DNA of 64,000 nt from Clostridiales bacterium (GTDB taxonomy: Bacteria; Bacillota; Clostridia; Christensenellales; Aristaeellaceae). Below the pieces are notes generated by a model. That model ran no database searches and was not told the DNA's origin. It saw nothing but the letters and a program-made list of their open reading frames with translations. The stretch covers positions 2,976,001-3,040,000 of the forward strand of contig CP069419.1 in assembly GCA_017569285.1 (NCBI GenBank). Reading direction: 5' to 3'. The position numbers were made by a program, and so were the translations under genes. Of this stretch, positions 1-64,000 are shown in pieces (position 1 is the first letter of the stretch; every line of letters starts with the position of its first letter).

Positions 1-1
1 C

Positions 2-1144
2 ACCGGGAGCACGCCGAACTACTCCAAGGGATTCGAGTATCCGGTACATATTGAGTACTTCAACGGGAAAGGCGCGCAGGAGATCAGCCAGAACGGCACG
101 ATGACCGTATCCGGCCATAGCGCGCGGATCAACGCCCAGAAGAGCATTGCCCTGTACGCCCGGAAATCCTGGGGCGCAGCGACGTTCGCGTTCAATCCCT
201 TCCCGACGCGGGACTACACGGAATACAAGAGCCTGCTGCTGCGGGCGGCGAACAGCGACGCCTACGCGACGCGTGTGCGGGACATCGTGGCCAGCTCGCT
301 GGCAGAGGGGCAGGGCATCCTGTACCAGGACCATGTGGTGATCCAGGTGTACATCAACGGCGAATACTGGGGCCACTACAACCTGCGGGAGAAGATCAAC
401 AAGCACTTTATCGCGGCCTATGAGGGCGTGACGGAAGAAGCCCAGGTGGACGCGATTGACATCCTGGCACGGACGGGGACGGACCAGTTCCTGCAGAACG
501 GGGACAACACCGACTGGCTGGCACTGTGCGACTACTGCAAAAAGCAGGACCTGAACGACCCGGAGAAGCTCACGTATGTGGAAGAGCGGCTGGACATCGA
601 CAACATGTTTACGCACGCGGCATTCGAGATTATCCTGGGGAACGTGGACTTCACGAACGTGCGGGTATACCGCGTGCCGGGCGGGAAGTGGAAGTACCTG
701 CTGTTTGACGTGGAGGCCTGCTGGCGGAACCTGGACAAGACGCCGATTGAATACTACATCAAGCCGCTGAACGCCAAGATCCAGGGATTCCGGCACGAGC
801 CGCTGAACGCGCTGCTGAAGGTGCCGGAGATGAAGGAGCGGTTCCTGCGGCGGGTGAGCGAGCTGCTCAGCACGGTGTTCCGGTGGGACAACGTGGAGAA
901 GACGTTCGACGGCATCCTGGCGCAGGTGGAGCCGATCCTGCCGCGGCATATCGCCCGGTGGAAGAACATGAAGCTGGGCAACTGGCAGACGAACATCAAG
1001 GCGACGAAGTATTACGCGCGCGTGCGGCCGAAGGAAATTCCCGGCATGCTGAAGGACGCGATGAAGCTGACGGGCGATGAGATGGAGGAATACTTCGGCG
1101 AGACGCTGCGGCTGCTGGAGGAAACGAACAAAAAGCCGGAATGA
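2..1144 (+). CDS. CotH kinase family protein (5'-truncated by window edge)
   Basis: The reading frame is open from base 2, so the N-terminus lies outside the window; 380 residues remain. CotH proteins are atypical protein kinases, first known from spore coats and also common as secreted or cell-associated proteins in gut Clostridia. Family-like stretches are visible: VHIEYFNGKG near the window start, KSIALYARKSWG, WGHYNLREKINKHF, then NVDFTNVRVYR and YLLFDVEACW, where the acidic catalytic residues are expected. The C-terminus is complete. The next gene starts 13 bases after the stop, which suggests co-transcription with the HAD and SGNH genes. Whether there is a signal peptide, and what the substrate is, cannot be judged from this fragment. 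Confidence 0.85.
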   Translation, partial: TGSTPNYSKGFEYPVHIEYFNGKGAQEISQNGTMTVSGHSARINAQKSIALYARKSWGAATFAFNPFPTRDYTEYKSLLLRAANSDAYATRVRDIVASSLAEGQGILYQDHVVIQVYINGEYWGHYNLREKINKHFIAAYEGVTEEAQVDAIDILARTGTDQFLQNGDNTDWLALCDYCKKQDLNDPEKLTYVEERLDIDNMFTHAAFEIILGNVDFTNVRVYRVPGGKWKYLLFDVEACWRNLDKTPIEYYIKPLNAKIQGFRHEPLNALLKVPEMKERFLRRVSELLSTVFRWDNVEKTFDGILAQVEPILPRHIARWKNMKLGNWQTNIKATKYYARVRPKEIPGMLKDAMKLTGDEMEEYFGETLRLLEETNKKPE

Positions 1145-1157
1145 GGGGGATGGACCC

Positions 1158-1817
1158 ATGCTGAAATACCCGTGCCTGGTGCTGGACCACGACGATACGA
1201 CGGTGAACTCTACCGCCACGGTACACTATCCCTGCTTTGTGGAGTACATGGCGAAGTATTTTCCCAATGTGCACCTGACGCTGGAGGAGTATTTCAACTA
1301 CAATTTCGACCCCGGCGTGATCGACATGTTCACGAAGATCTGCGGGATGACGTGGGACCAGATGATGGACGAGGAGAAGTACTGGAAGGCCTATGCCTCC
1401 ACCCACGTGCCGAAGGCTTACCCGGGCATCCGGGAGATTATGGAAGAGCAGAAAAAACGGGGCGGAAGGGTGTGCGTGGTGAGCCACTCCTTCCGGGAGA
1501 ATATCCTGCGGGATTACCGCGAGAACGGCCTGCCGGAGCCGGACCTGGTGTACGGATGGGAATGCCCGCCGGAGCAGCGCAAACCCGCCGTATGGCCCCT
1601 GGAACAGATTATGGCGAAGTGGGGCTACCAGCCCGGAGAACTGCTGGTGGTGGACGACCTGAAGCCGGGATATGACATGGCGAAGGCCGCGGGCGTACCC
1701 TTTGCCGCCGCCGGATGGGCCAACGACATCGAAAAGATTGAACAGTTTATGCGGAAGAACTGCGGGCTGTACTTCAAGACCGTGGAAGGGCTGCGGAAAT
1801 ACCTGTTTGAAGACTGA
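1158..1817 (+). CDS. HAD-superfamily hydrolase (phosphoglycolate phosphatase-like)
   Basis: A 219-residue cytosolic protein. The ATG at 1158 is chosen because GAGGGGGA lies just upstream. HAD motif I is DHDDT (D10 nucleophile, D12 acid/base), motif II is the serine in VVSHS, and motif IV is VVDDLKPG near residue 165. A helical cap insert follows motif I, as in Gph-like enzymes. The substrate is presumably a small phosphorylated metabolite, but the sequence does not show which one. The gene lies between CotH and an SGNH esterase with gaps of about 13 bases, consistent with one transcript. Confidence 0.85.
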   Translation: MLKYPCLVLDHDDTTVNSTATVHYPCFVEYMAKYFPNVHLTLEEYFNYNFDPGVIDMFTKICGMTWDQMMDEEKYWKAYASTHVPKAYPGIREIMEEQKKRGGRVCVVSHSFRENILRDYRENGLPEPDLVYGWECPPEQRKPAVWPLEQIMAKWGYQPGELLVVDDLKPGYDMAKAAGVPFAAAGWANDIEKIEQFMRKNCGLYFKTVEGLRKYLFED

Positions 1818-1830
1818 GGGGGACGGAAGG

Positions 1831-2907
1831 ATGAAACAGCAGATTGCCGGGAAGACGGTGCGCGTGCTCGGCCGGACGGCGGAGGACGGGGGCATGCTGT
1901 GGCTGATGTCCTCCCTGAGCGAGGCGGGCTTTACCGTGAGCGGCGCCGCGGAAGTGAAGCTGGTGCTGAAGGCGGACGACACGGTGAGTGATCCCGCGCG
2001 GCTGGACCTGCGGCCGCGGTACGCCGTGCACGTGGACGGAAAACGGATCCGGGACACCCGGATGGAACAGGACGAGGAGACCCTGACCGTACTGGCGGAC
2101 GCGGCGAAGGGCACGCACACGGTGCGGCTGGTGAAGCTGAGCGAATGCACGCAGAGCCTGATGGCCCTGAAGGAAATCATCACGGACGGGACGGTGGAGC
2201 CGCTGGACGAGGCGGGAAGCCGGATTGAGTTTATCGGGGACTCCATTACCTGCGGATACGGGGTGGAGGAGAACGACCCGGAAAAGGGCTTTACCACCGC
2301 GACGGAAAACGCGGAGAAAAGCTATGCCGCGATTGTTTCGGACCGGCTGGGGATGGACCGGGCGCTGGCCAGCTTCAGCGGGCACGGCATCGTGAGCGGA
2401 TACACGGGGGACCCGGCGGTGCGGAACGGATCGGAGCTGGTGCCGCCGTACTACGAAAAGGCCGGGCGGAACGGATATAAGCTGCCCTCCGGACGGGAAG
2501 CGGAGGAGATTCCGTGGGACTTCAGCCGGTTCCGGCCGGACGTGATTGTGATCAACCTGGGGACGAACGACCTGAGCTGGTGCGCGGGGCGCCCGGAGCG
2601 GTGCGCCGAATACCGGAAGGGATACGCGGATTTCCTGAAGACGGTGCGGAAGGACAACCCGGAGGCGGAGATCCTGTGCATCCTGGGCGTGATGGGCGAA
2701 GGCCTGAACGACAGCATGGAAGCCGCGGTGCGTGACTACAAGGCGGAAACGGGAGACGAAAAAATCCGCTCCCTGACCCTGCGGGAGCAGGACGGGAAGC
2801 GGAACGGATACGGGGCCAACTACCACCCCAGCGAACAGACGCAGCGGGAGCTGGCCGATATTGTAACGGAGGCGGTCAGGCCTCTGTGCCCAGGAATTCA
2901 GAAATGA
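1831..2907 (+). CDS. SGNH/GDSL hydrolase, carbohydrate esterase family 2-like
   Basis: A 358-residue two-domain protein. Residues 1-125 look like a beta-rich jelly-roll domain, and residues 130-350 are an SGNH hydrolase. Visible blocks are GDSIT (S138 nucleophile), GTND (244-247) and YHPS (H332). The Asp usual three residues before the catalytic His is absent (ANYH). This fits CE2 enzymes, which are known to work with a Ser-His dyad. CE2 members deacetylate xylan-type or other sugars. No signal peptide is visible, so an intracellular role on imported acetylated sugars is inferred. The 3' end overlaps the 3' end of miaA on the other strand by 32 bases. Confidence 0.85.
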   Translation: MKQQIAGKTVRVLGRTAEDGGMLWLMSSLSEAGFTVSGAAEVKLVLKADDTVSDPARLDLRPRYAVHVDGKRIRDTRMEQDEETLTVLADAAKGTHTVRLVKLSECTQSLMALKEIITDGTVEPLDEAGSRIEFIGDSITCGYGVEENDPEKGFTTATENAEKSYAAIVSDRLGMDRALASFSGHGIVSGYTGDPAVRNGSELVPPYYEKAGRNGYKLPSGREAEEIPWDFSRFRPDVIVINLGTNDLSWCAGRPERCAEYRKGYADFLKTVRKDNPEAEILCILGVMGEGLNDSMEAAVRDYKAETGDEKIRSLTLREQDGKRNGYGANYHPSEQTQRELADIVTEAVRPLCPGIQK

Positions 2908-3769
2908 GTTCGGAGGCCCGGGAAACCGGGTCTTCTTTCATATCCAGCCAGATGATGCGCGGATCCCGGCGGAACCAGGTCATCTGGCGCTTGGCAAAGC
3001 GCTTGATGGCGCTGCCGAGTTCTTCGACCATCTGCTCATAGCCGATCTTTCCGGTGAGGTACCAGGTGAGGTATTTATACTCGAGGCCCAGCTTGATGAG
3101 GAATTCCTCGCTGACGCCGTCATCCAGCATGGACTTCACTTCATCCACCATGCCCTGCTGCAGGCGGCGCTCCAGGCGCTCGTCGATCCGCTGCTTGAGG
3201 ATTTCCCGGGGCCAGGTGACGCCGAGCTTGAGCAGGGAATAACGCGGGGATTTGGTACCGGGGGCCGCATCGCCGGCGGCCAGCTTTTCCAGCAGGCGCA
3301 TGACGCGGTGGCGGTTCTTCGGATCCACGTCCGTATCCGGCAGCTTTTCCTTCAGCATATCGTAGAGCTCCGGGGTGGAATAGGTTTCCAGCTCCGCCCG
3401 GAGGGCCAGGTCCGTCGCCTTGTCGGTGAGGACGTAGCCGTCGGCCACGGAATCCACATAGAGTCCGGTGCCGCCGACGAGGAAGGGCACATTCCCGCGG
3501 GCAATGATGCCATCGATGGCTTCATATGCAAGGCGCTGGAAATCCGCCATGGAGAAGAACTCCCCGGGCTTGCGGACGTTGAGCAGGTGATGGGGGACGC
3601 CGTGCATCTCCTCCGGCGTGATTTTGCCGGAACCGAGATCCAGCCGCTCGAAAACCTGGCGGGAGTCGGCGGAGACGATTTCCCCCCCGAAACGGGAGGC
3701 AAGCTCCACCCCGAGCGCACTCTTTCCGGAGGCGTTCGTTCCCTCAATGACAATCAGCTTCGGCAGCAT
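2876..3769 (-). CDS. miaA: tRNA dimethylallyltransferase
   Basis: A 297-residue enzyme that transfers the dimethylallyl group to N6 of A37 in tRNAs reading UNN codons. The P-loop is GTNASGKS (residues 10-17), a slightly unusual form of the common GPTAVGKT. DSRQVF (35-40) and GGTGLY (99-104) are the other family signatures. The start at 3769 is preceded on the minus strand by GGAGGG at 8-base spacing; an upstream in-frame start would add 17 residues with no family character. The length is normal for MiaA. The gene stands alone and converges on the SGNH gene. Confidence 0.95.
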   Translation of the reverse strand: MLPKLIVIEGTNASGKSALGVELASRFGGEIVSADSRQVFERLDLGSGKITPEEMHGVPHHLLNVRKPGEFFSMADFQRLAYEAIDGIIARGNVPFLVGGTGLYVDSVADGYVLTDKATDLALRAELETYSTPELYDMLKEKLPDTDVDPKNRHRVMRLLEKLAAGDAAPGTKSPRYSLLKLGVTWPREILKQRIDERLERRLQQGMVDEVKSMLDDGVSEEFLIKLGLEYKYLTWYLTGKIGYEQMVEELGSAIKRFAKRQMTWFRRDPRIIWLDMKEDPVSRASELISEFLGTEA

Positions 3770-3933
3770 GGCCGCATCCCTCCAAACCCAAAGGATTCCG
3801 TACACAGGGCATCTTACCACAGGATGGGCGGCGGCACAAACCCAAATCCGCCGAAAACGGCCGTAAGGGATGTGAAAACGAGGCTAAAAATGCCCCAAAA
3901 TGCCGGAAAACCGCCGTTTCAGCGAAAAAAAGC

Positions 3934-3961
3934 TTGACAGAAAAAACGGTTGGGATATACT
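3934..3961 (+). promoter_or_regulatory. sigma-A-type promoter of the HU gene
   Basis: TTGACA (3934-3939) and TATACT (3956-3961) are separated by 16 bases, which is close to consensus. The HU start codon is 35 bases downstream. This suits a highly expressed gene. Confidence 0.85.
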
Positions 3962-3995
3962 GAGAAGGCAAAATAATGCAAGGAGGGTTCCCTGA

Positions 3996-4271
3996 ATGAA
4001 TAAAGGTGAACTGATCGCTGCCCTGGCAGCCAAGACCGAAATGACCAAGAAAGAATCCGAAGCAGCCCTGAACGGCGTTCTCGACGTGATCGCTGAGAGC
4101 CTGGCCAAGGGTGACAAAGTGCAGCTGATCGGCTTTGGCACTTTCGAAGCGAAGAGCCGTCCTGCCCGCGTGGCCCGCAACCCCCGCACCGGCGCTGCCG
4201 TGAAAATCGCTGCCTGCAAGGCTCCCGCCTTCAAGGCCGGCAAAGCTCTGAAGGATGCTGTGAACAAGTAA
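3996..4271 (+). CDS. hup: HU-family DNA-binding protein
   Basis: A 91-residue histone-like protein that binds and bends DNA as a dimer. It begins [20 protein letters not shown], has the core [21 protein letters not shown] with the DNA-intercalating arm containing RNPRTG, and ends [12 protein letters not shown]. This matches the whole family length. A strong AGGAGGG (3981-3987) sets the start. The gene has its own promoter and terminator and is monocistronic. Confidence 0.97.
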
Positions 4272-4287
4272 TTCCTGCTTCCTTAAA

Positions 4288-4316
4288 AGCCCGAGGCAAT
4301 CTGCCCCGGGCTTTTT
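4288..4316 (+). terminator. Rho-independent terminator after HU gene
   Basis: A 10-base-pair GC-rich stem (AGCCCGAGGC paired with GCCCCGGGCT, one mismatch) with a 5-base loop is followed by a T run. Confidence 0.9.
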
Positions 4317-4395
4317 GCATGCCCGGAATGCGGACGGGAAGGCGCAGCACAGGCCGGAAACAGGGCTGCGGCACGGAGCGGCGGGAAGATTTTTA

Positions 4396-4447
4396 GTTAC
4401 ATCAGGGCTGAAAAACAGTTGCAAACGATGAGGGTTTATGATATATT
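4396..4447 (+). promoter_or_regulatory. promoter of the transglutaminase/pilus-like operon with one GTTACAT box
   Basis: TTGCAA (4419-4424) and TATATT (4442-4447) have 17-base spacing. A GTTACAT heptamer (4396-4402) lies about 17 bases upstream of the -35. The same heptamer, often inverted as ATGTAAC, is clustered upstream of 54987. Confidence 0.6.
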
Positions 4448-4487
4448 TACGGTAACTGTTGACGGTTTCACAAGGGGGAAATAAGGT

Positions 4488-5318
4488 ATGTTTGCAGGTA
4501 AACACGGCAAACTGGTTGTGGGCATTTTTGCCATGCTGGTGCTCGTTGTGTGTACCTTTGTTTTTTCCCTTTCTGAAATCCTGATGCCCGTCGCTTCCGG
4601 CAAAAAAGTATTAAAGGCAGACAAACTGACCGTGGACGCAAGCAATGCGGACCAGGGTTATATTATGGTTAAGGGCCCAAAGACCAAAACCAGAATGAAG
4701 GTAACCGTTGAGATCACCGGAACGAAGCTGCAGTATGACATCAACGGCGAGGGCGAATACGAAGTGTTCCCGCTGCAGCTGGGACGGACGAACTACACGG
4801 TGAGCCTCTGGCGGCAGGTGGAAGGAAAGAAATACGGCAAGATCGGCCAGGTGAAGGTCGCGGCCAAGATGGAGGACGAGCTGAGCTGCTTCCTCTATCC
4901 GAACCAGTACGTGAATTACAAAAAGGATTCACCGTGCGTGAAGGAAGCCGCCGAGATCTGCAAGGGCCTGGAAACCGATAAAGAGAAGTTTGAGACGATC
5001 CGGAAATATGTTGTCAAGAATTTCCAGTACGACTATATCAAGAGCGTTACCGTGGCCGGCTCTTCCGGCATGCTCCCGGACATCGAGGGCTGCTGGAAAG
5101 GCAAGAAGGGGATCTGCCAGGACCTGTCCGCCATGGCCTGCGCCATGATGCGGACCCAGGGAATCCCCGCGCGGCTGGTGATCGGCACGCTGGGATCCGG
5201 CACGCCGCACGCGTGGGTGCTTGCACACGTGGACGGGGAGGAAATCTTCTTCGACCCGACGGCCGAACTGAACGCCAGCAACAAATCAGACAGCTATTCC
5301 GCCCTGCGGTGGTATTAA
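4488..5318 (+). CDS. membrane-anchored transglutaminase-like domain protein
   Basis: A 276-residue protein with an N-terminal hydrophobic segment (about residues 9-28) that places the rest outside the cell. Residues 45-130 are beta-rich and of unknown fold. Residues 150-265 form a transglutaminase-like cysteine domain with Cys210 (GICQDLSA), His241 (PHAWV) and Asp256 (FFDPTA), so the catalytic triad looks complete. Such domains act as transamidases or, more often in bacteria, as peptidases. The start follows AAGGGGGAAATAAGGT. It is the first gene of the operon ending with the PilT-like ATPase, with a 39-base gap to the GspF gene. A role in processing surface or pilus proteins is inferred from position only. 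Confidence 0.85.
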   Translation: MFAGKHGKLVVGIFAMLVLVVCTFVFSLSEILMPVASGKKVLKADKLTVDASNADQGYIMVKGPKTKTRMKVTVEITGTKLQYDINGEGEYEVFPLQLGRTNYTVSLWRQVEGKKYGKIGQVKVAAKMEDELSCFLYPNQYVNYKKDSPCVKEAAEICKGLETDKEKFETIRKYVVKNFQYDYIKSVTVAGSSGMLPDIEGCWKGKKGICQDLSAMACAMMRTQGIPARLVIGTLGSGTPHAWVLAHVDGEEIFFDPTAELNASNKSDSYSALRWY

Positions 5319-5357
5319 GAACCGCCTGAACAACGGCAAAAGATGGAGGGAAGACCA

Positions 5358-6425
5358 ATGGCAACCGGAGGCAAAAAGAAAGGCAGAATCATGTCCTCTG
5401 AAGAGCTGAGCAGCTTCTGCGACCAGATCGCGCTGATGCTGAGCTCCGGCATGACGCTCCGCGACGGCATCGAGATGCTGGCGGAAGACGAAATGAAGGA
5501 CAAGAGCCTGAAACACCGTCCGTATACCAACCTGTACAAGACAGTGGACGAGACGGGCTCCCTGTACGTTGCCCTGAAGGAAAACGAGGAAGACTGGCCG
5601 AGCTACATGATTGAAATGGTGGACATCGGTGAACAGACCGGCCGCCTGGAAGACATTATGCTGAGCCTGTCCACCTACTACCAGCGCGAAGGCCGGATCC
5701 GGTCCGCCGCGGTGAGCGCGATTACGTACCCGCTGGTGCTGGGCGTGATGCTGGTGGTCATCATCGGCATCCTGCTGTGGCGCGTGCTGCCGATCTTCCG
5801 CCGCGTGCTGGCGTCCCTGGGCGTCGGCTCTTCCAGCAGCGGATCCGTGCTGATGCAGATCGGCACCTGGGTCGGCTGGGGCGTACTGATCCTGATCGGC
5901 CTGGTGGTGCTGGCCGCCATCGTGATCGCCATCCTGCTGAAGACCAAAGCCCGCAGCGGCGTGCTGAAGTTCCTGAAGAACCTGTTCCCGCCGGTGCGCA
6001 AGCTGACCGAGAAGCTTTCCGCCTCCCGCGTTGCCGGCATCCTGAGCCTGATGCTCTCCAGCGGCTTCCCGATGGAGAACGCGCTGCAGATGGCACCGGC
6101 CGCCCTGGCGGACCAGGAATCCATCGACAAGGTGGCGCAGATCCGCAAGGACATGCAGGACGGGGATACCTTCTCCGACGCGCTGTCCAAGAGCGGGCTG
6201 TTCGCGGACTTCCATAACCGCATGCTGAAGGTCGGCGCGGCTTCCGGCCATGAACCCCAGGTGATGGGCAAGATCGCCGAGATCTATGAAGAGCAGGTGG
6301 AAGACGGACTGGATCACCTGATCTCCATTGTGGAACCCACGCTGGTGGCCCTGCTGTGCGTCGTGATCGGCGCGATCCTGCTGAGCGTGATGCTGCCGAT
6401 GGCCGGCGTGCTGAGCGCCATGTAA
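5358..6425 (+). CDS. type II secretion/type IV pilus inner-membrane platform protein (GspF/PilC family)
   Basis: A 355-residue protein with two GspF-type cytoplasmic helical domains (about 15-115 and 210-320) and three membrane helices (about 117-140, 165-190 and 328-352). The second domain shows the typical LSASRVAGILSLMLSSGFPM and EPTLVALL pattern. It would be the membrane platform on which the ATPase drives pseudopilin assembly. ATG 5358 is preferred over ATG 5343 because GGAGGG overlaps the upstream candidate and is well spaced for 5358. A gap of 68 bases with its own AAAGGAG site separates the next gene. Confidence 0.92.
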   Translation: MATGGKKKGRIMSSEELSSFCDQIALMLSSGMTLRDGIEMLAEDEMKDKSLKHRPYTNLYKTVDETGSLYVALKENEEDWPSYMIEMVDIGEQTGRLEDIMLSLSTYYQREGRIRSAAVSAITYPLVLGVMLVVIIGILLWRVLPIFRRVLASLGVGSSSSGSVLMQIGTWVGWGVLILIGLVVLAAIVIAILLKTKARSGVLKFLKNLFPPVRKLTEKLSASRVAGILSLMLSSGFPMENALQMAPAALADQESIDKVAQIRKDMQDGDTFSDALSKSGLFADFHNRMLKVGAASGHEPQVMGKIAEIYEEQVEDGLDHLISIVEPTLVALLCVVIGAILLSVMLPMAGVLSAM

Positions 6426-6493
6426 GAACTCCCGGCATGAGCCGGACGAAACCCCTTGAAGAATGAAGTTTTTCCCGGAAAGGAGCGGACGAG

Positions 6494-6805
6494 ATGAGCA
6501 TCAGTAAAAAAGACATCGGAGCGATCCTCATTTTCGTCGTTCTGATCATCGCTTTCATATTCCTCGTGAACACGATCACCACCCGGGGCGACGGGCGCGA
6601 GCTGGACATCGTCCGCGACGCCGTGAAGAACGCCGCCCTGACCTGCTATGCCGTGGAAGGCATGTATCCCGACGATATCCAGTACCTGCGGGACCATTAC
6701 AACCTGTCCTTCAACGAGGACAAGTACGTGGTGTATTACGAACCGTTCGCATCGAACGTGATTCCCGCCATCAAGGTTGTGGAAAGGGGGGCGACTGACC
6801 TGTGA
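6494..6805 (+). CDS. small single-pass membrane protein of the pilus-like operon
   Basis: A 103-residue protein with an N-terminal membrane helix (about residues 8-26) after a short basic start, followed by a soluble domain. This is the general plan of a pseudopilin, but the Glu expected at position +5 of a mature pilin helix is missing. AAAGGAGCGG precedes the start. Its stop codon overlaps the GTG start of the next gene (GTGA), indicating translational coupling. The exact function is unknown. Confidence 0.75.
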   Translation: MSISKKDIGAILIFVVLIIAFIFLVNTITTRGDGRELDIVRDAVKNAALTCYAVEGMYPDDIQYLRDHYNLSFNEDKYVVYYEPFASNVIPAIKVVERGATDL

Positions 6806-7320
6806 GCAAACGCGCAGCCCGTTCCCCGAAGATGATCCAGAATGTGTTCGTCCTGCTGCTGCTTTCCGTTTTCGCGATCCTGAGCACATTCCTGGTGACC
6901 GTCGGCGCCCAGCTTTACCGCAACACGGTGGACAGCGCTGAAAAGAACAACAATACCCGCATCATGACCGCGGTGGTCCGCAGCGCCATCTGGGCAGAGG
7001 ACGGCGGCCAGGTGGAAGTGGAGCCCCTGAAATACAGCATTGAGGAAGGCCCGAGCGGCGAACTGACCGCCCTGACCATCCTGCACGAATACGACGGCGA
7101 AGTATTCGTGAAGCGCCTGTATGCCTACGATGGCTGGCTGCGGGAGAGCTTTACGGAAAAGGAAATGGAATTCAACCCGGAATACGGCGAGGAGCTGTGC
7201 GAGATCGCCCGGTTTGAGCCGGAAATCGACGGCAAAACGCTGACGGTGGCGCTGGAGACCAAGGACCACCAGGAGAGCACCGTGAAGATGGTGCTGCGCG
7301 CGGGAGGTGCTGTGAAATGA
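6802..7320 (+). CDS. single-pass membrane protein, possibly DUF4860-like
   Basis: A 172-residue protein starting with GTG. A basic N-terminus and a hydrophobic helix (about 13-35) lead into an extracytoplasmic domain rich in beta-prone sequence. It overlaps both neighbours by four bases (GTGA at 6802, ATGA at 7317). In this context it resembles the domain-of-unknown-function proteins found in Clostridia beside GspF and PilT-like genes; the DUF4860 name is from memory and tentative. It is likely a structural or minor-pilin component. Confidence 0.7.
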   Translation: MSKRAARSPKMIQNVFVLLLLSVFAILSTFLVTVGAQLYRNTVDSAEKNNNTRIMTAVVRSAIWAEDGGQVEVEPLKYSIEEGPSGELTALTILHEYDGEVFVKRLYAYDGWLRESFTEKEMEFNPEYGEELCEIARFEPEIDGKTLTVALETKDHQESTVKMVLRAGGAVK

Positions 7321-7727
7321 AACAGAGAAGCCGCGCGAATGCCCTGCTGATTGAGCTGGTGCTGGTAATCTTCTTCTTCATGCTCGGATCCACCGTGCTG
7401 GTGCGCCTGTTTGCGGATGCCCGGCACCGGACGATCCAGGCGCGGGCCACGAACGTCTCCATGGCCGCGGCCCAGAATGTGGCCGAAGAGCTGTACGGCG
7501 CCGAGAATCCGGAAGGATGGCTGGCCGCGAACGGATTTGCCGCCGCGGAAAACGCCGAAAAGACCTGGACGCTGGCGGATGAGGAGTACACCCTGTATGT
7601 GACCGAGACCAGCGAGGAGACGAAGGGCGGAACGCTCCGCACATTCACCGTTTCCTCCTTTGGCGACGGGAAGCAGCTGTTTACCCTGCCCTCCACAAGG
7701 TACCTGCCGAAGGAGGTGAGCCCGTGA
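7317..7727 (+). CDS. pseudopilin-like protein with N-methylation-type helix
   Basis: A 136-residue protein. After a basic leader (MKQRSRAN) comes ALLIELVLVIFFFMLG, which has the type IV pilin pattern with Glu at +5 if cleavage follows Asn8. The usual residue before the cut is Gly or Ala, so either an Asn is tolerated or the cut is shifted to follow Ala7. The helix continues into an amphipathic stretch (ARATNVSMAAAQNVAEELY), as in pilins. It is coupled by ATGA to the upstream gene and GTGA to the downstream one. No prepilin peptidase is encoded in this window. Confidence 0.75.
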   Translation: MKQRSRANALLIELVLVIFFFMLGSTVLVRLFADARHRTIQARATNVSMAAAQNVAEELYGAENPEGWLAANGFAAAENAEKTWTLADEEYTLYVTETSEETKGGTLRTFTVSSFGDGKQLFTLPSTRYLPKEVSP

Positions 7728-8170
7728 ACAAGCGCAAAGTAGCCCTGGGACCGGGTGCCGCGTCCCTGATCCTGATCGTTGTGGTGCTTTCGCTGGCGAT
7801 GCTGGCGATGCTGATGCAGATCAGCTCCCGCAACGACCTGAGCCTGGCCTCCCGCAGCGCCGAGATGACTGCCCGTGTGTACGACCTGAACGCCGACGCG
7901 GAGCGCAAGCTGGCCTTCCTGGATGAGGTCCTGATTGAGTGCCGGAAAGAGATTAAAACCGGCGATATGCAGGCTTACCTGAACCTGCTGGCCGAAAAGC
8001 TGCCGGCCGGGTATGACCTGCTGGATGATGAGGTCACCTGGATGGACCCGCTTGAAAACCGAATTATGACCTGTACCGTGAAGATTTTACCGCCTGCCGA
8101 GAAAGAAAGAACCGAATGGGTCGCCCACAAGCTTGTGGTGGAAGAACCGGAGGATGATTGGGAATGGTAG
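7724..8170 (+). CDS. minor pilin-like (PilX/GspK-type helix) membrane protein
   Basis: A 148-residue protein with a GTG start. A basic leader and GPGAASLILIVVVLSLAML give the glycine-then-hydrophobic-helix look of PilX or GspK minor pilins without the +5 Glu. The rest is charged and helical. Its stop overlaps the start of the PilT-like gene (ATGGTAG). It is named by context; the specific role is not known. Confidence 0.7.
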   Translation: MNKRKVALGPGAASLILIVVVLSLAMLAMLMQISSRNDLSLASRSAEMTARVYDLNADAERKLAFLDEVLIECRKEIKTGDMQAYLNLLAEKLPAGYDLLDDEVTWMDPLENRIMTCTVKILPPAEKERTEWVAHKLVVEEPEDDWEW

Positions 8171-9231
8171 GAGTTCTTGACGATATCCTGAGAAAGGCAC
8201 TTGAGTACAAGGGATCCGACGTGTTTATCGTGCCGGGCGCCCAGATCATGACCAAAGCAAGCGGAAAGATGATTCCGATCACTGAGGACCGGGCTTTCCC
8301 GGCGGATATCGCGACGCTGGTGGCCCGGGCCTACGAGCTGGCCGGACGCACCCGCGAGACGATGGACGCAGAAGGCGATGACGACTTTTCCTTCGCCGTG
8401 CGCGATCTTTCCCGTTTCCGCTGCAATACCTACCGGCAGCGGGGGTCCCTGGCCATGACCTGCCGCGTGGTGGCGTTCGGCGTGCCGAACCCCATCGACC
8501 GGCATATTCCGGACGTGGTGATGCGGCTGGCGGACCTCCGCAGCGGCATGATCCTCGTAACCGGACCGGCCGGAAGCGGCAAGAGCACCACGCTGGCCTG
8601 CATGGTGGACAAGATCAACCAGACGCGGGACGGACATATCATTACTATTGAAGACCCGATTGAATACCTGCACCCGCACAAGAAATGCATTGTGAGCCAG
8701 CGCGAAGTGCCCGGGGATGCCTCCAGTTTCGCCCGCGCACTGCGTGCCGCGCTGCGCCAGGCGCCGGACGTAATCATGCTCGGTGAAATGCGCGATATCG
8801 AAACGATTTCCACCGCCATCACCGCCGCGGAAACCGGACACCTGCTGCTGTCCTCCCTGCACACGCTGGGCGCCGCGAAGACGATCGACCGCGTGATCGA
8901 CGCGTTCCCGGCCAACCAGCAGAACCAGATCCGGGCCCAGCTGTCCATGGTGCTGCGCGCTGTGGTCTCCCAGCGCCTGATCCTGACAAAGGACGGCACG
9001 CTGTACCCCGTGTTCGAGGTGATGCGCGTGAATCCGGCCATCCAGAACCTGATCCGCGAGGGCAAGACCCACCAGATCGACAACGCGATCTTCGGCGGCG
9101 GCGAGGACATGCTGTCCATGGATACCGAGCTGGCCCGCCTGGTAAAGGACGGAAAGATCGAAAAGGAAGCTGCCACCCTGATGGCCATCCACCCCGAAAC
9201 GGTGGAGCGCCAGGCGAGGTTTATGCGGTAA
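8164..9231 (+). CDS. pilT: PilT/GspE-superfamily secretion ATPase (PilT type)
   Basis: A 355-residue hexameric motor ATPase. Walker A is GPAGSGKS (134-141), the Asp box is TIEDPIEYLH (161-170), Walker B is DVIMLGEMRD (202-211) and the His box is HLLLSSLHT (226-234). The length and short N-terminal domain fit PilT (retraction-type) rather than PilB/GspE, which carry about 200 extra N-terminal residues. ATG 8164 is preferred to TTG 8158; GGAGG lies about 10 bases upstream. It is the last gene of the operon and the only such ATPase here, so it may power both extension and retraction. Confidence 0.92.
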   Translation: MVGVLDDILRKALEYKGSDVFIVPGAQIMTKASGKMIPITEDRAFPADIATLVARAYELAGRTRETMDAEGDDDFSFAVRDLSRFRCNTYRQRGSLAMTCRVVAFGVPNPIDRHIPDVVMRLADLRSGMILVTGPAGSGKSTTLACMVDKINQTRDGHIITIEDPIEYLHPHKKCIVSQREVPGDASSFARALRAALRQAPDVIMLGEMRDIETISTAITAAETGHLLLSSLHTLGAAKTIDRVIDAFPANQQNQIRAQLSMVLRAVVSQRLILTKDGTLYPVFEVMRVNPAIQNLIREGKTHQIDNAIFGGGEDMLSMDTELARLVKDGKIEKEAATLMAIHPETVERQARFMR

Positions 9232-9263
9232 AAAGCATAAAACAGGCAAGAGTCTGCATGCAC

Positions 9264-9288
9264 AGACGCCCGAAAGGGCGTCTTTTTT
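9264..9288 (+). terminator. Rho-independent terminator of the pilus-like operon
   Basis: A perfect stem GACGCCC / GGGCGTC with a GAAA tetraloop is followed by TTTTTT. Confidence 0.95.
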
Positions 9289-9645
9289 CATATATGTGCA
9301 AAAAGAAATATCATAGGTTACATACAAATGTATTAAAACATGCACGCTGCGTGACACAGACAAAGTGTTACCGTAATAAAATCGCAATAAATAGAAACGA
9401 TCTTCCATATTCAAAGCCGAACAGAAAATGGCGAAAAACCGCGGGAAAACAACAACTACATATTGAAATAAGGATGGAAAAGTGATATTTTGTATGAGCG
9501 GAATTATGTAATAAATTCAGCAAACGGAGATGCAACTAAATAAACACAAAAATGGCATGTAACCCAACCCGGTGATTTGGGGAATGGAGAGCCCCGAAAC
9601 CGGAAGATTCATACATTTTCAGTGAAACATGGAGGCCTGAAAAGA
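9289..9645 (+). promoter_or_regulatory. promoter and leader region of the first acidic protein/giant adhesin operon
   Basis: No gene is convincing in these 357 AT-rich bases. TTGAAA (9463-9468) and TATTTT (9486-9491) have 17-base spacing. The promoter shares TTGAAATAA and GTGATAT at equal spacing with the promoter at 33465. This predicts a leader of about 150 bases. A GTTACAT box (9317-9323) and an ATGTAAC box (9557-9563) flank the promoter. An inverted repeat GTGACAC / GTGTTAC (9351-9371) could be an operator. No known riboswitch pattern was recognised. GGAGG at 9631-9635 serves the start at 9646. Confidence 0.6.
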
Positions 9646-11265
9646 ATGAACGCGAAGATCCGTACCCTGTCTGCCATCCTGCTGACCGCCTGCATGCTGG
9701 TATCCGGCATGCCTTTTGCCGCTTTCGCGGAAAAAGAACCGGCCACGCCGACGGACCTGGCGCCCCTGGAAGAAGTGGCCCAGGCGGAGACCGGCACAGG
9801 GGAGAACGAAGAAACCCCGGACGGAGAGACCCCGGCCGGTGAACAGGTGAATCCGGAGGAACCGGCGGGAGAAGAACCGACCGGTGAGGGCCAGACCGAA
9901 GAAGAGCCGGAAGAAGAAACTGAGGTCCGGCTGCCGGAGCTGCCATTCGGTCCCACAGGAACCCGCGGAACCCTGAAAGCCGGAGAAGCGTTTGAGATCG
10001 TCCTGCGGCCCGAATACAGCCAGAATATCCTGGTGACCCTGACGCTGATTCCAAAGGCCGGGAATGCCCCGGACGCCGCGAACGTCCGGATGGCGCTGAA
10101 CGGGGAGAAAAAGAACCCGGTCCGAATTGAGAACGAAGACCCGGAAAGCAAAGAGCTTAATTTGCAGTTCGGCACCTATGCCGCACAGGGCAGCGAGTAC
10201 ATCCTGTCGATTACCTCCCCGGCGGACGCGGACTTTATCCTGACCGCCGTGAAGCGGCCGGAAGCAGCGCCGGAAGAAACCGAAGATGAAGTCACCGGCA
10301 AAGAAGAAACGGACGACGCAGAAGAGACCAAAGTCGAAACAGGCGATGAAGACGCCGAAAAGCCTGCAAATGAAGCAGGAAACGAAGTAACAGCGGATCC
10401 CGAACCGGACGGAAAGACGGAAGAACCCGCTGATGAACCGGAAACCCCTGCGGCTGAGACAGGGACCAATACCGAAGAAGAAACCAAAACCGAAGAACCG
10501 GCGGAAAACGCAGAGCAGCCCGCGAACGGAGAAGAAAATGCGTCCGCTGAGCCGGTAACCGCTGAAGAGGCGGAAACACCCAAGGCGGAACCGGTCAAGA
10601 ACGAACCCGCCACACCGACCGACCTGGCCCCGGCAGGAGAAACCCAGAGCCAGCCGGCAAACGGAAGCGCAAAGACAGAGAACAAGAAAGAAACGAAGGA
10701 AAAGAAAACAGAAGACAAAGAGACCCGGCCGCCGGCCGAAGAGCTGCTGGCGCTCGGGTATTACGGCAGCCAGGTGGCGATGACCACCGGCGCGGACATT
10801 TTCGAAAGCACGGAGGAAGGCGCGGAACCGGCGGCCCACCTGGAGCCGGGTACAGAGCTTTGGCTCCGGCAGACCGGGGATGAAGCGTGGGCGGAAATCT
10901 ACCGCACAGACGAAAAGGCCCGGATCCGGTATATCCGCTGGGACGACGTGATTATTACCCTGAAGCCCGAACCCGAAGGAGAAGAAGAGGAAGAAGAACC
11001 CCTGCCGGCGAGGAGCGTAAATATCACATCCACGATTACCGGAATGCAGTTTATTCCGATCGGAGCCGAGATCACCATGACAGCGGAGCTGGTCAATTTC
11101 CGCGAGGACGATATCTGTACATACCAGTGGCAGTACCTGGACAAGGAGACGGAGACCTATATCGATATCGACGGCGCGAATGAACTGACCTACAGCTACC
11201 GGGTGACCCGGGAGAATTTCTACAATACATGGCGTCTTGTTGTTCTTATTGCGAATGCCGGATAA
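9646..11265 (+). CDS. secreted acidic multidomain protein, paralogue 1 (partner of giant adhesin 1)
   Basis: A 539-residue exported protein with a signal peptide of about 28 residues (cut near AAFA/EKE). Domain order: PATPTDLAP spacer and Glu-rich stretch; a beta-sandwich-like domain (about 106-205) starting TRGTLKAGEAFEIVL; a long Glu/Thr/Pro/Ala linker (206-364); an SH3-like domain (365-439) with ELLALGYYGSQVAM and RYIRWDDVI; and a C-terminal Ig-like domain (456-539) with DDICTYQWQY and ENFYNTWRLVV. There is no LPXTG and no C-terminal membrane helix. It shares this layout with the protein at 33827 and the C-terminal domain with the one at 54987. Forty-five bases separate it from the giant gene, so the two are an operon. 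Function unknown; a surface scaffold or adhesin chaperone is conceivable. Confidence 0.85.
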   Translation: MNAKIRTLSAILLTACMLVSGMPFAAFAEKEPATPTDLAPLEEVAQAETGTGENEETPDGETPAGEQVNPEEPAGEEPTGEGQTEEEPEEETEVRLPELPFGPTGTRGTLKAGEAFEIVLRPEYSQNILVTLTLIPKAGNAPDAANVRMALNGEKKNPVRIENEDPESKELNLQFGTYAAQGSEYILSITSPADADFILTAVKRPEAAPEETEDEVTGKEETDDAEETKVETGDEDAEKPANEAGNEVTADPEPDGKTEEPADEPETPAAETGTNTEEETKTEEPAENAEQPANGEENASAEPVTAEEAETPKAEPVKNEPATPTDLAPAGETQSQPANGSAKTENKKETKEKKTEDKETRPPAEELLALGYYGSQVAMTTGADIFESTEEGAEPAAHLEPGTELWLRQTGDEAWAEIYRTDEKARIRYIRWDDVIITLKPEPEGEEEEEEPLPARSVNITSTITGMQFIPIGAEITMTAELVNFREDDICTYQWQYLDKETETYIDIDGANELTYSYRVTRENFYNTWRLVVLIANAG

Positions 11266-11310
11266 CCGGTGAAAAGTGGAGAATGCAGTAAGAACGAGGG
11301 GGAAAACAGG

Positions 11311-14300
11311 ATGAAGCAGATGAAACGGAGACTGACAGCGCTCCTGCTGGCGCTGTTCCAGATTGTGTCGATTATAGCGCCGGGCAGCTTCGCGGCTGCC
11401 GAAGGCGAGCAGGAAATAGTTACAGGAACAGTCAACTTTGTGGGGGGAAAATCGCTGTTCTATGTTTACGTAGACGGCAGCAGTGAGGATTTATCTGCTT
11501 TAGGGGCAAATGACTATATCATTATCCGGCGCTTTAACGGCGGTAATGACGTAGCCTATGCGCGTATCCCCATGAGTGACATCAATAGTGCCGGATACTA
11601 CAAGGTGGATGACAGCCAGGACTTTATATCCCAATCGGGACAAGTATTTGATGACCCCAATGCAATGTATAGGGTCTGTGTGGCGCATATGGAGGGCATC
11701 ACCGATCCGGATTATGACCAACTGGATACCGCGTTTAAAAATGCCGGAAACAACCTTACTTCCGGCGGAAAACAGTATGTTACCAGCATTTCCGGAAAGA
11801 ATAAGGGAGATATCTCCATTCAGCTGAACCGGCAGACAGAAGCTTTTGACGTGGGAATCACCTTCCGGGACAAGGACGGCAACCCAATCCCGGCGCCGGC
11901 CGTGGACGGCAATTACTACCTGATCGCGCTGGATGTGGGCCCGGACGGCAGTTTCTCGGCAGCAAATATTTCCACCCTTCCCAGCAATACCTACTGGTAT
12001 ATCGATAAGCTGGAGGAATTTGCCGGCACAGCCACTCCGACCGTTGTTTCCATTCCCGGATTCAGCAATGAGCCTTACCGGAAATATTCAGCGTCCGAAA
12101 ATGTCGGAACTGCATACCAGGGCCTGGATGAAGCAGTAAAGAACCGGATCCGGGTCCGCCTGGTTCATTCCAAACGGAAACTGGATACATTTGGCAGCCT
12201 GCAGCAGTGGGCAAACAGCCCCTATGAGGTTAATGTTTACAATGAGGCAATCAACGGCAGCTTTGCCAACTACACACCGGACAGCAGCAACGGTCCGGTA
12301 GCGGATGGAACTGTGGACTACCAGATCAGCTTCCAGGAAAAGGCACCGGTCGCCCATACGGTCAAAATTGAATTTGATCCGGCAGATTCCAATATTACGA
12401 TCCCGGGAGGGACGTATTACCTGCTGCTGGAAGCAACCTCCATGGACGGAACCCGGCAGTATTACAAAACGGTTGAGCTGAAGACTGACGATGACAATAC
12501 TATTGAACTTGACCAGGACTGGAGCAATGGACAGAAGTTCTCCTCCAACTGGAGAAATATTACCGCGACAGTCATCAAGGCTAACAGACAGGGTTCAGTT
12601 TCTGCGGGAGCCGACAGCCCAGAAACCGGAACTTATTCTGAGGTTAAATCAATCGGGAACAATCCATTTACCTATCAGCGGACTGAAACAAAAACAACTG
12701 ATGGATATTACCTGAGCATTGAACATAAGCTTACGGTGGAAGTGAAGCCGCTGGAAAAAGCGCTGACGCCCACCCAAGTGCTCGGACCGGGAATCAATTA
12801 CGGCATCACTGCGGAGACGTTTGACCAGGTTGGCCATATGGAGACCAACTTTGCCACCAATTACTTCAAATGCAATAAAGGCAACCAGGTCAACGTGGAT
12901 CCGGACCTGGGCAAAAACACCGGCGCGATCGCTGCAGCGCATATCGAAGGCAAACTCCATATGAACGCATCGCGGGATACGATCCTGTTCGTCGATAAGG
13001 CAGATGCCAGGAAGGTGGATCATAATACCCAGAATACCATCCTGGTTGAGTCCACAAGCAGCAAAATATCCGAATCCATCGTCAATCCGATCCTGAACCA
13101 CGGAAGATCGATGTCCGCCGCCCTGAGCGCAAAGGAAGCGACTTACAGGCCGAGCTCCCCGAACATCGACCTGACGCAGTTCCCGGACGGAAAGACCATC
13201 TATATTGACCCATCAGACATCGAGAGTGTTTTCACCGGAAACGGCGGGTTCCCCCATATCAAAATGTATCCCAACCAGACGGTTGTTTTCAACCTCCCGT
13301 ATGATACGGTGAAGGTCGGGCAGATCCAGTATACATTTACGGACGGCGTATCCTGGGCAAGCGACACCGGGCGGCAGCGGATTGCCGGCAATACGGTTTT
13401 CAACATGCTGAACGCAAAGACCGTGACGCTGGATGAAGCAATCGGTATGTTTCTGATTCCCCGTGCGGATTCCCAAACCACCATTACCCAGTCCAGCGAA
13501 GGCTGGGTGATTACCGGTGGCACGATTACCAGCCGGCAGCAGTCCAACGAATGGCACAACCGGAACCAGAACCTGTCTGAGACTGCGGACGCGGATGCGA
13601 GCTTCGGGAAGAAGCTGGACGGCCGGATCCCGGCAGAAAACGAAGAGTTCGAGTTTGATATCTACAGATGGAAAGAAAACGACGCGAATGATGCGGGCGA
13701 GAGCCACTGGGAGAAGGTGGCCACCATCCGCAACGACGGCCAGTCCATGAACTATACGTTCAAAAAAGGGGACGGGCGGGTATTCAGGATTAAAGAAAAA
13801 GGAAAAGCAGAAGGCACACCCGGGAACTATTTCTATGATGAAATGGAATACTATATCACGGTTGTGCAGATGGGGTACAAGAATGCTGTGTATGCCGCAT
13901 TCCCGGAATACTATACGGACGCAGCCCACGCCATCGAACGGTTCCGGAAGAACGATATCAGCGGAACTGAATCCAACTCCCGGTTCATGGGCGTAATTGA
14001 CGCGACCCGGGACACGAATTCCATCGGTTCCATCACCTTCCACAATGAGACGAAGAATACGCAGACGGCCCACCTGCAGGCGGAGAAGATCATCAACGAG
14101 TGGGGTAATGCCACGGAATTCTCCTTTGTCCTGACACCGAAGAAAGGTGCAGACGGGAAATATCCGCCCATGCCGGCGGACGCCATGAATGCCTCCGGTA
14201 TTACGTATGAGGCAGCGGTTAAGGCCGGAAATGCCGGCACGGCCGGAACGTTTACGAAAACTGTGAAGGTGAAGAAATCCACCGGCGTGGAAGCAAACTT

Positions 14301-17300
14301 TGGCACGATTGAATACAGTGATCCCGGTACATACGGCTATACGATCCGTGAGGTTATTCCGGGCACCGCGCGCGCGATTGACACTGCAAACGGGAACAAA
14401 CTCCTGACAATCACATACGCAGATGATCAAAGTTATCCCCGCTATTACCTGGATGGTATGGAATACGGCAACACATCGGTGGACGTTTCCGTGACGGTTG
14501 ATCGGAACGGTACCGAGCCGGTTGTGACATATGCCAATGATTCGACGAAAAAGTACGCGGAATTCAGCAACACGTACCGGCGGGCGGAAACCGAACTGAA
14601 GGCAGCCAAAGGGATTACGGGCGCCAGGACCCAGTTCAAGGCAGGGGACAAGTGGATCTTTACCGTGACCGCCGAAGATAAGGATAATCCGGACAATAAG
14701 GATATCCCGATGCCCCGGACCGCGGAACCAATCACCCTGGAACCGACAGATGGGAAACTGTTAATACCGGTTGATTTCGGATCGATCGAATATACAATTG
14801 CGGACGCCGGGAAAACATATATTTATACCATTACGGAGACAGACGCAACCGGAAAAACCGTAATTGATACGAAGCAGGTTGAAGTGACTGTTTCCCAGAA
14901 TTCGGATGGATCCCTGCGGGTAACCCGGACTCCGGGAGAAGACGATGTTTCCTTTACAAACTTTGACGCGGGCAAAACAAGCTTCAGCGTAAGCAAGATA
15001 TGGCATGACAGAAGCGGGAACCAGGTTACCCATGATACCGGCTCCGCAACCGTGCAGCTAATCGCCGTGAAGGGAGAAGCCATCTCCGCGCCCAGCCCGA
15101 AGGGCAACCTGACCGTGAGCGTTGACGGAACGAACAAACTGCCGGAAGAAACCAGCATTACCGTGACGCTCAACGGTGAATCCAGGACGCTGAACGCAGG
15201 CAACGACTGGAGTGCGGCCTTCACCGGTATTCCGGCCGGCAAAAATACCCTGACGGCGGCTTCCAATGATGGAAGCGTGCGGGTAAGCCCGGCCGAGAGC
15301 ACAGTCATCATTACCGATGATACTCAGTACTTCACATTGAGCGCAGAATACATTCCGCCGCTGAAAGACCTGGAAGTGAAGATCAGCTGGGCGGGAGGGG
15401 AAGAACCGGGTGGCGACATTACTGCAACAGCAAGCGACGGAGAAAAGATCAGGCTGGACAGCGGAAACGGATGGACCTGCCGGCTGAAGAATAAGACGGC
15501 CGGTGAAACATACACCGTAACGCTGACAAAGCCCATCGGGGTGAATTATGCGTCCGGTGAATCCCAGGAGATTGTCATTGCCGGCAATGACAATAACCAG
15601 CTGGTATTCAGCGGGACATATAACGCGCGTGCGTCCAGGATCCCGGTTGTGATCAACTGGAACGACGTTCCCGAAGGCATCTCGGTTACCGTTACAGCAA
15701 CCAATGCAAACAACGGAAACGACTCCGCTTCCATCACGCTCAACCCGAACGGGACAACGAAGTGGGAAGGGGAAATCACCAGCCTCCGAAACGGGGAAGA
15801 TTACAGCGTTACTTACCGCATTGACGGGGCAAACAGCGGAAATGCGAAACTGAATCCCGAAGGTACGCGGACGGTTATCGCCGGGAGTACCGCCCGGTAT
15901 ACCGGACACTATGAGGAAGGAATACCCGAAAAAGACAAAGTTACCCTGCTGATCTACAAGAAGAGCATAGGCCAGAACGATGATGAACTGCTTTACGGAC
16001 CGCAGGAGTTCAGAGCCGGACAGAAGATCGACGTTACGGTCACCGTTCACGGCTGGGGATTCAAAGCCAATTACCGGGCAACCAACGGACAGTCCGGACA
16101 GACGAATACCCAGTATACCAACAACGACTATATGGATACGATCAGCTTCACATTTAACACATCCGGTGAGCATAAGATCTTGTTTGAATCGGGATGGGGC
16201 AAGTCTGCGATTATCGCAGCGACAGCTGCCCAGAGGGCAGTAACATCCAGCCTGATCCGGAAGCTGTTCACAGCTGATCAGCTGATTGCTGCAAACGGCG
16301 TTTCGGACGTCCGCTTTACCAGCACGTCTCCGGAACTTACAATCCAGTCCAACCTGACACAACTGGATACCATTGTGGGTGAAATTGAAGAGGACGGATA
16401 TACGCTGGTCGGTGAACCTGTTACCCTTGACCAGAGCAACGGGTGGCAGCATACATGGGAAAACCTTCCGGAATACTACCGGGATGAAGACGGAAATATC
16501 TTCAGGCTGACCTATTATGCCATTGAAACAGAAGCCCTCGCGACGGAAGCGAACTCGTATTCAACGGATAAAAAGACAATCACCAATACCGAGCGGACAA
16601 GGCATATCATTAACAATGCCTGCCTGACTGTGCATAAAGTGGATCAGGACAATCAGGACCTGAGCGGTTCTTCATTCGGATTATATTCGGATGCAGCCTG
16701 CACGTCACAGATAAAGACTTTCACCGGCGGCACCTTTAAAATCTGGACAAATGACAATGCACTGGCTTCTTTCCTGCCGACAACCGACGGTGGCGAGAAC
16801 ACGGTATATCTGAAGGAAATCAGTGCACCGGCCGGATATGAAAAGAGTACGACCGTTTATCCGGTGAAGATCACGGCATCCATCAGCGGCCAGACATATA
16901 TCGAACAGGATGCTTACTGCATTACCACAACGTATACAATCAGCTGCAACGGCTCGATTGGATTGTACGTAACGAATACCCGGAAGACCGATACGGCGAC
17001 GGTTCACGACAGCGTTGAAATCAACAAGACGGACGGAACGAACGCCCTGGGCGGAGCTGTGTTTGAGCTGAAGAGCGGGGAAAAGGAAATCGCCACGTAT
17101 ACAACCGCCGCAGGAACCGGCAAAGCGACAATCAGCACGGATGATGCGGCGCTGGCAAGCTATCTGCCGGCAGCCGGAGCAGAAACAGTCCTGACACTGA
17201 GTGAAAAGAGGGCGCCGGCCGGATACAAGGCTTCCAGCGCAACCTGGACAGTTAAGATTACCGCGAGCAAAAACGAAGCGTATAACGCTGATCAGGACAA

Positions 17301-20300
17301 GTTCATTACGACAACGACCTATACCATGACGATTGCTGATGGCGAAGAGGTTGACGTAACGAATACAAAGAAGACAGGCACGGCGACTGTTGACGACAGT
17401 GTTGAAATCAACAAGACGGACGGAACAAATGCCTTGGGCGGAGCTGTGTTTGAGCTGAAGAGCGGGGACACGGAAATCGCGAGGTACACCACGGACGAAA
17501 CGACGGGCAAAGCGACAATCAGCACAGCCGATACAAAACTGGCAAGCTATCTGCCGGCGGCCGGCGCGGAAACAGTCCTGACGCTGAGTGAAAAGACGGC
17601 ACCGGCCGGATATGAAGCATCCAGCACAACCTGGACAGTTAAGATTACAGCAGCCGATAGCGAAGATTATGATTCTGCACAGGACAAGTTCATTACGACA
17701 ACGACCTACACCATGACGATTGCAGATGGTGAAGAGATTGACGTAACGAATACAAAGAAGACGGGCACGGCGACTGTTGATGACAGTGTTGAAATCAACA
17801 AGACGGACGGAACAAATGCCCTGGGCGGAGCTGTGTTTGACCTGAAGAGCGGGGATACGGAAATCGCGACGTACATCACGGACGAAACGACCGGTAAAGC
17901 GACGATCAGCACCGATGATACGGCACTGGCGAGCTATCTGCCGACAGCCGGAGCGGAAACAGTCCTGACGCTGAGTGAAAAGACGGCACCGGCCGGATAC
18001 GAGGCTTCCAGCGCAACCTGGACAGTCAGGATTACAGCAGCCGATAGCGAAGCATATAATTCTGCACAGGACAAGTTCATTACGACTACAACCTACACCA
18101 TGACGATTGCAGATGGTGAAGAGGTTGACGTAACGAACACAAAGAAGACCGGAACGGCTGTTGTTGATGACAGTGTTGAAATCAACAAGACGGACGGAAC
18201 GAACGCCCTGGGCGGAGCGGTGTTCGCGCTGAAGAGCGGGGATACGGAAATCACCACGTACACCACGGACGAAACGACCGGTAAAGCGACGATCAGCACG
18301 GATGATGTGACGCTGGCAAGCTATCTGCCGACAGCCGGAGCAGAAACAGTCCTGACGCTGAGTGAAAAGACAGCACCGGCCGGGTATGAAGCATCCAGCA
18401 CAACCTGGACAGTTAAGATTACAGCAGCCGATAGCGAAGCTTATGATTCTGCACAGGACAAGTTCATTACGACAACGACCTACACCATGACGATTGCAGA
18501 TGGTGAAGAGATTGACGTAACGAATACAAAGAAGACGGGCACGGCGACTGTTGACGACAGTGTTGAAATCAACAAGACGGACGGAACAAATGCCCTGGGC
18601 GGAGCTGTGTTTGAGCTGAAGAGCGGAGATACGGAAATCGCGACGTACACCACGGACGAAACGACCGGTAAAGCGACGATCAGCACGGATGATGTGACGC
18701 TGGCAAGCTATCTGCCGACAGCCGGAGCAGAAACAGTCCTGACGCTGAGCGAAAAGACGGCACCGGCCGGATATGAAGCATCCAGCACAACCTGGACAGT
18801 TAAGATTACAGCAGCCGATAGCGAAGCTTATGATTCTGCACAGGACAAGTTCATTACGACAACGACCTACACCATGACGATTGCAGATGGTGAAGAGGTT
18901 GACGTAATCAACAGCGCGATTACCGGCATAGCCAGGAACGAAGCCAGCGTCACCGTGAACAAGAAGGATGGGGAAGCGGACCTGAAGGGCGCGATCTTCA
19001 TGCTGTATGACGGAACGAAAGAGATCCGGACCTACGGCAGCGAGGATGCTTGCACGTTTACAATCAGTACAGCCGATACAGAACTGGCGGACTACCTGCC
19101 GGCGGCGGGAGAAAGCAAAGCCCTGACGCTGAAGGAAACGACAGCTCCAACCGGATATGAACTGAGCACAACCGAATACAGCGTTGTAATCGGCGCGACG
19201 GAAGCTACCGCCTGGAATGACGACCATACAAAGCTGGTAACGACGACCACGTATACGATGACGATTGACGGCGAAGCCAGCCAGGATATCCAGAACAGCG
19301 CGATTACCGGCACAGCCAGGAACGAAGCCAGCGTCACCGTGAACAAGAAGGATGGGGAAGCGGACCTGAAGGGCGCGATCTTCATGCTGTATGACGGAAC
19401 GAAAGAGATCCGGACCTACGGCAGCGAGGATGCTTCCACGTTTACAATCAGCACAGCCGATACAGAACTGGCGGACTACCTGCCGGCGGCGAGAGAAAGC
19501 AAAGCCCTGACGCTGAAGGAAACGAAAGCGCCGACCGGATATGAACTGGGTACAACCGAATACAGCATTGTGATCGGTGCAACGAAGGATACCGCCTGGA
19601 ATGAAGACCATACCAAGCTGGTAACGACGACCACGTACACGATGACAATTGACGACGAAGCCAGCCAGGATGTCCAGAACAGTGCGATTACCGGCACAGC
19701 CAGGAACGAAGCCAGCGTCACCGTGAACAAGAAGGACGGAAAAGCGGCCCTGAAGGGCGCGATCTTCACGCTGTATGACGGAACAAAAGAGATCCGGACC
19801 TACGGCAGCGCAGATGAATCTTCGTTCGAAATCAGCACAACTGATACAGAACTGGCGGGCTACCTGCCGGCGGCGGGAGCCAGCAAAGCCCTGACGCTGA
19901 AGGAAACGAAAGCGCCGACCGGATATGAACTGGGTACAACCGAATACAGCGTTGTAATCGGCGCAACGGAAGCTACCGCCTGGAATAGCGACCATACCAA
20001 GCTGGTAACGACGACCACGTACACGATGACGATCAATGGTGAAACCAGCCAGGATATCCAGAACAGCGCGATTACCGGCACAGCCAGGAACGAAGCCAGC
20101 GTCACCGTGAACAAGAAGGATGGGGAAGCGGACCTGAAGGGCGCGACCTTCACGTTGTATGACGGCACGGAAACGATCCGGACTTACGGCAGCGAGGATG
20201 CTTCCACGTTTACAATCAGCACAGCCGATACAGAACTGGCGGACTACCTGCCGGCGGCGGGAGCCAGCAAAGCCCTGATACTGAAGGAAACGACAGCTCC

Positions 20301-23300
20301 AACCGGATATGAACTGAGCACAACCGAATACAGCGTTGTAATCGGCGCAACGGAAGCTACCGCCTGGAATAGCGACCATACCAAGCTGGTAACGACGACC
20401 ACGTACACGATGACAATTGACGGCGAAGCCAGCCAGGATGTCCAGAACAGTGCGATTACCGGCACAGCCAGGAACGAAGCCAACGTCACCGTGAACAAGA
20501 AAGACGGGGAGACAGCACTGAAGGGTGCGATCTTCACACTGTATGACGGAACGAAAGAGATCCGGACCTACGGCAGCGAGGATGCTTCCACGTTTACAAT
20601 CAGCACAGCCGATACAGAACTGGCAGGCTACCTGCCGGCGGCGGGAGGAAGCAAAGCCCTGACGCTGAAGGAAACGAAAGCGCCGACCGGATATGAACTG
20701 GGCACAACCGAATACAGCATTGTGATCGGCGCAACGGAAGCTACCGCCTGGAATAGCGACCATACCAAGCTGGTAACGACGACCACGTATACGATGACAA
20801 TTGACGGCGAAGCCAGCCAGGATGTCCAGAACAGTGCGATTACCGGCACAGCCAGGAACGAAGCCAGCGTCACCGTGAACAAGAAGGATGGGGAAGCGTA
20901 CCTGAAGGGCGCGATCTTCATGCTGTATGACGGAACGAAAGAGATCCGGACCTACGGCAGCGAGGATGCTTCCACGTTTACAATCAGCACAGCCGATACA
21001 GAACTGGCAGGCTACCTGCCGGCGGCGGGAGGAAGCAAAGCCCTGACGCTGAAGGAAACGAAAGCGCCGACCGGATATGAACTGGGTACAACCGAATACA
21101 GCATTGTGATCGGTGCAACGGATGCTACCGCCTGGAATAGCGACCATACCAAGCTGGTAACGACGACCACGTACACGATGACAATTGACGGCGAAGCCAG
21201 CCAGGATGTCCAGAACAGTGCGATTACCGGCACAGCCAGGAACGAAGCCAACGTCACCGTGAACAAGAAGGATGGGGAAGCGGACCTGAAGGGCGCGATC
21301 TTCATGCTGTATGACGGAACGAAAGAGATCCGGACCTACGGCAGCGCGGATGAATCTTCATTCCAGATCAGCACGGCCGATGAAGAACTGGCAGGCTACC
21401 TGCCGGCGGCGGGAGGAAGCAAAGCCCTGACGCTGAAGGAAACGAAAGCGCCGACCGGATATGAACTGGGCACAACCGAATACAGCATTGTGATCGGTGC
21501 AACGAAGGATACCGCCTGGAATGAAGACCATACCAAGCTGGTAACGACGACCACGTACACGATGACGATTGACGGCGAAGCCGGTAAGGTCATCCAGAAC
21601 ACGAAAAAGGTTGTTGAAAAGACAGTCAACGACAAAGTTGTTGTCAACAAGATCGACCAGGATGGTAATTCTCTGTCTGGCGCCAAGTTCGAGCTGTACA
21701 GTGATTCCGGATGCACAGAAAAGATTGCAGACTATGAAGGCGGCAGCTTTGAAATCAACACTGAAGATGAAGCTCTGTCTACTTATCTGCTGACAATAAA
21801 TGGCGGAACAGTAAATCTGTATCTGAAAGAGACAAAAGAACCGGTAGGATATAAGAAAGACACATCCATACATGAACTGACAGTCTCAAAAACAGTCAGT
21901 GATCTGGTTTGCGTTGAAACGGAAGGTGCTTTTGTTATAACGACAACCTATACCATGACGATTGATAATGGTAGAAAGATCGATGTAACAAACATCATTA
22001 CCGGCACAACCAGCGTAAGCGGAACGAAAACCTGGGTGGACGGTGGAAAGGACCATGACAACTCCAAAGACGTAACGCTGACGCTGAAGCGGACAAGCAA
22101 GAAAGCGGGCTCGACGGAGGAGAACGTAAGCGATGCTGCAATTACCTGGGAAGGAAACAAATACACATATTCGAACCTCTCGATGTATGATGAGGAAGGA
22201 TACGAGTATGTCTACAGTGTCGAAGAAGCCAAGATTGATGGATACAAGACTGAAAAGAAGAATCAATACAACTTCACGAACACAATCACCGGCACAACCA
22301 GCGTAAGTGGAACGAAGACCTGGATTGACGGCGGGAAGGACCATGACAACACCAAAGACGTCACGCTGACACTGAAGCGGACGAGCAAGAAAGCGGGCTC
22401 CACAGAAGAGACCGTCAGCGATGCCACGCCTTCTTGGAATGGCGACACTTACACATACAGCAACCTGCAGCAGTATGACGCAGAAGGTTATGAGTATGAA
22501 TACAGTGTTGAAGAAGCTGCAATCGATGGCTACAAGACCGTAAAAGACAATTACGACTTCACCAATACGCTCACCGGCACAACCAGCGTAAGCGGAACGA
22601 AGACCTGGATTGACGGCGGGAAGGACCATGACAACTCCAAGGACGTCACGCTGACACTGAAGCGGACGAGCAAGAAAGCGGGCTCCACGGAAGAGACCGT
22701 CAGCGATGCTACGATTTCTTGGAATGGCGACACTTACACATACAGCAACCTGCAGCAGTATGACGCAGAAGGTTATGAGTATGAATACAGTGTTGAAGAA
22801 GTTGCAATCGATGGCTATAAGACCGTAAAAGATGATTACAACTTCACGAACACAATCACCGGCACAACCAGCGTAAGCGGAACGAAGACCTGGATTGACG
22901 GCGGGAAGGACCATGACAACAACAAAGACGTCACGCTGACGCTGAAGCGGACAAGCAAGAAAGCGGGCTCCACGGAAGAGACCGTCAGCGATGCTACGAT
23001 TTCTTGGAATGGCGACACTTACACATACAGCAACCTGCAGCAGTATGACGCAGAAGGTTACGAGTATGTCTACAGTGTCGAAGAAGCCAAGATTGATGGA
23101 TACAAGACTGAAAAGAAGAATCAATACGACTTCACGAACACGATCACCGGTACAATCAGCGTAAGCGGAACGAAGACCTGGGTGGACGGTGGAAAGGGCC
23201 ATGACAACTCTAAGGACGTCACGCTGACACTGAAGCGGACAAGCAAGAAAGCGGGCTCCACGGAAGAGACCGTCAGCGATGCTACGATTTCTTGGAATGG

Positions 23301-26259
23301 CGACACTTACACATACAGCAACCTGCAGCAGTATGACGCAGAAGGATACGAGTATGTCTACAGTGTCGAAGAAGCCAAGATTGATGGATACAAGACTGAA
23401 AAGAAGAATCAATACGACTTCACGAACACGATCACCGGTACAATCAGCGTAAGCGGAACGAAGACCTGGGTGGACGGTGGAAAGGGCCATGACAACTCTA
23501 AGGACGTCACGCTGACACTGAAGCGGACAAGCAAGAAAGCGGGCTCCACGGAAGAGACCGTCAGCGATGCCACGCCTTCTTGGAATGGCGACACTTACAC
23601 ATACAGCAACCTGCCGAAGTATGACGGGGAAGGGTATGCGTATACCTACAGTATTGAAGAAGCCGAGATTGATGGATACAAGACCGTAAAAGACAATTAC
23701 GACTTCACCAATACGCTCACCGGCACAACCAGCGTAAGCGGAACGAAGACCTGGATTGACGGCGGGAAGGACCATGACAACACCAAAGACGTCACGCTGA
23801 CACTGAAGCGGACGAGCAAGAAAGCGGGCTCCACAGAAGAGACCGTCAGCGATGCCACGCCTTCTTGGAATGGCGACACTTACACATACAGCAACCTGCA
23901 GCAGTATGACGCAGAAGGTTATGAGTATGAATACAGTGTTGAAGAAGCTGCAATCGATGGCTACAAGACCGTAAAAGATGATTACAACTTCACGAACACA
24001 ATCACCGGCACAACCAGCGTAAGCGGAACGAAGACCTGGATTGACGGCGGGAAGGACCATGACAACACCAAAGACGTAACGCTGACGCTGAAGCGGACAA
24101 GCAAGAAAGCGGGCTCCACGGAAGAGACCGTCAGCGATGCTACGATTTCTTGGAATGGCGACACTTACACATACAGCAACCTGCAGCAGTATGACGCAGA
24201 AGGATACGAGTATGTCTACAGTGTCGAAGAAGCCAAGATTGATGGATACAAGACTGAAAAGAAGAATCAATACGACTTCACGAACACGATCACCGGTACA
24301 ATCAGCGTAAGCGGAACGAAGACCTGGGTGGACGGTGGAAAGGGCCATGACAACTCTAAGGACGTCACGCTGACACTGAAGCGGACAAGCAAGAAAGCGG
24401 GCTCCACGGAAGAGACCGTCAGCGATGCCACGCCTTCTTGGAATGGCGACACTTACACATACAGCAACCTGCCGAAGTATGACGGGGAAGGGTATGCGTA
24501 TACCTACAGTATTGAAGAAGCCGAGATTGATGGATACAAGACCGTAAAAGACAATTACGACTTCACCAATACGCTCACCGGCACAACCAGCGTAAGCGGA
24601 ACGAAGACCTGGATTGACGGCGGGAAGGACCATGACAACTCCAAGGACGTCACGCTGACACTGAAGCGGACGAGCAAGAAAGCGAACTCCACAGAAGAGA
24701 CCGTCAGCGATGCCACGCCTTCTTGGAATGGCGACACTTACACATACAGCAACCTGCAGCAGTATGACGCAGAAGGTTATGAGTATGAATACAGTGTTGA
24801 AGAAGCTGCAATCGATGGCTACAAGACCGTAAAAGATGATTACAACTTCACGAACACAATCACCGGCACAACCAGCGTAAGCGGAACGAAGACCTGGATT
24901 GACGGCGGGAAGGACCATGACAACACCAAAGACGTCACGCTGACACTGAAGCGGACGAGCAAGAAAGCGAACTCCACAGAAGAGACCGTCAGCGATGCCA
25001 CGCCTTCTTGGAATGGCGACACTTACACATACAGCAACCTGCAGCAGTATGACGCAGAAGGTTATGAGTATGAATACAGTGTTGAAGAAGCTGCAATCGA
25101 TGGCTACAAGACCGTAAAAGATGATTACAACTTCACGAACACAATCACCGGCACAACCAGCGTAAGTGGAACGAAGACCTGGATTGACGGCGGGAAGGAC
25201 CATGACAACACCAAAGACGTCACGCTGACACTGAAGCGGACGAGCAAGAAAGCGGGCTCCACAGAAGAGACCGTCAGCGATGCCACGCCTTCTTGGAATG
25301 GCGACACTTACACATACAGCAACCTGCAGCAGTATGACGCAGAAGGTTATGAGTATGAATACAGTGTTGAAGAAGCTGCAATCGATGGCTACAAGACCGT
25401 AAAAGATGATTACAACTTTACGAACACAATTACCGGCACAACCAGCGTAAGTGGAACGAAGACCTGGGTGGACGGTGGAAAGGGCCATGACAACTCCAAG
25501 GACGTCACGCTGACACTGAAGCGGACGAGCAAGAAAGCGGGCTCCACGGAAGAGACCGTCAGCGATGCTACGATTTCTTGGAATGGCGACACTTACACAT
25601 ACAGCGACCTGCAGCAGTATGACGCAGAAGGTTATGAGTATGAATACAGTGTTGAAGAAGCTGCAATCGATGGCTACAAGACCGTAAAAGATGATTACAA
25701 CTTCACGAACACAATCACCGGCACAACCAGCGTAAGCGGAACGAAGACCTGGATTGACGGCGGGAAGGACCATGACAACAACAAAGACGTCACGCTGACA
25801 CTGAAGCGGACGAGCAAGAAAGCGGGCTCCACGGAAGAGACCGTCAGCGATGCTACGATTTCTTGGAATGGCGACACTTACACATACAGCGACCTGCAGC
25901 AGTATGACGCAGAAGGTTATGAGTATGAATACAGTGTTGAAGAAGCTGCAATCGATGGCTACAAGACCGTAAAAGATGATTACAACTTCACGAACACAAT
26001 CACCGGCACAACCAGCGTAAGTGGAACGAAGACCTGGATTGACGGCGGGAAGGACCATGACAACACCAAAGACGTCACGCTGACACTGAAGCGGACGAGC
26101 AAGAAAGCGGGCTCCACAGAAGAGACCGTCAGCGATGCCACGCCTTCTTGGAATGGCGACACTTACACATACAGCAACCTGCAGCAGTATGACGCAGAAG
26201 GTTATGAGTATGAATACAGTGTTGAAGAAGAAGCGCAATCGATGGCTACAAGACCGTAA
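11311..26259 (+). CDS. giant Cna-B/SpaA repeat adhesin 1, N-terminal part (to frameshift)
   Basis: As read, 4,982 residues. Repairing a 2-base excess at 26231-26236 joins it to 26235-33245 as one protein of 7,310 residues. ATG 11311 follows GAGGGGGAAAACAGG and opens a signal peptide (cut near residue 28-30). Residues 31-900 form a head with a choice-of-anchor-A-like adhesive segment (about 490-750, starting LGPGINYG). Next come two Spy0128/FctA-type pilin domains (about 920-1,230), beta-sandwich modules (1,230-1,770) and one SpaA-like domain. Repeat arrays A, B and most of C follow. Lys, Glu and Asn patterns such as the LSEKTAPAGYE box suggest self-formed isopeptide bonds. The last 8 residues as read (after EEE) are out of frame. 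It is surface-exposed and probably a fibre-like adhesin. Confidence 0.9.
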   Translation: MKQMKRRLTALLLALFQIVSIIAPGSFAAAEGEQEIVTGTVNFVGGKSLFYVYVDGSSEDLSALGANDYIIIRRFNGGNDVAYARIPMSDINSAGYYKVDDSQDFISQSGQVFDDPNAMYRVCVAHMEGITDPDYDQLDTAFKNAGNNLTSGGKQYVTSISGKNKGDISIQLNRQTEAFDVGITFRDKDGNPIPAPAVDGNYYLIALDVGPDGSFSAANISTLPSNTYWYIDKLEEFAGTATPTVVSIPGFSNEPYRKYSASENVGTAYQGLDEAVKNRIRVRLVHSKRKLDTFGSLQQWANSPYEVNVYNEAINGSFANYTPDSSNGPVADGTVDYQISFQEKAPVAHTVKIEFDPADSNITIPGGTYYLLLEATSMDGTRQYYKTVELKTDDDNTIELDQDWSNGQKFSSNWRNITATVIKANRQGSVSAGADSPETGTYSEVKSIGNNPFTYQRTETKTTDGYYLSIEHKLTVEVKPLEKALTPTQVLGPGINYGITAETFDQVGHMETNFATNYFKCNKGNQVNVDPDLGKNTGAIAAAHIEGKLHMNASRDTILFVDKADARKVDHNTQNTILVESTSSKISESIVNPILNHGRSMSAALSAKEATYRPSSPNIDLTQFPDGKTIYIDPSDIESVFTGNGGFPHIKMYPNQTVVFNLPYDTVKVGQIQYTFTDGVSWASDTGRQRIAGNTVFNMLNAKTVTLDEAIGMFLIPRADSQTTITQSSEGWVITGGTITSRQQSNEWHNRNQNLSETADADASFGKKLDGRIPAENEEFEFDIYRWKENDANDAGESHWEKVATIRNDGQSMNYTFKKGDGRVFRIKEKGKAEGTPGNYFYDEMEYYITVVQMGYKNAVYAAFPEYYTDAAHAIERFRKNDISGTESNSRFMGVIDATRDTNSIGSITFHNETKNTQTAHLQAEKIINEWGNATEFSFVLTPKKGADGKYPPMPADAMNASGITYEAAVKAGNAGTAGTFTKTVKVKKSTGVEANFGTIEYSDPGTYGYTIREVIPGTARAIDTANGNKLLTITYADDQSYPRYYLDGMEYGNTSVDVSVTVDRNGTEPVVTYANDSTKKYAEFSNTYRRAETELKAAKGITGARTQFKAGDKWIFTVTAEDKDNPDNKDIPMPRTAEPITLEPTDGKLLIPVDFGSIEYTIADAGKTYIYTITETDATGKTVIDTKQVEVTVSQNSDGSLRVTRTPGEDDVSFTNFDAGKTSFSVSKIWHDRSGNQVTHDTGSATVQLIAVKGEAISAPSPKGNLTVSVDGTNKLPEETSITVTLNGESRTLNAGNDWSAAFTGIPAGKNTLTAASNDGSVRVSPAESTVIITDDTQYFTLSAEYIPPLKDLEVKISWAGGEEPGGDITATASDGEKIRLDSGNGWTCRLKNKTAGETYTVTLTKPIGVNYASGESQEIVIAGNDNNQLVFSGTYNARASRIPVVINWNDVPEGISVTVTATNANNGNDSASITLNPNGTTKWEGEITSLRNGEDYSVTYRIDGANSGNAKLNPEGTRTVIAGSTARYTGHYEEGIPEKDKVTLLIYKKSIGQNDDELLYGPQEFRAGQKIDVTVTVHGWGFKANYRATNGQSGQTNTQYTNNDYMDTISFTFNTSGEHKILFESGWGKSAIIAATAAQRAVTSSLIRKLFTADQLIAANGVSDVRFTSTSPELTIQSNLTQLDTIVGEIEEDGYTLVGEPVTLDQSNGWQHTWENLPEYYRDEDGNIFRLTYYAIETEALATEANSYSTDKKTITNTERTRHIINNACLTVHKVDQDNQDLSGSSFGLYSDAACTSQIKTFTGGTFKIWTNDNALASFLPTTDGGENTVYLKEISAPAGYEKSTTVYPVKITASISGQTYIEQDAYCITTTYTISCNGSIGLYVTNTRKTDTATVHDSVEINKTDGTNALGGAVFELKSGEKEIATYTTAAGTGKATISTDDAALASYLPAAGAETVLTLSEKRAPAGYKASSATWTVKITASKNEAYNADQDKFITTTTYTMTIADGEEVDVTNTKKTGTATVDDSVEINKTDGTNALGGAVFELKSGDTEIARYTTDETTGKATISTADTKLASYLPAAGAETVLTLSEKTAPAGYEASSTTWTVKITAADSEDYDSAQDKFITTTTYTMTIADGEEIDVTNTKKTGTATVDDSVEINKTDGTNALGGAVFDLKSGDTEIATYITDETTGKATISTDDTALASYLPTAGAETVLTLSEKTAPAGYEASSATWTVRITAADSEAYNSAQDKFITTTTYTMTIADGEEVDVTNTKKTGTAVVDDSVEINKTDGTNALGGAVFALKSGDTEITTYTTDETTGKATISTDDVTLASYLPTAGAETVLTLSEKTAPAGYEASSTTWTVKITAADSEAYDSAQDKFITTTTYTMTIADGEEIDVTNTKKTGTATVDDSVEINKTDGTNALGGAVFELKSGDTEIATYTTDETTGKATISTDDVTLASYLPTAGAETVLTLSEKTAPAGYEASSTTWTVKITAADSEAYDSAQDKFITTTTYTMTIADGEEVDVINSAITGIARNEASVTVNKKDGEADLKGAIFMLYDGTKEIRTYGSEDACTFTISTADTELADYLPAAGESKALTLKETTAPTGYELSTTEYSVVIGATEATAWNDDHTKLVTTTTYTMTIDGEASQDIQNSAITGTARNEASVTVNKKDGEADLKGAIFMLYDGTKEIRTYGSEDASTFTISTADTELADYLPAARESKALTLKETKAPTGYELGTTEYSIVIGATKDTAWNEDHTKLVTTTTYTMTIDDEASQDVQNSAITGTARNEASVTVNKKDGKAALKGAIFTLYDGTKEIRTYGSADESSFEISTTDTELAGYLPAAGASKALTLKETKAPTGYELGTTEYSVVIGATEATAWNSDHTKLVTTTTYTMTINGETSQDIQNSAITGTARNEASVTVNKKDGEADLKGATFTLYDGTETIRTYGSEDASTFTISTADTELADYLPAAGASKALILKETTAPTGYELSTTEYSVVIGATEATAWNSDHTKLVTTTTYTMTIDGEASQDVQNSAITGTARNEANVTVNKKDGETALKGAIFTLYDGTKEIRTYGSEDASTFTISTADTELAGYLPAAGGSKALTLKETKAPTGYELGTTEYSIVIGATEATAWNSDHTKLVTTTTYTMTIDGEASQDVQNSAITGTARNEASVTVNKKDGEAYLKGAIFMLYDGTKEIRTYGSEDASTFTISTADTELAGYLPAAGGSKALTLKETKAPTGYELGTTEYSIVIGATDATAWNSDHTKLVTTTTYTMTIDGEASQDVQNSAITGTARNEANVTVNKKDGEADLKGAIFMLYDGTKEIRTYGSADESSFQISTADEELAGYLPAAGGSKALTLKETKAPTGYELGTTEYSIVIGATKDTAWNEDHTKLVTTTTYTMTIDGEAGKVIQNTKKVVEKTVNDKVVVNKIDQDGNSLSGAKFELYSDSGCTEKIADYEGGSFEINTEDEALSTYLLTINGGTVNLYLKETKEPVGYKKDTSIHELTVSKTVSDLVCVETEGAFVITTTYTMTIDNGRKIDVTNIITGTTSVSGTKTWVDGGKDHDNSKDVTLTLKRTSKKAGSTEENVSDAAITWEGNKYTYSNLSMYDEEGYEYVYSVEEAKIDGYKTEKKNQYNFTNTITGTTSVSGTKTWIDGGKDHDNTKDVTLTLKRTSKKAGSTEETVSDATPSWNGDTYTYSNLQQYDAEGYEYEYSVEEAAIDGYKTVKDNYDFTNTLTGTTSVSGTKTWIDGGKDHDNSKDVTLTLKRTSKKAGSTEETVSDATISWNGDTYTYSNLQQYDAEGYEYEYSVEEVAIDGYKTVKDDYNFTNTITGTTSVSGTKTWIDGGKDHDNNKDVTLTLKRTSKKAGSTEETVSDATISWNGDTYTYSNLQQYDAEGYEYVYSVEEAKIDGYKTEKKNQYDFTNTITGTISVSGTKTWVDGGKGHDNSKDVTLTLKRTSKKAGSTEETVSDATISWNGDTYTYSNLQQYDAEGYEYVYSVEEAKIDGYKTEKKNQYDFTNTITGTISVSGTKTWVDGGKGHDNSKDVTLTLKRTSKKAGSTEETVSDATPSWNGDTYTYSNLPKYDGEGYAYTYSIEEAEIDGYKTVKDNYDFTNTLTGTTSVSGTKTWIDGGKDHDNTKDVTLTLKRTSKKAGSTEETVSDATPSWNGDTYTYSNLQQYDAEGYEYEYSVEEAAIDGYKTVKDDYNFTNTITGTTSVSGTKTWIDGGKDHDNTKDVTLTLKRTSKKAGSTEETVSDATISWNGDTYTYSNLQQYDAEGYEYVYSVEEAKIDGYKTEKKNQYDFTNTITGTISVSGTKTWVDGGKGHDNSKDVTLTLKRTSKKAGSTEETVSDATPSWNGDTYTYSNLPKYDGEGYAYTYSIEEAEIDGYKTVKDNYDFTNTLTGTTSVSGTKTWIDGGKDHDNSKDVTLTLKRTSKKANSTEETVSDATPSWNGDTYTYSNLQQYDAEGYEYEYSVEEAAIDGYKTVKDDYNFTNTITGTTSVSGTKTWIDGGKDHDNTKDVTLTLKRTSKKANSTEETVSDATPSWNGDTYTYSNLQQYDAEGYEYEYSVEEAAIDGYKTVKDDYNFTNTITGTTSVSGTKTWIDGGKDHDNTKDVTLTLKRTSKKAGSTEETVSDATPSWNGDTYTYSNLQQYDAEGYEYEYSVEEAAIDGYKTVKDDYNFTNTITGTTSVSGTKTWVDGGKGHDNSKDVTLTLKRTSKKAGSTEETVSDATISWNGDTYTYSDLQQYDAEGYEYEYSVEEAAIDGYKTVKDDYNFTNTITGTTSVSGTKTWIDGGKDHDNNKDVTLTLKRTSKKAGSTEETVSDATISWNGDTYTYSDLQQYDAEGYEYEYSVEEAAIDGYKTVKDDYNFTNTITGTTSVSGTKTWIDGGKDHDNTKDVTLTLKRTSKKAGSTEETVSDATPSWNGDTYTYSNLQQYDAEGYEYEYSVEEEAQSMATRP
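16993..18927 (+). repeat. array A: five 387-bp tandem repeats (129-residue SpaA-like domains)
   Basis: Five head-to-tail units start at 16993, 17380, 17767, 18154 and 18541. Each encodes one prealbumin-like domain with VEINKTDGTNALGGAVF at its start, SEKxAPAGYxAS in the middle and FITTTTYTMTIADGEE at its end. Units are nearly identical in DNA, which indicates recent duplication or gene conversion. Confidence 0.95.
18928..21615 (+). repeat. array B: seven 384-bp tandem repeats (128-residue SpaA-like domains)
   Basis: Seven units of 384 bases encode domains marked by ARNEASVTVNKKDG, a GAIFMLYDGTKEIRTYGS segment, KETKAPTGYEL and TTTTYTMTIDGEASQD. They are related to array A but clearly a separate family. 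One more diverged SpaA domain (about 21616-21996) links this array to array C. Confidence 0.95.
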
Positions 26260-27140
26260 AAGATGATTACAACTTTACGAACACAATTACCGGCACAACC
26301 AGCGTAAGTGGAACGAAGACCTGGGTGGACGGTGGAAAGGGCCATGACAACTCCAAGGACGTCACGCTGACACTGAAGCGGACGAGCAAGAAAGCGGGCT
26401 CCACGGAAGAGACCGTCAGCGATGCTACGATTTCTTGGAATGGCGACACTTACACATACAGCGACCTGCAGCAGTATGACGCAGAAGGTTATGAGTATGA
26501 ATACAGTGTTGAAGAAGCTGCAATCGATGGCTACAAGACCGTAAAAGATGATTACAACTTCACGAACACAATCACCGGCACAACCAGCGTAAGCGGAACG
26601 AAGACCTGGATTGACGGCGGGAAGGACCATGACAACAACAAAGACGTCACGCTGACACTGAAGCGGACGAGCAAGAAAGCGGGCTCCACGGAAGAGACCG
26701 TCAGCGATGCTACGATTTCTTGGAATGGCGACACTTACACATACAGCGACCTGCAGCAGTATGACGCAGAAGGTTATGAGTATGAATACAGTGTTGAAGA
26801 AGCTGCAATCGATGGCTACAAGACCGTAAAAGATGATTACAACTTCACGAACACAATCACCGGCACAACCAGCGTAAGCGGAACGAAGACCTGGATTGAC
26901 GGCGGGAAGGACCATGACAACAACAAAGACGTCACGCTGACGCTGAAGCGGACGAGCTCGAAGGCAGGATCAGAGGAAGAGACCGTAAGCGATGCCACGA
27001 TTTCCTGGGAAGGGAACAAATATACATATTCAGCCCTGCCGAAGTATGATGCAGAAGGATATGAGTATACCTACAGCGTGACAGAAACCGTTCCGACTGG
27101 GTATACGCTCATTCAGGATGGCTATAACCTTACAAACACG
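21997..27140 (+). repeat. array C: eighteen 285/288-bp tandem repeats (Cna-B domains)
   Basis: Eighteen Cna-B-type units of 95 residues (four of 96, the variants carrying KKNQY). Each runs from TSVSGTKTW through DHDN.KDVTLTLKRTS and EGYEYEYSVEE to a closing FTNT. Units form blocks: 13-14 match 16-17 closely, and 5-6 resemble 8-9. Total length is 18 units only after removing two extra bases at the frameshift in unit 15. Confidence 0.95.
26231..26236 (+). other. frameshift inside array C (apparent +2)
   Basis: At the end of repeat unit 15 the usual GAAGAAGCTGCAATC reads GAAGAAGAAGCGCAATC: CT is replaced by AAGC. The following units continue perfectly in the new frame, so either the gene is freshly broken or this is a sequence error. 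The altered site is a GCTGC motif, as in the other giant gene. Confidence 0.85.
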
Positions 27141-30100
27141 ATTACTCATGTAAGTGTAAGTAAGGTTGACATTAATGATCAGTATGAACTGCCAAACGCA
27201 CATATTCAGATCATTGACAGTGCCGGGAAGATTGTCGATGAATGGGATTCTTCGACAGAAGCATATATCATAACCGGTTTGCTGGTAAACGAGGAATATG
27301 TCCTGCATGAGACAGTTGCGCCAAACGGTTATACAATTGCCGCGGATACAACGTTCACGATTGACGAAACCGGCATGGTTAAAGTTGGCGAAACGGTTGT
27401 GGAAAACGGTCATATCCTGATTGAGGACGCGCCGACCAAGGTGACTGTCAGCAAGACGGATATCACCGGCGAAGAAGAACTGGCAGGAGCCCATATCCAG
27501 ATCATTGACAGTAATGGCGATGTCATCGATGAGTGGGATTCCACCGATGAACCGTATATCATCGAAATGCTTCTGGTAAACGAGGAATACACACTGCGTG
27601 AGACTGTTGCTCCTGATGGCTATGCAATTGCCGCAGATACAACATTCACGATTGATAAAACCGGCAAGGTGACAATTGGCGAAACGGTTGTAGAAAACGG
27701 TCATATCCTGATCAAGGATGACCTGACAAAGGTGACCGTAAGCAAGAAGGCCGTGACGGAAGAGAAAGAACTGCCTGGAGCAGAGATCAAACTGCTGCGG
27801 AAGGCGACAAGCGCGGACGGCGATGACGCAGACTATCTGGATGATACCAAGGAATATGTGGTTGTCGAAAAGTGGATATCCGGAACGAAAGAACATGAGA
27901 TCCAAGCTAAGCTGGAACGGAACATTGAGTATATTCTGCGTGAAACAGTTGCTCCCAACGGATATACAATTGCCGCGGATACAAAGTTCTCGATTGACGA
28001 TACCGGCAGGGTCGTGTCAGGAGGAATGATTGTAGAGAACGGATATATCCTGATTGAGGACGCGCTGACGGAAGTGACCGTCAGCAAGCAGGATATCGCC
28101 AAAGGAGAAGAACTGCCCGGAGCGACAATCCAGATCCTAGATGAAGAAGGAAACGTCGTCAGGGAATGGACTTCCGGCAATAAACCTGAAAAGATCAGTG
28201 GCCTGGAGATGGGCAAGACGTACACACTGCATGAGGAAGTAGCGCCTCTGGGCTATACAATTGCCGCGGATATGACGTTCAGCATTGATAAGCAGGGAAA
28301 CGTAAACACCACGGGTACGAAGACCGAAGGCGGAGCGCTGCTGATCAATGACGCGCTGACGGAAGTAACTGTCAGCAAGAAGGATATTGCAAAGGGAGAA
28401 GAACTGCCCGGAGCGACGATCCAGATTCTGGATGAAAAAGGAAACGTCATCAAGGAATGGATTTCCGGCGAGAAGCCTGTAAAGATCAGTGGGCTTGAGA
28501 CAGGCAAGACGTATACGCTGCATGAAGAAGTAGCGCCTCTGGGCTACACGATTGCCGCGGATACGACGTTCAGCATTGACGAGCAGGGCAACGTAAGCAC
28601 CACGGGTACGAAGACCGAAGGCGGAGCGCTGCTGATTAATGACGTGTTGACGGAAGTAACTGTCAGCAAGAAGGATATTGCAAAGGGAGAAGAACTGCCC
28701 GGAGCGACGATCCAGATCCTGGATGAAAAAGGAAACGTCGTCAAGGAATGGACTTCCGGCGAGAAACCTGTAAAGATCAGCGGTCTGGAGACAGGCAAGA
28801 CGTACACGCTGCATGAAGAAGTGGCGCCTCTGGGCTACACAATTGCTGCGGATACGACGTTCAGCATTGACGAGCAGGGCAACGTAAGCACCACGGGTAC
28901 GAAGACCGAAGGCGGAGCGCTGCTGATCAATGACGCGCTGACGGAAGTAACCGTCAGCAAGCAGGATATCGCCAAAGGAGAAGAACTGCCTGGCGCGACA
29001 ATCCAGATCCTGGATGAAAAAGGAAACGTCGTCAAGGAATGGACTTCCGGCGAGAAGCCTGTAAAGATCAGCGGCCTGGAAACAGGCAAGACGTACACGC
29101 TGCATGAAGAAGTGGCGCCTCTGGGCTACACGATCGCTGCGGATACGACGTTCAGCATTGATAAGCAGGGCAACGTAAGCACCACAGGTACGAAGACCGA
29201 AGGCGGAGCGCTGCTGATCAATGACGCGCTGACAGAAGTAACCGTCAGCAAGCAGGATGTTGCCAAAGGAGAAGAACTGCCTGGCGCGACAATCCAGATC
29301 CTGGATGAAGAAGGAAACGTCGTCAAGGAATGGACTTCCGGCAATAAGCCTGAAAAGATCAGTGGCCTGGAGACAGGCAAGACGTACACGCTGCATGAGG
29401 AAGTGGCGCCTCTGGGCTATACGATTGCGGCGGATACGACGTTCAGCATTGACAAGCAGGGCAACGTAAGCACCACGGGCACGAAGACCGAAGGCGGAGC
29501 GCTGCTGATCAATGACGCGCTGACGGAAGTGACCGTCAGCAAGCAGGATATCGCAAAGGGAGAAGAACTGCCCGGAGCGACGATCCAGATTCTGGATGAA
29601 GAAGGAAACGTCGTCAAGGAATGGACTTCCGGCAATAAGCCTGAAAAGATCAGTGGCCTGGAGACAGGCAAGACGTACACGCTGCATGAGGAAGTGGCGC
29701 CTCTGGGCTATACGATTGCGGCGGATACGACGTTCAGCATTGACAAGCAGGGCAACGTAAGCACCACGGGCACGAAGACCGAAGGCGGAGCGCTGCTGAT
29801 CAATGACGCGCTGACGGAAGTGACCGTCAGCAAGCAGGATATCGCAAAGGGAGAAGAACTGCCCAGAGCGACGATCCAGATTCTGGACAGCGAAGGCAAT
29901 GTCGTCAAGGAATGGACTTCCGGCGAGAAACCTGTAAAGATCAGCGGTCTGGAGACAGGCAAGACGTACACGCTGCATGAAGAAGTAGCGCCTCTGGGTT
30001 ATACGATTGCGGCGGATACGACGTTCAGCATTGACAAGCAGGGCAACGTAAGCACCACAGGTACGAAGACCGAAGATGGAGCGCTGCTGATCAATGACGC

Positions 30101-33100
30101 GCTGACTAAGGTCGTCATCAACAAGACGGATATTGCGAATGGTAAAGAACTTGAAGGCGCAATTATCATTGTTCTGGACAGCGAAGGCAAGCAGGTAGAT
30201 TGCTGGGTGTCCAAGATGAATGAGACGCATGAGATCGAAGGCCTGAAAACCAGCGAAGAGTATACGCTGAAGGAAACTGTAGCTCCGGAAGGCTATACCA
30301 TCGCAACTGAAACGACCTTCACCATCGATGAGACCGGAAAGGTAACGACGACCGGTACTGTGACCGAAGACGGCGTCCTGCTGGTGGAAGACAGCAAGAC
30401 CAGCGTCAAAGTGAGCAAGGTCGACATCGCGGACGGCGAAGAACTGCCTGGCGCGACGATCCAGATTATCGACAGCGAAGGCAACGTGGTCGAAGAGTGG
30501 GTCTCCACAGATGAAGCCCATACCATCGAAGGCCTGAAGACCGGCGAAAAGTATATACTGCGTGAGACCGTGGCTCCGGAAGGATACACAACCGCGACAG
30601 ATACGAAGTTCACCATCGATGAGAATGGCAAGGTGACTTCGACCGGATCGGTGACCGAGGATGACATTTTGCTGGTGGAAGATGCGTTGACGAAGGTGGC
30701 CGTAACCAAGAAAGACATTGAAAGCGGAGAAGAACTGGCAGGCGCGCATTTTCAGGTGATCGACAATACCGGTAAGGCAGTCGAGGAATGGGATTCCACA
30801 GCGACAGCTCATACCATCGAAGGCTTGAAGACCGGAGAAGGGTATACGCTGCGTGAGACGGTGGCTCCGACCGGATATACGGTGACGACGGACATTGCCT
30901 TCACGATTGATCAGACGGGAATGGTAATGATTACCGGAAAGCGGAGCGCGAATGCGAACGGAAGTACGGAGATCGTGGTGAAGGACGCCATGACAAAGAT
31001 CTCCGTAAGCAAGGTGGATATCGCGGACGGCGAAGAGCTGGAAGGTGCAACAATCCAGATCATCGACAGCCAGGGCAAAGTTGCCGAGGAATGGATTTCT
31101 GCAAAAGAACCGCATGTGATCGAGGGCCTGAAGACCGGAACCGAGTATACGCTGCGTGAGACGGTTGCACCGGAAGGATATGCAATTGCGGCGGACACGA
31201 AGTTCACGATTGACAAAACCGGCAAGGTGACGTCCGGCGGAACGGAAGTTGAAGACGGATATATCCTGATCAAGGATGATCTGATCCGGAAGACCGGAGA
31301 CCTGGTGATTACCAATACCGTGATCAGCGACGATCCCGCCGACAAGGACAAGGAATTCGAATACACGATCGAGCTGGACGACAAGACGATCAACGGCACG
31401 TACGGCGATGTGACATTCGAAGACGGCGTCGCGAAGATCACCCTGAAGGACGGCGAGAAAGCCACCATCACGGATCTCCCGGTAGACACCAAGTATACGG
31501 TGACCCAGAAGGATGAAGACGGCTTCACCGTGGAAAAGACCGGCGACACCGGAACGATCAGCGAAGACCCGAGCCAGGCGGATTTCGTCAATACGAAGGA
31601 AACCAAGACGGTTGACCTGGTGATCACCAACACCGTGATCAGCGATGACGACTCCGACAAGGAAAAGGATTTCGAGTTCACGATCGAACTGGAAGACAAG
31701 ACAATCAACGGGACGTACGGTGACGTGACATTCGAAGACGGTGCCGCGAAGATTACCCTGAAGGACGGCGAGAAAGCCACCATCACGGATCTCCCGGTAG
31801 ACACCAAGTATACGGTGACCCAGAAGGATGAAGACGGCTTCACCGTGGAAAAGACCGGCGACAACGGAACGATCCATGAAGGCTTCGGACAGGCTGATTT
31901 CATCAACCGGATTGAGCGGAAAACCCGGACAACCAGCTCCGCGTTGAAGAAGGCCTGGGACGACGAAAACGACCGCGACGGAGTCCGGCCGCTGAAGGTG
32001 ACCGTAGACCTGCTGGCGAACGGCGCCGTGATCCGGACAATCGACCTGACCAAGGAAAGCCACTGGATGGCAGTGATCCGCAACCTGCCCGAGGCAGACG
32101 CAGAGGGCAAGACAATCGCATATACCTGGACGGAACGCGATCCCGGCAGCGGATACAAGCTGACCGGCAGCGTGACGAAAGGAACCCTGACCACCCTGAC
32201 GAATTCCCGGGATCCGGAAGTGACCGAAATCCGCTTCGAACAGAAGTGGGAAGACAAGGATGACGCATACGGAACACGGCCCGACCAGATCCGCGTTCAG
32301 CTGTATGAAGACGGAGAACCGTGCGGGGATGAAGTAATCCTGAACGCCAAAGAAGGATGGAAGCATACCTGGACCGACGTGAAGAAGAACAGAGGCGGCC
32401 GAGAAACCGTGTACACGGTGAGAGTGCTGGACGTGCCGGACGCATACCGGTCGGTAACGACCGGAGACGCCGGCTCCGGATTTGTGAACACCAGCGCAGT
32501 GGAGCGCGGCAGCCTCGTGATCCGGAAGACATTCGACATTGAGATTCCGGAAAAGGAGGAAACACCGGAAACTGAACTGCGGGATATCACCGTACGGAAG
32601 GTATGGGAGGACAACGACAACCGGGACGGCAACCGCCCCGAAAACGTGACAGTCCACCTGCTCGCCGGCGGCGAGAAGATCCGGACGGCAGTGCTGAAGG
32701 CAGAAAACGGATGGAAGTACACCTTCACCAACCTGCCGAAGACTGCACGCGGCAAAGGGATCACCTACTCCGTAACGGAGGACCCGGTGACGGATTACAT
32801 CTGCAAGGTGAACGGATTTACGATCCGGAACATCTACCGGCCTGAAACCACCACGGCCACCGTACGGAAGGTATGGGATGACGACAATAACCGCCAGGGA
32901 ATCCGGCCAAAGAGCATCCGCATGACGCTGAGCAACGGAAAGACTGTTACCCTGAACAAGGCCAACGGCTGGCAAGCCACCATTACTGGACTGCCGAAGC
33001 GGCTGAACGGTCAGGAAGCCCGGTACACATGGACGGAACAGAACGTCCTGGGCTACCAGCTGCAGAGCGTCAGCACGACCGGCACCGTGACCACATTCAC

Positions 33101-33245
33101 GAACGAGCTGTTCCGGATTCCTGAGATTCCGGAAAGCATGAAGCCGAAGAAGATGCCGTCCGGCACATGGAAGGTCTTCGAAGGATATGATACCCCCCTG
33201 GGTGTCGAGACGATCATCAACCACGTCGGCGACTGCTTCGACTGA
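26235..33245 (+). CDS. giant adhesin 1, C-terminal part (after frameshift)
   Basis: The open frame after the shift encodes the last 2,336 residues of the 7,310-residue protein. It has no plausible ribosome site of its own; the first ATG-type start is inside a repeat (26325). Order: the end of unit 15 and units 16-18 of array C; array D of fourteen SpaA-like domains (27144-31292); two domains of the GDLVITNTVISDD type (DUF7601/pilin isopeptide linkage-like, about 31293-31910); and four diverged Cna-B domains (31918-33130) with KxWDDxNxRxGxRP-like openings. It ends with a short Pro/Lys linker and the signature YDTPLG...NHVGDCFD. No LPXTG, hydrophobic tail or basic end is present, so anchoring must differ from a classical sortase substrate. 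Confidence 0.9.
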   Translation, partial: AIDGYKTVKDDYNFTNTITGTTSVSGTKTWVDGGKGHDNSKDVTLTLKRTSKKAGSTEETVSDATISWNGDTYTYSDLQQYDAEGYEYEYSVEEAAIDGYKTVKDDYNFTNTITGTTSVSGTKTWIDGGKDHDNNKDVTLTLKRTSKKAGSTEETVSDATISWNGDTYTYSDLQQYDAEGYEYEYSVEEAAIDGYKTVKDDYNFTNTITGTTSVSGTKTWIDGGKDHDNNKDVTLTLKRTSSKAGSEEETVSDATISWEGNKYTYSALPKYDAEGYEYTYSVTETVPTGYTLIQDGYNLTNTITHVSVSKVDINDQYELPNAHIQIIDSAGKIVDEWDSSTEAYIITGLLVNEEYVLHETVAPNGYTIAADTTFTIDETGMVKVGETVVENGHILIEDAPTKVTVSKTDITGEEELAGAHIQIIDSNGDVIDEWDSTDEPYIIEMLLVNEEYTLRETVAPDGYAIAADTTFTIDKTGKVTIGETVVENGHILIKDDLTKVTVSKKAVTEEKELPGAEIKLLRKATSADGDDADYLDDTKEYVVVEKWISGTKEHEIQAKLERNIEYILRETVAPNGYTIAADTKFSIDDTGRVVSGGMIVENGYILIEDALTEVTVSKQDIAKGEELPGATIQILDEEGNVVREWTSGNKPEKISGLEMGKTYTLHEEVAPLGYTIAADMTFSIDKQGNVNTTGTKTEGGALLINDALTEVTVSKKDIAKGEELPGATIQILDEKGNVIKEWISGEKPVKISGLETGKTYTLHEEVAPLGYTIAADTTFSIDEQGNVSTTGTKTEGGALLINDVLTEVTVSKKDIAKGEELPGATIQILDEKGNVVKEWTSGEKPVKISGLETGKTYTLHEEVAPLGYTIAADTTFSIDEQGNVSTTGTKTEGGALLINDALTEVTVSKQDIAKGEELPGATIQILDEKGNVVKEWTSGEKPVKISGLETGKTYTLHEEVAPLGYTIAADTTFSIDKQGNVSTTGTKTEGGALLINDALTEVTVSKQDVAKGEELPGATIQILDEEGNVVKEWTSGNKPEKISGLETGKTYTLHEEVAPLGYTIAADTTFSIDKQGNVSTTGTKTEGGALLINDALTEVTVSKQDIAKGEELPGATIQILDEEGNVVKEWTSGNKPEKISGLETGKTYTLHEEVAPLGYTIAADTTFSIDKQGNVSTTGTKTEGGALLINDALTEVTVSKQDIAKGEELPRATIQILDSEGNVVKEWTSGEKPVKISGLETGKTYTLHEEVAPLGYTIAADTTFSIDKQGNVSTTGTKTEDGALLINDALTKVVINKTDIANGKELEGAIIIVLDSEGKQVDCWVSKMNETHEIEGLKTSEEYTLKETVAPEGYTIATETTFTIDETGKVTTTGTVTEDGVLLVEDSKTSVKVSKVDIADGEELPGATIQIIDSEGNVVEEWVSTDEAHTIEGLKTGEKYILRETVAPEGYTTATDTKFTIDENGKVTSTGSVTEDDILLVEDALTKVAVTKKDIESGEELAGAHFQVIDNTGKAVEEWDSTATAHTIEGLKTGEGYTLRETVAPTGYTVTTDIAFTIDQTGMVMITGKRSANANGSTEIVVKDAMTKISVSKVDIADGEELEGATIQIIDSQGKVAEEWISAKEPHVIEGLKTGTEYTLRETVAPEGYAIAADTKFTIDKTGKVTSGGTEVEDGYILIKDDLIRKTGDLVITNTVISDDPADKDKEFEYTIELDDKTINGTYGDVTFEDGVAKITLKDGEKATITDLPVDTKYTVTQKDEDGFTVEKTGDTGTISEDPSQADFVNTKETKTVDLVITNTVISDDDSDKEKDFEFTIELEDKTINGTYGDVTFEDGAAKITLKDGEKATITDLPVDTKYTVTQKDEDGFTVEKTGDNGTIHEGFGQADFINRIERKTRTTSSALKKAWDDENDRDGVRPLKVTVDLLANGAVIRTIDLTKESHWMAVIRNLPEADAEGKTIAYTWTERDPGSGYKLTGSVTKGTLTTLTNSRDPEVTEIRFEQKWEDKDDAYGTRPDQIRVQLYEDGEPCGDEVILNAKEGWKHTWTDVKKNRGGRETVYTVRVLDVPDAYRSVTTGDAGSGFVNTSAVERGSLVIRKTFDIEIPEKEETPETELRDITVRKVWEDNDNRDGNRPENVTVHLLAGGEKIRTAVLKAENGWKYTFTNLPKTARGKGITYSVTEDPVTDYICKVNGFTIRNIYRPETTTATVRKVWDDDNNRQGIRPKSIRMTLSNGKTVTLNKANGWQATITGLPKRLNGQEARYTWTEQNVLGYQLQSVSTTGTVTTFTNELFRIPEIPESMKPKKMPSGTWKVFEGYDTPLGVETIINHVGDCFD
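27144..31292 (+). repeat. array D: fourteen SpaA-like domains, units 4-10 near-identical 291-bp repeats
   Basis: Units open with VTVSKxDIAxGEELPGATIQI and contain YTLHEEVAPLGYTIAADTTF. Units 4 to 10 are almost identical in DNA with a 291-base period. Units 1-3 and 11-14 are diverged, and unit 3 carries an inserted RKATSADGDDADYLDD loop. The ETVAPxGY box is the usual isopeptide-associated strand. Confidence 0.9.
33186..33245 (+). other. C-terminal signature Y-x-T-x-L-G ... H-V-G-x-C-F-[D/E]
   Basis: The last 19 residues of giant adhesin 1 begin YDTPLGVETIINH and end VGDCFD. The same end occurs in giant adhesin 2 (54298-54356, YQTALG to GDCFD) and in the small protein at 60632 (61379-61438, YETPLG to GVCFE). 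The Cys is always third from the end. Confidence 0.85.
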
Positions 33246-33264
33246 TCCAAAAACAAATTCCCTT

Positions 33265-33288
33265 AAGCGCCCGAATGGGCGCTTTTTT
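33265..33288 (+). terminator. Rho-independent terminator after giant adhesin 1
   Basis: Perfect stem AAGCGCCC / GGGCGCTT with a GAAT loop, followed by further T residues. Confidence 0.93.
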
Positions 33289-33826
33289 GTGCCTCCGGAC
33301 AACCAGTTACCCGGCAGTTTCGCTTTTCCGAACAATCCGGCAGGGAACACGCGGCACGGGAAACGTTTGCGCTTAACATTTTAGTAATATTCATCCAATA
33401 AGGTTCGGAAAACGGCCGGAATCAGCAAGCACAGGCAAATCATTGTTTATATTTGAGTTGTATGTTGAAATAAAGACAATATAGTGATATACTATAATTT
33501 GAAATAGTATTGAAGAAACCAGACAAAAAAACGGGGATAAATACGAAGAACGAATGAACAGATATGACGATTCGTTAACAACCATAACCTGATCCAGCCA
33601 GAAATGCAAACGTTTGACATCTGTCAGGAAATGAAAAGTCCGAAAAACAAGGCGAAAAGCAAAGCAGATCATGAAAACGTTATTATTTATCGCCTCAGAG
33701 CCCCAAATTTGCACGCCAAAAGATGGACAACTGTTGGACACACTATGCTACGGTATATACGTTAAAGAAGAAACGCAACTGAAATTCAGGGATAAACCGA
33801 GCAAAACAATCTTGGGAGGAAGACCA
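33289..33826 (+). promoter_or_regulatory. promoter and leader region of the second acidic protein/giant adhesin operon
   Basis: These 538 bases hold no convincing gene. TTGAAA (33465-33470) and TATACT (33488-33493) have 17-base spacing, and a second possible -10, TATAAT, overlaps (33493-33498). An inverted repeat ATACTAT / ATAGTAT (33489-33510) covers the -10. Two AAACGTTTG-centred sites resembling CcpA cre boxes lie at 33358-33371 and 33605-33618. A perfect inverted repeat TTTTCCGAAC (33324-33333) / GTTCGGAAAA (33403-33412) lies upstream. The predicted leader is about 325 bases long. The frame of the next gene is open back to an ATG at 33671, but GGGAGGA at 33814-33820 supports the start at 33827. 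Confidence 0.6.
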
Positions 33827-35635
33827 ATGAAGAAGACCTGGAAGCAGTGGATTGCAATCGCCTGTGTACTTTCGATGATCGCGTGCATGCTGCCCGCCAT
33901 GACCCTGGCGGAAGACGGCGTGGCAACGCCGACCGACCTGACACCCGTTCCGGAAGAACCGGCGGGAGAAGAGCCAACGAAAGAACCAGGGGAAGAAACG
34001 ATTCCCGGATCGGGAATCCCGGAGCTTCTGTTTGGCATTCCCGGATATAAAGGCACCCTGAAGGCAGGCGAGGATTTCACCATTGTCCTGCATTCAGACC
34101 GGTATGCCAACATCCTGGTGACCCTGGTGCTGAGCCCGAAGAACGGCCAGCCTGCAGACACCGAGGGAGTGAAGGTCCTCTTCAATGAAAAGGATAAGAA
34201 GCTGGTCCGGGTCGAAAAGGAAGACGCGGACAGCGGCAGCATTGACCTGCAGTTCGAAGCCTATATCGCTCCGGATACCGATTACATCTTTGTGATCACA
34301 TCCCCGTTTGATGCAGACTTCACCCTGACAGCCGTCCATTGGAAAGAGGCAGCTGCGGAGCAGGAGGACGGGGACGAAGAAGAACCCGCAGAAGAAGAAC
34401 CCGCAGAAGAAGAGCCCGCAGAAGAAACCAAAGACGAAGAACCTGTGGACGAAGAGCCTGAAAACGTGGAAAAAACAAACGAAGAAGAAACCAATCCGGA
34501 AGAGCCGAATGATATCACCATTACGGAGATTATCGAAGAAGAAAATACCGTCCATGCCTGGATCAGCACCGAAGATGACCAGACCGGAGAAACCATTACC
34601 CTGAAAGCAAACGCCGAACCGGAACTGGACGGTGTGCCGACCTGGTATGTACGGAATGAAGAAGTGGAAGAGGGCGCCTGGAAGAAAGCCGGATACGGCA
34701 GTCACCTGACGATAGAAGCCGCCGAAGGCAATGAATACCGCTTCGTGCTGCAGGACGGCACCGTGAGCGAAACGTTCCGGCTGATCATAGCTGCTGAAGA
34801 AATCCCTGAGGATCTTCACGAAGAAACGGAAGATGCCGAAGAAGTAGAACAGAATCCTGATGAAGATAATACCGATCCGGAAGGTGAAAGCGAGGATGCG
34901 CTGACAGAAGAGTCCGAAACTCCTGCAGAACTGGAAGAAACTGCAAATGTGGAAGAACCGGATGAGAACGAAGACGCTGAAGAGAAATCCGAAGGCGCTG
35001 AAAATGCAGATGTAACTAACGAAGAAGAGAATAAAGACAGCGAAGAGGAAACACAGGAAGAGGAACGGGAGGAAGAGCCGGAAGAGGAGGCTGAAATCCT
35101 GCCGGATCCTGAAGAACTGCTGGCGCTTGGTTATTACGGAACCCAGGTGGTTATGAGCAAAGGCGCGGATGTTTACGAAAGCACGGAAGAAGGCGCTGAG
35201 CCGGTGGAACATCTGGAAGCCGGAACCGAGCTGTGGGTTATTCCCACAGAGACAGAAGGCTGGGCGGAAATCTACAGGACAGACGAAGAAACCCCGGTCC
35301 GGTACATCCGCTGGGATGATGTGATCATTAACCAGAAGCCCGAAACGGAAGATGAGGAAGAGGAAGAAGAACTGCCGGCACGAAGTGTTGAGGTTACATC
35401 GTCACTTTGGGGCATGCTCTCGATACCGATCGGAACCGAGATTACGATGAAAGCGGAACTGATCAATTTCAAGGATGATGATATCTGCACATTCCAGTGG
35501 CAGTATCGTCCGGAAGGGGCAGACGCGTTTATCGATATCGGGGATGCCAACGAGCTGACTTATGTATATTACATTGATGAAGAGAATTTCTACTATACCT
35601 GGCGTCTGATTGTTATTGTCGCACAGGGAGAATGA
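33827..35635 (+). CDS. secreted acidic multidomain protein, paralogue 2 (partner of giant adhesin 2)
   Basis: A 602-residue exported protein with a signal peptide of about 28 residues (cut near TLA/EDG). Domains in order: VATPTDLTP spacer; a beta-sandwich-like domain (75-173) starting YKGTLKAGEDFTIVL; a Glu-rich linker; an Ig-like domain (241-325) with TWYVRNEEVEEGAW and FVLQDGTVSE; a second acidic linker (326-425); an SH3-like domain (428-505) with ELLALGYYGTQVVM and RYIRWDDVI; and a C-terminal Ig-like domain (518-602) with DDICTFQWQY and ENFYYTWRLIV. It adds one Ig-like domain to the plan of the 9646 protein. The giant gene follows after 47 bases. No cell-wall anchor signal is visible. Confidence 0.85.
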   Translation: MKKTWKQWIAIACVLSMIACMLPAMTLAEDGVATPTDLTPVPEEPAGEEPTKEPGEETIPGSGIPELLFGIPGYKGTLKAGEDFTIVLHSDRYANILVTLVLSPKNGQPADTEGVKVLFNEKDKKLVRVEKEDADSGSIDLQFEAYIAPDTDYIFVITSPFDADFTLTAVHWKEAAAEQEDGDEEEPAEEEPAEEEPAEETKDEEPVDEEPENVEKTNEEETNPEEPNDITITEIIEEENTVHAWISTEDDQTGETITLKANAEPELDGVPTWYVRNEEVEEGAWKKAGYGSHLTIEAAEGNEYRFVLQDGTVSETFRLIIAAEEIPEDLHEETEDAEEVEQNPDEDNTDPEGESEDALTEESETPAELEETANVEEPDENEDAEEKSEGAENADVTNEEENKDSEEETQEEEREEEPEEEAEILPDPEELLALGYYGTQVVMSKGADVYESTEEGAEPVEHLEAGTELWVIPTETEGWAEIYRTDEETPVRYIRWDDVIINQKPETEDEEEEEELPARSVEVTSSLWGMLSIPIGTEITMKAELINFKDDDICTFQWQYRPEGADAFIDIGDANELTYVYYIDEENFYYTWRLIVIVAQGE

Positions 35636-35682
35636 AAAACAATCTGACAGCGTCCGGAAGACAGGAATAGGGAGGAATTGAA

Positions 35683-38600
35683 ATGAAGAACAATATCAAG
35701 CAGAGAACCATCGCAATTCTGCTGGCATTGATCCAAATGGTCACAATGGTTATGCCGGCAAGCATCGCAATGGCGGAAGATGAGTATATATCTGGTGAAG
35801 TCAATCATATTGGCGATCGGCTCATTTACTATATGAAGGTGAAGATGAGCGAAACCATAAGAACCGACCTGGCTCAGAACAAATACTATATTGTTGTTGA
35901 ACAGGACAATGATGGCGTTAAATCATACGCTTCAAGAAGTTTCTCCGATATTGCCGCAAATGGATTCCAGGGCTTTGATGATTTTGTTCATCGAAATGCA
36001 ATGTGGCAGGAAATTCATTATGGACCGACAGAGACTGCAAGTTACCGTATTGCCATTGCCAAAATGGAGCAAAACAGTCTGGACAATATGATAGGTGCAT
36101 TTGCTGCCCAGTATGAGACTTCCGGAAATGCAATCGGCAGTGATTTATATCATTGGGAACTCAATGGACAGGCACATAGTGATCTGGAAATTACTGAAGC
36201 AGAGAAATATGATGTAGAGGTTAATTTCCTGGACTACAGTGCGGATAATATTCCTGCGCCTGAGGTCGAAGGCAATTATTATCTGATCGCGATGGCTGTC
36301 GATAACTTTAATGCATCCACGATTGCAGCACTGGAAGGGACGCCCTATTGGTATATCAAAAAACTGGAGAACTATGCCGGAACAACCACACCGGATGTTA
36401 TCAGTATTCCGGGATTCAGCAATCAATCCAATAACGGATATTATTTCAGCGAAAGCTATGTTGTCGGCAAACCATATGCGCTCATGACAGATGAGGAAAA
36501 AGAAAGCATTAAGGCCCGGCTGGTTCATACCACAGAAAATCTTTCTACCTATAATGATTTACATGGATGGGCGACAGGAAACAGTATTAATACCTATAAT
36601 GAAGTAATCAACGGCAGTTTCCCGGATTATGATGTGCTGTTTTCTGAACCTGTATCGGATGGTGACGTTGAATACCGAATTGGATTCCAGCAGGGGACGG
36701 TAAAAGAGCTTGACGTGGTTCTGGAGTTTGATCCACCGGAAGGCAAGGCTGCGATTCCGGCAGGAGATTATTACATTGTACTGGAAGCCACAGCAAAAGA
36801 CGGGGTTACCCATTATTACAAAACGATCGAGCTAACCACAGACGGCACGGAGGTCAAGACCATTATCCCCGCCGATGACAATTGGTCGGAAGGGCAGCAT
36901 TATTCCCTGAACTGGCAGGGTGTAACCGCCAAAGTTATCAAGAAAAAAGATGGAGCAACAATTACGCCCGGCGGATACAAACCGCAGGACAACAGTTATA
37001 CAGAAGCATATGTGATTAACAATTATACGTATACGTATTCCTATGTGGAAGAGGAAGATACGGCAAATCACAAACTCCTGATGGAGCATAAGATTACTCT
37101 GAAGTATAATCCGCTGGAAGATGCGCTGACTCCACTGCAGATTCTCGGACCCGGAATCAATTATGGCGTTACGGCAGAAAAATTCAACCATACGGGCCAC
37201 ATGCAGACCAATTTTGCAACGAACTATTATATCTGCCATGGCGATACAGACGTAAATGTCCAGCCGGACCTTGGCAACACAACCGGTTCTGTTGTTGCAG
37301 CCAATATTGAAGGCATGATGCATATGAACGCGCCAAGCGATGTGGTGCTGTTCATTGATAAATATGATGCGGACAAAGTGGATAACAAATTATCCAATGT
37401 CATCGTTGTTGAATCCACATCGGACCGGATTTCGGAATCCATCGTTGACCCGATTATCAATCACGGCGCGGCGATGTCTGAAATTCTGGCGGCAAAGGAA
37501 GCCACTTTTGCACCCAAGTCCAATGAGATTGATCTGACACAGTTCCCGGACGGTACGACTATCTATATCGATCCGGTCAATATCCGGAACTACTTTACCG
37601 GAGACGGTTCCGGGATAAAAATCCATATGCATCCCAATCAGGTTGTTGTCTGGAATATTCCGGGAGAAACCGTTAGTATTGGACAGATCCTGTATACCTA
37701 TACGGACGGAATGAATTGGGCCAGCGAAGGCGAGGGCGGCGGCCGGGAACGCGTTGCCACACACAATGTTTTCAACATGCCGGATGCGACGACAGTTCGT
37801 CTGAATGAAGCATACGGTATGTTCCTGATTCCGCAGGAAAGTGCTCATACAACCGTTACTCAGTCCAGTGAAGGCTGGCTGATTACGGGCGGCGAATTTA
37901 CAAGTCAAAGGCAGTCCAACGAATGGCACAGCAGGAACCGGTCCCTGACGATGTCGGTTGACGCTGACCTGAGCTTCGGAAAGACGGTGGACGAACAAGC
38001 ACCGAAATCCGGAGATGTGTTTGAATTTGAACTGTATCAGTGGGATGAGAACGCGGACGACGATGCCGGAGATACACACTGGACAAAGGTTGCGACGCTG
38101 ACGAACAGCGGCCCGTCCATGACATACTCTGTGCTGTATGATAGCGGAAACGGCGGACGTGTATTCAAAATCAAAGAAAAAGGGAAAGCGGAAAATGTTT
38201 CCAGTTCCTATTTCTATGATGAGTCGGAATACTATATTACTGTTGTTTACATGGGATATAGCAGTGTCGTTTATGCTGCATTCCCGCAGTATTATACGGA
38301 TGCCGCCCATGCAATTGAGCGGTTCCGGAACAACGACATCAGCGGAGTACCCACTTCCACTTCCAATTTCAAAGGCCTGATCGATGCGACGGATGACGAG
38401 AATGCTATCAGCGCGATTACTTTCCACAACACAAAGAAAGATGCGAAATCCGCACAGCTTCAGGTCGAGAAGCACCTGAACTCCTGGGGTAACGCAACGG
38501 AATTCTCATTTATCCTGAAACAGGTACTCAACGATGGAAAGTACCCGCCGATGCCTAAGGATGCAAAGAATGCGAACGATATAACCTATGAGGAATATAT

Positions 38601-41600
38601 TGCTCAGGATGAGCCGCTTCCCGAAGAAAACGGTACATTTACAAAGACGGTTACCATCAGCAAGAGCGAAGCACTGACGGCAAACTTCGGACTGATCAAA
38701 TACAATGATGCCGGAGTATACAGGTATACAATCTCCGAAATCATTCCTGACGGTGCATTTGCAATTGACAACGAAGATTTCAATAACATTCTGGAAACAA
38801 CATATGCGCAGGACAAATCATACAACTATTACTATGTCGACGGTACGGTGTATGACAATACAGGCATTCCGGTAACCGTTACAGTTGAGGAAGCAGATCC
38901 GGAACCCATCGTGACTGTTCAGTATGGTAATAATACAGGCGACAAATTCGCGGTATTTACCAATACATACCGGAAAGCAAGCACGGATCTGAAAGCCACA
39001 AAGACAATCATCGGCAAAAAGTTCAAATTCGATGGAACAGACAAGTGGACGTTTACAGTAACAGCTGTTGAAGATGGTAATTCGTCGAACAGCAATATCC
39101 CGATGCCGACCACTACATCTATTGAACTTCAGCCGGAGGATGGTACCTCGCTTGCTGAAATAGATTTCGGCACTATCGAGTATACGATCGATGACATCGG
39201 AAAGACGTATATCTATACAATTACCGAGACTGATAAAGACGGTAATCCGATCAAGGCAGAGGATATTACAGTTGCAATTACTGAAAACGCAGAAGACCAT
39301 ACATTGGTTGTGACCAGAACACCCGAAGAGAGTATTATATCCTTTGTCAACTTTGATGAAGGCAAAACCAGCATTAAAGTTGAAAAGATATGGGTGAACA
39401 GTCTTGGGCAAACAGTAACGCATGATACAGGTTCTGCCACAGTCCAGCTGATTGCAGTAAAAACCGAGGTAACCCCGCCTGAACCGACTGGTAATCTGCA
39501 CGTTGAAGCCAACTGGACAAACAATCGTGAGCCGGCGAATGATGTCAGTATTGTTATATCAGTCGATGGAAACAATTCTGTGACTTTGAATTCCGCGAAC
39601 AGCTGGAGCGGCGATTTCAGCGGACTGAAGGTGGGCACCCATACCCTGAAGGCGACAGTACAGGGAGAAAATGTAACAGTTACTCCGGAAGAAAAACAGA
39701 TTGTTATCACAGAAGGACAGAACGCTGAGACTTTTGCGGCCACCTATGAGCCGCCGGTGATTAAAAAGGATCTGACTGTAAGCATTACCTGGGATGGTGG
39801 CGCTCCGGAGAACGACATAATCGCAAATGCCAGTGATGGATCATCTGTTACGCTGAACAGTGACAACGGATGGACCGGGGCGTTTGATAATATGGTGGTC
39901 GGTCAGGAATATACCGTAACACTGACAAAACCGACAGGTGTGGAATATACATCCGATAATCCCCAGAGCACAACAATACAAAACAGCGATGATAATGCTC
40001 TGGCATTTACAGGAACTTATACGCCGAATGCAGCAGAACTGGAAGTATCCATCAATTGGAACAATGTTCCGAGTGATGTAACTGTTCAGGTAACAGCTGT
40101 AAATACAGCCAATTCCAATGATGCCCACAGCATTACATTCAATGCTGACGGTAATACTCAGAACTGGAGTGAAACCATCACCGGCCTGACAGGGAATCAG
40201 ACGTATACTGTTACTGCAAGCATTTCCGGTGACAATGCGGACAAAGCGACGATCTCTGACAATTCAAAGACCGTACAGGTTTCGCCTGGAACGAATAACG
40301 TCAGTTTCTCAGGGAATTATACGTCAGGTTCCCAGCCGACAGAGACGGCAGAACTGGAGGTGGCCATTACCTGGAACAATATCCCGAGCGATATTGCTGT
40401 TCAGATCACTGCTGTGAATACGGAAGATGCAAGCGATACAAAGACCATCACACTGTATCCGAACAACAGCAACAATTGGACCGGAACAATCAATGGCCTG
40501 ACGGTAGGAAAGACCTACAGCGTATCTACGAGTATACAGGGTGGCAATGCTGGAAATGCAAGCATTTCCGATAGCCCGAAGACTGTTGCAATTGCTTCCG
40601 AGAACAACAACACCAGTTTTAACGGCACATATTCATCCTCAACGCCGGGGAATGCATCGATACCGGTTACCATCAACTGGGATAACGAACCCAGCGATGT
40701 TGAAGTGACAGTAACGGCGGTTACCAGTAACGGTGGAAGTAATTCCAAGTCAATCACGATTACTGGAACAGGCACAACCTGGCAAGGAACAATTGATGGC
40801 TTAGAGGTGAATACAAATTACGAGATTACATATACCATTTCAGGAACGAATGCCTCTAATGCTTCGCTTTCACCGAATACTCCACAATATGTAAATTCGG
40901 GTTCCGGTCTTACGTATACAGGAACGTATACAAGTGCTGAACCGATTCCTGAAGGGAAAATCCGGATAAAAATATACAAACAGACAACGCATCAGTCCGG
41001 TAATGACAAAGAGCTTCTTAACACTGCAGTTTTGGATACCGGAGATGTAATCGTTACAGTAACATTGAAAGGGAACTCTTTCTCTGCCGGCTACAACACA
41101 GAGCCATCAGTGGAAGGAGGCAATGGAAACACGCCGGCTCTGACTGTAGATGGTCCTGTTGATATTCAAATTCCATTGACCTTTACTGAATCCAGGGAGT
41201 ATTCGATAACATTCTATTCCGGTTGGAGTATTGATAATATTGTCAATGCAACAGTGGCTCAAGCGACTTCCAATAACGGAGCTATCAGAAAGTTTAATAC
41301 TACGATACGTTATATTGCGGGAAATGGTATTGCTGATATTCGGTTCACGAAAACACGCGGGCAGATTCAGATTAAAGAAGGCCTTAAACAGCTAAGCGAG
41401 ATTGTCGGAAATATTAGCGAAGGTGATTATTTCCTGTATGGCGAACCGTTTACGCTCCAGCATTCTGATGATCCGGAAGGTGAAGACTGGGAGCATACAT
41501 GGCCGGATCTGCCGGAATACATACTGGAAGAAAATGAAGACGGGACAACAACCATATACAAACTAACATATTATGTTATTGAAACAACAGCAACGGGTGT

Positions 41601-43011
41601 CGTTTCGAATACGTATTCCTATCCTGAAGGCAATGTAGTTATCACAAACAAAGAGAAGACCGGGGAAAAAACCAGGCACGACAAGGTGACAGTGAACAAG
41701 CAGGATGAGGCTGGGAGCTCGCTGCCTGGCGCGACGTTCAATCTGTACTCTAACTCGGCATGCACGACGTCTGTAAAGGAATATACCGGCGAAAGCTTTG
41801 ATATTAAGACCGAGGATCTGACGTCATACCTGCCTACAGCAAACGGTGGCGAAGTAATGCTGTACCTGAAGGAGACGGATGCACCGGACGGATATTTGCT
41901 GGATGAAACAGTTCATAATGTTGTCATTACAAAAACAATTAGTGAGCCGACGTATGACGAGAATGAAGATGCGTTTATCGTTACGACTGCATACACGATG
42001 ACGATTGATAGCGAGAAAACGATTGATCTGACGAATACGGAGGAATCGCTGGGCGAGATCACGCTGACGAAGAAGAACAGTGCGAAGACGAAGGCGCTGG
42101 AAGGTGCGGAGTTTGACCTGTACCGTGTGAAGACGGGCGAAGAGACAGCCGACGTCAAGATCAACACAGACGGGAAACTGACGACAAATGCAGACGGCCA
42201 GATCATCGTAGGCGACCTGGAGCCTGGTGACTACTACTTCATCGAGACGAAGGCTCCCGACGGTTATGTGGCTGTGCCTGAAGGCGGAATCAAGAGCAGC
42301 GTGGAGACGATTGCTGCGGGGCAGAGCACAATGCCGACAGCGACAGTCGAGATGACCAATAATGAAGAAGGTAAGGGTCAGATCACGCTGACGAAGAAGA
42401 ACAGTGCGAAGACGAAGGCGCTGGAAGGTGCGGAGTTTGACCTGTACCGTGTGAAGACGGGCGAAGAGACAGCTGACGTCAAGATCAACACAGACGGGAA
42501 ACTGACGACAAATGCAGACGGCCAGATCATCGTAGGCGACCTGGAGCCTGGTGACTACTACTTCATCGAGACGAAGGCTCCCGACGGTTATGTGGCTGTG
42601 CCTGAAGGCGGAATCAAGAGCAGCGTGGAGACGATTGCTGCGGGGCAGAGCACAATGCCGACAGCGACAGTCGAGATGACGAACGCGGAAGAGGCGAAGG
42701 GTCAGATCACGCTGACGAAGAAGAACAGTGCGAAGACGAAGGCGCTGGAAGGTGCGGAGTTTGACCTGTACCGTGTGAAGACGGGCGAAGAGACAGCCGA
42801 CGTCAAGATCAACACAGACGGGAAACTGACGACAAATGCAGACGGCCAGATCATCGTAGGCGACCTGGAGCCTGGTGACTACTACTTCATCGAGACGAAG
42901 GCTCCCGACGGTTATGTGGCTGTGCCTGAAGGCGGAATCAAGAGCAGCGTGGAGACGATTCTTTGCGGGGCAGAGCACAATGCCGACAGCGACAGTCGAG
43001 ATGACCAATAA
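35683..43011 (+). CDS. giant SpaA-repeat adhesin 2, N-terminal part (to first frameshift)
   Basis: As read, 2,442 residues. Repairing five identical +1 shifts gives one protein of 6,222 residues ending at 54356. GGGAGGAATTGAA precedes the start; the signal peptide is cut near IAMA/EDE. The head is a clear paralogue of giant 1: a choice-of-anchor-A-like segment (LGPGINYGVTAEKF to SNEWHSRN), two Spy0128/FctA-like domains, four beta-sandwich modules with a LEVSINWNNVPSDVTV-like opening, and a SpaA-like domain (VTVNKQDEAGSSLPGATF). Then the first three 108-residue repeats follow. The last residues as read (LCGAEHNADSDSRDDQ) are out of frame. The head is less GC-rich than that of giant 1 and has diverged much more than the repeats. 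Confidence 0.9.
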   Translation: MKNNIKQRTIAILLALIQMVTMVMPASIAMAEDEYISGEVNHIGDRLIYYMKVKMSETIRTDLAQNKYYIVVEQDNDGVKSYASRSFSDIAANGFQGFDDFVHRNAMWQEIHYGPTETASYRIAIAKMEQNSLDNMIGAFAAQYETSGNAIGSDLYHWELNGQAHSDLEITEAEKYDVEVNFLDYSADNIPAPEVEGNYYLIAMAVDNFNASTIAALEGTPYWYIKKLENYAGTTTPDVISIPGFSNQSNNGYYFSESYVVGKPYALMTDEEKESIKARLVHTTENLSTYNDLHGWATGNSINTYNEVINGSFPDYDVLFSEPVSDGDVEYRIGFQQGTVKELDVVLEFDPPEGKAAIPAGDYYIVLEATAKDGVTHYYKTIELTTDGTEVKTIIPADDNWSEGQHYSLNWQGVTAKVIKKKDGATITPGGYKPQDNSYTEAYVINNYTYTYSYVEEEDTANHKLLMEHKITLKYNPLEDALTPLQILGPGINYGVTAEKFNHTGHMQTNFATNYYICHGDTDVNVQPDLGNTTGSVVAANIEGMMHMNAPSDVVLFIDKYDADKVDNKLSNVIVVESTSDRISESIVDPIINHGAAMSEILAAKEATFAPKSNEIDLTQFPDGTTIYIDPVNIRNYFTGDGSGIKIHMHPNQVVVWNIPGETVSIGQILYTYTDGMNWASEGEGGGRERVATHNVFNMPDATTVRLNEAYGMFLIPQESAHTTVTQSSEGWLITGGEFTSQRQSNEWHSRNRSLTMSVDADLSFGKTVDEQAPKSGDVFEFELYQWDENADDDAGDTHWTKVATLTNSGPSMTYSVLYDSGNGGRVFKIKEKGKAENVSSSYFYDESEYYITVVYMGYSSVVYAAFPQYYTDAAHAIERFRNNDISGVPTSTSNFKGLIDATDDENAISAITFHNTKKDAKSAQLQVEKHLNSWGNATEFSFILKQVLNDGKYPPMPKDAKNANDITYEEYIAQDEPLPEENGTFTKTVTISKSEALTANFGLIKYNDAGVYRYTISEIIPDGAFAIDNEDFNNILETTYAQDKSYNYYYVDGTVYDNTGIPVTVTVEEADPEPIVTVQYGNNTGDKFAVFTNTYRKASTDLKATKTIIGKKFKFDGTDKWTFTVTAVEDGNSSNSNIPMPTTTSIELQPEDGTSLAEIDFGTIEYTIDDIGKTYIYTITETDKDGNPIKAEDITVAITENAEDHTLVVTRTPEESIISFVNFDEGKTSIKVEKIWVNSLGQTVTHDTGSATVQLIAVKTEVTPPEPTGNLHVEANWTNNREPANDVSIVISVDGNNSVTLNSANSWSGDFSGLKVGTHTLKATVQGENVTVTPEEKQIVITEGQNAETFAATYEPPVIKKDLTVSITWDGGAPENDIIANASDGSSVTLNSDNGWTGAFDNMVVGQEYTVTLTKPTGVEYTSDNPQSTTIQNSDDNALAFTGTYTPNAAELEVSINWNNVPSDVTVQVTAVNTANSNDAHSITFNADGNTQNWSETITGLTGNQTYTVTASISGDNADKATISDNSKTVQVSPGTNNVSFSGNYTSGSQPTETAELEVAITWNNIPSDIAVQITAVNTEDASDTKTITLYPNNSNNWTGTINGLTVGKTYSVSTSIQGGNAGNASISDSPKTVAIASENNNTSFNGTYSSSTPGNASIPVTINWDNEPSDVEVTVTAVTSNGGSNSKSITITGTGTTWQGTIDGLEVNTNYEITYTISGTNASNASLSPNTPQYVNSGSGLTYTGTYTSAEPIPEGKIRIKIYKQTTHQSGNDKELLNTAVLDTGDVIVTVTLKGNSFSAGYNTEPSVEGGNGNTPALTVDGPVDIQIPLTFTESREYSITFYSGWSIDNIVNATVAQATSNNGAIRKFNTTIRYIAGNGIADIRFTKTRGQIQIKEGLKQLSEIVGNISEGDYFLYGEPFTLQHSDDPEGEDWEHTWPDLPEYILEENEDGTTTIYKLTYYVIETTATGVVSNTYSYPEGNVVITNKEKTGEKTRHDKVTVNKQDEAGSSLPGATFNLYSNSACTTSVKEYTGESFDIKTEDLTSYLPTANGGEVMLYLKETDAPDGYLLDETVHNVVITKTISEPTYDENEDAFIVTTAYTMTIDSEKTIDLTNTEESLGEITLTKKNSAKTKALEGAEFDLYRVKTGEETADVKINTDGKLTTNADGQIIVGDLEPGDYYFIETKAPDGYVAVPEGGIKSSVETIAAGQSTMPTATVEMTNNEEGKGQITLTKKNSAKTKALEGAEFDLYRVKTGEETADVKINTDGKLTTNADGQIIVGDLEPGDYYFIETKAPDGYVAVPEGGIKSSVETIAAGQSTMPTATVEMTNAEEAKGQITLTKKNSAKTKALEGAEFDLYRVKTGEETADVKINTDGKLTTNADGQIIVGDLEPGDYYFIETKAPDGYVAVPEGGIKSSVETILCGAEHNADSDSRDDQ

Positions 43012-44308
43012 TGAAGAAGGTAAGGGTCAGATCACGCTGACGAAGAAGAACAGTGCGAAGACGAAGGCGCTGGAAGGTGCGGAGTTTGACCTGTACCGTG
43101 TGAAGACGGGCGAAGAGACAGCTGACGTCAAGATCAACACAGACGGGAAACTGACGACAAATGCAGACGGCCAGATCATCGTAGGCGACCTGGAGCCTGG
43201 TGACTACTACTTCATCGAGACGAAGGCTCCCGACGGTTATGTGGCTGTGCCTGAAGGCGGAATCAAGAGCAGCGTGGAGACGATTGCTGCGGGGCAGAGC
43301 ACAATGCCGACAGCGACAGTCGAGATGACCAATAATGAAGAAGGTAAGGGTCAGATCACGCTGACGAAGAAGAACAGTGCGAAGACGAAGGCGCTGGAAG
43401 GTGCGGAGTTTGACCTGTACCGTGTGAAGACGGGCGAAGAGACAGCCGACGTCAAGATCAACACAGACGGGAAACTGACGACAAATGCAGACGGCCAGAT
43501 CATCGTAGGCGACCTGGAGCCTGGTGACTACTACTTCATCGAGACGAAGGCTCCCGACGGTTATGTGGCTGTGCCTGAAGGCGGAATCAAGAGCAGCGTG
43601 GAGACGATTGCTGCGGGGCAGAGCACAATGCCGACAGCGACAGTCGAGATGACCAATAATGAAGAAGGTAAGGGTCAGATCACGCTGACGAAGAAGAACA
43701 GTGCGAAGACGAAGGCGCTGGAAGGTGCGGAGTTTGACCTGTACCGTGTGAAGACGGGCGAAGAGACAGCTGACGTCAAGATCAACACAGACGGGAAACT
43801 GACGACAAATGCAGACGGCCAGATCATCGTAGGCGACCTGGAGCCTGGTGACTACTACTTCATCGAGACGAAGGCTCCCGACGGTTATGTGGCTGTGCCT
43901 GAAGGCGGAATCAAGAGCAGCGTGGAGACGATTGCTGCGGGGCAGAGCACAATGCCGACAGCGACAGTCGAGATGACGAACGCGGAAGAGGCGAAGGGTC
44001 AGATCACGCTGACGAAGAAGAACAGTGCGAAGACGAAGGCGCTGGAAGGTGCGGAGTTTGACCTGTACCGTGTGAAGACGGGCGAAGAGACAGCTGACGT
44101 CAAGATCAACACAGACGGGAAACTGACGACAAATGCAGACGGCCAGATCATCGTAGGCGACCTGGAGCCCGGTGACTACTACTTCATCGAGACGAAGGCT
44201 CCCGACGGTTATGTGGCTGTGCCTGAAGGCGGAATCAAAGAGCGCGTGGAGACGATTCTTTGCGGGGCAGAGCACAATGCCGACAGCGACAGTCGAGATG
44301 ACCAATAA
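42965..44308 (+). CDS. giant adhesin 2, fragment 2 (repeat units 3-7)
   Basis: This in-frame continuation of the repeat array runs between the first shift (42961) and the second (44258). It has no start signal of its own; an ATG at 42875 opens the same frame but reads repeat 3 out of frame before the shift. It ends at a TAA reached only because of the second shift. In unit 7 a compensated local change around 44238-44246 turns IKSSVE into IKERVE. Confidence 0.7.
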   Translation, partial: AGQSTMPTATVEMTNNEEGKGQITLTKKNSAKTKALEGAEFDLYRVKTGEETADVKINTDGKLTTNADGQIIVGDLEPGDYYFIETKAPDGYVAVPEGGIKSSVETIAAGQSTMPTATVEMTNNEEGKGQITLTKKNSAKTKALEGAEFDLYRVKTGEETADVKINTDGKLTTNADGQIIVGDLEPGDYYFIETKAPDGYVAVPEGGIKSSVETIAAGQSTMPTATVEMTNNEEGKGQITLTKKNSAKTKALEGAEFDLYRVKTGEETADVKINTDGKLTTNADGQIIVGDLEPGDYYFIETKAPDGYVAVPEGGIKSSVETIAAGQSTMPTATVEMTNAEEAKGQITLTKKNSAKTKALEGAEFDLYRVKTGEETADVKINTDGKLTTNADGQIIVGDLEPGDYYFIETKAPDGYVAVPEGGIKERVETILCGAEHNADSDSRDDQ

Positions 44309-45281
44309 TGAAGAAGGTAAGGGTCAGATCACGCTGACGAAGAAGAACGGTGCGAAGACGAAGGCGCTGGAAGGTGCGGAGTTTGACCTGTACCGTGTGA
44401 AGACGGGCGAAGAGACAGCTGACGTCAAGATCAACACAGACGGGAAACTGACGACAAATGCAGACGGCCAGATCATCGTAGGCGACCTGGAGCCTGGTGA
44501 CTACTACTTCATCGAGACGAAGGCTCCCGACGGTTATGTGGCTGTGCCTGAAGGCGGAATCAAGAGCAGCGTGGAGACGATTGCTGCGGGGCAGAGCACA
44601 ATGCCGACAGCGACAGTCGAGATGACCAATAATGAAGAAGGTAAGGGTCAGATCACGCTGACGAAGAAGAACGATGCGAAGACGAAGGCGCTGGAAGGTG
44701 CGGAGTTTGACCTGTACCGTGTGAAGACGGGCGAAGAGACAGCTGACGTCAAGATCAACACAGACGGGAAACTGACGACAAATGCAGACGGCCAGATCAT
44801 CGTAGGCGACCTGGAGCCTGGTGACTACTACTTCATCGAGACGAAGGCTCCCGACGGTTATGTGGCTGTGCCTGAAGGCGGAATCAAGAGCAGGGTGGAG
44901 ACGATTGCTGCGGGGCAGAGCACAATGCCGACAGCGACAGTCGAGATGACCAATAATGAAGAAGGTAAGGGTCAGATCACGCTGACGAAGAAGAACAGTG
45001 CGAAGACGAAGGCGCTGGAAGGTGCGGAGTTTGACCTGTACCGTGTGAAGACGGGCGAAGAGACAGCCGACGTCAAGATCAACACAGACGGGAAACTGAC
45101 GACAAATGCAGACGGCCAGATCATCGTAGGCGACCTGGAGCCCGGTGACTACTACTTCATCGAGACGAAGGCTCCCGACGGTTATGTGGCTGTGCCTGAA
45201 GGCGGAATCAAGAGCAGCGTGGAGACGATTCTTTGCGGGGCAGAGCACAATGCCGACAGCGACAGTCGAGATGACCAATAA
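44262..45281 (+). CDS. giant adhesin 2, fragment 3 (repeat units 7-10)
   Basis: Continuation between the shifts at 44258 and 45231. The units show KNG, KND and KNS in order. A single substitution near 44894 changes the usual GCAGC to GCAGG (IKSRVE). It is not an independent gene. Confidence 0.7.
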   Translation, partial: AGQSTMPTATVEMTNNEEGKGQITLTKKNGAKTKALEGAEFDLYRVKTGEETADVKINTDGKLTTNADGQIIVGDLEPGDYYFIETKAPDGYVAVPEGGIKSSVETIAAGQSTMPTATVEMTNNEEGKGQITLTKKNDAKTKALEGAEFDLYRVKTGEETADVKINTDGKLTTNADGQIIVGDLEPGDYYFIETKAPDGYVAVPEGGIKSRVETIAAGQSTMPTATVEMTNNEEGKGQITLTKKNSAKTKALEGAEFDLYRVKTGEETADVKINTDGKLTTNADGQIIVGDLEPGDYYFIETKAPDGYVAVPEGGIKSSVETILCGAEHNADSDSRDDQ

Positions 45282-46578
45282 TGAAGAAGGTAAGGGTCAG
45301 ATCACGCTGACGAAGAAGAACAGTGCGAAGACGAAGGCGCTGGAAGGTGCGGAGTTTGACCTGTACCGTGTGAAGACGGGCGAAGAGACAGCCGACGTCA
45401 AGATCAACACAGACGGGAAACTGACGACAAATGCAGACGGCCAGATCATCGTAGGCGACCTGGAGCCTGGTGACTACTACTTCATCGAGACGAAGGCTCC
45501 CGACGGTTATGTGGCTGTGCCTGAAGGCGGAATCAAGAGCAGCGTGGAGACGATTGCTGCGGGGCAGAGCACAATGCCGACAGCGACAGTCGAGATGACG
45601 AACGCGGAAGAGGCGAAGGGTCAGATCACGCTGACGAAGAAGAACAGTGCGAAGACGAAGGCGCTGGAAGGTGCGGAGTTTGACCTGTACCGTGTGAAGA
45701 CGGGCGAAGAGACAGCCGACGTCAAGATCAACACAGACGGGAAACTGACGACAAATGCAGACGGCCAGATCATCGTAGGCGACCTGGAGCCCGGTGACTA
45801 CTACTTCATCGAGACGAAGGCTCCCGACGGTTATGTGGCTGTGCCTGAAGGCGGAATCAAGAGCAGCGTGGAGACGATTGCTGCGGGGCAGAGCACAATG
45901 CCGACAGCGACAGTCGAGATGACCAATAATGAAGAAGGTAAGGGTCAGATCACGCTGACGAAGAAGAACAGTGCGAAGACGAAGGCGCTGGAAGGTGCGG
46001 AGTTTGACCTGTACCGTGTGAAGACGGGCGAAGAGACAGCTGACGTCAAGATCAACACAGACGGGAAACTGACGACAAATGCAGACGGCCAGATCATCGT
46101 AGGCGACCTGGAGCCTGGTGACTACTACTTCATCGAGACGAAGGCTCCCGACGGTTATGTGGCTGTGCCTGAAGGCGGAATCAAGAGCAGCGTGGAGACG
46201 ATTGCTGCGGGGCAGAGCACAATGCCGACAGCGACAGTCGAGATGACGAACGCGGAAGAGGCGAAGGGTCAGATCACGCTGACGAAGAAGAACAGTGCGA
46301 AGACGAAGGCGCTGGAAGGTGCGGAGTTTGACCTGTACCGTGTGAAGACGGGCGAAGAGACAGCCGACGTCAAGATCAACACAGACGGGAAACTGACGAC
46401 AAATGCAGACGGCCAGATCATCGTAGGCGACCTGGAGCCTGGTGACTACTACTTCATCGAGACGAAGGCTCCCGACGGTTATGTGGCTGTGCCTGAAGGC
46501 GGAATCAAGAGCAGCGTGGAGACGATTCTTTGCGGGGCAGAGCACAATGCCGACAGCGACAGTCGAGATGACCAATAA
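45235..46578 (+). CDS. giant adhesin 2, fragment 4 (repeat units 10-14)
   Basis: Continuation between the shifts at 45231 and 46528, consisting only of 108-residue SpaA-like repeats. Junction types alternate NEEGK and AEEAK. It is not an independent gene. Confidence 0.7.
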   Translation, partial: AGQSTMPTATVEMTNNEEGKGQITLTKKNSAKTKALEGAEFDLYRVKTGEETADVKINTDGKLTTNADGQIIVGDLEPGDYYFIETKAPDGYVAVPEGGIKSSVETIAAGQSTMPTATVEMTNAEEAKGQITLTKKNSAKTKALEGAEFDLYRVKTGEETADVKINTDGKLTTNADGQIIVGDLEPGDYYFIETKAPDGYVAVPEGGIKSSVETIAAGQSTMPTATVEMTNNEEGKGQITLTKKNSAKTKALEGAEFDLYRVKTGEETADVKINTDGKLTTNADGQIIVGDLEPGDYYFIETKAPDGYVAVPEGGIKSSVETIAAGQSTMPTATVEMTNAEEAKGQITLTKKNSAKTKALEGAEFDLYRVKTGEETADVKINTDGKLTTNADGQIIVGDLEPGDYYFIETKAPDGYVAVPEGGIKSSVETILCGAEHNADSDSRDDQ

Positions 46579-49500
46579 TGAAGAAGGTAAGGGTCAGATC
46601 ACGCTGACGAAGAAGAACAGTGCGAAGACGAAGGCGCTGGAAGGTGCGGAGTTTGACCTGTACCGTGTGAAGACGGGCGAAGAGACAGCTGACGTCAAGA
46701 TCAACACAGACGGGAAACTGACGACAAATGCAGACGGCCAGATCATCGTAGGCGACCTGGAGCCTGGTGACTACTACTTCATCGAGACGAAGGCTCCCGA
46801 CGGTTATGTGGCTGTGCCTGAAGGCGGAATCAAGAGCAGCGTGGAGACGATTGCTGCGGGGCAGAGCACAATGCCGACAGCGACAGTCGAGATGACGAAC
46901 GCGGAAGAGGCGAAGGGTCAGATCACGCTGACGAAGAAGAACAGTGCGAAGACGAAGGCGCTGGAAGGTGCGGAGTTTGACCTGTACCGTGTGAAGACGG
47001 GCGAAGAGACAGCCGACGTCAAGATCAACACAGACGGGAAACTGACGACAAATGCAGACGGCCAGATCATCGTAGGCGACCTGGAGCCTGGTGACTACTA
47101 CTTCATCGAGACGAAGGCTCCCGACGGTTATGTGGCTGTGCCTGAAGGCGGAATCAAGAGCAGCGTGGAGACGATTGCTGCGGGGCAGAGCACAATGCCG
47201 ACAGCGACAGTCGAGATGACCAATAATGAAGAAGGTAAGGGTCAGATCACGCTGACGAAGAAGAACAGTGCGAAGACGAAGGCGCTGGAAGGTGCGGAGT
47301 TTGACCTGTACCGTGTGAAGACGGGCGAAGAGACAGCTGACGTCAAGATCAACACAGACGGGAAACTGACGACAAATGCAGACGGCCAGATCATCGTAGG
47401 CGACCTGGAGCCCGGTGACTACTACTTCATCGAGACGAAGGCTCCCGACGGTTATGTGGCTGTGCCTGAAGGCGGAATCAAGAGCAGCGTGGAGACGATT
47501 GCTGCGGGGCAGAGCACAATGCCGACAGCGACAGTCGAGATGACCAATAATGAAGAAGGTAAGGGTCAGATCACGCTGACGAAGAAGAACGGTGCGAAGA
47601 CGAAGGCGCTGGAAGGTGCGGAGTTTGACCTGTACCGTGTGAAGACGGGCGAAGAGACAGCTGACGTCAAGATCAACACAGACGGGAAACTGACGACAAA
47701 TGCAGACGGCCAGATCATCGTAGGCGACCTGGAGCCTGGTGACTACTACTTCATCGAGACGAAGGCTCCCGACGGTTATGTGGCTGTGCCTGAAGGCGGA
47801 ATCAAGAGCAGCGTGGAGACGATTGCTGCGGGGCAGAGCACAATGCCGACAGCGACAGTCGAGATGACCAATAATGAAGAAGGTAAGGGTCAGATCACGC
47901 TGACGAAGAAGAACGATGCGAAGACGAAGGCGCTGGAAGGTGCGGAGTTTGACCTGTACCGTGTGAAGACGGGCGAAGAGACAGCTGACGTCAAGATCAA
48001 CACAGACGGGAAACTGACGACAAATGCAGACGGCCAGATCATCGTAGGCGACCTGGAGCCTGGTGACTACTACTTCATCGAGACGAAGGCTCCCGACGGT
48101 TATGTGGCTGTGCCTGAAGGCGGAATCAAGAGCAGCGTGGAGACGATTGCTGCGGGGCAGAGCACAATGCCGACAGCGACAGTCGAGATGACCAATAATG
48201 AAGAAGGTAAGGGTCAGATCACGCTGACGAAGAAGAACAGTGCGAAGACGAAGGCGCTGGAAGGTGCGGAGTTTGACCTGTACCGTGTGAAGACGAGCGA
48301 AGAGACAGCCGACGTCAAGATCAACACAGACGGGAAACTGACGACAAATGCAGACGGCCAGATCATCGTAGGCGACCTGGAGCCTGGTGACTACTACTTC
48401 ATCGAGACGAAGGCTCCCGACGGTTATGTGGCTGTGCCTGAAGGCGGAATCAAGAGCAGCGTGGAGACGATTGCTGCGGGGCAGAGCACAATGCCGACAG
48501 CGACAGTCGAGATGACCAATAATGAAGAAGGTAAGGGTCAGATCACGCTGACGAAGAAGAACAGTGCGAAGACGAAGGCGCTGGAAGGTGCGGAGTTTGA
48601 CCTGTACCGTGTGAAGACGGGCGAAGAGACAGCCGACGTCAAGATCAACACAGACGGGAAACTGACGACAAATGCAGACGGCCAGATCATCGTAGGCGAC
48701 CTGGAGCCTGGTGACTACTACTTCATCGAGACGAAGGCTCCCGACGGTTATGTGGCTGTGCCTGAAGGCGGAATCAAGAGCAGCGTGGAGACGATTGCTG
48801 CGGGGCAGAGCACAATGCCGACAGCGACAGTCGAGATGACCAATAATGAAGAAGGTAAGGGTCAGATCACGCTGACGAAGAAGAACGGTGCGAAGACGAA
48901 GGCGCTGGAAGGTGCGGAGTTTGACCTGTACCGTGTGAAGACGGGCGAAGAGACAGCCGACGTCAAGATCAACACAGACGGGAAACTGACGACAAATGCA
49001 GACGGCCAGATCATCGTAGGCGACCTGGAGCCTGGTGACTACTACTTCATCGAGACGAAGGCTCCCGACGGTTATGTGGCTGTGCCTGAAGGCGGAATCA
49101 AGAGCAGCGTGGAGACGATTGCTGCGGGGCAGAGCACAATGCCGACAGCGACAGTCGAGATGACCAATAATGAAGAAGGTAAGGGTCAGATCACGCTGAC
49201 GAAGAAGAACGGTGCGAAGACGAAGGCGCTGGAAGGTGCGGAGTTTGACCTGTACCGTGTGAAGACGGGCGAAGAGACAGCTGACGTCAAGATCAACACA
49301 GACGGGAAACTGACGACAAATGCAGACGGCCAGATCATCGTAGGCGACCTGGAGCCTGGTGACTACTACTTCATCGAGACGAAGGCTCCCGACGGTTATG
49401 TGGCTGTGCCTGAAGGCGGAATCAAGAGCAGCGTGGAGACGATTGCTGCGGGGCAGAGCACAATGCCGACAGCGACAGTCGAGATGACGAACGCGGAAGA

Positions 49501-49819
49501 GGCGAAGGGTCAGATCACGCTGACGAAGAAGAACAGTGCGAAGACGAAGGCGCTGGAAGGTGCGGAGTTTGACCTGTACCGTGTGAAGACGGGCGAAGAG
49601 ACAGCCGACGTCAAGATCAACACAGACGGGAAACTGACGACAAATGCAGACGGCCAGATCATCGTAGGCGACCTGGAGCCTGGTGACTACTACTTCATCG
49701 AGACGAAGGCTCCCGACGGTTATGTGGCTGTGCCTGAAGGCGGAATCAAGAGCAGCGTGGAGACGATTCTTTGCGGGGCAGAGCACAATGCCGACAGCGA
49801 CAGTCGAGATGACCAATAA
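46532..49819 (+). CDS. giant adhesin 2, fragment 5 (repeat units 14-24)
   Basis: Ten consecutive in-frame repeats between the shifts at 46528 and 49769. It contains the second Gly-Asp-Ser series (units 18-20) and the only TSEE variant (unit 20). It is not an independent gene. Confidence 0.7.
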   Translation, partial: AGQSTMPTATVEMTNNEEGKGQITLTKKNSAKTKALEGAEFDLYRVKTGEETADVKINTDGKLTTNADGQIIVGDLEPGDYYFIETKAPDGYVAVPEGGIKSSVETIAAGQSTMPTATVEMTNAEEAKGQITLTKKNSAKTKALEGAEFDLYRVKTGEETADVKINTDGKLTTNADGQIIVGDLEPGDYYFIETKAPDGYVAVPEGGIKSSVETIAAGQSTMPTATVEMTNNEEGKGQITLTKKNSAKTKALEGAEFDLYRVKTGEETADVKINTDGKLTTNADGQIIVGDLEPGDYYFIETKAPDGYVAVPEGGIKSSVETIAAGQSTMPTATVEMTNNEEGKGQITLTKKNGAKTKALEGAEFDLYRVKTGEETADVKINTDGKLTTNADGQIIVGDLEPGDYYFIETKAPDGYVAVPEGGIKSSVETIAAGQSTMPTATVEMTNNEEGKGQITLTKKNDAKTKALEGAEFDLYRVKTGEETADVKINTDGKLTTNADGQIIVGDLEPGDYYFIETKAPDGYVAVPEGGIKSSVETIAAGQSTMPTATVEMTNNEEGKGQITLTKKNSAKTKALEGAEFDLYRVKTSEETADVKINTDGKLTTNADGQIIVGDLEPGDYYFIETKAPDGYVAVPEGGIKSSVETIAAGQSTMPTATVEMTNNEEGKGQITLTKKNSAKTKALEGAEFDLYRVKTGEETADVKINTDGKLTTNADGQIIVGDLEPGDYYFIETKAPDGYVAVPEGGIKSSVETIAAGQSTMPTATVEMTNNEEGKGQITLTKKNGAKTKALEGAEFDLYRVKTGEETADVKINTDGKLTTNADGQIIVGDLEPGDYYFIETKAPDGYVAVPEGGIKSSVETIAAGQSTMPTATVEMTNNEEGKGQITLTKKNGAKTKALEGAEFDLYRVKTGEETADVKINTDGKLTTNADGQIIVGDLEPGDYYFIETKAPDGYVAVPEGGIKSSVETIAAGQSTMPTATVEMTNAEEAKGQITLTKKNSAKTKALEGAEFDLYRVKTGEETADVKINTDGKLTTNADGQIIVGDLEPGDYYFIETKAPDGYVAVPEGGIKSSVETILCGAEHNADSDSRDDQ

Positions 49820-52800
49820 TGAAGAAGGTAAGGGTCAGATCACGCTGACGAAGAAGAACAGTGCGAAGACGAAGGCGCTGGAAGGTGCGGAGTTTGACCT
49901 GTACCGTGTGAAGACGGGCGAAGAGACAGCTGACGTCAAGATCAACACAGACGGGAAACTGACGACAAATGCAGACGGCCAGATCATCGTAGGCGACCTG
50001 GAGCCTGGTGACTACTACTTCATCGAGACGAAGGCTCCCGACGGTTATGTGGCTGTGCCTGAAGGCGGAATCAAGAGCAGCGTGGAGACGATTGCTGCGG
50101 GGCAGAGCACAATGCCGACAGCGACAGTCGAGATGACCAATAATGAAGAAGGTAAGGGTCAGATCACGCTGACGAAGAAGAACAGTGCGAAGACGAAGGC
50201 GCTGGAAGGTGCGGAGTTTGACCTGTACCGTGTGAAGACGGGCGAAGAGACAGCCGACGTCAAGATCAACACAGACGGGAAACTGACGACAAATGCAGAC
50301 GGCCAGATCATCGTAGGCGACCTGGAGCCCGGTGACTACTACTTCATCGAGACGAAGGCTCCCGACGGTTATGTGGCTGTGCCTGAAGGCGGAATCAAGA
50401 GCAGCGTGGAGACGATTGCTGCGGGGCAGAGCACAATGCCGACAGCGACAGTCGAGATGACGAACGCGGAAGAGGCGAAGGGTCAGATCACGCTGACGAA
50501 ACTTGACAAAGACGATAATACTAAGAAGCTTTCAGGTGCCAAATTTGACTTGTATCGAGTAAAGACCGGTTCTGAAACTGAAGATAAGAAGATTAATACA
50601 AAAGAATTAGTAACCGATAAAAATGGTGAAATCACTGTAACAGATTTGGAACCGGGCACATACTACTTTGTTGAGATCGCTGCTCCTGAAAACTATGTCA
50701 CGCCAAGTGGAGAAGACGCAAAAACAGATACACGGATCGTGGAAGCTGGCAAAGCAACTCTGGACCCGCTGACGGTTAGCGTGGAAAACACTCATAAGGT
50801 TGGTGACCTTGTAGTTAGCAAGACAGTGGTCAGTGATGCTGCTGCCGATAAGGATCAGAAGTTCATATTCACAATCGAACTGAGCGACAAGACAATCGAA
50901 GGTAAATATGGCGATATGACCTTCGATAAGGGTGTAGCAAAAGTTGAACTTAAGGGCGGAGAAAACGCGAAGGCTGAAAAACTGCCTGTGGGTACTGAAT
51001 GGAAGATCACTGAAGCGGCAGATGACAACTTTGATCAGGACAAGAACGAAGAGACCGGAAAGATTGTCGAAGATGGCTGCAATGTAGAATTCACGAATAC
51101 CCGGAAGACGGGAGACCTGGAAGTCAGCAAGACTGTCGTCAGCGACGCCGCTGCCGATGCGGATCAGAAGTTCACATTCACGATTAAGCTAAGCGACGAG
51201 ACAATCTCTGGCACATACGGCGACATGACCTTCGAGAAGGGCATTGCAACCGTTGAACTGAAGGGCGGCGAAAACGCAACCGCGAAGGGACTACCGACTG
51301 CCATCGACTACACAGTTACCGAAGCAGTTGATGAAAACTTCACCGTGGAAAAGACCGGCGATACGGGAACGATTGTTGAAGCTGGCTGTGAAGCGGCATT
51401 CACGAACGCCCGGAAGACCGGCGACCTGACCGTCAGCAAGACTGTCGTCAGCGACGCCGCTGCCGATGCGGATCAGAAGTTCACATTCACGATTAAGCTA
51501 AGCGACGAGACAATCTCTGGCACATACGGCGACATGACCTTCGAGAAGGGCATTGCAACCGTTGAACTGAAGGGCGGCGAAAACGCAACCGCGAAGGGAC
51601 TACCGACTGCCATCGACTACACAGTTACCGAAGCAGTTGATGAAAACTTCACCGTGGAAAAGACCGGCGATACGGGAACGATAGTTGAAGCTGGCTGTGA
51701 AGCGGCATTCACGAACGCCCGGAAGACCGGCGACCTGAAGATCAGCAAGGAAGTCGTCAGCGATGCGGCTGCCGATGCAGAGCAGAAGTTCACATTCACA
51801 ATTGAACTAAGCGACAAGACGATCTCCGGCACATACGGCGACATGACCTTTGAGAAGGGCGTTGCAACCGTTGAGCTGAAGGGAGGCGAAAGCACAACCG
51901 CGAAGGGACTGCCGACTGGAATCGACTACACGGTCACTGAAGCGGTCGATGAGAACTTCAAAGTGACGAAGACCGGGGATACCGGCACGATTGATGAAGC
52001 CGGTTGTGAAGCGGCCTTCACCAATACACGGACGACCGGAGACCTGGAAATCAGCAAGACCGTGGTAAGCTTCATTGCAGCCGATGCGGACCAGAAGTTC
52101 ACATTCACCATTGAACTGAGCGACAAGACCATCAGCGGTACATACGGTGATATGACCTTTGAGAAGGGCATTGCAACCGTTGAGCTGAAGGGCGGCGAAA
52201 GCGCAACCGCAGAAGGCCTGCCGACCGGGATTGATTACCAGGTAACAGAGGCAACGGAAGAAGCCTTCAATACTGAAAAAACCGGAGATACCGGAACAAT
52301 TGATGAAGCCGGATGCACTGCGGCATTCACGAACACCCGGAAAACTGCAAATGTCAAAGTGAGCAAGGTGGACGTTGCGAGCGGCGAAGAACTGGAAGGC
52401 GCAACCATCCAGATTCTGCGGAAAGCAACGGAAGAGGATGCTGCAGACGAAAAAACAAAGTACGCGGACGAAACGAAGACGCTGGTGATCGTTGAAGAGT
52501 GGGTTTCCTCGGACGAGGCGCATGAGATCGAAGGATTGCTGACCGATACCGAGTACACGCTGCGGGAGACCGTGGCACCGGACGGATATACCGTTACGGT
52601 GGACACCACCTTCACGATTGATGAGACCGGTAAGGTAACGTCCACAGGCACGGTAAGCGAGGACGGCGTACTGCTGGTGGAAGATGCAATGACCCGCATC
52701 CGGGTGAGCAAGGTCGACGCCGCAAACGGCGAAGAGCTGGAAGGAGCGACGATCCAGATCCTGCGGAAAGCAACGGAAGAGGACGCGGCAGACAAGAACA

Positions 52801-54356
52801 CGAAGTACGCGGACGAAGCGAAGACTCTGGTGATTGTGGAAGAATGGGTCTCCGAAACTGAAGCGCATGTAGTCGAAGGCCTGCTGACCGATACCGAATA
52901 TATCCTGCGTGAGACAGTGGCTCCGCATGGATATGATGTTACGACAGACACCATGTTCATCATTGATGAAACTGGCAAAGTAACATCGACCGGCACAATA
53001 AGCGAAGACGGCGTCCTGCTGGTGGAAGACGACATGTTCCTGGTATGCGCCGCGGTGAAGAAGGTATGGAACGACGAAGAGAACCGCGACGGCAGGCGGC
53101 CGCTGAAGGTGACCGTGGACCTGCTGGCCAACGGTACGGTGGTCCGGACCATAGACTTGACAGCAGAAAACCACTGGATGGCTGTGGCAGATAAGCTGCC
53201 CATGGTGGACAAGGCCCTGAAGACGATCGAGTATACCTGGGCGGAGCATGAGCCGGGCAATGGTTATAAGTTGACCGGCAATGTGAAGAACGGGACACTG
53301 ACGACCCTGACCAACAGCCGCGACGTGGAACTGACCGAGGTCAGCGTAGAAAAGAAGTGGAACGACAACGGCAACGCTTCCAACATGCGGCCGGATAAGA
53401 TCCGCGTGCAGCTGTACGCAGACGGTGAGGCCTGCGGCGAAGAGGTAGTGCTGAATGCCGGAAACGGCTGGAAGCATACCTGGACCGGGCTGAAGAAGAA
53501 CTGCAACAAGACCGCGATTGCCTACACGGTGGAAGAACTGGAAGTGCCGGAAGGCTATCAGGTATCGAAGAGCGGAAACGCGGCAGCCGGGTATGTACTG
53601 ACCAACACGCTCGAAACTGGCAGCCTGGTGATCCGGAAGACGTTTGACATCGAGGAAATCGAACCGGAAGAAGAACCGGAAACTGAGCTGATCGATATCA
53701 ATGTGAAAAAGGTATGGAACGACAGCGATGACCAGGACGGCATCCGTCCGGAAAGCATTACGGTCCACCTGCTGGCCGGCGGCGAGATGATCGATACAGT
53801 TCAGCTGAAGGCGACGACCGGCTGGAAGTACACCTTCAAAGACCTTCCGAAGACAGTACGCGGAAACCGGATTTCCTACTCCGTAACGGAAGATCCGGTG
53901 CCGGGTTACACCTGCGAAGTACACGGATACACGATCCGGAATACCCACAAACCGGAGGAAACCAATGTATCTGTACGGAAGGTATGGGATGACAGGAATA
54001 ATGCCCTGGGTATCCGCCCGACCAGTATCCGGATGACACTCAGCAACGGAACCAATGTACTGCTGAGCGAAGCAAACGGATGGCAGGCGACGATCACCGG
54101 ACTGCCGAAACGTATGAGCGGTGAGGAAATCAATTATACCTGGGTTGAGCAGGAAGTTGTCGGATACCGGCAGGAGAGCAAGACGGTACAGGGCAGCGTA
54201 ACGACATTTACGAATACGCCGACTGATGTACCGAACGTACCGGAAGGAATGAAGAAACCGAAGCTTCCGGGCGGAGAGTGGGCATTCTTCGAGGAGTATC
54301 AGACCGCCCTGGGTGTCGAGACGATCATTAACCACGTGGGCGACTGCTTCGACTAA
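49773..54356 (+). CDS. giant adhesin 2, C-terminal part (after last frameshift)
   Basis: The last 1,527 residues of the repaired protein. Order: repeat units 25-26 and a diverged unit 27 (KLDKDDNTKKLSGAKFDLY); five GDLxVSKTVVSDAAADxDQKF domains (DUF7601/pilin isopeptide-linkage-like, 50802-52344); two SpaA-like domains with a RKATEEDAADxxTKYADE insert; and four Cna-B domains homologous to those ending giant 1. It ends in KPKLPGGEW, then YQTALGVETIINHVGDCFD. No LPXTG or transmembrane tail is seen. The tail aligns with giant 1 throughout, so the two genes share both ends and differ in the middle. Confidence 0.88.
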   Translation, partial: AGQSTMPTATVEMTNNEEGKGQITLTKKNSAKTKALEGAEFDLYRVKTGEETADVKINTDGKLTTNADGQIIVGDLEPGDYYFIETKAPDGYVAVPEGGIKSSVETIAAGQSTMPTATVEMTNNEEGKGQITLTKKNSAKTKALEGAEFDLYRVKTGEETADVKINTDGKLTTNADGQIIVGDLEPGDYYFIETKAPDGYVAVPEGGIKSSVETIAAGQSTMPTATVEMTNAEEAKGQITLTKLDKDDNTKKLSGAKFDLYRVKTGSETEDKKINTKELVTDKNGEITVTDLEPGTYYFVEIAAPENYVTPSGEDAKTDTRIVEAGKATLDPLTVSVENTHKVGDLVVSKTVVSDAAADKDQKFIFTIELSDKTIEGKYGDMTFDKGVAKVELKGGENAKAEKLPVGTEWKITEAADDNFDQDKNEETGKIVEDGCNVEFTNTRKTGDLEVSKTVVSDAAADADQKFTFTIKLSDETISGTYGDMTFEKGIATVELKGGENATAKGLPTAIDYTVTEAVDENFTVEKTGDTGTIVEAGCEAAFTNARKTGDLTVSKTVVSDAAADADQKFTFTIKLSDETISGTYGDMTFEKGIATVELKGGENATAKGLPTAIDYTVTEAVDENFTVEKTGDTGTIVEAGCEAAFTNARKTGDLKISKEVVSDAAADAEQKFTFTIELSDKTISGTYGDMTFEKGVATVELKGGESTTAKGLPTGIDYTVTEAVDENFKVTKTGDTGTIDEAGCEAAFTNTRTTGDLEISKTVVSFIAADADQKFTFTIELSDKTISGTYGDMTFEKGIATVELKGGESATAEGLPTGIDYQVTEATEEAFNTEKTGDTGTIDEAGCTAAFTNTRKTANVKVSKVDVASGEELEGATIQILRKATEEDAADEKTKYADETKTLVIVEEWVSSDEAHEIEGLLTDTEYTLRETVAPDGYTVTVDTTFTIDETGKVTSTGTVSEDGVLLVEDAMTRIRVSKVDAANGEELEGATIQILRKATEEDAADKNTKYADEAKTLVIVEEWVSETEAHVVEGLLTDTEYILRETVAPHGYDVTTDTMFIIDETGKVTSTGTISEDGVLLVEDDMFLVCAAVKKVWNDEENRDGRRPLKVTVDLLANGTVVRTIDLTAENHWMAVADKLPMVDKALKTIEYTWAEHEPGNGYKLTGNVKNGTLTTLTNSRDVELTEVSVEKKWNDNGNASNMRPDKIRVQLYADGEACGEEVVLNAGNGWKHTWTGLKKNCNKTAIAYTVEELEVPEGYQVSKSGNAAAGYVLTNTLETGSLVIRKTFDIEEIEPEEEPETELIDINVKKVWNDSDDQDGIRPESITVHLLAGGEMIDTVQLKATTGWKYTFKDLPKTVRGNRISYSVTEDPVPGYTCEVHGYTIRNTHKPEETNVSVRKVWDDRNNALGIRPTSIRMTLSNGTNVLLSEANGWQATITGLPKRMSGEEINYTWVEQEVVGYRQESKTVQGSVTTFTNTPTDVPNVPEGMKKPKLPGGEWAFFEEYQTALGVETIINHVGDCFD
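50802..52344 (+). repeat. five approximately 309-bp repeats (isopeptide-linkage-type domains)
   Basis: Five tandem domains open GDLxVSKTVVSDAAAD and contain GTYGDMTFEKGVATVELKGG. Units 2 and 3 (about 51114-51727) are almost identical in DNA, while units 1, 4 and 5 are diverged. Two related domains sit at 31293-31910 in giant 1. Confidence 0.9.
54298..54356 (+). other. C-terminal signature, copy 2
   Basis: YQTALGVETIINHVGDCFD is the end of giant adhesin 2. Its last 13 residues are identical to those of giant adhesin 1, although the DNA differs at synonymous sites, which suggests protein-level constraint. Confidence 0.8.
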
Positions 54357-54389
54357 GCAGCAGTCCCGAGGTATTAAAACAATCCTGCA

Positions 54390-54412
54390 AAAACGCCCGC
54401 AAGGGCGTTTTT
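54390..54412 (+). terminator. Rho-independent terminator after giant adhesin 2
   Basis: Perfect stem AAACGCCC / GGGCGTTT with a GCAA tetraloop and a short T run. Confidence 0.93.
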
Positions 54413-54986
54413 GTTATGAAAAGCGGGAAAAGGAGCGGAATACACCGGGCAAATGCCGGACATGCAGTGCTGCGATTTATATGTAAAAGGGGAGTGCATA
54501 TCCGGATCCACGGACAGACAGGGGCGCATCCGTCCGGAGAAAAAGCCGGCGCAGGGGTCCGGGAAACTGAGGTAATAATCCGGATAGTTACATTGGATCG
54601 ATTCCATGTAACGGTGAAATGGGCAATGGGCTGAGAAAAATAGTATGAATGTAACCGAACATGTAACCAAAACAGAAAAAATGTATGGCATCAAAGATAA
54701 AAAGAACCCAGGATGTAACCGTTTTGCATACCGAATATCAAGAAAGAGTGGGCAAAAATCAAATACTGATTGGTCCTGGGCGACTTGCCTTTAGTCCCAT
54801 GTGCTTTATGTAATGGAAAATAGGAGATACGAAATAATAGATTATTTTTTTTGTATGTAACTATCAATGAAATTATTTTGTGCTATAATATATTGACAGA
54901 AAATGGAAAAGTATATTCATACACACGGAAGAAAGGCAAAAGGCACACTGTCTGACCCCATTGGATCCGGAACGGAGGGAGCAAGG
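54413..54986 (+). promoter_or_regulatory. 574-base regulatory region with six ATGTAAC/GTTACAT boxes
   Basis: No gene is supported here. Exact heptamers occur at 54587-54593 (as GTTACAT), 54606-54612, 54649-54655, 54661-54667, 54713-54719 and 54855-54861, with a one-mismatch copy (ATGTAAT) at 54808-54814. The first two form a 26-base imperfect palindrome centred on ATCGAT. The third and fourth are direct repeats 12 bases apart. The last abuts the -35 position of the promoter at 54881-54889. This is the layout of a binding region for a regulator that activates a weak promoter. The regulator is not identifiable here. Confidence 0.65.
54881..54889 (+). promoter_or_regulatory. extended -10 promoter upstream of the third acidic protein gene
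   Basis: TGC-TATAAT is an extended -10 element. The expected -35 position (54861-54866) reads CTATCA, which is far from consensus, while an ATGTAAC box ends there. Dependence on an activator is inferred. The leader to 54987 would be about 90 bases. Confidence 0.6.
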
Positions 54987-57977
54987 ATGAAGATGATCAA
55001 AAGGATTGCCGCGATCATGATCGCCGGCTGCCTGATGATGGGCCTTCTTTGCGCTTCTTTCGCGGACGAAACGGAAGAACACATTCCTGATGAAACCACC
55101 ATCGCAAACGAGACACCGGCCGGAACTGCTGATCAGGTAACTGAAGCAGGCAACCCGGGAGTGGCGCCTGTCCCCGAAAACGACAGCGCAGAAGAGGCGG
55201 AAGCAGACGGGGATACAGATGAATATTCGTGGGAAACCCCAACCATAACAGACGCGGAAGGTTATGAGCATTTCATCAGCGATGAAGCTCCGGAATACTG
55301 CATATTCGATAACGGCGGCGGAACGGTTGCTCCTGAAGTGGTTGCCGAACAGCTTCCGGAAGTGACGCCGGCAGTGAACGAAGCCTCCAATCATATCGGT
55401 GAAACGCCGGCACCGGAAGCCGAACAGCAGCCAGCGGCGGAAACCGAGATAACCCGCGCGTGGATTACCGACAGGCAGGATGGGAATGAAACCATTATCC
55501 TGAGGGCCAATGCAAAGCCAGTCCTGGAAGGAAAGGTTACCTGGCAGGTCCATGACAGGAAATGGCAGGAAGACAAATGGGAGGAAATCGGCAGCGGCGA
55601 ACAGCTGACGCTGGATCAGGACAAAGTGAGCAACGGTAACCTGGTGCGCTTCCAGCTGGAAGACGGTACGGTTTCCGAAACATATGAAGTAAAAATCACC
55701 ATTAAAGAAGAAACAAACGAAGAACCGGTAACAGAAGCGCCGGGAACGGAAGTACCCATAACAGAGCCGGCGACAGAAGAACCTGCGACCGGAGAACCGA
55801 CAACGGAAGAACCCGCGACAGGCGAGCCGACGACGGAAGAACCCGTGACTGACGAGCCGACAACCGAAGAACCGGTGACGGATGAACCCGTAACGGAGCC
55901 AGCGACGGAAGAACCTGCGACCGAGGAACCGACGACAGAAGAACCCGCGACAGGCGAGCCGACGACGGAAGAACCCCTGGCGGAAGAGCCAACGACGGAA
56001 GAGCCAGTGACGGACGAGCCGACGACGGAAGAACCCGTAACGGGCGAGCCGACAACAACGGAAGAACCCGCGACAGGCGAGTCGACAACCGAAGAACCGG
56101 TGACGGATGAACTGATGACAGAAGAACCTGCGACGGGCGAGCCGGCAACTGAAGAGCCTGTGTCGAATGAGCCGACAACAGAAGAAACTACTACGGAAGA
56201 ACCCAATGTGGATGAGCCCGTAACGGACGAACCGACGACAGATGAACCCGCTGCGGATGAAACTGCAGCAGACGTGCAGACAACAGAAGAACCTGCAACG
56301 GAAGAGCCCACTGCGGATGAGCCCGCAACGGACGAACCGACGACAAATGAACCCGTTGCAGAAGCACCGGCAGCGGACGAGCCGACAACGGAAGAACCTG
56401 CAACGGAAGAGCCCACTGCGGATGAGCCTGCAACGGACGAACCGACGACAGATGAACCCGCTGCGGAAAAGCCCACTGTGGATGAGCCCGTAACGGACGA
56501 ACCGATGACAGATGAACCCACTGCGGACGAACCGACGACAGATGAACCCACTGCGGATGAACCGGCAGCGGAAGAGCCGGGGATTGAAGAGCCCGCTGGT
56601 GACGAACCTACGAATGATGAGCCTGCCGCGGACGAGACCGGAACAGATGAAAACCCGACCGAGGTGAATCAAGCAGAGGGAACCAGGGAAGAAAACGGCG
56701 AAGCTGAAGGATTTGACGAAGAACCCGGTGAACCGGTCACCCTGCGTGCCTGGGTTACCGGAATCGAAAACGCGCAGGCCGGAGAGACCGTGACGCTGAG
56801 TGCGAATGCCGAACCGGCACTGACCGGTATATCCACCTGGCAGATCCGGAACGAACAGGTGGAAGACGGCAAATGGAAGAGAGCCGGATACGGCGACCAC
56901 ATGACAGTGGAACTGGCTGAAGGCGACGAATACCGCTTTGTGATGCAGGACGGCACTGTGAGCGAGGTGCTGCAGCTTTGCAGGGCTCCTGAAAAGGCCG
57001 CGGGTGAAGACACCGGGGAGGACGAAGCGGCTGAAGAAGCCGGAGAAACCACCGGGACACCGGCCGCGGAAGAACCGGACAAAGAAACGGGAGACACAGA
57101 AGAACCTGAAGAAACCGGGGATACAGCAGAACCCGGAGACGGACCGGAAGAGTCCGGAGACGGGGCTGAAGGGACGGCTGCGGAACCGGAAGGTGAAATG
57201 AGCGAAGGAACCGGCGATACGGAAGAATCCGGGAATGAGCCGGAAGAGCCCGGAGAGGGCGCCGGAGAAACGGCTGCGGAAGCGGAAAGTGAGCCGAGCG
57301 GAATGACCGGCGAAGAAGAAACCGGAGATGCGGAAGATTCCGGAGACGAAGCTGCAGCAACCGGAGACGGAGCTGAGGAAACGAACGCGGAACCGGAAGA
57401 ACCGACCGGAGAGACCGGAGAAAAAGAAGAATCCGGAGATGAGCCGGAAGAAACCGGGGACGGAGCCGAAGAAACAGCCGGGGAACCGGAAGATGAAATG
57501 ACCGGGGAAACCGGAGAACCGGAAGACGGCGAAGCAGCTGACGAACCGGAAGAGTCCGAAGAGCCGGAAGAACCGGCAGAGGGCGCTGAAGGCGAAGGCA
57601 CGGAAGAGTCGGAAGAGAACGGCGAGGGTGAAGAACCCGAAGAACCGGCAGGGGATGGCGAGGACGCTGAAGCGGAGGAACCCGCGGAAGAGCCTGCAGA
57701 GGAACGCGCGCTGCCGGAAAACCGGAGCGCCGTGGTGTCGATCAGCTGGGACGATGAACATCCCGGAATCGGATCCGTCGCACACTTCTCGGTGTTGCTG
57801 ACCGGATACGAAGAACTGAATTACACCGTCCAGTGGATTATGAGCACGGACAACGAGAACTGGACCGAAGTGGAAGGCGCGACCGGCGAGACGATGGACG
57901 TGGTTGTGACCGAGGACAACTACCTTTATTACTGGCGGATCCGGATTCACATTGAAGGATTCAAAGACGTACAGTGA
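54987..57977 (+). CDS. secreted acidic protein, paralogue 3, with Thr/Glu/Pro stalk
   Basis: A 996-residue exported protein with a signal peptide cut near SFA/DET (residue 26). GGAGGGAGCAAGG sets the start at 54987 rather than the in-frame ATG at 54903. Domains: an Ig-like domain (155-242, with VTWQVHD and LEDGTVSE); about 315 residues of TTEEPxTxEP-type repeats (243-558); a second Ig-like domain (584-668, with STWQIRNEQVEDGKW and VMQDGTVSE) close to the one in the 33827 protein; a Glu/Gly-rich second stalk (670-908); and a C-terminal Ig-like domain (913-996) with YTVQWIM and DNYLYYWRIRI. It lacks the SH3-like domain and any LPXTG. It is the first gene before the sortase, 90 bases upstream, with a hairpin in between. 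Confidence 0.85.
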   Translation: MKMIKRIAAIMIAGCLMMGLLCASFADETEEHIPDETTIANETPAGTADQVTEAGNPGVAPVPENDSAEEAEADGDTDEYSWETPTITDAEGYEHFISDEAPEYCIFDNGGGTVAPEVVAEQLPEVTPAVNEASNHIGETPAPEAEQQPAAETEITRAWITDRQDGNETIILRANAKPVLEGKVTWQVHDRKWQEDKWEEIGSGEQLTLDQDKVSNGNLVRFQLEDGTVSETYEVKITIKEETNEEPVTEAPGTEVPITEPATEEPATGEPTTEEPATGEPTTEEPVTDEPTTEEPVTDEPVTEPATEEPATEEPTTEEPATGEPTTEEPLAEEPTTEEPVTDEPTTEEPVTGEPTTTEEPATGESTTEEPVTDELMTEEPATGEPATEEPVSNEPTTEETTTEEPNVDEPVTDEPTTDEPAADETAADVQTTEEPATEEPTADEPATDEPTTNEPVAEAPAADEPTTEEPATEEPTADEPATDEPTTDEPAAEKPTVDEPVTDEPMTDEPTADEPTTDEPTADEPAAEEPGIEEPAGDEPTNDEPAADETGTDENPTEVNQAEGTREENGEAEGFDEEPGEPVTLRAWVTGIENAQAGETVTLSANAEPALTGISTWQIRNEQVEDGKWKRAGYGDHMTVELAEGDEYRFVMQDGTVSEVLQLCRAPEKAAGEDTGEDEAAEEAGETTGTPAAEEPDKETGDTEEPEETGDTAEPGDGPEESGDGAEGTAAEPEGEMSEGTGDTEESGNEPEEPGEGAGETAAEAESEPSGMTGEEETGDAEDSGDEAAATGDGAEETNAEPEEPTGETGEKEESGDEPEETGDGAEETAGEPEDEMTGETGEPEDGEAADEPEESEEPEEPAEGAEGEGTEESEENGEGEEPEEPAGDGEDAEAEEPAEEPAEERALPENRSAVVSISWDDEHPGIGSVAHFSVLLTGYEELNYTVQWIMSTDNENWTEVEGATGETMDVVVTEDNYLYYWRIRIHIEGFKDVQ
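55715..56660 (+). repeat. Thr/Glu/Pro low-complexity coding repeat (EEPxTxEPTT type)
   Basis: About 315 codons of short degenerate repeats of five to ten residues (EEPATGEPTTEEP and similar). This is typical of extended, strongly acidic cell-wall-spanning stalks. The repeat number is likely unstable. Confidence 0.9.
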
Positions 57978-57981
57978 TCCG

Positions 57982-58020
57982 ATTCAAGCCATTTCCGGTG
58001 ACGGTCATGGCTTGAATTTT
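57982..58020 (+). terminator. hairpin between acidic protein 3 and sortase, probable partial terminator
   Basis: Arms ATTCAAGCCAT (57982-57992) and ATGGCTTGAAT (58007-58017) pair perfectly over 11 bases; the loop contains a small CCG/CGG hairpin. Only four T follow, so readthrough into the sortase gene is likely. It would lower sortase relative to the surface protein. Confidence 0.6.
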
Positions 58021-58067
58021 ACCTATTTTCATCCGGCAATCCGGCCGGGGAGAGACGAAGGACAGGC

Positions 58068-58982
58068 ATGAAGGACGAGGAGAAAAAGACCCGGAAAAAG
58101 AGAAAAAAGAAAAACCACCGGGTTTCCAACCTGGTGCTGGTTCTGATTCTCCTGACAGGCGCCGTGATTATGGCGTATCCGTCCTTCAGCGAATACTGGA
58201 ACAGCCTGCATCAGTCCCGCGCGATTATGGGCTACGCCCAGCGCGTGGCGGAACTGACCAATGAAGAATACGAGACGATCTGGTCGGCTGCGCTGGACTA
58301 CAACGAACGGCTGCCGGAGCTGCCGAACCGCTGGCTGGTGGACCATGACGAGAACCTGAAGGCGGACTATGAAACCCAGCTGAACGCCGACGGCACCGGG
58401 AATATGGGATATATCACGATTCCCAAAATCAACGTGAACCTGCCGCTGTACCACGGAACGACAGACTCCGTGCTGCAGACCTCGATCGGCCATATCGCGG
58501 GCACATCGCTGCCGGCCGGCAGCACGCACAGCAACGAGGAGGATTTCCTGATTCCGGATTTTGCCTCCCACTGCGTGCTGAGCGGACACCGGGGACTGCC
58601 CAGCGCCCGGCTGTTCAGCGACCTGGACGCGATGGAGGTCGGGGATATCTTTTACCTGACCATCCTGGACCAGACCCTGACGTATGAAGTGGACCGGATT
58701 ACGGTGATTGAGCCGGAGGAAATGGAGGAGCTGGAGATCATTCCCGGCAGGGACCTGTGTACCCTGATGACGTGCACGCCCTACGGCATCAATACGCACC
58801 GGCTGCTGGTGCGGGGTTCGCGGATCGAGAATGAGAAGAAGAAGCTGAACGTCCGTATTACGGCGGACGGCCTGCGGATCGATCCGCTGTATGTGGCTCC
58901 GTTCATCGCGGTGCCCGTGCTGGTGCTGATGGTCCTGTGGGTGCTGGTGATGACCGGCGGACGCAGGAAAAACCGGCGCTGA
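58068..58982 (+). CDS. class C (pilus-type) sortase
   Basis: A 304-residue transpeptidase anchored by an N-terminal (about 20-37) and a C-terminal (about 276-296) membrane helix; the latter is typical of class C. MGYITIPKINVNLPLYHGT, GHIAGTSLPAG, VLSGHRGLPSARLFSDLD (catalytic His174) and TLMTCTPYGINTHRLLVRG (Cys236, Arg245) are complete, so it should be active. The DPF/DPW lid typical of class C is not seen where expected (WLVDHDENL). About 15 extra residues (STHSNEEDFLIPDFASH) lie between the GTSLPAG and SGHRG motifs. It is the only intact sortase in the window and has no LPXTG protein to act on here. Confidence 0.95.
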   Translation: MKDEEKKTRKKRKKKNHRVSNLVLVLILLTGAVIMAYPSFSEYWNSLHQSRAIMGYAQRVAELTNEEYETIWSAALDYNERLPELPNRWLVDHDENLKADYETQLNADGTGNMGYITIPKINVNLPLYHGTTDSVLQTSIGHIAGTSLPAGSTHSNEEDFLIPDFASHCVLSGHRGLPSARLFSDLDAMEVGDIFYLTILDQTLTYEVDRITVIEPEEMEELEIIPGRDLCTLMTCTPYGINTHRLLVRGSRIENEKKKLNVRITADGLRIDPLYVAPFIAVPVLVLMVLWVLVMTGGRRKNRR

Positions 58983-58998
58983 GCGGAACCGGGAACTC

Positions 58999-59027
58999 TT
59001 GAATTATCGGCATGGAATCATTATACT
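58999..59027 (+). promoter_or_regulatory. promoter for the pseudo-peptidase/pseudo-sortase genes
   Basis: TTGAAT (58999-59004) and TATACT (59022-59027) are separated by 17 bases. They lie just after the sortase gene, so the five downstream genes can be expressed independently of it. Confidence 0.75.
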
Positions 59028-59080
59028 GTCAGGTATCATAGAAAAACGATTTCATGCAACTGAACACGAGGAGCGAGACC

Positions 59081-59689
59081 ATGGAGATCTACCATCCGAA
59101 GGACGACGAACTGCTGCGGGAAATGAAGCGCGTCCGCCGTGTGCTGAAACGGAAACGGCTGATCACCGGGCTCCTGGTTTTCCTGGTACTGGGCTGTGTT
59201 TTCGGATGGTTTGTATTCAACCGTTACTGTACGCTGGCAGTATTCCACGGCCCTGCGATGGGCGATACGCTGGCGGACGGAAGCCTGGTGCTGGTATGGC
59301 GCGGAAACGGCGAAACGTACCGGCAGGGCGATATCGTACTGTATGAAACCGGAACAGGCACGCAGATCAAGCGCGTGCTGGCCCGGGAGGGCGACCAGGT
59401 GCTGGTGAGCCCGTACGTCCACCTGCGGGTGAACGGCGTGACGCTGGCGGAACCGGAAACCACCGGGCGGAACCTGGACGCCGGGATCCGGACACGCCGC
59501 CTGAACCTGGAGGAAGGCACGCTGTTTGTGGAAGGCGACCAGCTGAGCCTGTCCGTGGACAGCCGGCATGCGGATTATGAGACGGTGCTGGAAGAGAAAG
59601 TGATCGGGAAGGTGCGGTTCGTGCTGTGGCCGGCGTACCGGATCGGCGCGGCGGGTTCGGAAGAGCCCGCACAGGAGGATGGCGTATGA
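59081..59689 (+). CDS. signal peptidase I-like protein lacking the catalytic serine (SipA-like)
   Basis: A 202-residue membrane protein with a basic cytoplasmic start and one helix (about 28-46). The S26/type I signal peptidase boxes are recognisable: HGPAMGDTL where S-M-x-P-T-L is expected, QGDIVLYET, IKRVLAREGD (the general-base Lys is kept) and EGDQLSLSVDSRH. The nucleophile Ser is Ala59 and the box Pro is Asp62, so peptidase activity is not expected. In Streptococcus pyogenes, SipA is a signal peptidase homologue without its catalytic pair that is needed for pilus polymerisation; the same role is inferred. ATG 59081 has GAGGAG at 7-base spacing; ATG 59054 has none. The stop overlaps the next start (ATGA). 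Confidence 0.88.
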   Translation: MEIYHPKDDELLREMKRVRRVLKRKRLITGLLVFLVLGCVFGWFVFNRYCTLAVFHGPAMGDTLADGSLVLVWRGNGETYRQGDIVLYETGTGTQIKRVLAREGDQVLVSPYVHLRVNGVTLAEPETTGRNLDAGIRTRRLNLEEGTLFVEGDQLSLSVDSRHADYETVLEEKVIGKVRFVLWPAYRIGAAGSEEPAQEDGV

Positions 59690-60645
59690 AGAAAGTATTC
59701 GGCCGTCTCCTGGTATTCCTGCTGATTGCCGCGGCGGCCGCCTGGCTGCTGTATCCGGTGGTATCGGACCAGCTGGCCCGGCAGCGCGACGCGCAGACCA
59801 TGAAGGCATACCACCGGGCTGTGCGCCTGAAGTCCGCGGATGAAATCGAGACGGCCATCGAGGAAACCGGTTACTACAATACCGGACTGGAGCCGGAAGG
59901 CATTCCGGACGTATTCGCCGGAAGAAGGCGGGTTCCCGCGGAATACCGGGCACGGATGGACGTTTGCGACGGGGTGATCGGCGAGCTGAAGATTCCCGGG
60001 ATCAACGTATACCTGCCGATTTACCACAGCGGCGCGGAAAGCGCGGCAGAGAAGCTGGTGCATGTGGAAGGCTCGGCACTGCCGGCCGACATGGACGGAA
60101 CGCATATCGTGCTGGCGGGGCCCGGTGCGCAGAAGGCCGCCGGATTCCTCGGCGACCTGCAGCTGACAGATGCGCGGATGCTGGAGGACCTGGACCGGGT
60201 GGTTCCGAACGACCTGGTTTTCCTGGAAGTGCTGGACCGCACGATGATCTTCCGGGTGGAAGGTGTACAGACCCTTTCCGTGGACGGCCTTTCCGGAGTC
60301 GACATTTCCGGCGAGAGCGGCAGCCAGCTGCTGACGCTGGTGACGGAAAAATCGGGCCGGGCGCTGCTGGTCCGCGCGCGGAGAACCGCGGCGGCGGACG
60401 TGCGGGACAGGCTGACGGCCCAGGACCGGGCGGACGTGCCGTCCGACCTGGTGAACGTGCTGTTTATGGGCATCCCGGTGTTTATAACCGGACTGCTGAT
60501 TATGGGCGTCATTGAGCGCTTCAAGAAGCGGAGCTACCGGCTGCCGACGGAGCAGAAGAGAAGAAAGAAAAAGACGGATCCGGATGATGAAGAGACGGAT
60601 GCGGACGAACCGGAAAGGACGGGAGAACAGGATGAAACGGTTTAA
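59686..60645 (+). CDS. sortase-like protein lacking catalytic Cys and His (pseudo-sortase)
   Basis: A 319-residue protein with the full class C layout: N-terminal helix (about 5-24), sortase fold, C-terminal helix (about 254-275), then a long charged tail. IGELKIPGINVYLPIYHSG and VEGSALPADMDGTHIVLAG align with the active sortase. However, SGHRG has become AGPGA (Pro146 for His), and TLxTCTPYG has become TLVTEKSG (Glu221 for Cys) with a short deletion before ALLVRARR. Transpeptidation is therefore not expected. It may recruit substrate or regulate the active enzyme. It is coupled by ATGA to the SipA-like gene and overlaps the next gene by 14 bases, which implies fixed stoichiometry. Confidence 0.88.
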   Translation: MKKVFGRLLVFLLIAAAAAWLLYPVVSDQLARQRDAQTMKAYHRAVRLKSADEIETAIEETGYYNTGLEPEGIPDVFAGRRRVPAEYRARMDVCDGVIGELKIPGINVYLPIYHSGAESAAEKLVHVEGSALPADMDGTHIVLAGPGAQKAAGFLGDLQLTDARMLEDLDRVVPNDLVFLEVLDRTMIFRVEGVQTLSVDGLSGVDISGESGSQLLTLVTEKSGRALLVRARRTAAADVRDRLTAQDRADVPSDLVNVLFMGIPVFITGLLIMGVIERFKKRSYRLPTEQKRRKKKTDPDDEETDADEPERTGEQDETV

Positions 60646-61438
60646 GCAGCTAATATCAGTCATCGCCGCCGCTGCGGTGATGCTGGGCTGCCTGTGCGCT
60701 CCTGCCGCGGCGGAGAGCCCGGCCGGATCGCTGACCGTGACTATCCAGGGAAATAACCAGGGCGTTTCCACGGCCGGAATCACCCTGAACCTGTACCGGA
60801 TCGGCGGGGAGGACGGAGACACATGGAAGCTGGACGGCGCTTTTGCCGAAACCGGCTACATGGAAGCCTGGACAGAACAGTCCGGGGCCAAGATGCGTAC
60901 CGCCCTGCGGAATATCCGCGGAATTGTGAACACCAGCGGGATGAACCCCAGCGCCAACGCGAAGAGCAACGCAAACGGTGTGATCGTATTCGAAAGCCTG
61001 CCCCGGGGCATCTATTTCGGCATTGCCACGGGCGTGCCGAAGGAAATGACAGTGCAGAACTTCGTGGCGCATATCCCGGAGGCCGGAAGCGGCAAAATGG
61101 ACGCCCAGGCGGTGCTGAAGAATAACGTGACCGTTCCCAAGGAAAAGAATCCGTATAAGGTGACGATCCGCTACATCTATGAGGACGGGACGCCGGCCCA
61201 CCAGACGTATGAGGGTACCTACTGGCCGGACGACATTTACGACGTATACAGCCCGGTGATTCCCGATTATACCGCTTCCATCCTGCGGGTGAACGGCGTG
61301 ATGCCGGAACGGGACCTGCAGTTTACGGTCATCTATATCCGGAACGACGACAGCATCGTGATTGTGAACATTCCGGAGTATGAAACACCATTGGGCCTGG
61401 GCGAACTGCAGATGCACGTCGGCGTGTGCTTCGAATAA
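60632..61438 (+). CDS. small secreted pilin-like protein with MucBP-like domain and C-terminal signature
   Basis: A 268-residue exported protein with a signal peptide cut near APAAA/ESP (residue 27). Residues 29-170 resemble a pilin/Cna-B beta domain (GSLTVTIQG, ITLNLYRIGG, LPRGIYFGIATG). Residues 175-240 resemble a MucBP-type domain (YKVTIRYIYEDGTPAHQTY). The end, YETPLGLGELQMHVGVCFE, carries the same signature as both giants. With no LPXTG or membrane tail, it may be the base or cap subunit joined to the giants. The ATG overlaps the pseudo-sortase gene by 14 bases. GLGC-like residues in the leader (MLGC) are a poor lipobox. Confidence 0.8.
   Translation: MKRFKQLISVIAAAAVMLGCLCAPAAAESPAGSLTVTIQGNNQGVSTAGITLNLYRIGGEDGDTWKLDGAFAETGYMEAWTEQSGAKMRTALRNIRGIVNTSGMNPSANAKSNANGVIVFESLPRGIYFGIATGVPKEMTVQNFVAHIPEAGSGKMDAQAVLKNNVTVPKEKNPYKVTIRYIYEDGTPAHQTYEGTYWPDDIYDVYSPVIPDYTASILRVNGVMPERDLQFTVIYIRNDDSIVIVNIPEYETPLGLGELQMHVGVCFE
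61379..61438 (+). other. C-terminal signature, copy 3
   Basis: YETPLGLGELQMHVGVCFE is the end of the small protein at 60632. It keeps Tyr, Thr, Leu-Gly, His-Val-Gly, Cys-Phe and the final acidic residue while the middle differs from the giants. This helps to define the constrained positions. Confidence 0.75.
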
Positions 61439-61479
61439 ACGGCATCCACCACTGAATTTACGACAGAAAGGGATCCCCG

Positions 61480-63537
61480 ATGAAACGACTGATTTCTCTT
61501 CTCCTGGCGGTCCTGCTTCTGGGCTGCACGGCGGCGTCCGGCGAGCTTGCGGACGTCCCTGTGCCCGACGCGGACAAGGATTATGACGAGCTGATCGTCG
61601 CCAATCCGACCCCCATGGACGGGGAATTTTTCACGGGCTGCTGGGGCAATGCCACGACGGACATCGATGTGCGGTCCATCCTGCACAGCTATTACCTGAC
61701 CGTATGGGGACAGGACACCGGCATATTCCGCAAGAACAACGCAGTGGTCAGCGGACTGACCATGGTGGACAACGAGGAAGGCGACCGGACCTATACCTTT
61801 GTGCTGTACGACGACCTGTACTTCTCTGACGGCAGCCGGATCACCGCATGGGATTATGCGTTTTCCGTGCTGCTCCAGGGATCTCCCGTGATCGCCGAGC
61901 TGGGCGGCGTTCCGCTGGACCTGAGCTACCTGAAGGGCAGCGAAGAGTATTATACCGGCCAGGCGAAGGCTTTCTCCGGCGTGCGGGTCATCAGCGACGT
62001 GATGATCCGGTTTACGGTCCGGCACGAGTACCTTCCGTATTTCTTTGAACTGTACCGCCTCGGCTTCCTGCCATACCCGATCCAGGAGATTGCTCCCGGA
62101 TGCAAGGTGTTTGACGACGGGGAGGGTGCCTATATCGGAAATGCCAATCCCGGCGTGGACCGGGAGATCTTCTCGAAGGAACTGCTGCAGGCGACGGTGA
62201 TGGATCCCCGGTTCGGATACCTCTCTTACCCGACTGTGGGCTGCGGGCCGTACGTCCTGACCGGCTGGGACGGGAAGGAAGCGACCTTCCGGATCAACCC
62301 GTACTTCAAAGGGGATGAGGAAGGCAATGTGCCGACCATTCCCAACCTGCGCTTTACCCTGGCGGAGAACGACAACATGGTGGAAAAACTGGCCGCCGAC
62401 GAGCTGCAGCTGCTGAACAAGGTAACGCGGAAGGATACCATCGACAAAGGCATTGAGCTTTCCGGAACCGATGGCTACTCCGTGAGCAACTATCCCCGGA
62501 TCGGCCTGACGTTCTTCACCTTCACCCCGGACCGGCCGGCACTGCAGGAGAAGAACGTCCGCAAAGCCATTGCGTACTGCCTGGACAAGGAGCCGATGGT
62601 TTACGACTATACGAGCGATGAGTACGGACTCCCGATGGACGGATTGATGGGCATCGGACAGTGGATGTACGAACTGGTCGGCTCATCGGAAACCCGCTAT
62701 GAAACCATTGCCGGCGGACCGCTGCAGAATCCGACCGCGGCAGAGAAGAAGGCGTTCGAGGACACAGTCGAAGAATGGAAGAAGCTCAGCTTTGACGGAC
62801 TGACCAAGTATTCCCTGGACGTGGAAAAGGCAGTTCAGCTGCTGGAGGAAAACGGCTGGAACCTGAATGAGAACGGCGAGCCGTATGAGGCGGGACGCGA
62901 CGCTTTCCGGTGCAAGGAGATTGACGGGGAACTCACGGCGCTGGACCTGACCTGCGCCTACCCGGAGACCAACCAGACCGGTACGATCTCGATGGACCGG
63001 TACCTGATTCCGCACCTGCAGGAGGCCGGGATCCGGCTGACACTGGTGCCCATGACGATGAAAGACCTGCTGAAGGCATACAACGACCGGGATGCGGATA
63101 TCGACATCTTCTACCTGGGCGATGACTTCAACATTGAATTTGACCCGCAGCTGTTCTTCCTGCCGGGGGATCCGGAAGCACCGGAAGAAGACTCCCTGGC
63201 CTGGGTGCATGCGCAGATGTACGAGTACTGCCGACTGATGTGCGAAACCGAACCGCACGACATCCTCGGCTACATGCAGAAGTGGATCACCATGCAGGAA
63301 AAGCTGACGGAATACCTGCCGCTGATTCCCTTGTACTCGAACGTTTACTTTGACTTCTACACGAGCGAACTGCAGAACTACAGGATCCTGGATTTCATCA
63401 CCTGGGGCGACGCCATCGTGGCGGCAACCTATGGCCCGGCACCGGAGAATCCGGGAACTGAAGCGGCGGGACAGCCGGCAGCGGAAGCAACGCCGGAAGC
63501 GGATGCGGCTTCGGCCACACCCATTCCCGGTATCTGA
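61480..63537 (+). CDS. ABC transporter substrate-binding lipoprotein (SBP family 5, oligopeptide type)
   Basis: A 685-residue protein with a lipobox-like LLGC (Cys16). Family 5 features include TYTFVLYDDLYFSDGSRITA near residue 105-125, a typical WDYAFSVLL stretch after it, and NVRKAIAYCLDKEPM near residue 360. It binds peptides or similar ligands outside the membrane. It is longer than the usual 500-600 residues and ends in an Ala/Pro/Glu-rich tail. No permease or ATPase gene is in the window, so it is an orphan here. It follows the small pilin-like gene by 41 bases and is probably co-transcribed. Confidence 0.9.
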   Translation: MKRLISLLLAVLLLGCTAASGELADVPVPDADKDYDELIVANPTPMDGEFFTGCWGNATTDIDVRSILHSYYLTVWGQDTGIFRKNNAVVSGLTMVDNEEGDRTYTFVLYDDLYFSDGSRITAWDYAFSVLLQGSPVIAELGGVPLDLSYLKGSEEYYTGQAKAFSGVRVISDVMIRFTVRHEYLPYFFELYRLGFLPYPIQEIAPGCKVFDDGEGAYIGNANPGVDREIFSKELLQATVMDPRFGYLSYPTVGCGPYVLTGWDGKEATFRINPYFKGDEEGNVPTIPNLRFTLAENDNMVEKLAADELQLLNKVTRKDTIDKGIELSGTDGYSVSNYPRIGLTFFTFTPDRPALQEKNVRKAIAYCLDKEPMVYDYTSDEYGLPMDGLMGIGQWMYELVGSSETRYETIAGGPLQNPTAAEKKAFEDTVEEWKKLSFDGLTKYSLDVEKAVQLLEENGWNLNENGEPYEAGRDAFRCKEIDGELTALDLTCAYPETNQTGTISMDRYLIPHLQEAGIRLTLVPMTMKDLLKAYNDRDADIDIFYLGDDFNIEFDPQLFFLPGDPEAPEEDSLAWVHAQMYEYCRLMCETEPHDILGYMQKWITMQEKLTEYLPLIPLYSNVYFDFYTSELQNYRILDFITWGDAIVAATYGPAPENPGTEAAGQPAAEATPEADAASATPIPGI

Positions 63538-63574
63538 TGAACCCCAAACATTACTGACAGAGGAGAGTGACGAC

Positions 63575-63964
63575 ATGGCAAAAAACATGCTGAAAAGCTA
63601 TGGCCGGTTTGAACTCCTGGAACTGATATACAACATGCGCAAGGAAAACCTCGAGTTGCGGGAACGCTGCGAGAAAGCGGAAAAGCAGGCGGAGGAGACG
63701 AAGATCGCGGCGGAAAAGCAGCTGGAAACCGCCCGGAAGGATTTTGAAAGCCGGATTGAGGAACTCCGGATGCAGGGCGCGGCCAAAGACCTGCAGATCC
63801 GCATGAAGAAGATTGAAGAGCAGCTGCGCCTGATGCAGAAGCTGACATCCATCGACGTGAATCCCGATGACCTCCCGAGCCAGGAGGAAGTGGACCAGCT
63901 GGCGAAGGACATCCGGGAAAACGGGAACCGGGAAGAAAAGGAAAAAGAAGCCGGGGCGGAATAA
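63575..63964 (+). CDS. coiled-coil protein of unknown function
   Basis: A 129-residue soluble, highly charged protein. Residues 15-95 are a heptad-rich coiled coil (NLELRERCEKAEKQAEETKI and following), ending in an acidic/basic tail. No signal peptide or membrane helix is visible, so it is cytosolic. ATG 63575 is supported by GAGGAG; the open frame upstream overlaps the binding-protein gene and is not coding. It is 37 bases after the binding-protein gene and likely in the same transcript. I do not recognise a family. Confidence 0.75.
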   Translation: MAKNMLKSYGRFELLELIYNMRKENLELRERCEKAEKQAEETKIAAEKQLETARKDFESRIEELRMQGAAKDLQIRMKKIEEQLRLMQKLTSIDVNPDDLPSQEEVDQLAKDIRENGNREEKEKEAGAE

Positions 63965-64000
63965 TCCCCGGGACGGGACGCCGGCCCGGTAAAACCGGCT
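63965..64000 (+). other. end of window, possible start of a terminator hairpin
   Basis: GCCGG and CCGGC flank CCCGGTAAAA close to the edge. A following T run would lie outside the window, so a terminator cannot be confirmed. Confidence 0.25.

What the first reader, a model, noticed from the sequence alone, without database searches (positions are those of the whole stretch)
33186..61438. Shared C-terminal signature in three LPXTG-free surface proteins
Both giants and the small protein at 60632 end in Y-x-T-x-L-G, seven variable residues, H-V-G-x-C-F-[D/E], with the Cys third from the end (33186-33245, 54298-54356, 61379-61438). None has LPXTG, a hydrophobic tail or basic end residues. It is seen directly that the two giants keep 13 identical final residues with different codons. 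Inference: this is a new sorting or cross-linking tag read by the sortase/pseudoenzyme module in the same locus. I know of no described signal of this form.
Basis: partly seen in the sequence, partly recalled or inferred. Interest (0 to 1): 0.88.

Follow-up and report, generated by a model that had tools for sequence, protein, structure and literature searches.

The report
C-terminal tail paired with peptide-binding protein
Many giant surface proteins of a family of gut and rumen bacteria end in the same short tail, and the gene next to such a protein very often makes a protein built like a peptide catcher, which suggests an undescribed way of handling surface proteins by reading their last amino acids.

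Summary
The tail is real: 22 residues at the exact C-terminus of both giants and the small protein (spacing six, not seven). It recurs across the window's bacterial family on Cna_B giants, MBG and MucBP proteins and class B sortases. The sortase/pseudo-enzyme reading is not supported: a 97%-complete relative has tails but no sortase-domain match, sortases themselves end in the tail, and LPSTG pilins lie beside the local class C sortase. The consistent partner is a long SBP_bac_5 (OppA-fold) gene directly downstream. In five near-complete genomes, 11 of 11 fetched SBPs of this subtype follow a tail gene; 0 of 19 other SBP_bac_5 do. In the best 79 loci found through the SBP, 66 upstream genes score as tails (44 of 57 not seen before), against 0 of 1,843 other ORFs. 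Tails lacking their own SBP (20, all of one subtype) match an SBP-paired tail of the same genome; tails with separate SBPs mostly differ. The Cys is sometimes replaced. Best explanation: a C-terminal address peptide bound non-covalently by a dedicated OppA-like protein; binding is inferred. Nothing like it was found in the searches made.

The parts
33177..33242 (+). 22-residue C-terminal tail of giant 1
54288..54353 (+). 22-residue C-terminal tail of giant 2
61370..61435 (+). 22-residue C-terminal tail of the small MucBP protein (HVGVCFE subtype)
60632..61438 (+). small secreted tail protein (MucBP domain), the SBP-paired tail gene in this window
   Evidence: Pfam MucBP; pair with 61480
61480..63537 (+). 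paired OppA-fold protein (SBP_bac_5, 685 aa), proposed reader of the HVGVCFE-type tail; possible lipobox LLGC by eye
   Evidence: Pfam; AlphaFold pLDDT 90.4; closest folds lactococcal OppA and AppA
11269..26259 (+). giant 1, first open part (signal peptide, repeats; Cna_B-like by eye); frame broken near 26259
26325..33245 (+). giant 1, second open part, ends in the tail
35683..43011 (+). giant 2, first open part; the frame is broken five times in 324-bp repeats before the tail
49683..54356 (+). giant 2, last open part, ends in the tail (SpaA/Cna_B tested on 52500-54356)
9577..11265 (+). acidic secreted protein with Ig-like C-terminal region (by eye and own profile), upstream of giant 1
33671..35635 (+). 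acidic secreted protein with Ig-like C-terminal region, upstream of giant 2
54903..57977 (+). acidic repeat protein with Ig-like C-terminal region
58068..58982 (+). class C sortase; an LPSTG pilin lies about 6 kb away, just past the window
   Evidence: NCBIfam class_C_sortase E 9.6e-76
59081..59689 (+). SipA-like signal peptidase fold; catalytic Ser position replaced (motif recalled, read by eye)
59686..60645 (+). pseudo-sortase; catalytic His and Cys positions replaced (motif recalled, read by eye)

Best explanation
The tail is a C-terminal address peptide. After Sec export of a secreted surface protein, its last 22 residues are bound non-covalently by a dedicated OppA-fold protein (SBP_bac_5) made from the next gene. 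This former transporter receptor would hold, escort or dock the surface protein at the cell surface. Tail subtypes would work like a barcode: each has its own OppA-like protein, which for at least the INHVGDCFD subtype would also serve giants encoded elsewhere in the genome. Shown: the tail, its C-terminal position, the gene coupling, the subtype pattern, the fold. Inferred: physical binding, where the complex sits, and that its role is docking or escort.
For: Pfam-ascertained SBPs in five genomes: 11 of 11 long-subtype SBPs follow a tail gene, 0 of 19 other SBP_bac_5 (30 fetched loci of 46 match rows; two of the 19 had no upstream ORF in range). SBP-ascertained loci in a named collection, the best 80 of 274 kept, 79 distinct: 66 of 79 upstream genes score >=6 bits as tails, 0 of 1,843 other ORFs; 44 of the 57 loci not already fetched. 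Co-occurrence in 200 family genomes: 55 of 55 with a tail at E<=1e-4 have the SBP, 62 of 145 others, Fisher p 1.4e-16; at E<=0.01, 67 of 71 and 50 of 129 (kinship ignored). 16 of 19 further SBP loci follow a divergent tail read by eye. Partner proteins differ in architecture. Subtype pattern. Identity falls at residue 22; within-genome tails are more alike than between genomes, 0.896 vs 0.820, with codons differing almost as much. Tail similarity tracks SBP similarity better than the preceding body does, 0.46 vs 0.33, 122 pairs. Fold.
Against: No binding data. Lipobox-like motif in only 10 of 76 SBPs by a crude rule, so what retains the complex is unknown. 28 of 102 tail genes had no recognised partner downstream. 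8 of 79 SBP loci showed no tail even by eye (L294, L303, L305, L307, L317, L330, L338, L353; L307, L317 and L353 start near a contig end), nor did 3 of 19. 62 of 145 genomes without a strong tail have the SBP. All 20 unpaired tails are of one subtype, and in G071 two paired tails are 91% identical, so the barcode is only partly shown. Tail-SBP covariation is partly common descent.
Confidence: 0.55

Rival explanations
1. Peptide signal or assembly report: the tail is cut off and the released C-terminal peptide is caught by the OppA-like protein, as pheromone-binding proteins do, and imported or sensed.
For: OppA-fold partner; PDB profile hits include the pheromone-binding PrgZ (recalled function) and AppA.
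Against: Conservation spans 22 residues, not only a short peptide. No transport genes were recognised among the genes after the SBP that one search listed (read by eye, many entries empty). Very large proteins and sortases would be odd precursors.
Confidence: 0.15
2. One reading: a new sorting or cross-linking tag processed by the sortase / pseudo-sortase / SipA module.
For: The HVGVC[FY]E subtype sits directly after pseudo-SipA and pseudo-sortase in the loci read; the module is detected in 11 of 37 genus genomes. 18 of 21 tail genomes of other genera have some sortase match.
Against: Tails without any sortase-domain match in G071, G393, G401 and G007 (71% complete); module in 11 of 37 genus genomes against tails in 29 of 37; LPSTG proteins nearby; tail on sortases.
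Confidence: 0.06
3. Covalent anchoring through the near-terminal Cys (disulfide, thioester or lipid), with the SBP incidental.
For: Cys at position -3 in 64 of 68 rule-matching tails.
Against: T, S, A or N at that position in some paired tails; no transmembrane segment such as MYXO-CTERM has (PMC11980579 abstract).
Confidence: 0.08
4. Operon linkage only: the tail is a structural cap of the last domain and the SBP a neighbour with an unrelated role.
For: Two adjacent genes can co-inherit; tail-SBP correlation contains phylogeny.
Against: The tail follows several different last domains; identity falls sharply at residue 22; unpaired tails elsewhere in the genome resemble a paired one.
Confidence: 0.08

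Closest known systems
LPXTG cell-wall sorting signal and sortases (class C pilus assembly)
   Same: C-terminal signal on secreted Cna_B/SpaA-type surface proteins, in the same loci
   Different: No LPXTG at the end, no hydrophobic segment, no basic end; present in genomes without a sortase-domain match; found on sortases themselves
AbpA LPKTS-AVK short sorting signal with class B sortase in oral streptococci (PMC4974636, passages read)
   Same: Short C-terminal signal without hydrophobic tail, gene directly followed by its partner gene
   Different: AbpA has LPKTS cut by SrtB; here the partner gene encodes an OppA-fold protein and the tails carry no LPxT(S/G)
MYXO-CTERM (PMC11980579 abstract) and GlyGly-CTERM (PMC3237569, search listing)
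   Same: C-terminal tag shared by otherwise different proteins; MYXO-CTERM has an invariant Cys
   Different: MYXO-CTERM carries a transmembrane helix and Arg-rich end, with a protease partner; no such segment here (GlyGly-CTERM layout recalled)
OppA/AppA/PrgZ peptide-binding proteins (SBP_bac_5)
   Same: Fold and family; solved relatives include AppA with a nonapeptide and lactococcal OppA with bradykinin (PDB titles)
   Different: Longer, directly follows a surface-protein gene, no transport genes recognised beside it; proposed ligand is the C-terminus of a large protein
SipA pilus factor of Streptococcus pyogenes (PMC4049620, search listing only)
   Same: Signal-peptidase-like protein beside pilus genes
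   Different: Not detected in most genus genomes that have the tail

Membership tests
Sortase substrate (LPXTG-type) | LPXTG-like motif near the C-terminus | tested here: not met
   none near the three C-termini
Sortase substrate (LPXTG-type) | hydrophobic segment and basic end after the motif | tested here: not met
   maximum 19-residue mean 0.89; ends in D/E
Sortase substrate (LPXTG-type) | a sortase in the same genome | tested here: not met
   no PF04203 match in 3 of 21 tail genomes (G071, 97% complete; G393; G401)
AbpA-type short signal | LPKTS-like motif with class B sortase gene next | tested here: not met
   motif absent from the tails; usual next gene is SBP_bac_5
MYXO-CTERM / GlyGly-CTERM type tag | C-terminal transmembrane helix | tested here: not met
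   the three window tails
Described C-terminal domain in Pfam or NCBIfam | model match at the tail | tested here: not met
   no best stretch listed covers the tail in the proteins tried
SBP_bac_5 (paired protein) | Pfam PF00496 match and OppA fold | tested here: met
   E 1.2e-33; (Foldseek E 7e-30, TM 0.56-0.63 by model length for lactococcal OppA)
OppA-type transport receptor (paired protein) | encoded with an Opp permease | tested here: inconclusive
   none recognised by eye among downstream genes listed; not systematically annotated, and the genomes have other SBP_bac_5 genes
Peptide-binding function (paired protein) | binds the tail peptide | not testable with these tools
   needs binding assay or co-structure

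The most novel reading that the evidence does not exclude
A barcoded C-terminal addressing system: many surface-protein architectures carry one of several tail subtypes, and each subtype is read by its own retired transport receptor (OppA fold), giving parallel, insulated, non-covalent routes for surface proteins, sortases included, independent of sortase chemistry.
Probability: 0.38. Interest if true: 0.92.

Novelty: categorically new. Interest (0 to 1): 0.85.

Why it matters
How gut and rumen Clostridia keep giant LPXTG-free proteins at their surface is open. A tail-plus-receptor pair gives a directly testable answer, a new use for one of the commonest binding-protein folds, and a simple way to annotate unrecognised surface proteins: read the gene before a long SBP_bac_5. 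If the barcode holds, it is also a ready set of orthogonal peptide tags and binders.

Tried and rejected
Sortase/pseudo-enzyme as reader: disfavoured. The LPXTG model (TIGR01167) is noisy (rings in 14 of 14 control genomes at E<=1), so only strong hits next to the locus were used. Cys chemistry as essential: disfavoured by substituted tails. Recent gene conversion as cause of alike tails: disfavoured by codon differences. Tail outside the family: order search, 297 genomes, hits below 1e-4 only in family f1; class search at E<=0.001, 1 of 391 genomes, the own one. Of the weak order-level hits, those read were internal or unrelated (some were read on the wrong strand there; one search scored both strands). 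Structure of the small tail protein without alignment failed (pLDDT 35.9) and is not used. The upstream half of the motif (EEYxTPLG) also occurs inside three acidic proteins: unexplained.

Full report
Observation. The three tails exist at the stated places, each followed by a stop. The spacing between LG and HVG is six residues, and the giants share 15 final residues, with 2 of 15 codons different. A 24-column profile of the three finds G000's own tails at E down to 2.5e-17 and hits below 1e-4 in 29 of 37 genomes of the genus. Fetched hits that match the whole profile are at the C-terminus; one, L027, has a stop inside. Over 33 tails from 11 genomes, selected for ending in INHVGDCFD, column identity is 0.73 at residue 22 from the end and 0.18 at residue 23: the unit is 22 residues. 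In a wider set of 22 tails the steadiest positions are L-G and, near the end, G and C.

Distribution. With the wider profile the tail is found in 71 of 200 genomes of the family at E<=0.01, 19 of 50 genera, counting some partial matches; 55 are at E<=1e-4. Outside the family, hits below 1e-4 are absent from the order sample of 297 genomes and from a class sample, where 1 of 391 genomes, the own one, matched at E<=0.001. Named loci are mostly rumen and gut Clostridia MAGs under varied depositor labels; three carry Flexilinea or Chloroflexi labels, not checked.

Carriers. Tails end Cna_B and FctA proteins, an MBG-repeat protein, MucBP proteins and class B sortases (by eye also long sortase-like fusions). 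The sortases in G009 and G018 end in clear tails; those in G001, G002 and G008 in a degenerate form.

Not the sortase module. An LPSTG pilin lies about 6 kb from the class C sortase, just past the window, and an LPSTG giant further on, beyond transposase-like genes; a pilin with the same signal lies near the class C sortase in G002, G008 and G036 and G023. That the sortase acts on them is inference. Pseudo-SipA and pseudo-sortase, whose catalytic positions look replaced by eye, are detected in 11 of 37 genus genomes, where they precede the small HVGVC[FY]E protein in the loci read. G019 (97% complete) has INHVGDCFD tails without them. Of 21 tail genomes from other genera, 18 have some sortase match and three, including the near-complete G071, have none.

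The partner. In 102 distinct tail genes, 67 are followed by an SBP_bac_5-type gene, 3 by an acidic Ig gene, 3 by another tail gene, 28 by something else, 1 had too little flank (some SBP starts were missed by the script). Because these loci were found mostly through the tail, I tested the reverse. (a) PF00496 in five genomes: of 30 genes with loci, out of 46 match rows, 11 score >=664 bits with a profile of tail-linked SBPs and all 11 follow a tail; 19 score <=55 and none does, two of them having no upstream ORF in range. (b) SBP-ascertained named loci, the best 80 of 274 confirmed stretches, 79 distinct, found with an alignment of tail-linked SBPs: 66 of 79 upstream genes score >=6 bits as tails, 58 of them >=15, against 0 of 1,843 other ORFs. 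22 of the 79 overlap loci fetched before; of the other 57, 44 score >=6. By the rule G-x-[CSTAN]-x-[DEN]-stop it is 68 of 79 against 8 of 1,843. Reading by eye adds five to the 66 (L319, L324, L335, L336, L339) and leaves eight without. (c) 20 SBP loci chosen, 16 of them from genomes without a match: one had no ORF, and 16 of the other 19 follow a divergent tail read by eye, one of them 570 bases away. (d) Co-occurrence in 200 family genomes: 55 of 55 strong-tail genomes have the SBP, 62 of 145 others; at the looser cut 67 of 71 against 50 of 129. The cross-table was typed by hand, assumes that both calls drew the same 200 genomes, and the test ignores kinship and completeness.

Barcode. In 13 genomes, 20 tails without their own SBP, all INHVGDCFD-like, are 0.82-0.95 identical to an SBP-paired tail of the same genome, while 38 within-genome comparisons of tails with separate SBPs give 0.18-0.64 and one 0.91. 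In the window, giants 1 and 2 match the paired tail at G000:C1:701097, not the HVGVCFE tail beside them. Within-genome INHVGDCFD tails are more alike (0.896, 34 pairs) than between genomes (0.820, 494 pairs; 0 of 2,000 label shuffles), with codon differences of 0.41 and 0.45: constraint rather than recent copying. Across 122 pairs, tail similarity follows SBP similarity (Spearman 0.46) better than the preceding 120 residues do (0.33), and still does where those are dissimilar (0.35; 0 of 500 permutations). Shared descent contributes to these numbers.

The partner's fold. The window SBP is modelled at pLDDT 90.4, pTM 0.86. Closest solved folds by Foldseek are lactococcal OppA (E 7e-30, TM 0.56 by model length) and AppA with a nonapeptide; profile hits include OppA and PrgZ. 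A lipobox-like motif is seen in 10 of 76 by a crude rule.

Mechanism. Inference: the free C-terminus enters the OppA-type cleft, and the complex keeps or escorts the surface protein. Tail-bearing sortases would be recruited by the same means. Binding, location and role are untested.

Novelty. No best stretch listed by Pfam or NCBIfam covers the tail in the proteins tried. Literature searches listed nothing that, by title and abstract start, describes it; most papers of subscription journals are not in that library. The nearest precedent, AbpA/SrtB (PMC4974636, passages), differs in motif and partner.

Noticed in passing
42949, 44246, 45219, 46516, 49757 (giant 2): Five of 26 matched repeat units carry the same one-base-longer variant (ATTCTTTGCGG instead of ATTGCTGCGG), each breaking the frame, at spacings that are multiples of 324 bp plus 1. 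The variant is identical each time, so it is unlikely to be random error; variant units, a frameshift site or an assembly artefact are open.
   Followed up: partly
26202-26325 (giant 1): Giant 1 is also broken once by a frame change inside its repeats.
   Followed up: no
9577-11265, 33671-35635, 54903-57977: Acidic repeat proteins with a similar Ig-like C-terminal region lie beside giants here and in other loci and one other genus (L178, L179); no Pfam match in the two tested.
   Followed up: partly
L034, L035, L040 (acidic proteins): The first half of the tail motif (EEYxTPLGL) occurs internally in three acidic proteins.
   Followed up: partly
59081-60645 and L039, L044, L048, L054: A pair of apparently dead enzymes (SipA-like plus pseudo-sortase) is detected in 11 of 37 genus genomes; in these four relatives the SipA-like protein carries an insert of about 100 residues.
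   Followed up: partly
L302, L310, L313, L324: Proteins of up to 1,667 aa that begin like the class B sortases and end in a tail: apparent sortase-adhesin fusions, judged by eye from the N-terminus.
   Followed up: no
L289, L335, L353: Tail-type SBP loci in MAGs labelled Flexilinea or Chloroflexi by their depositors (tail seen at L289 and, degenerate, L335; none at L353); labels not verified.
   Followed up: no
5343-9231: A small cluster resembling type II secretion / type IV pilus parts (membrane protein, pseudopilin-like proteins, PilT-like ATPase), judged by eye.
   Followed up: no
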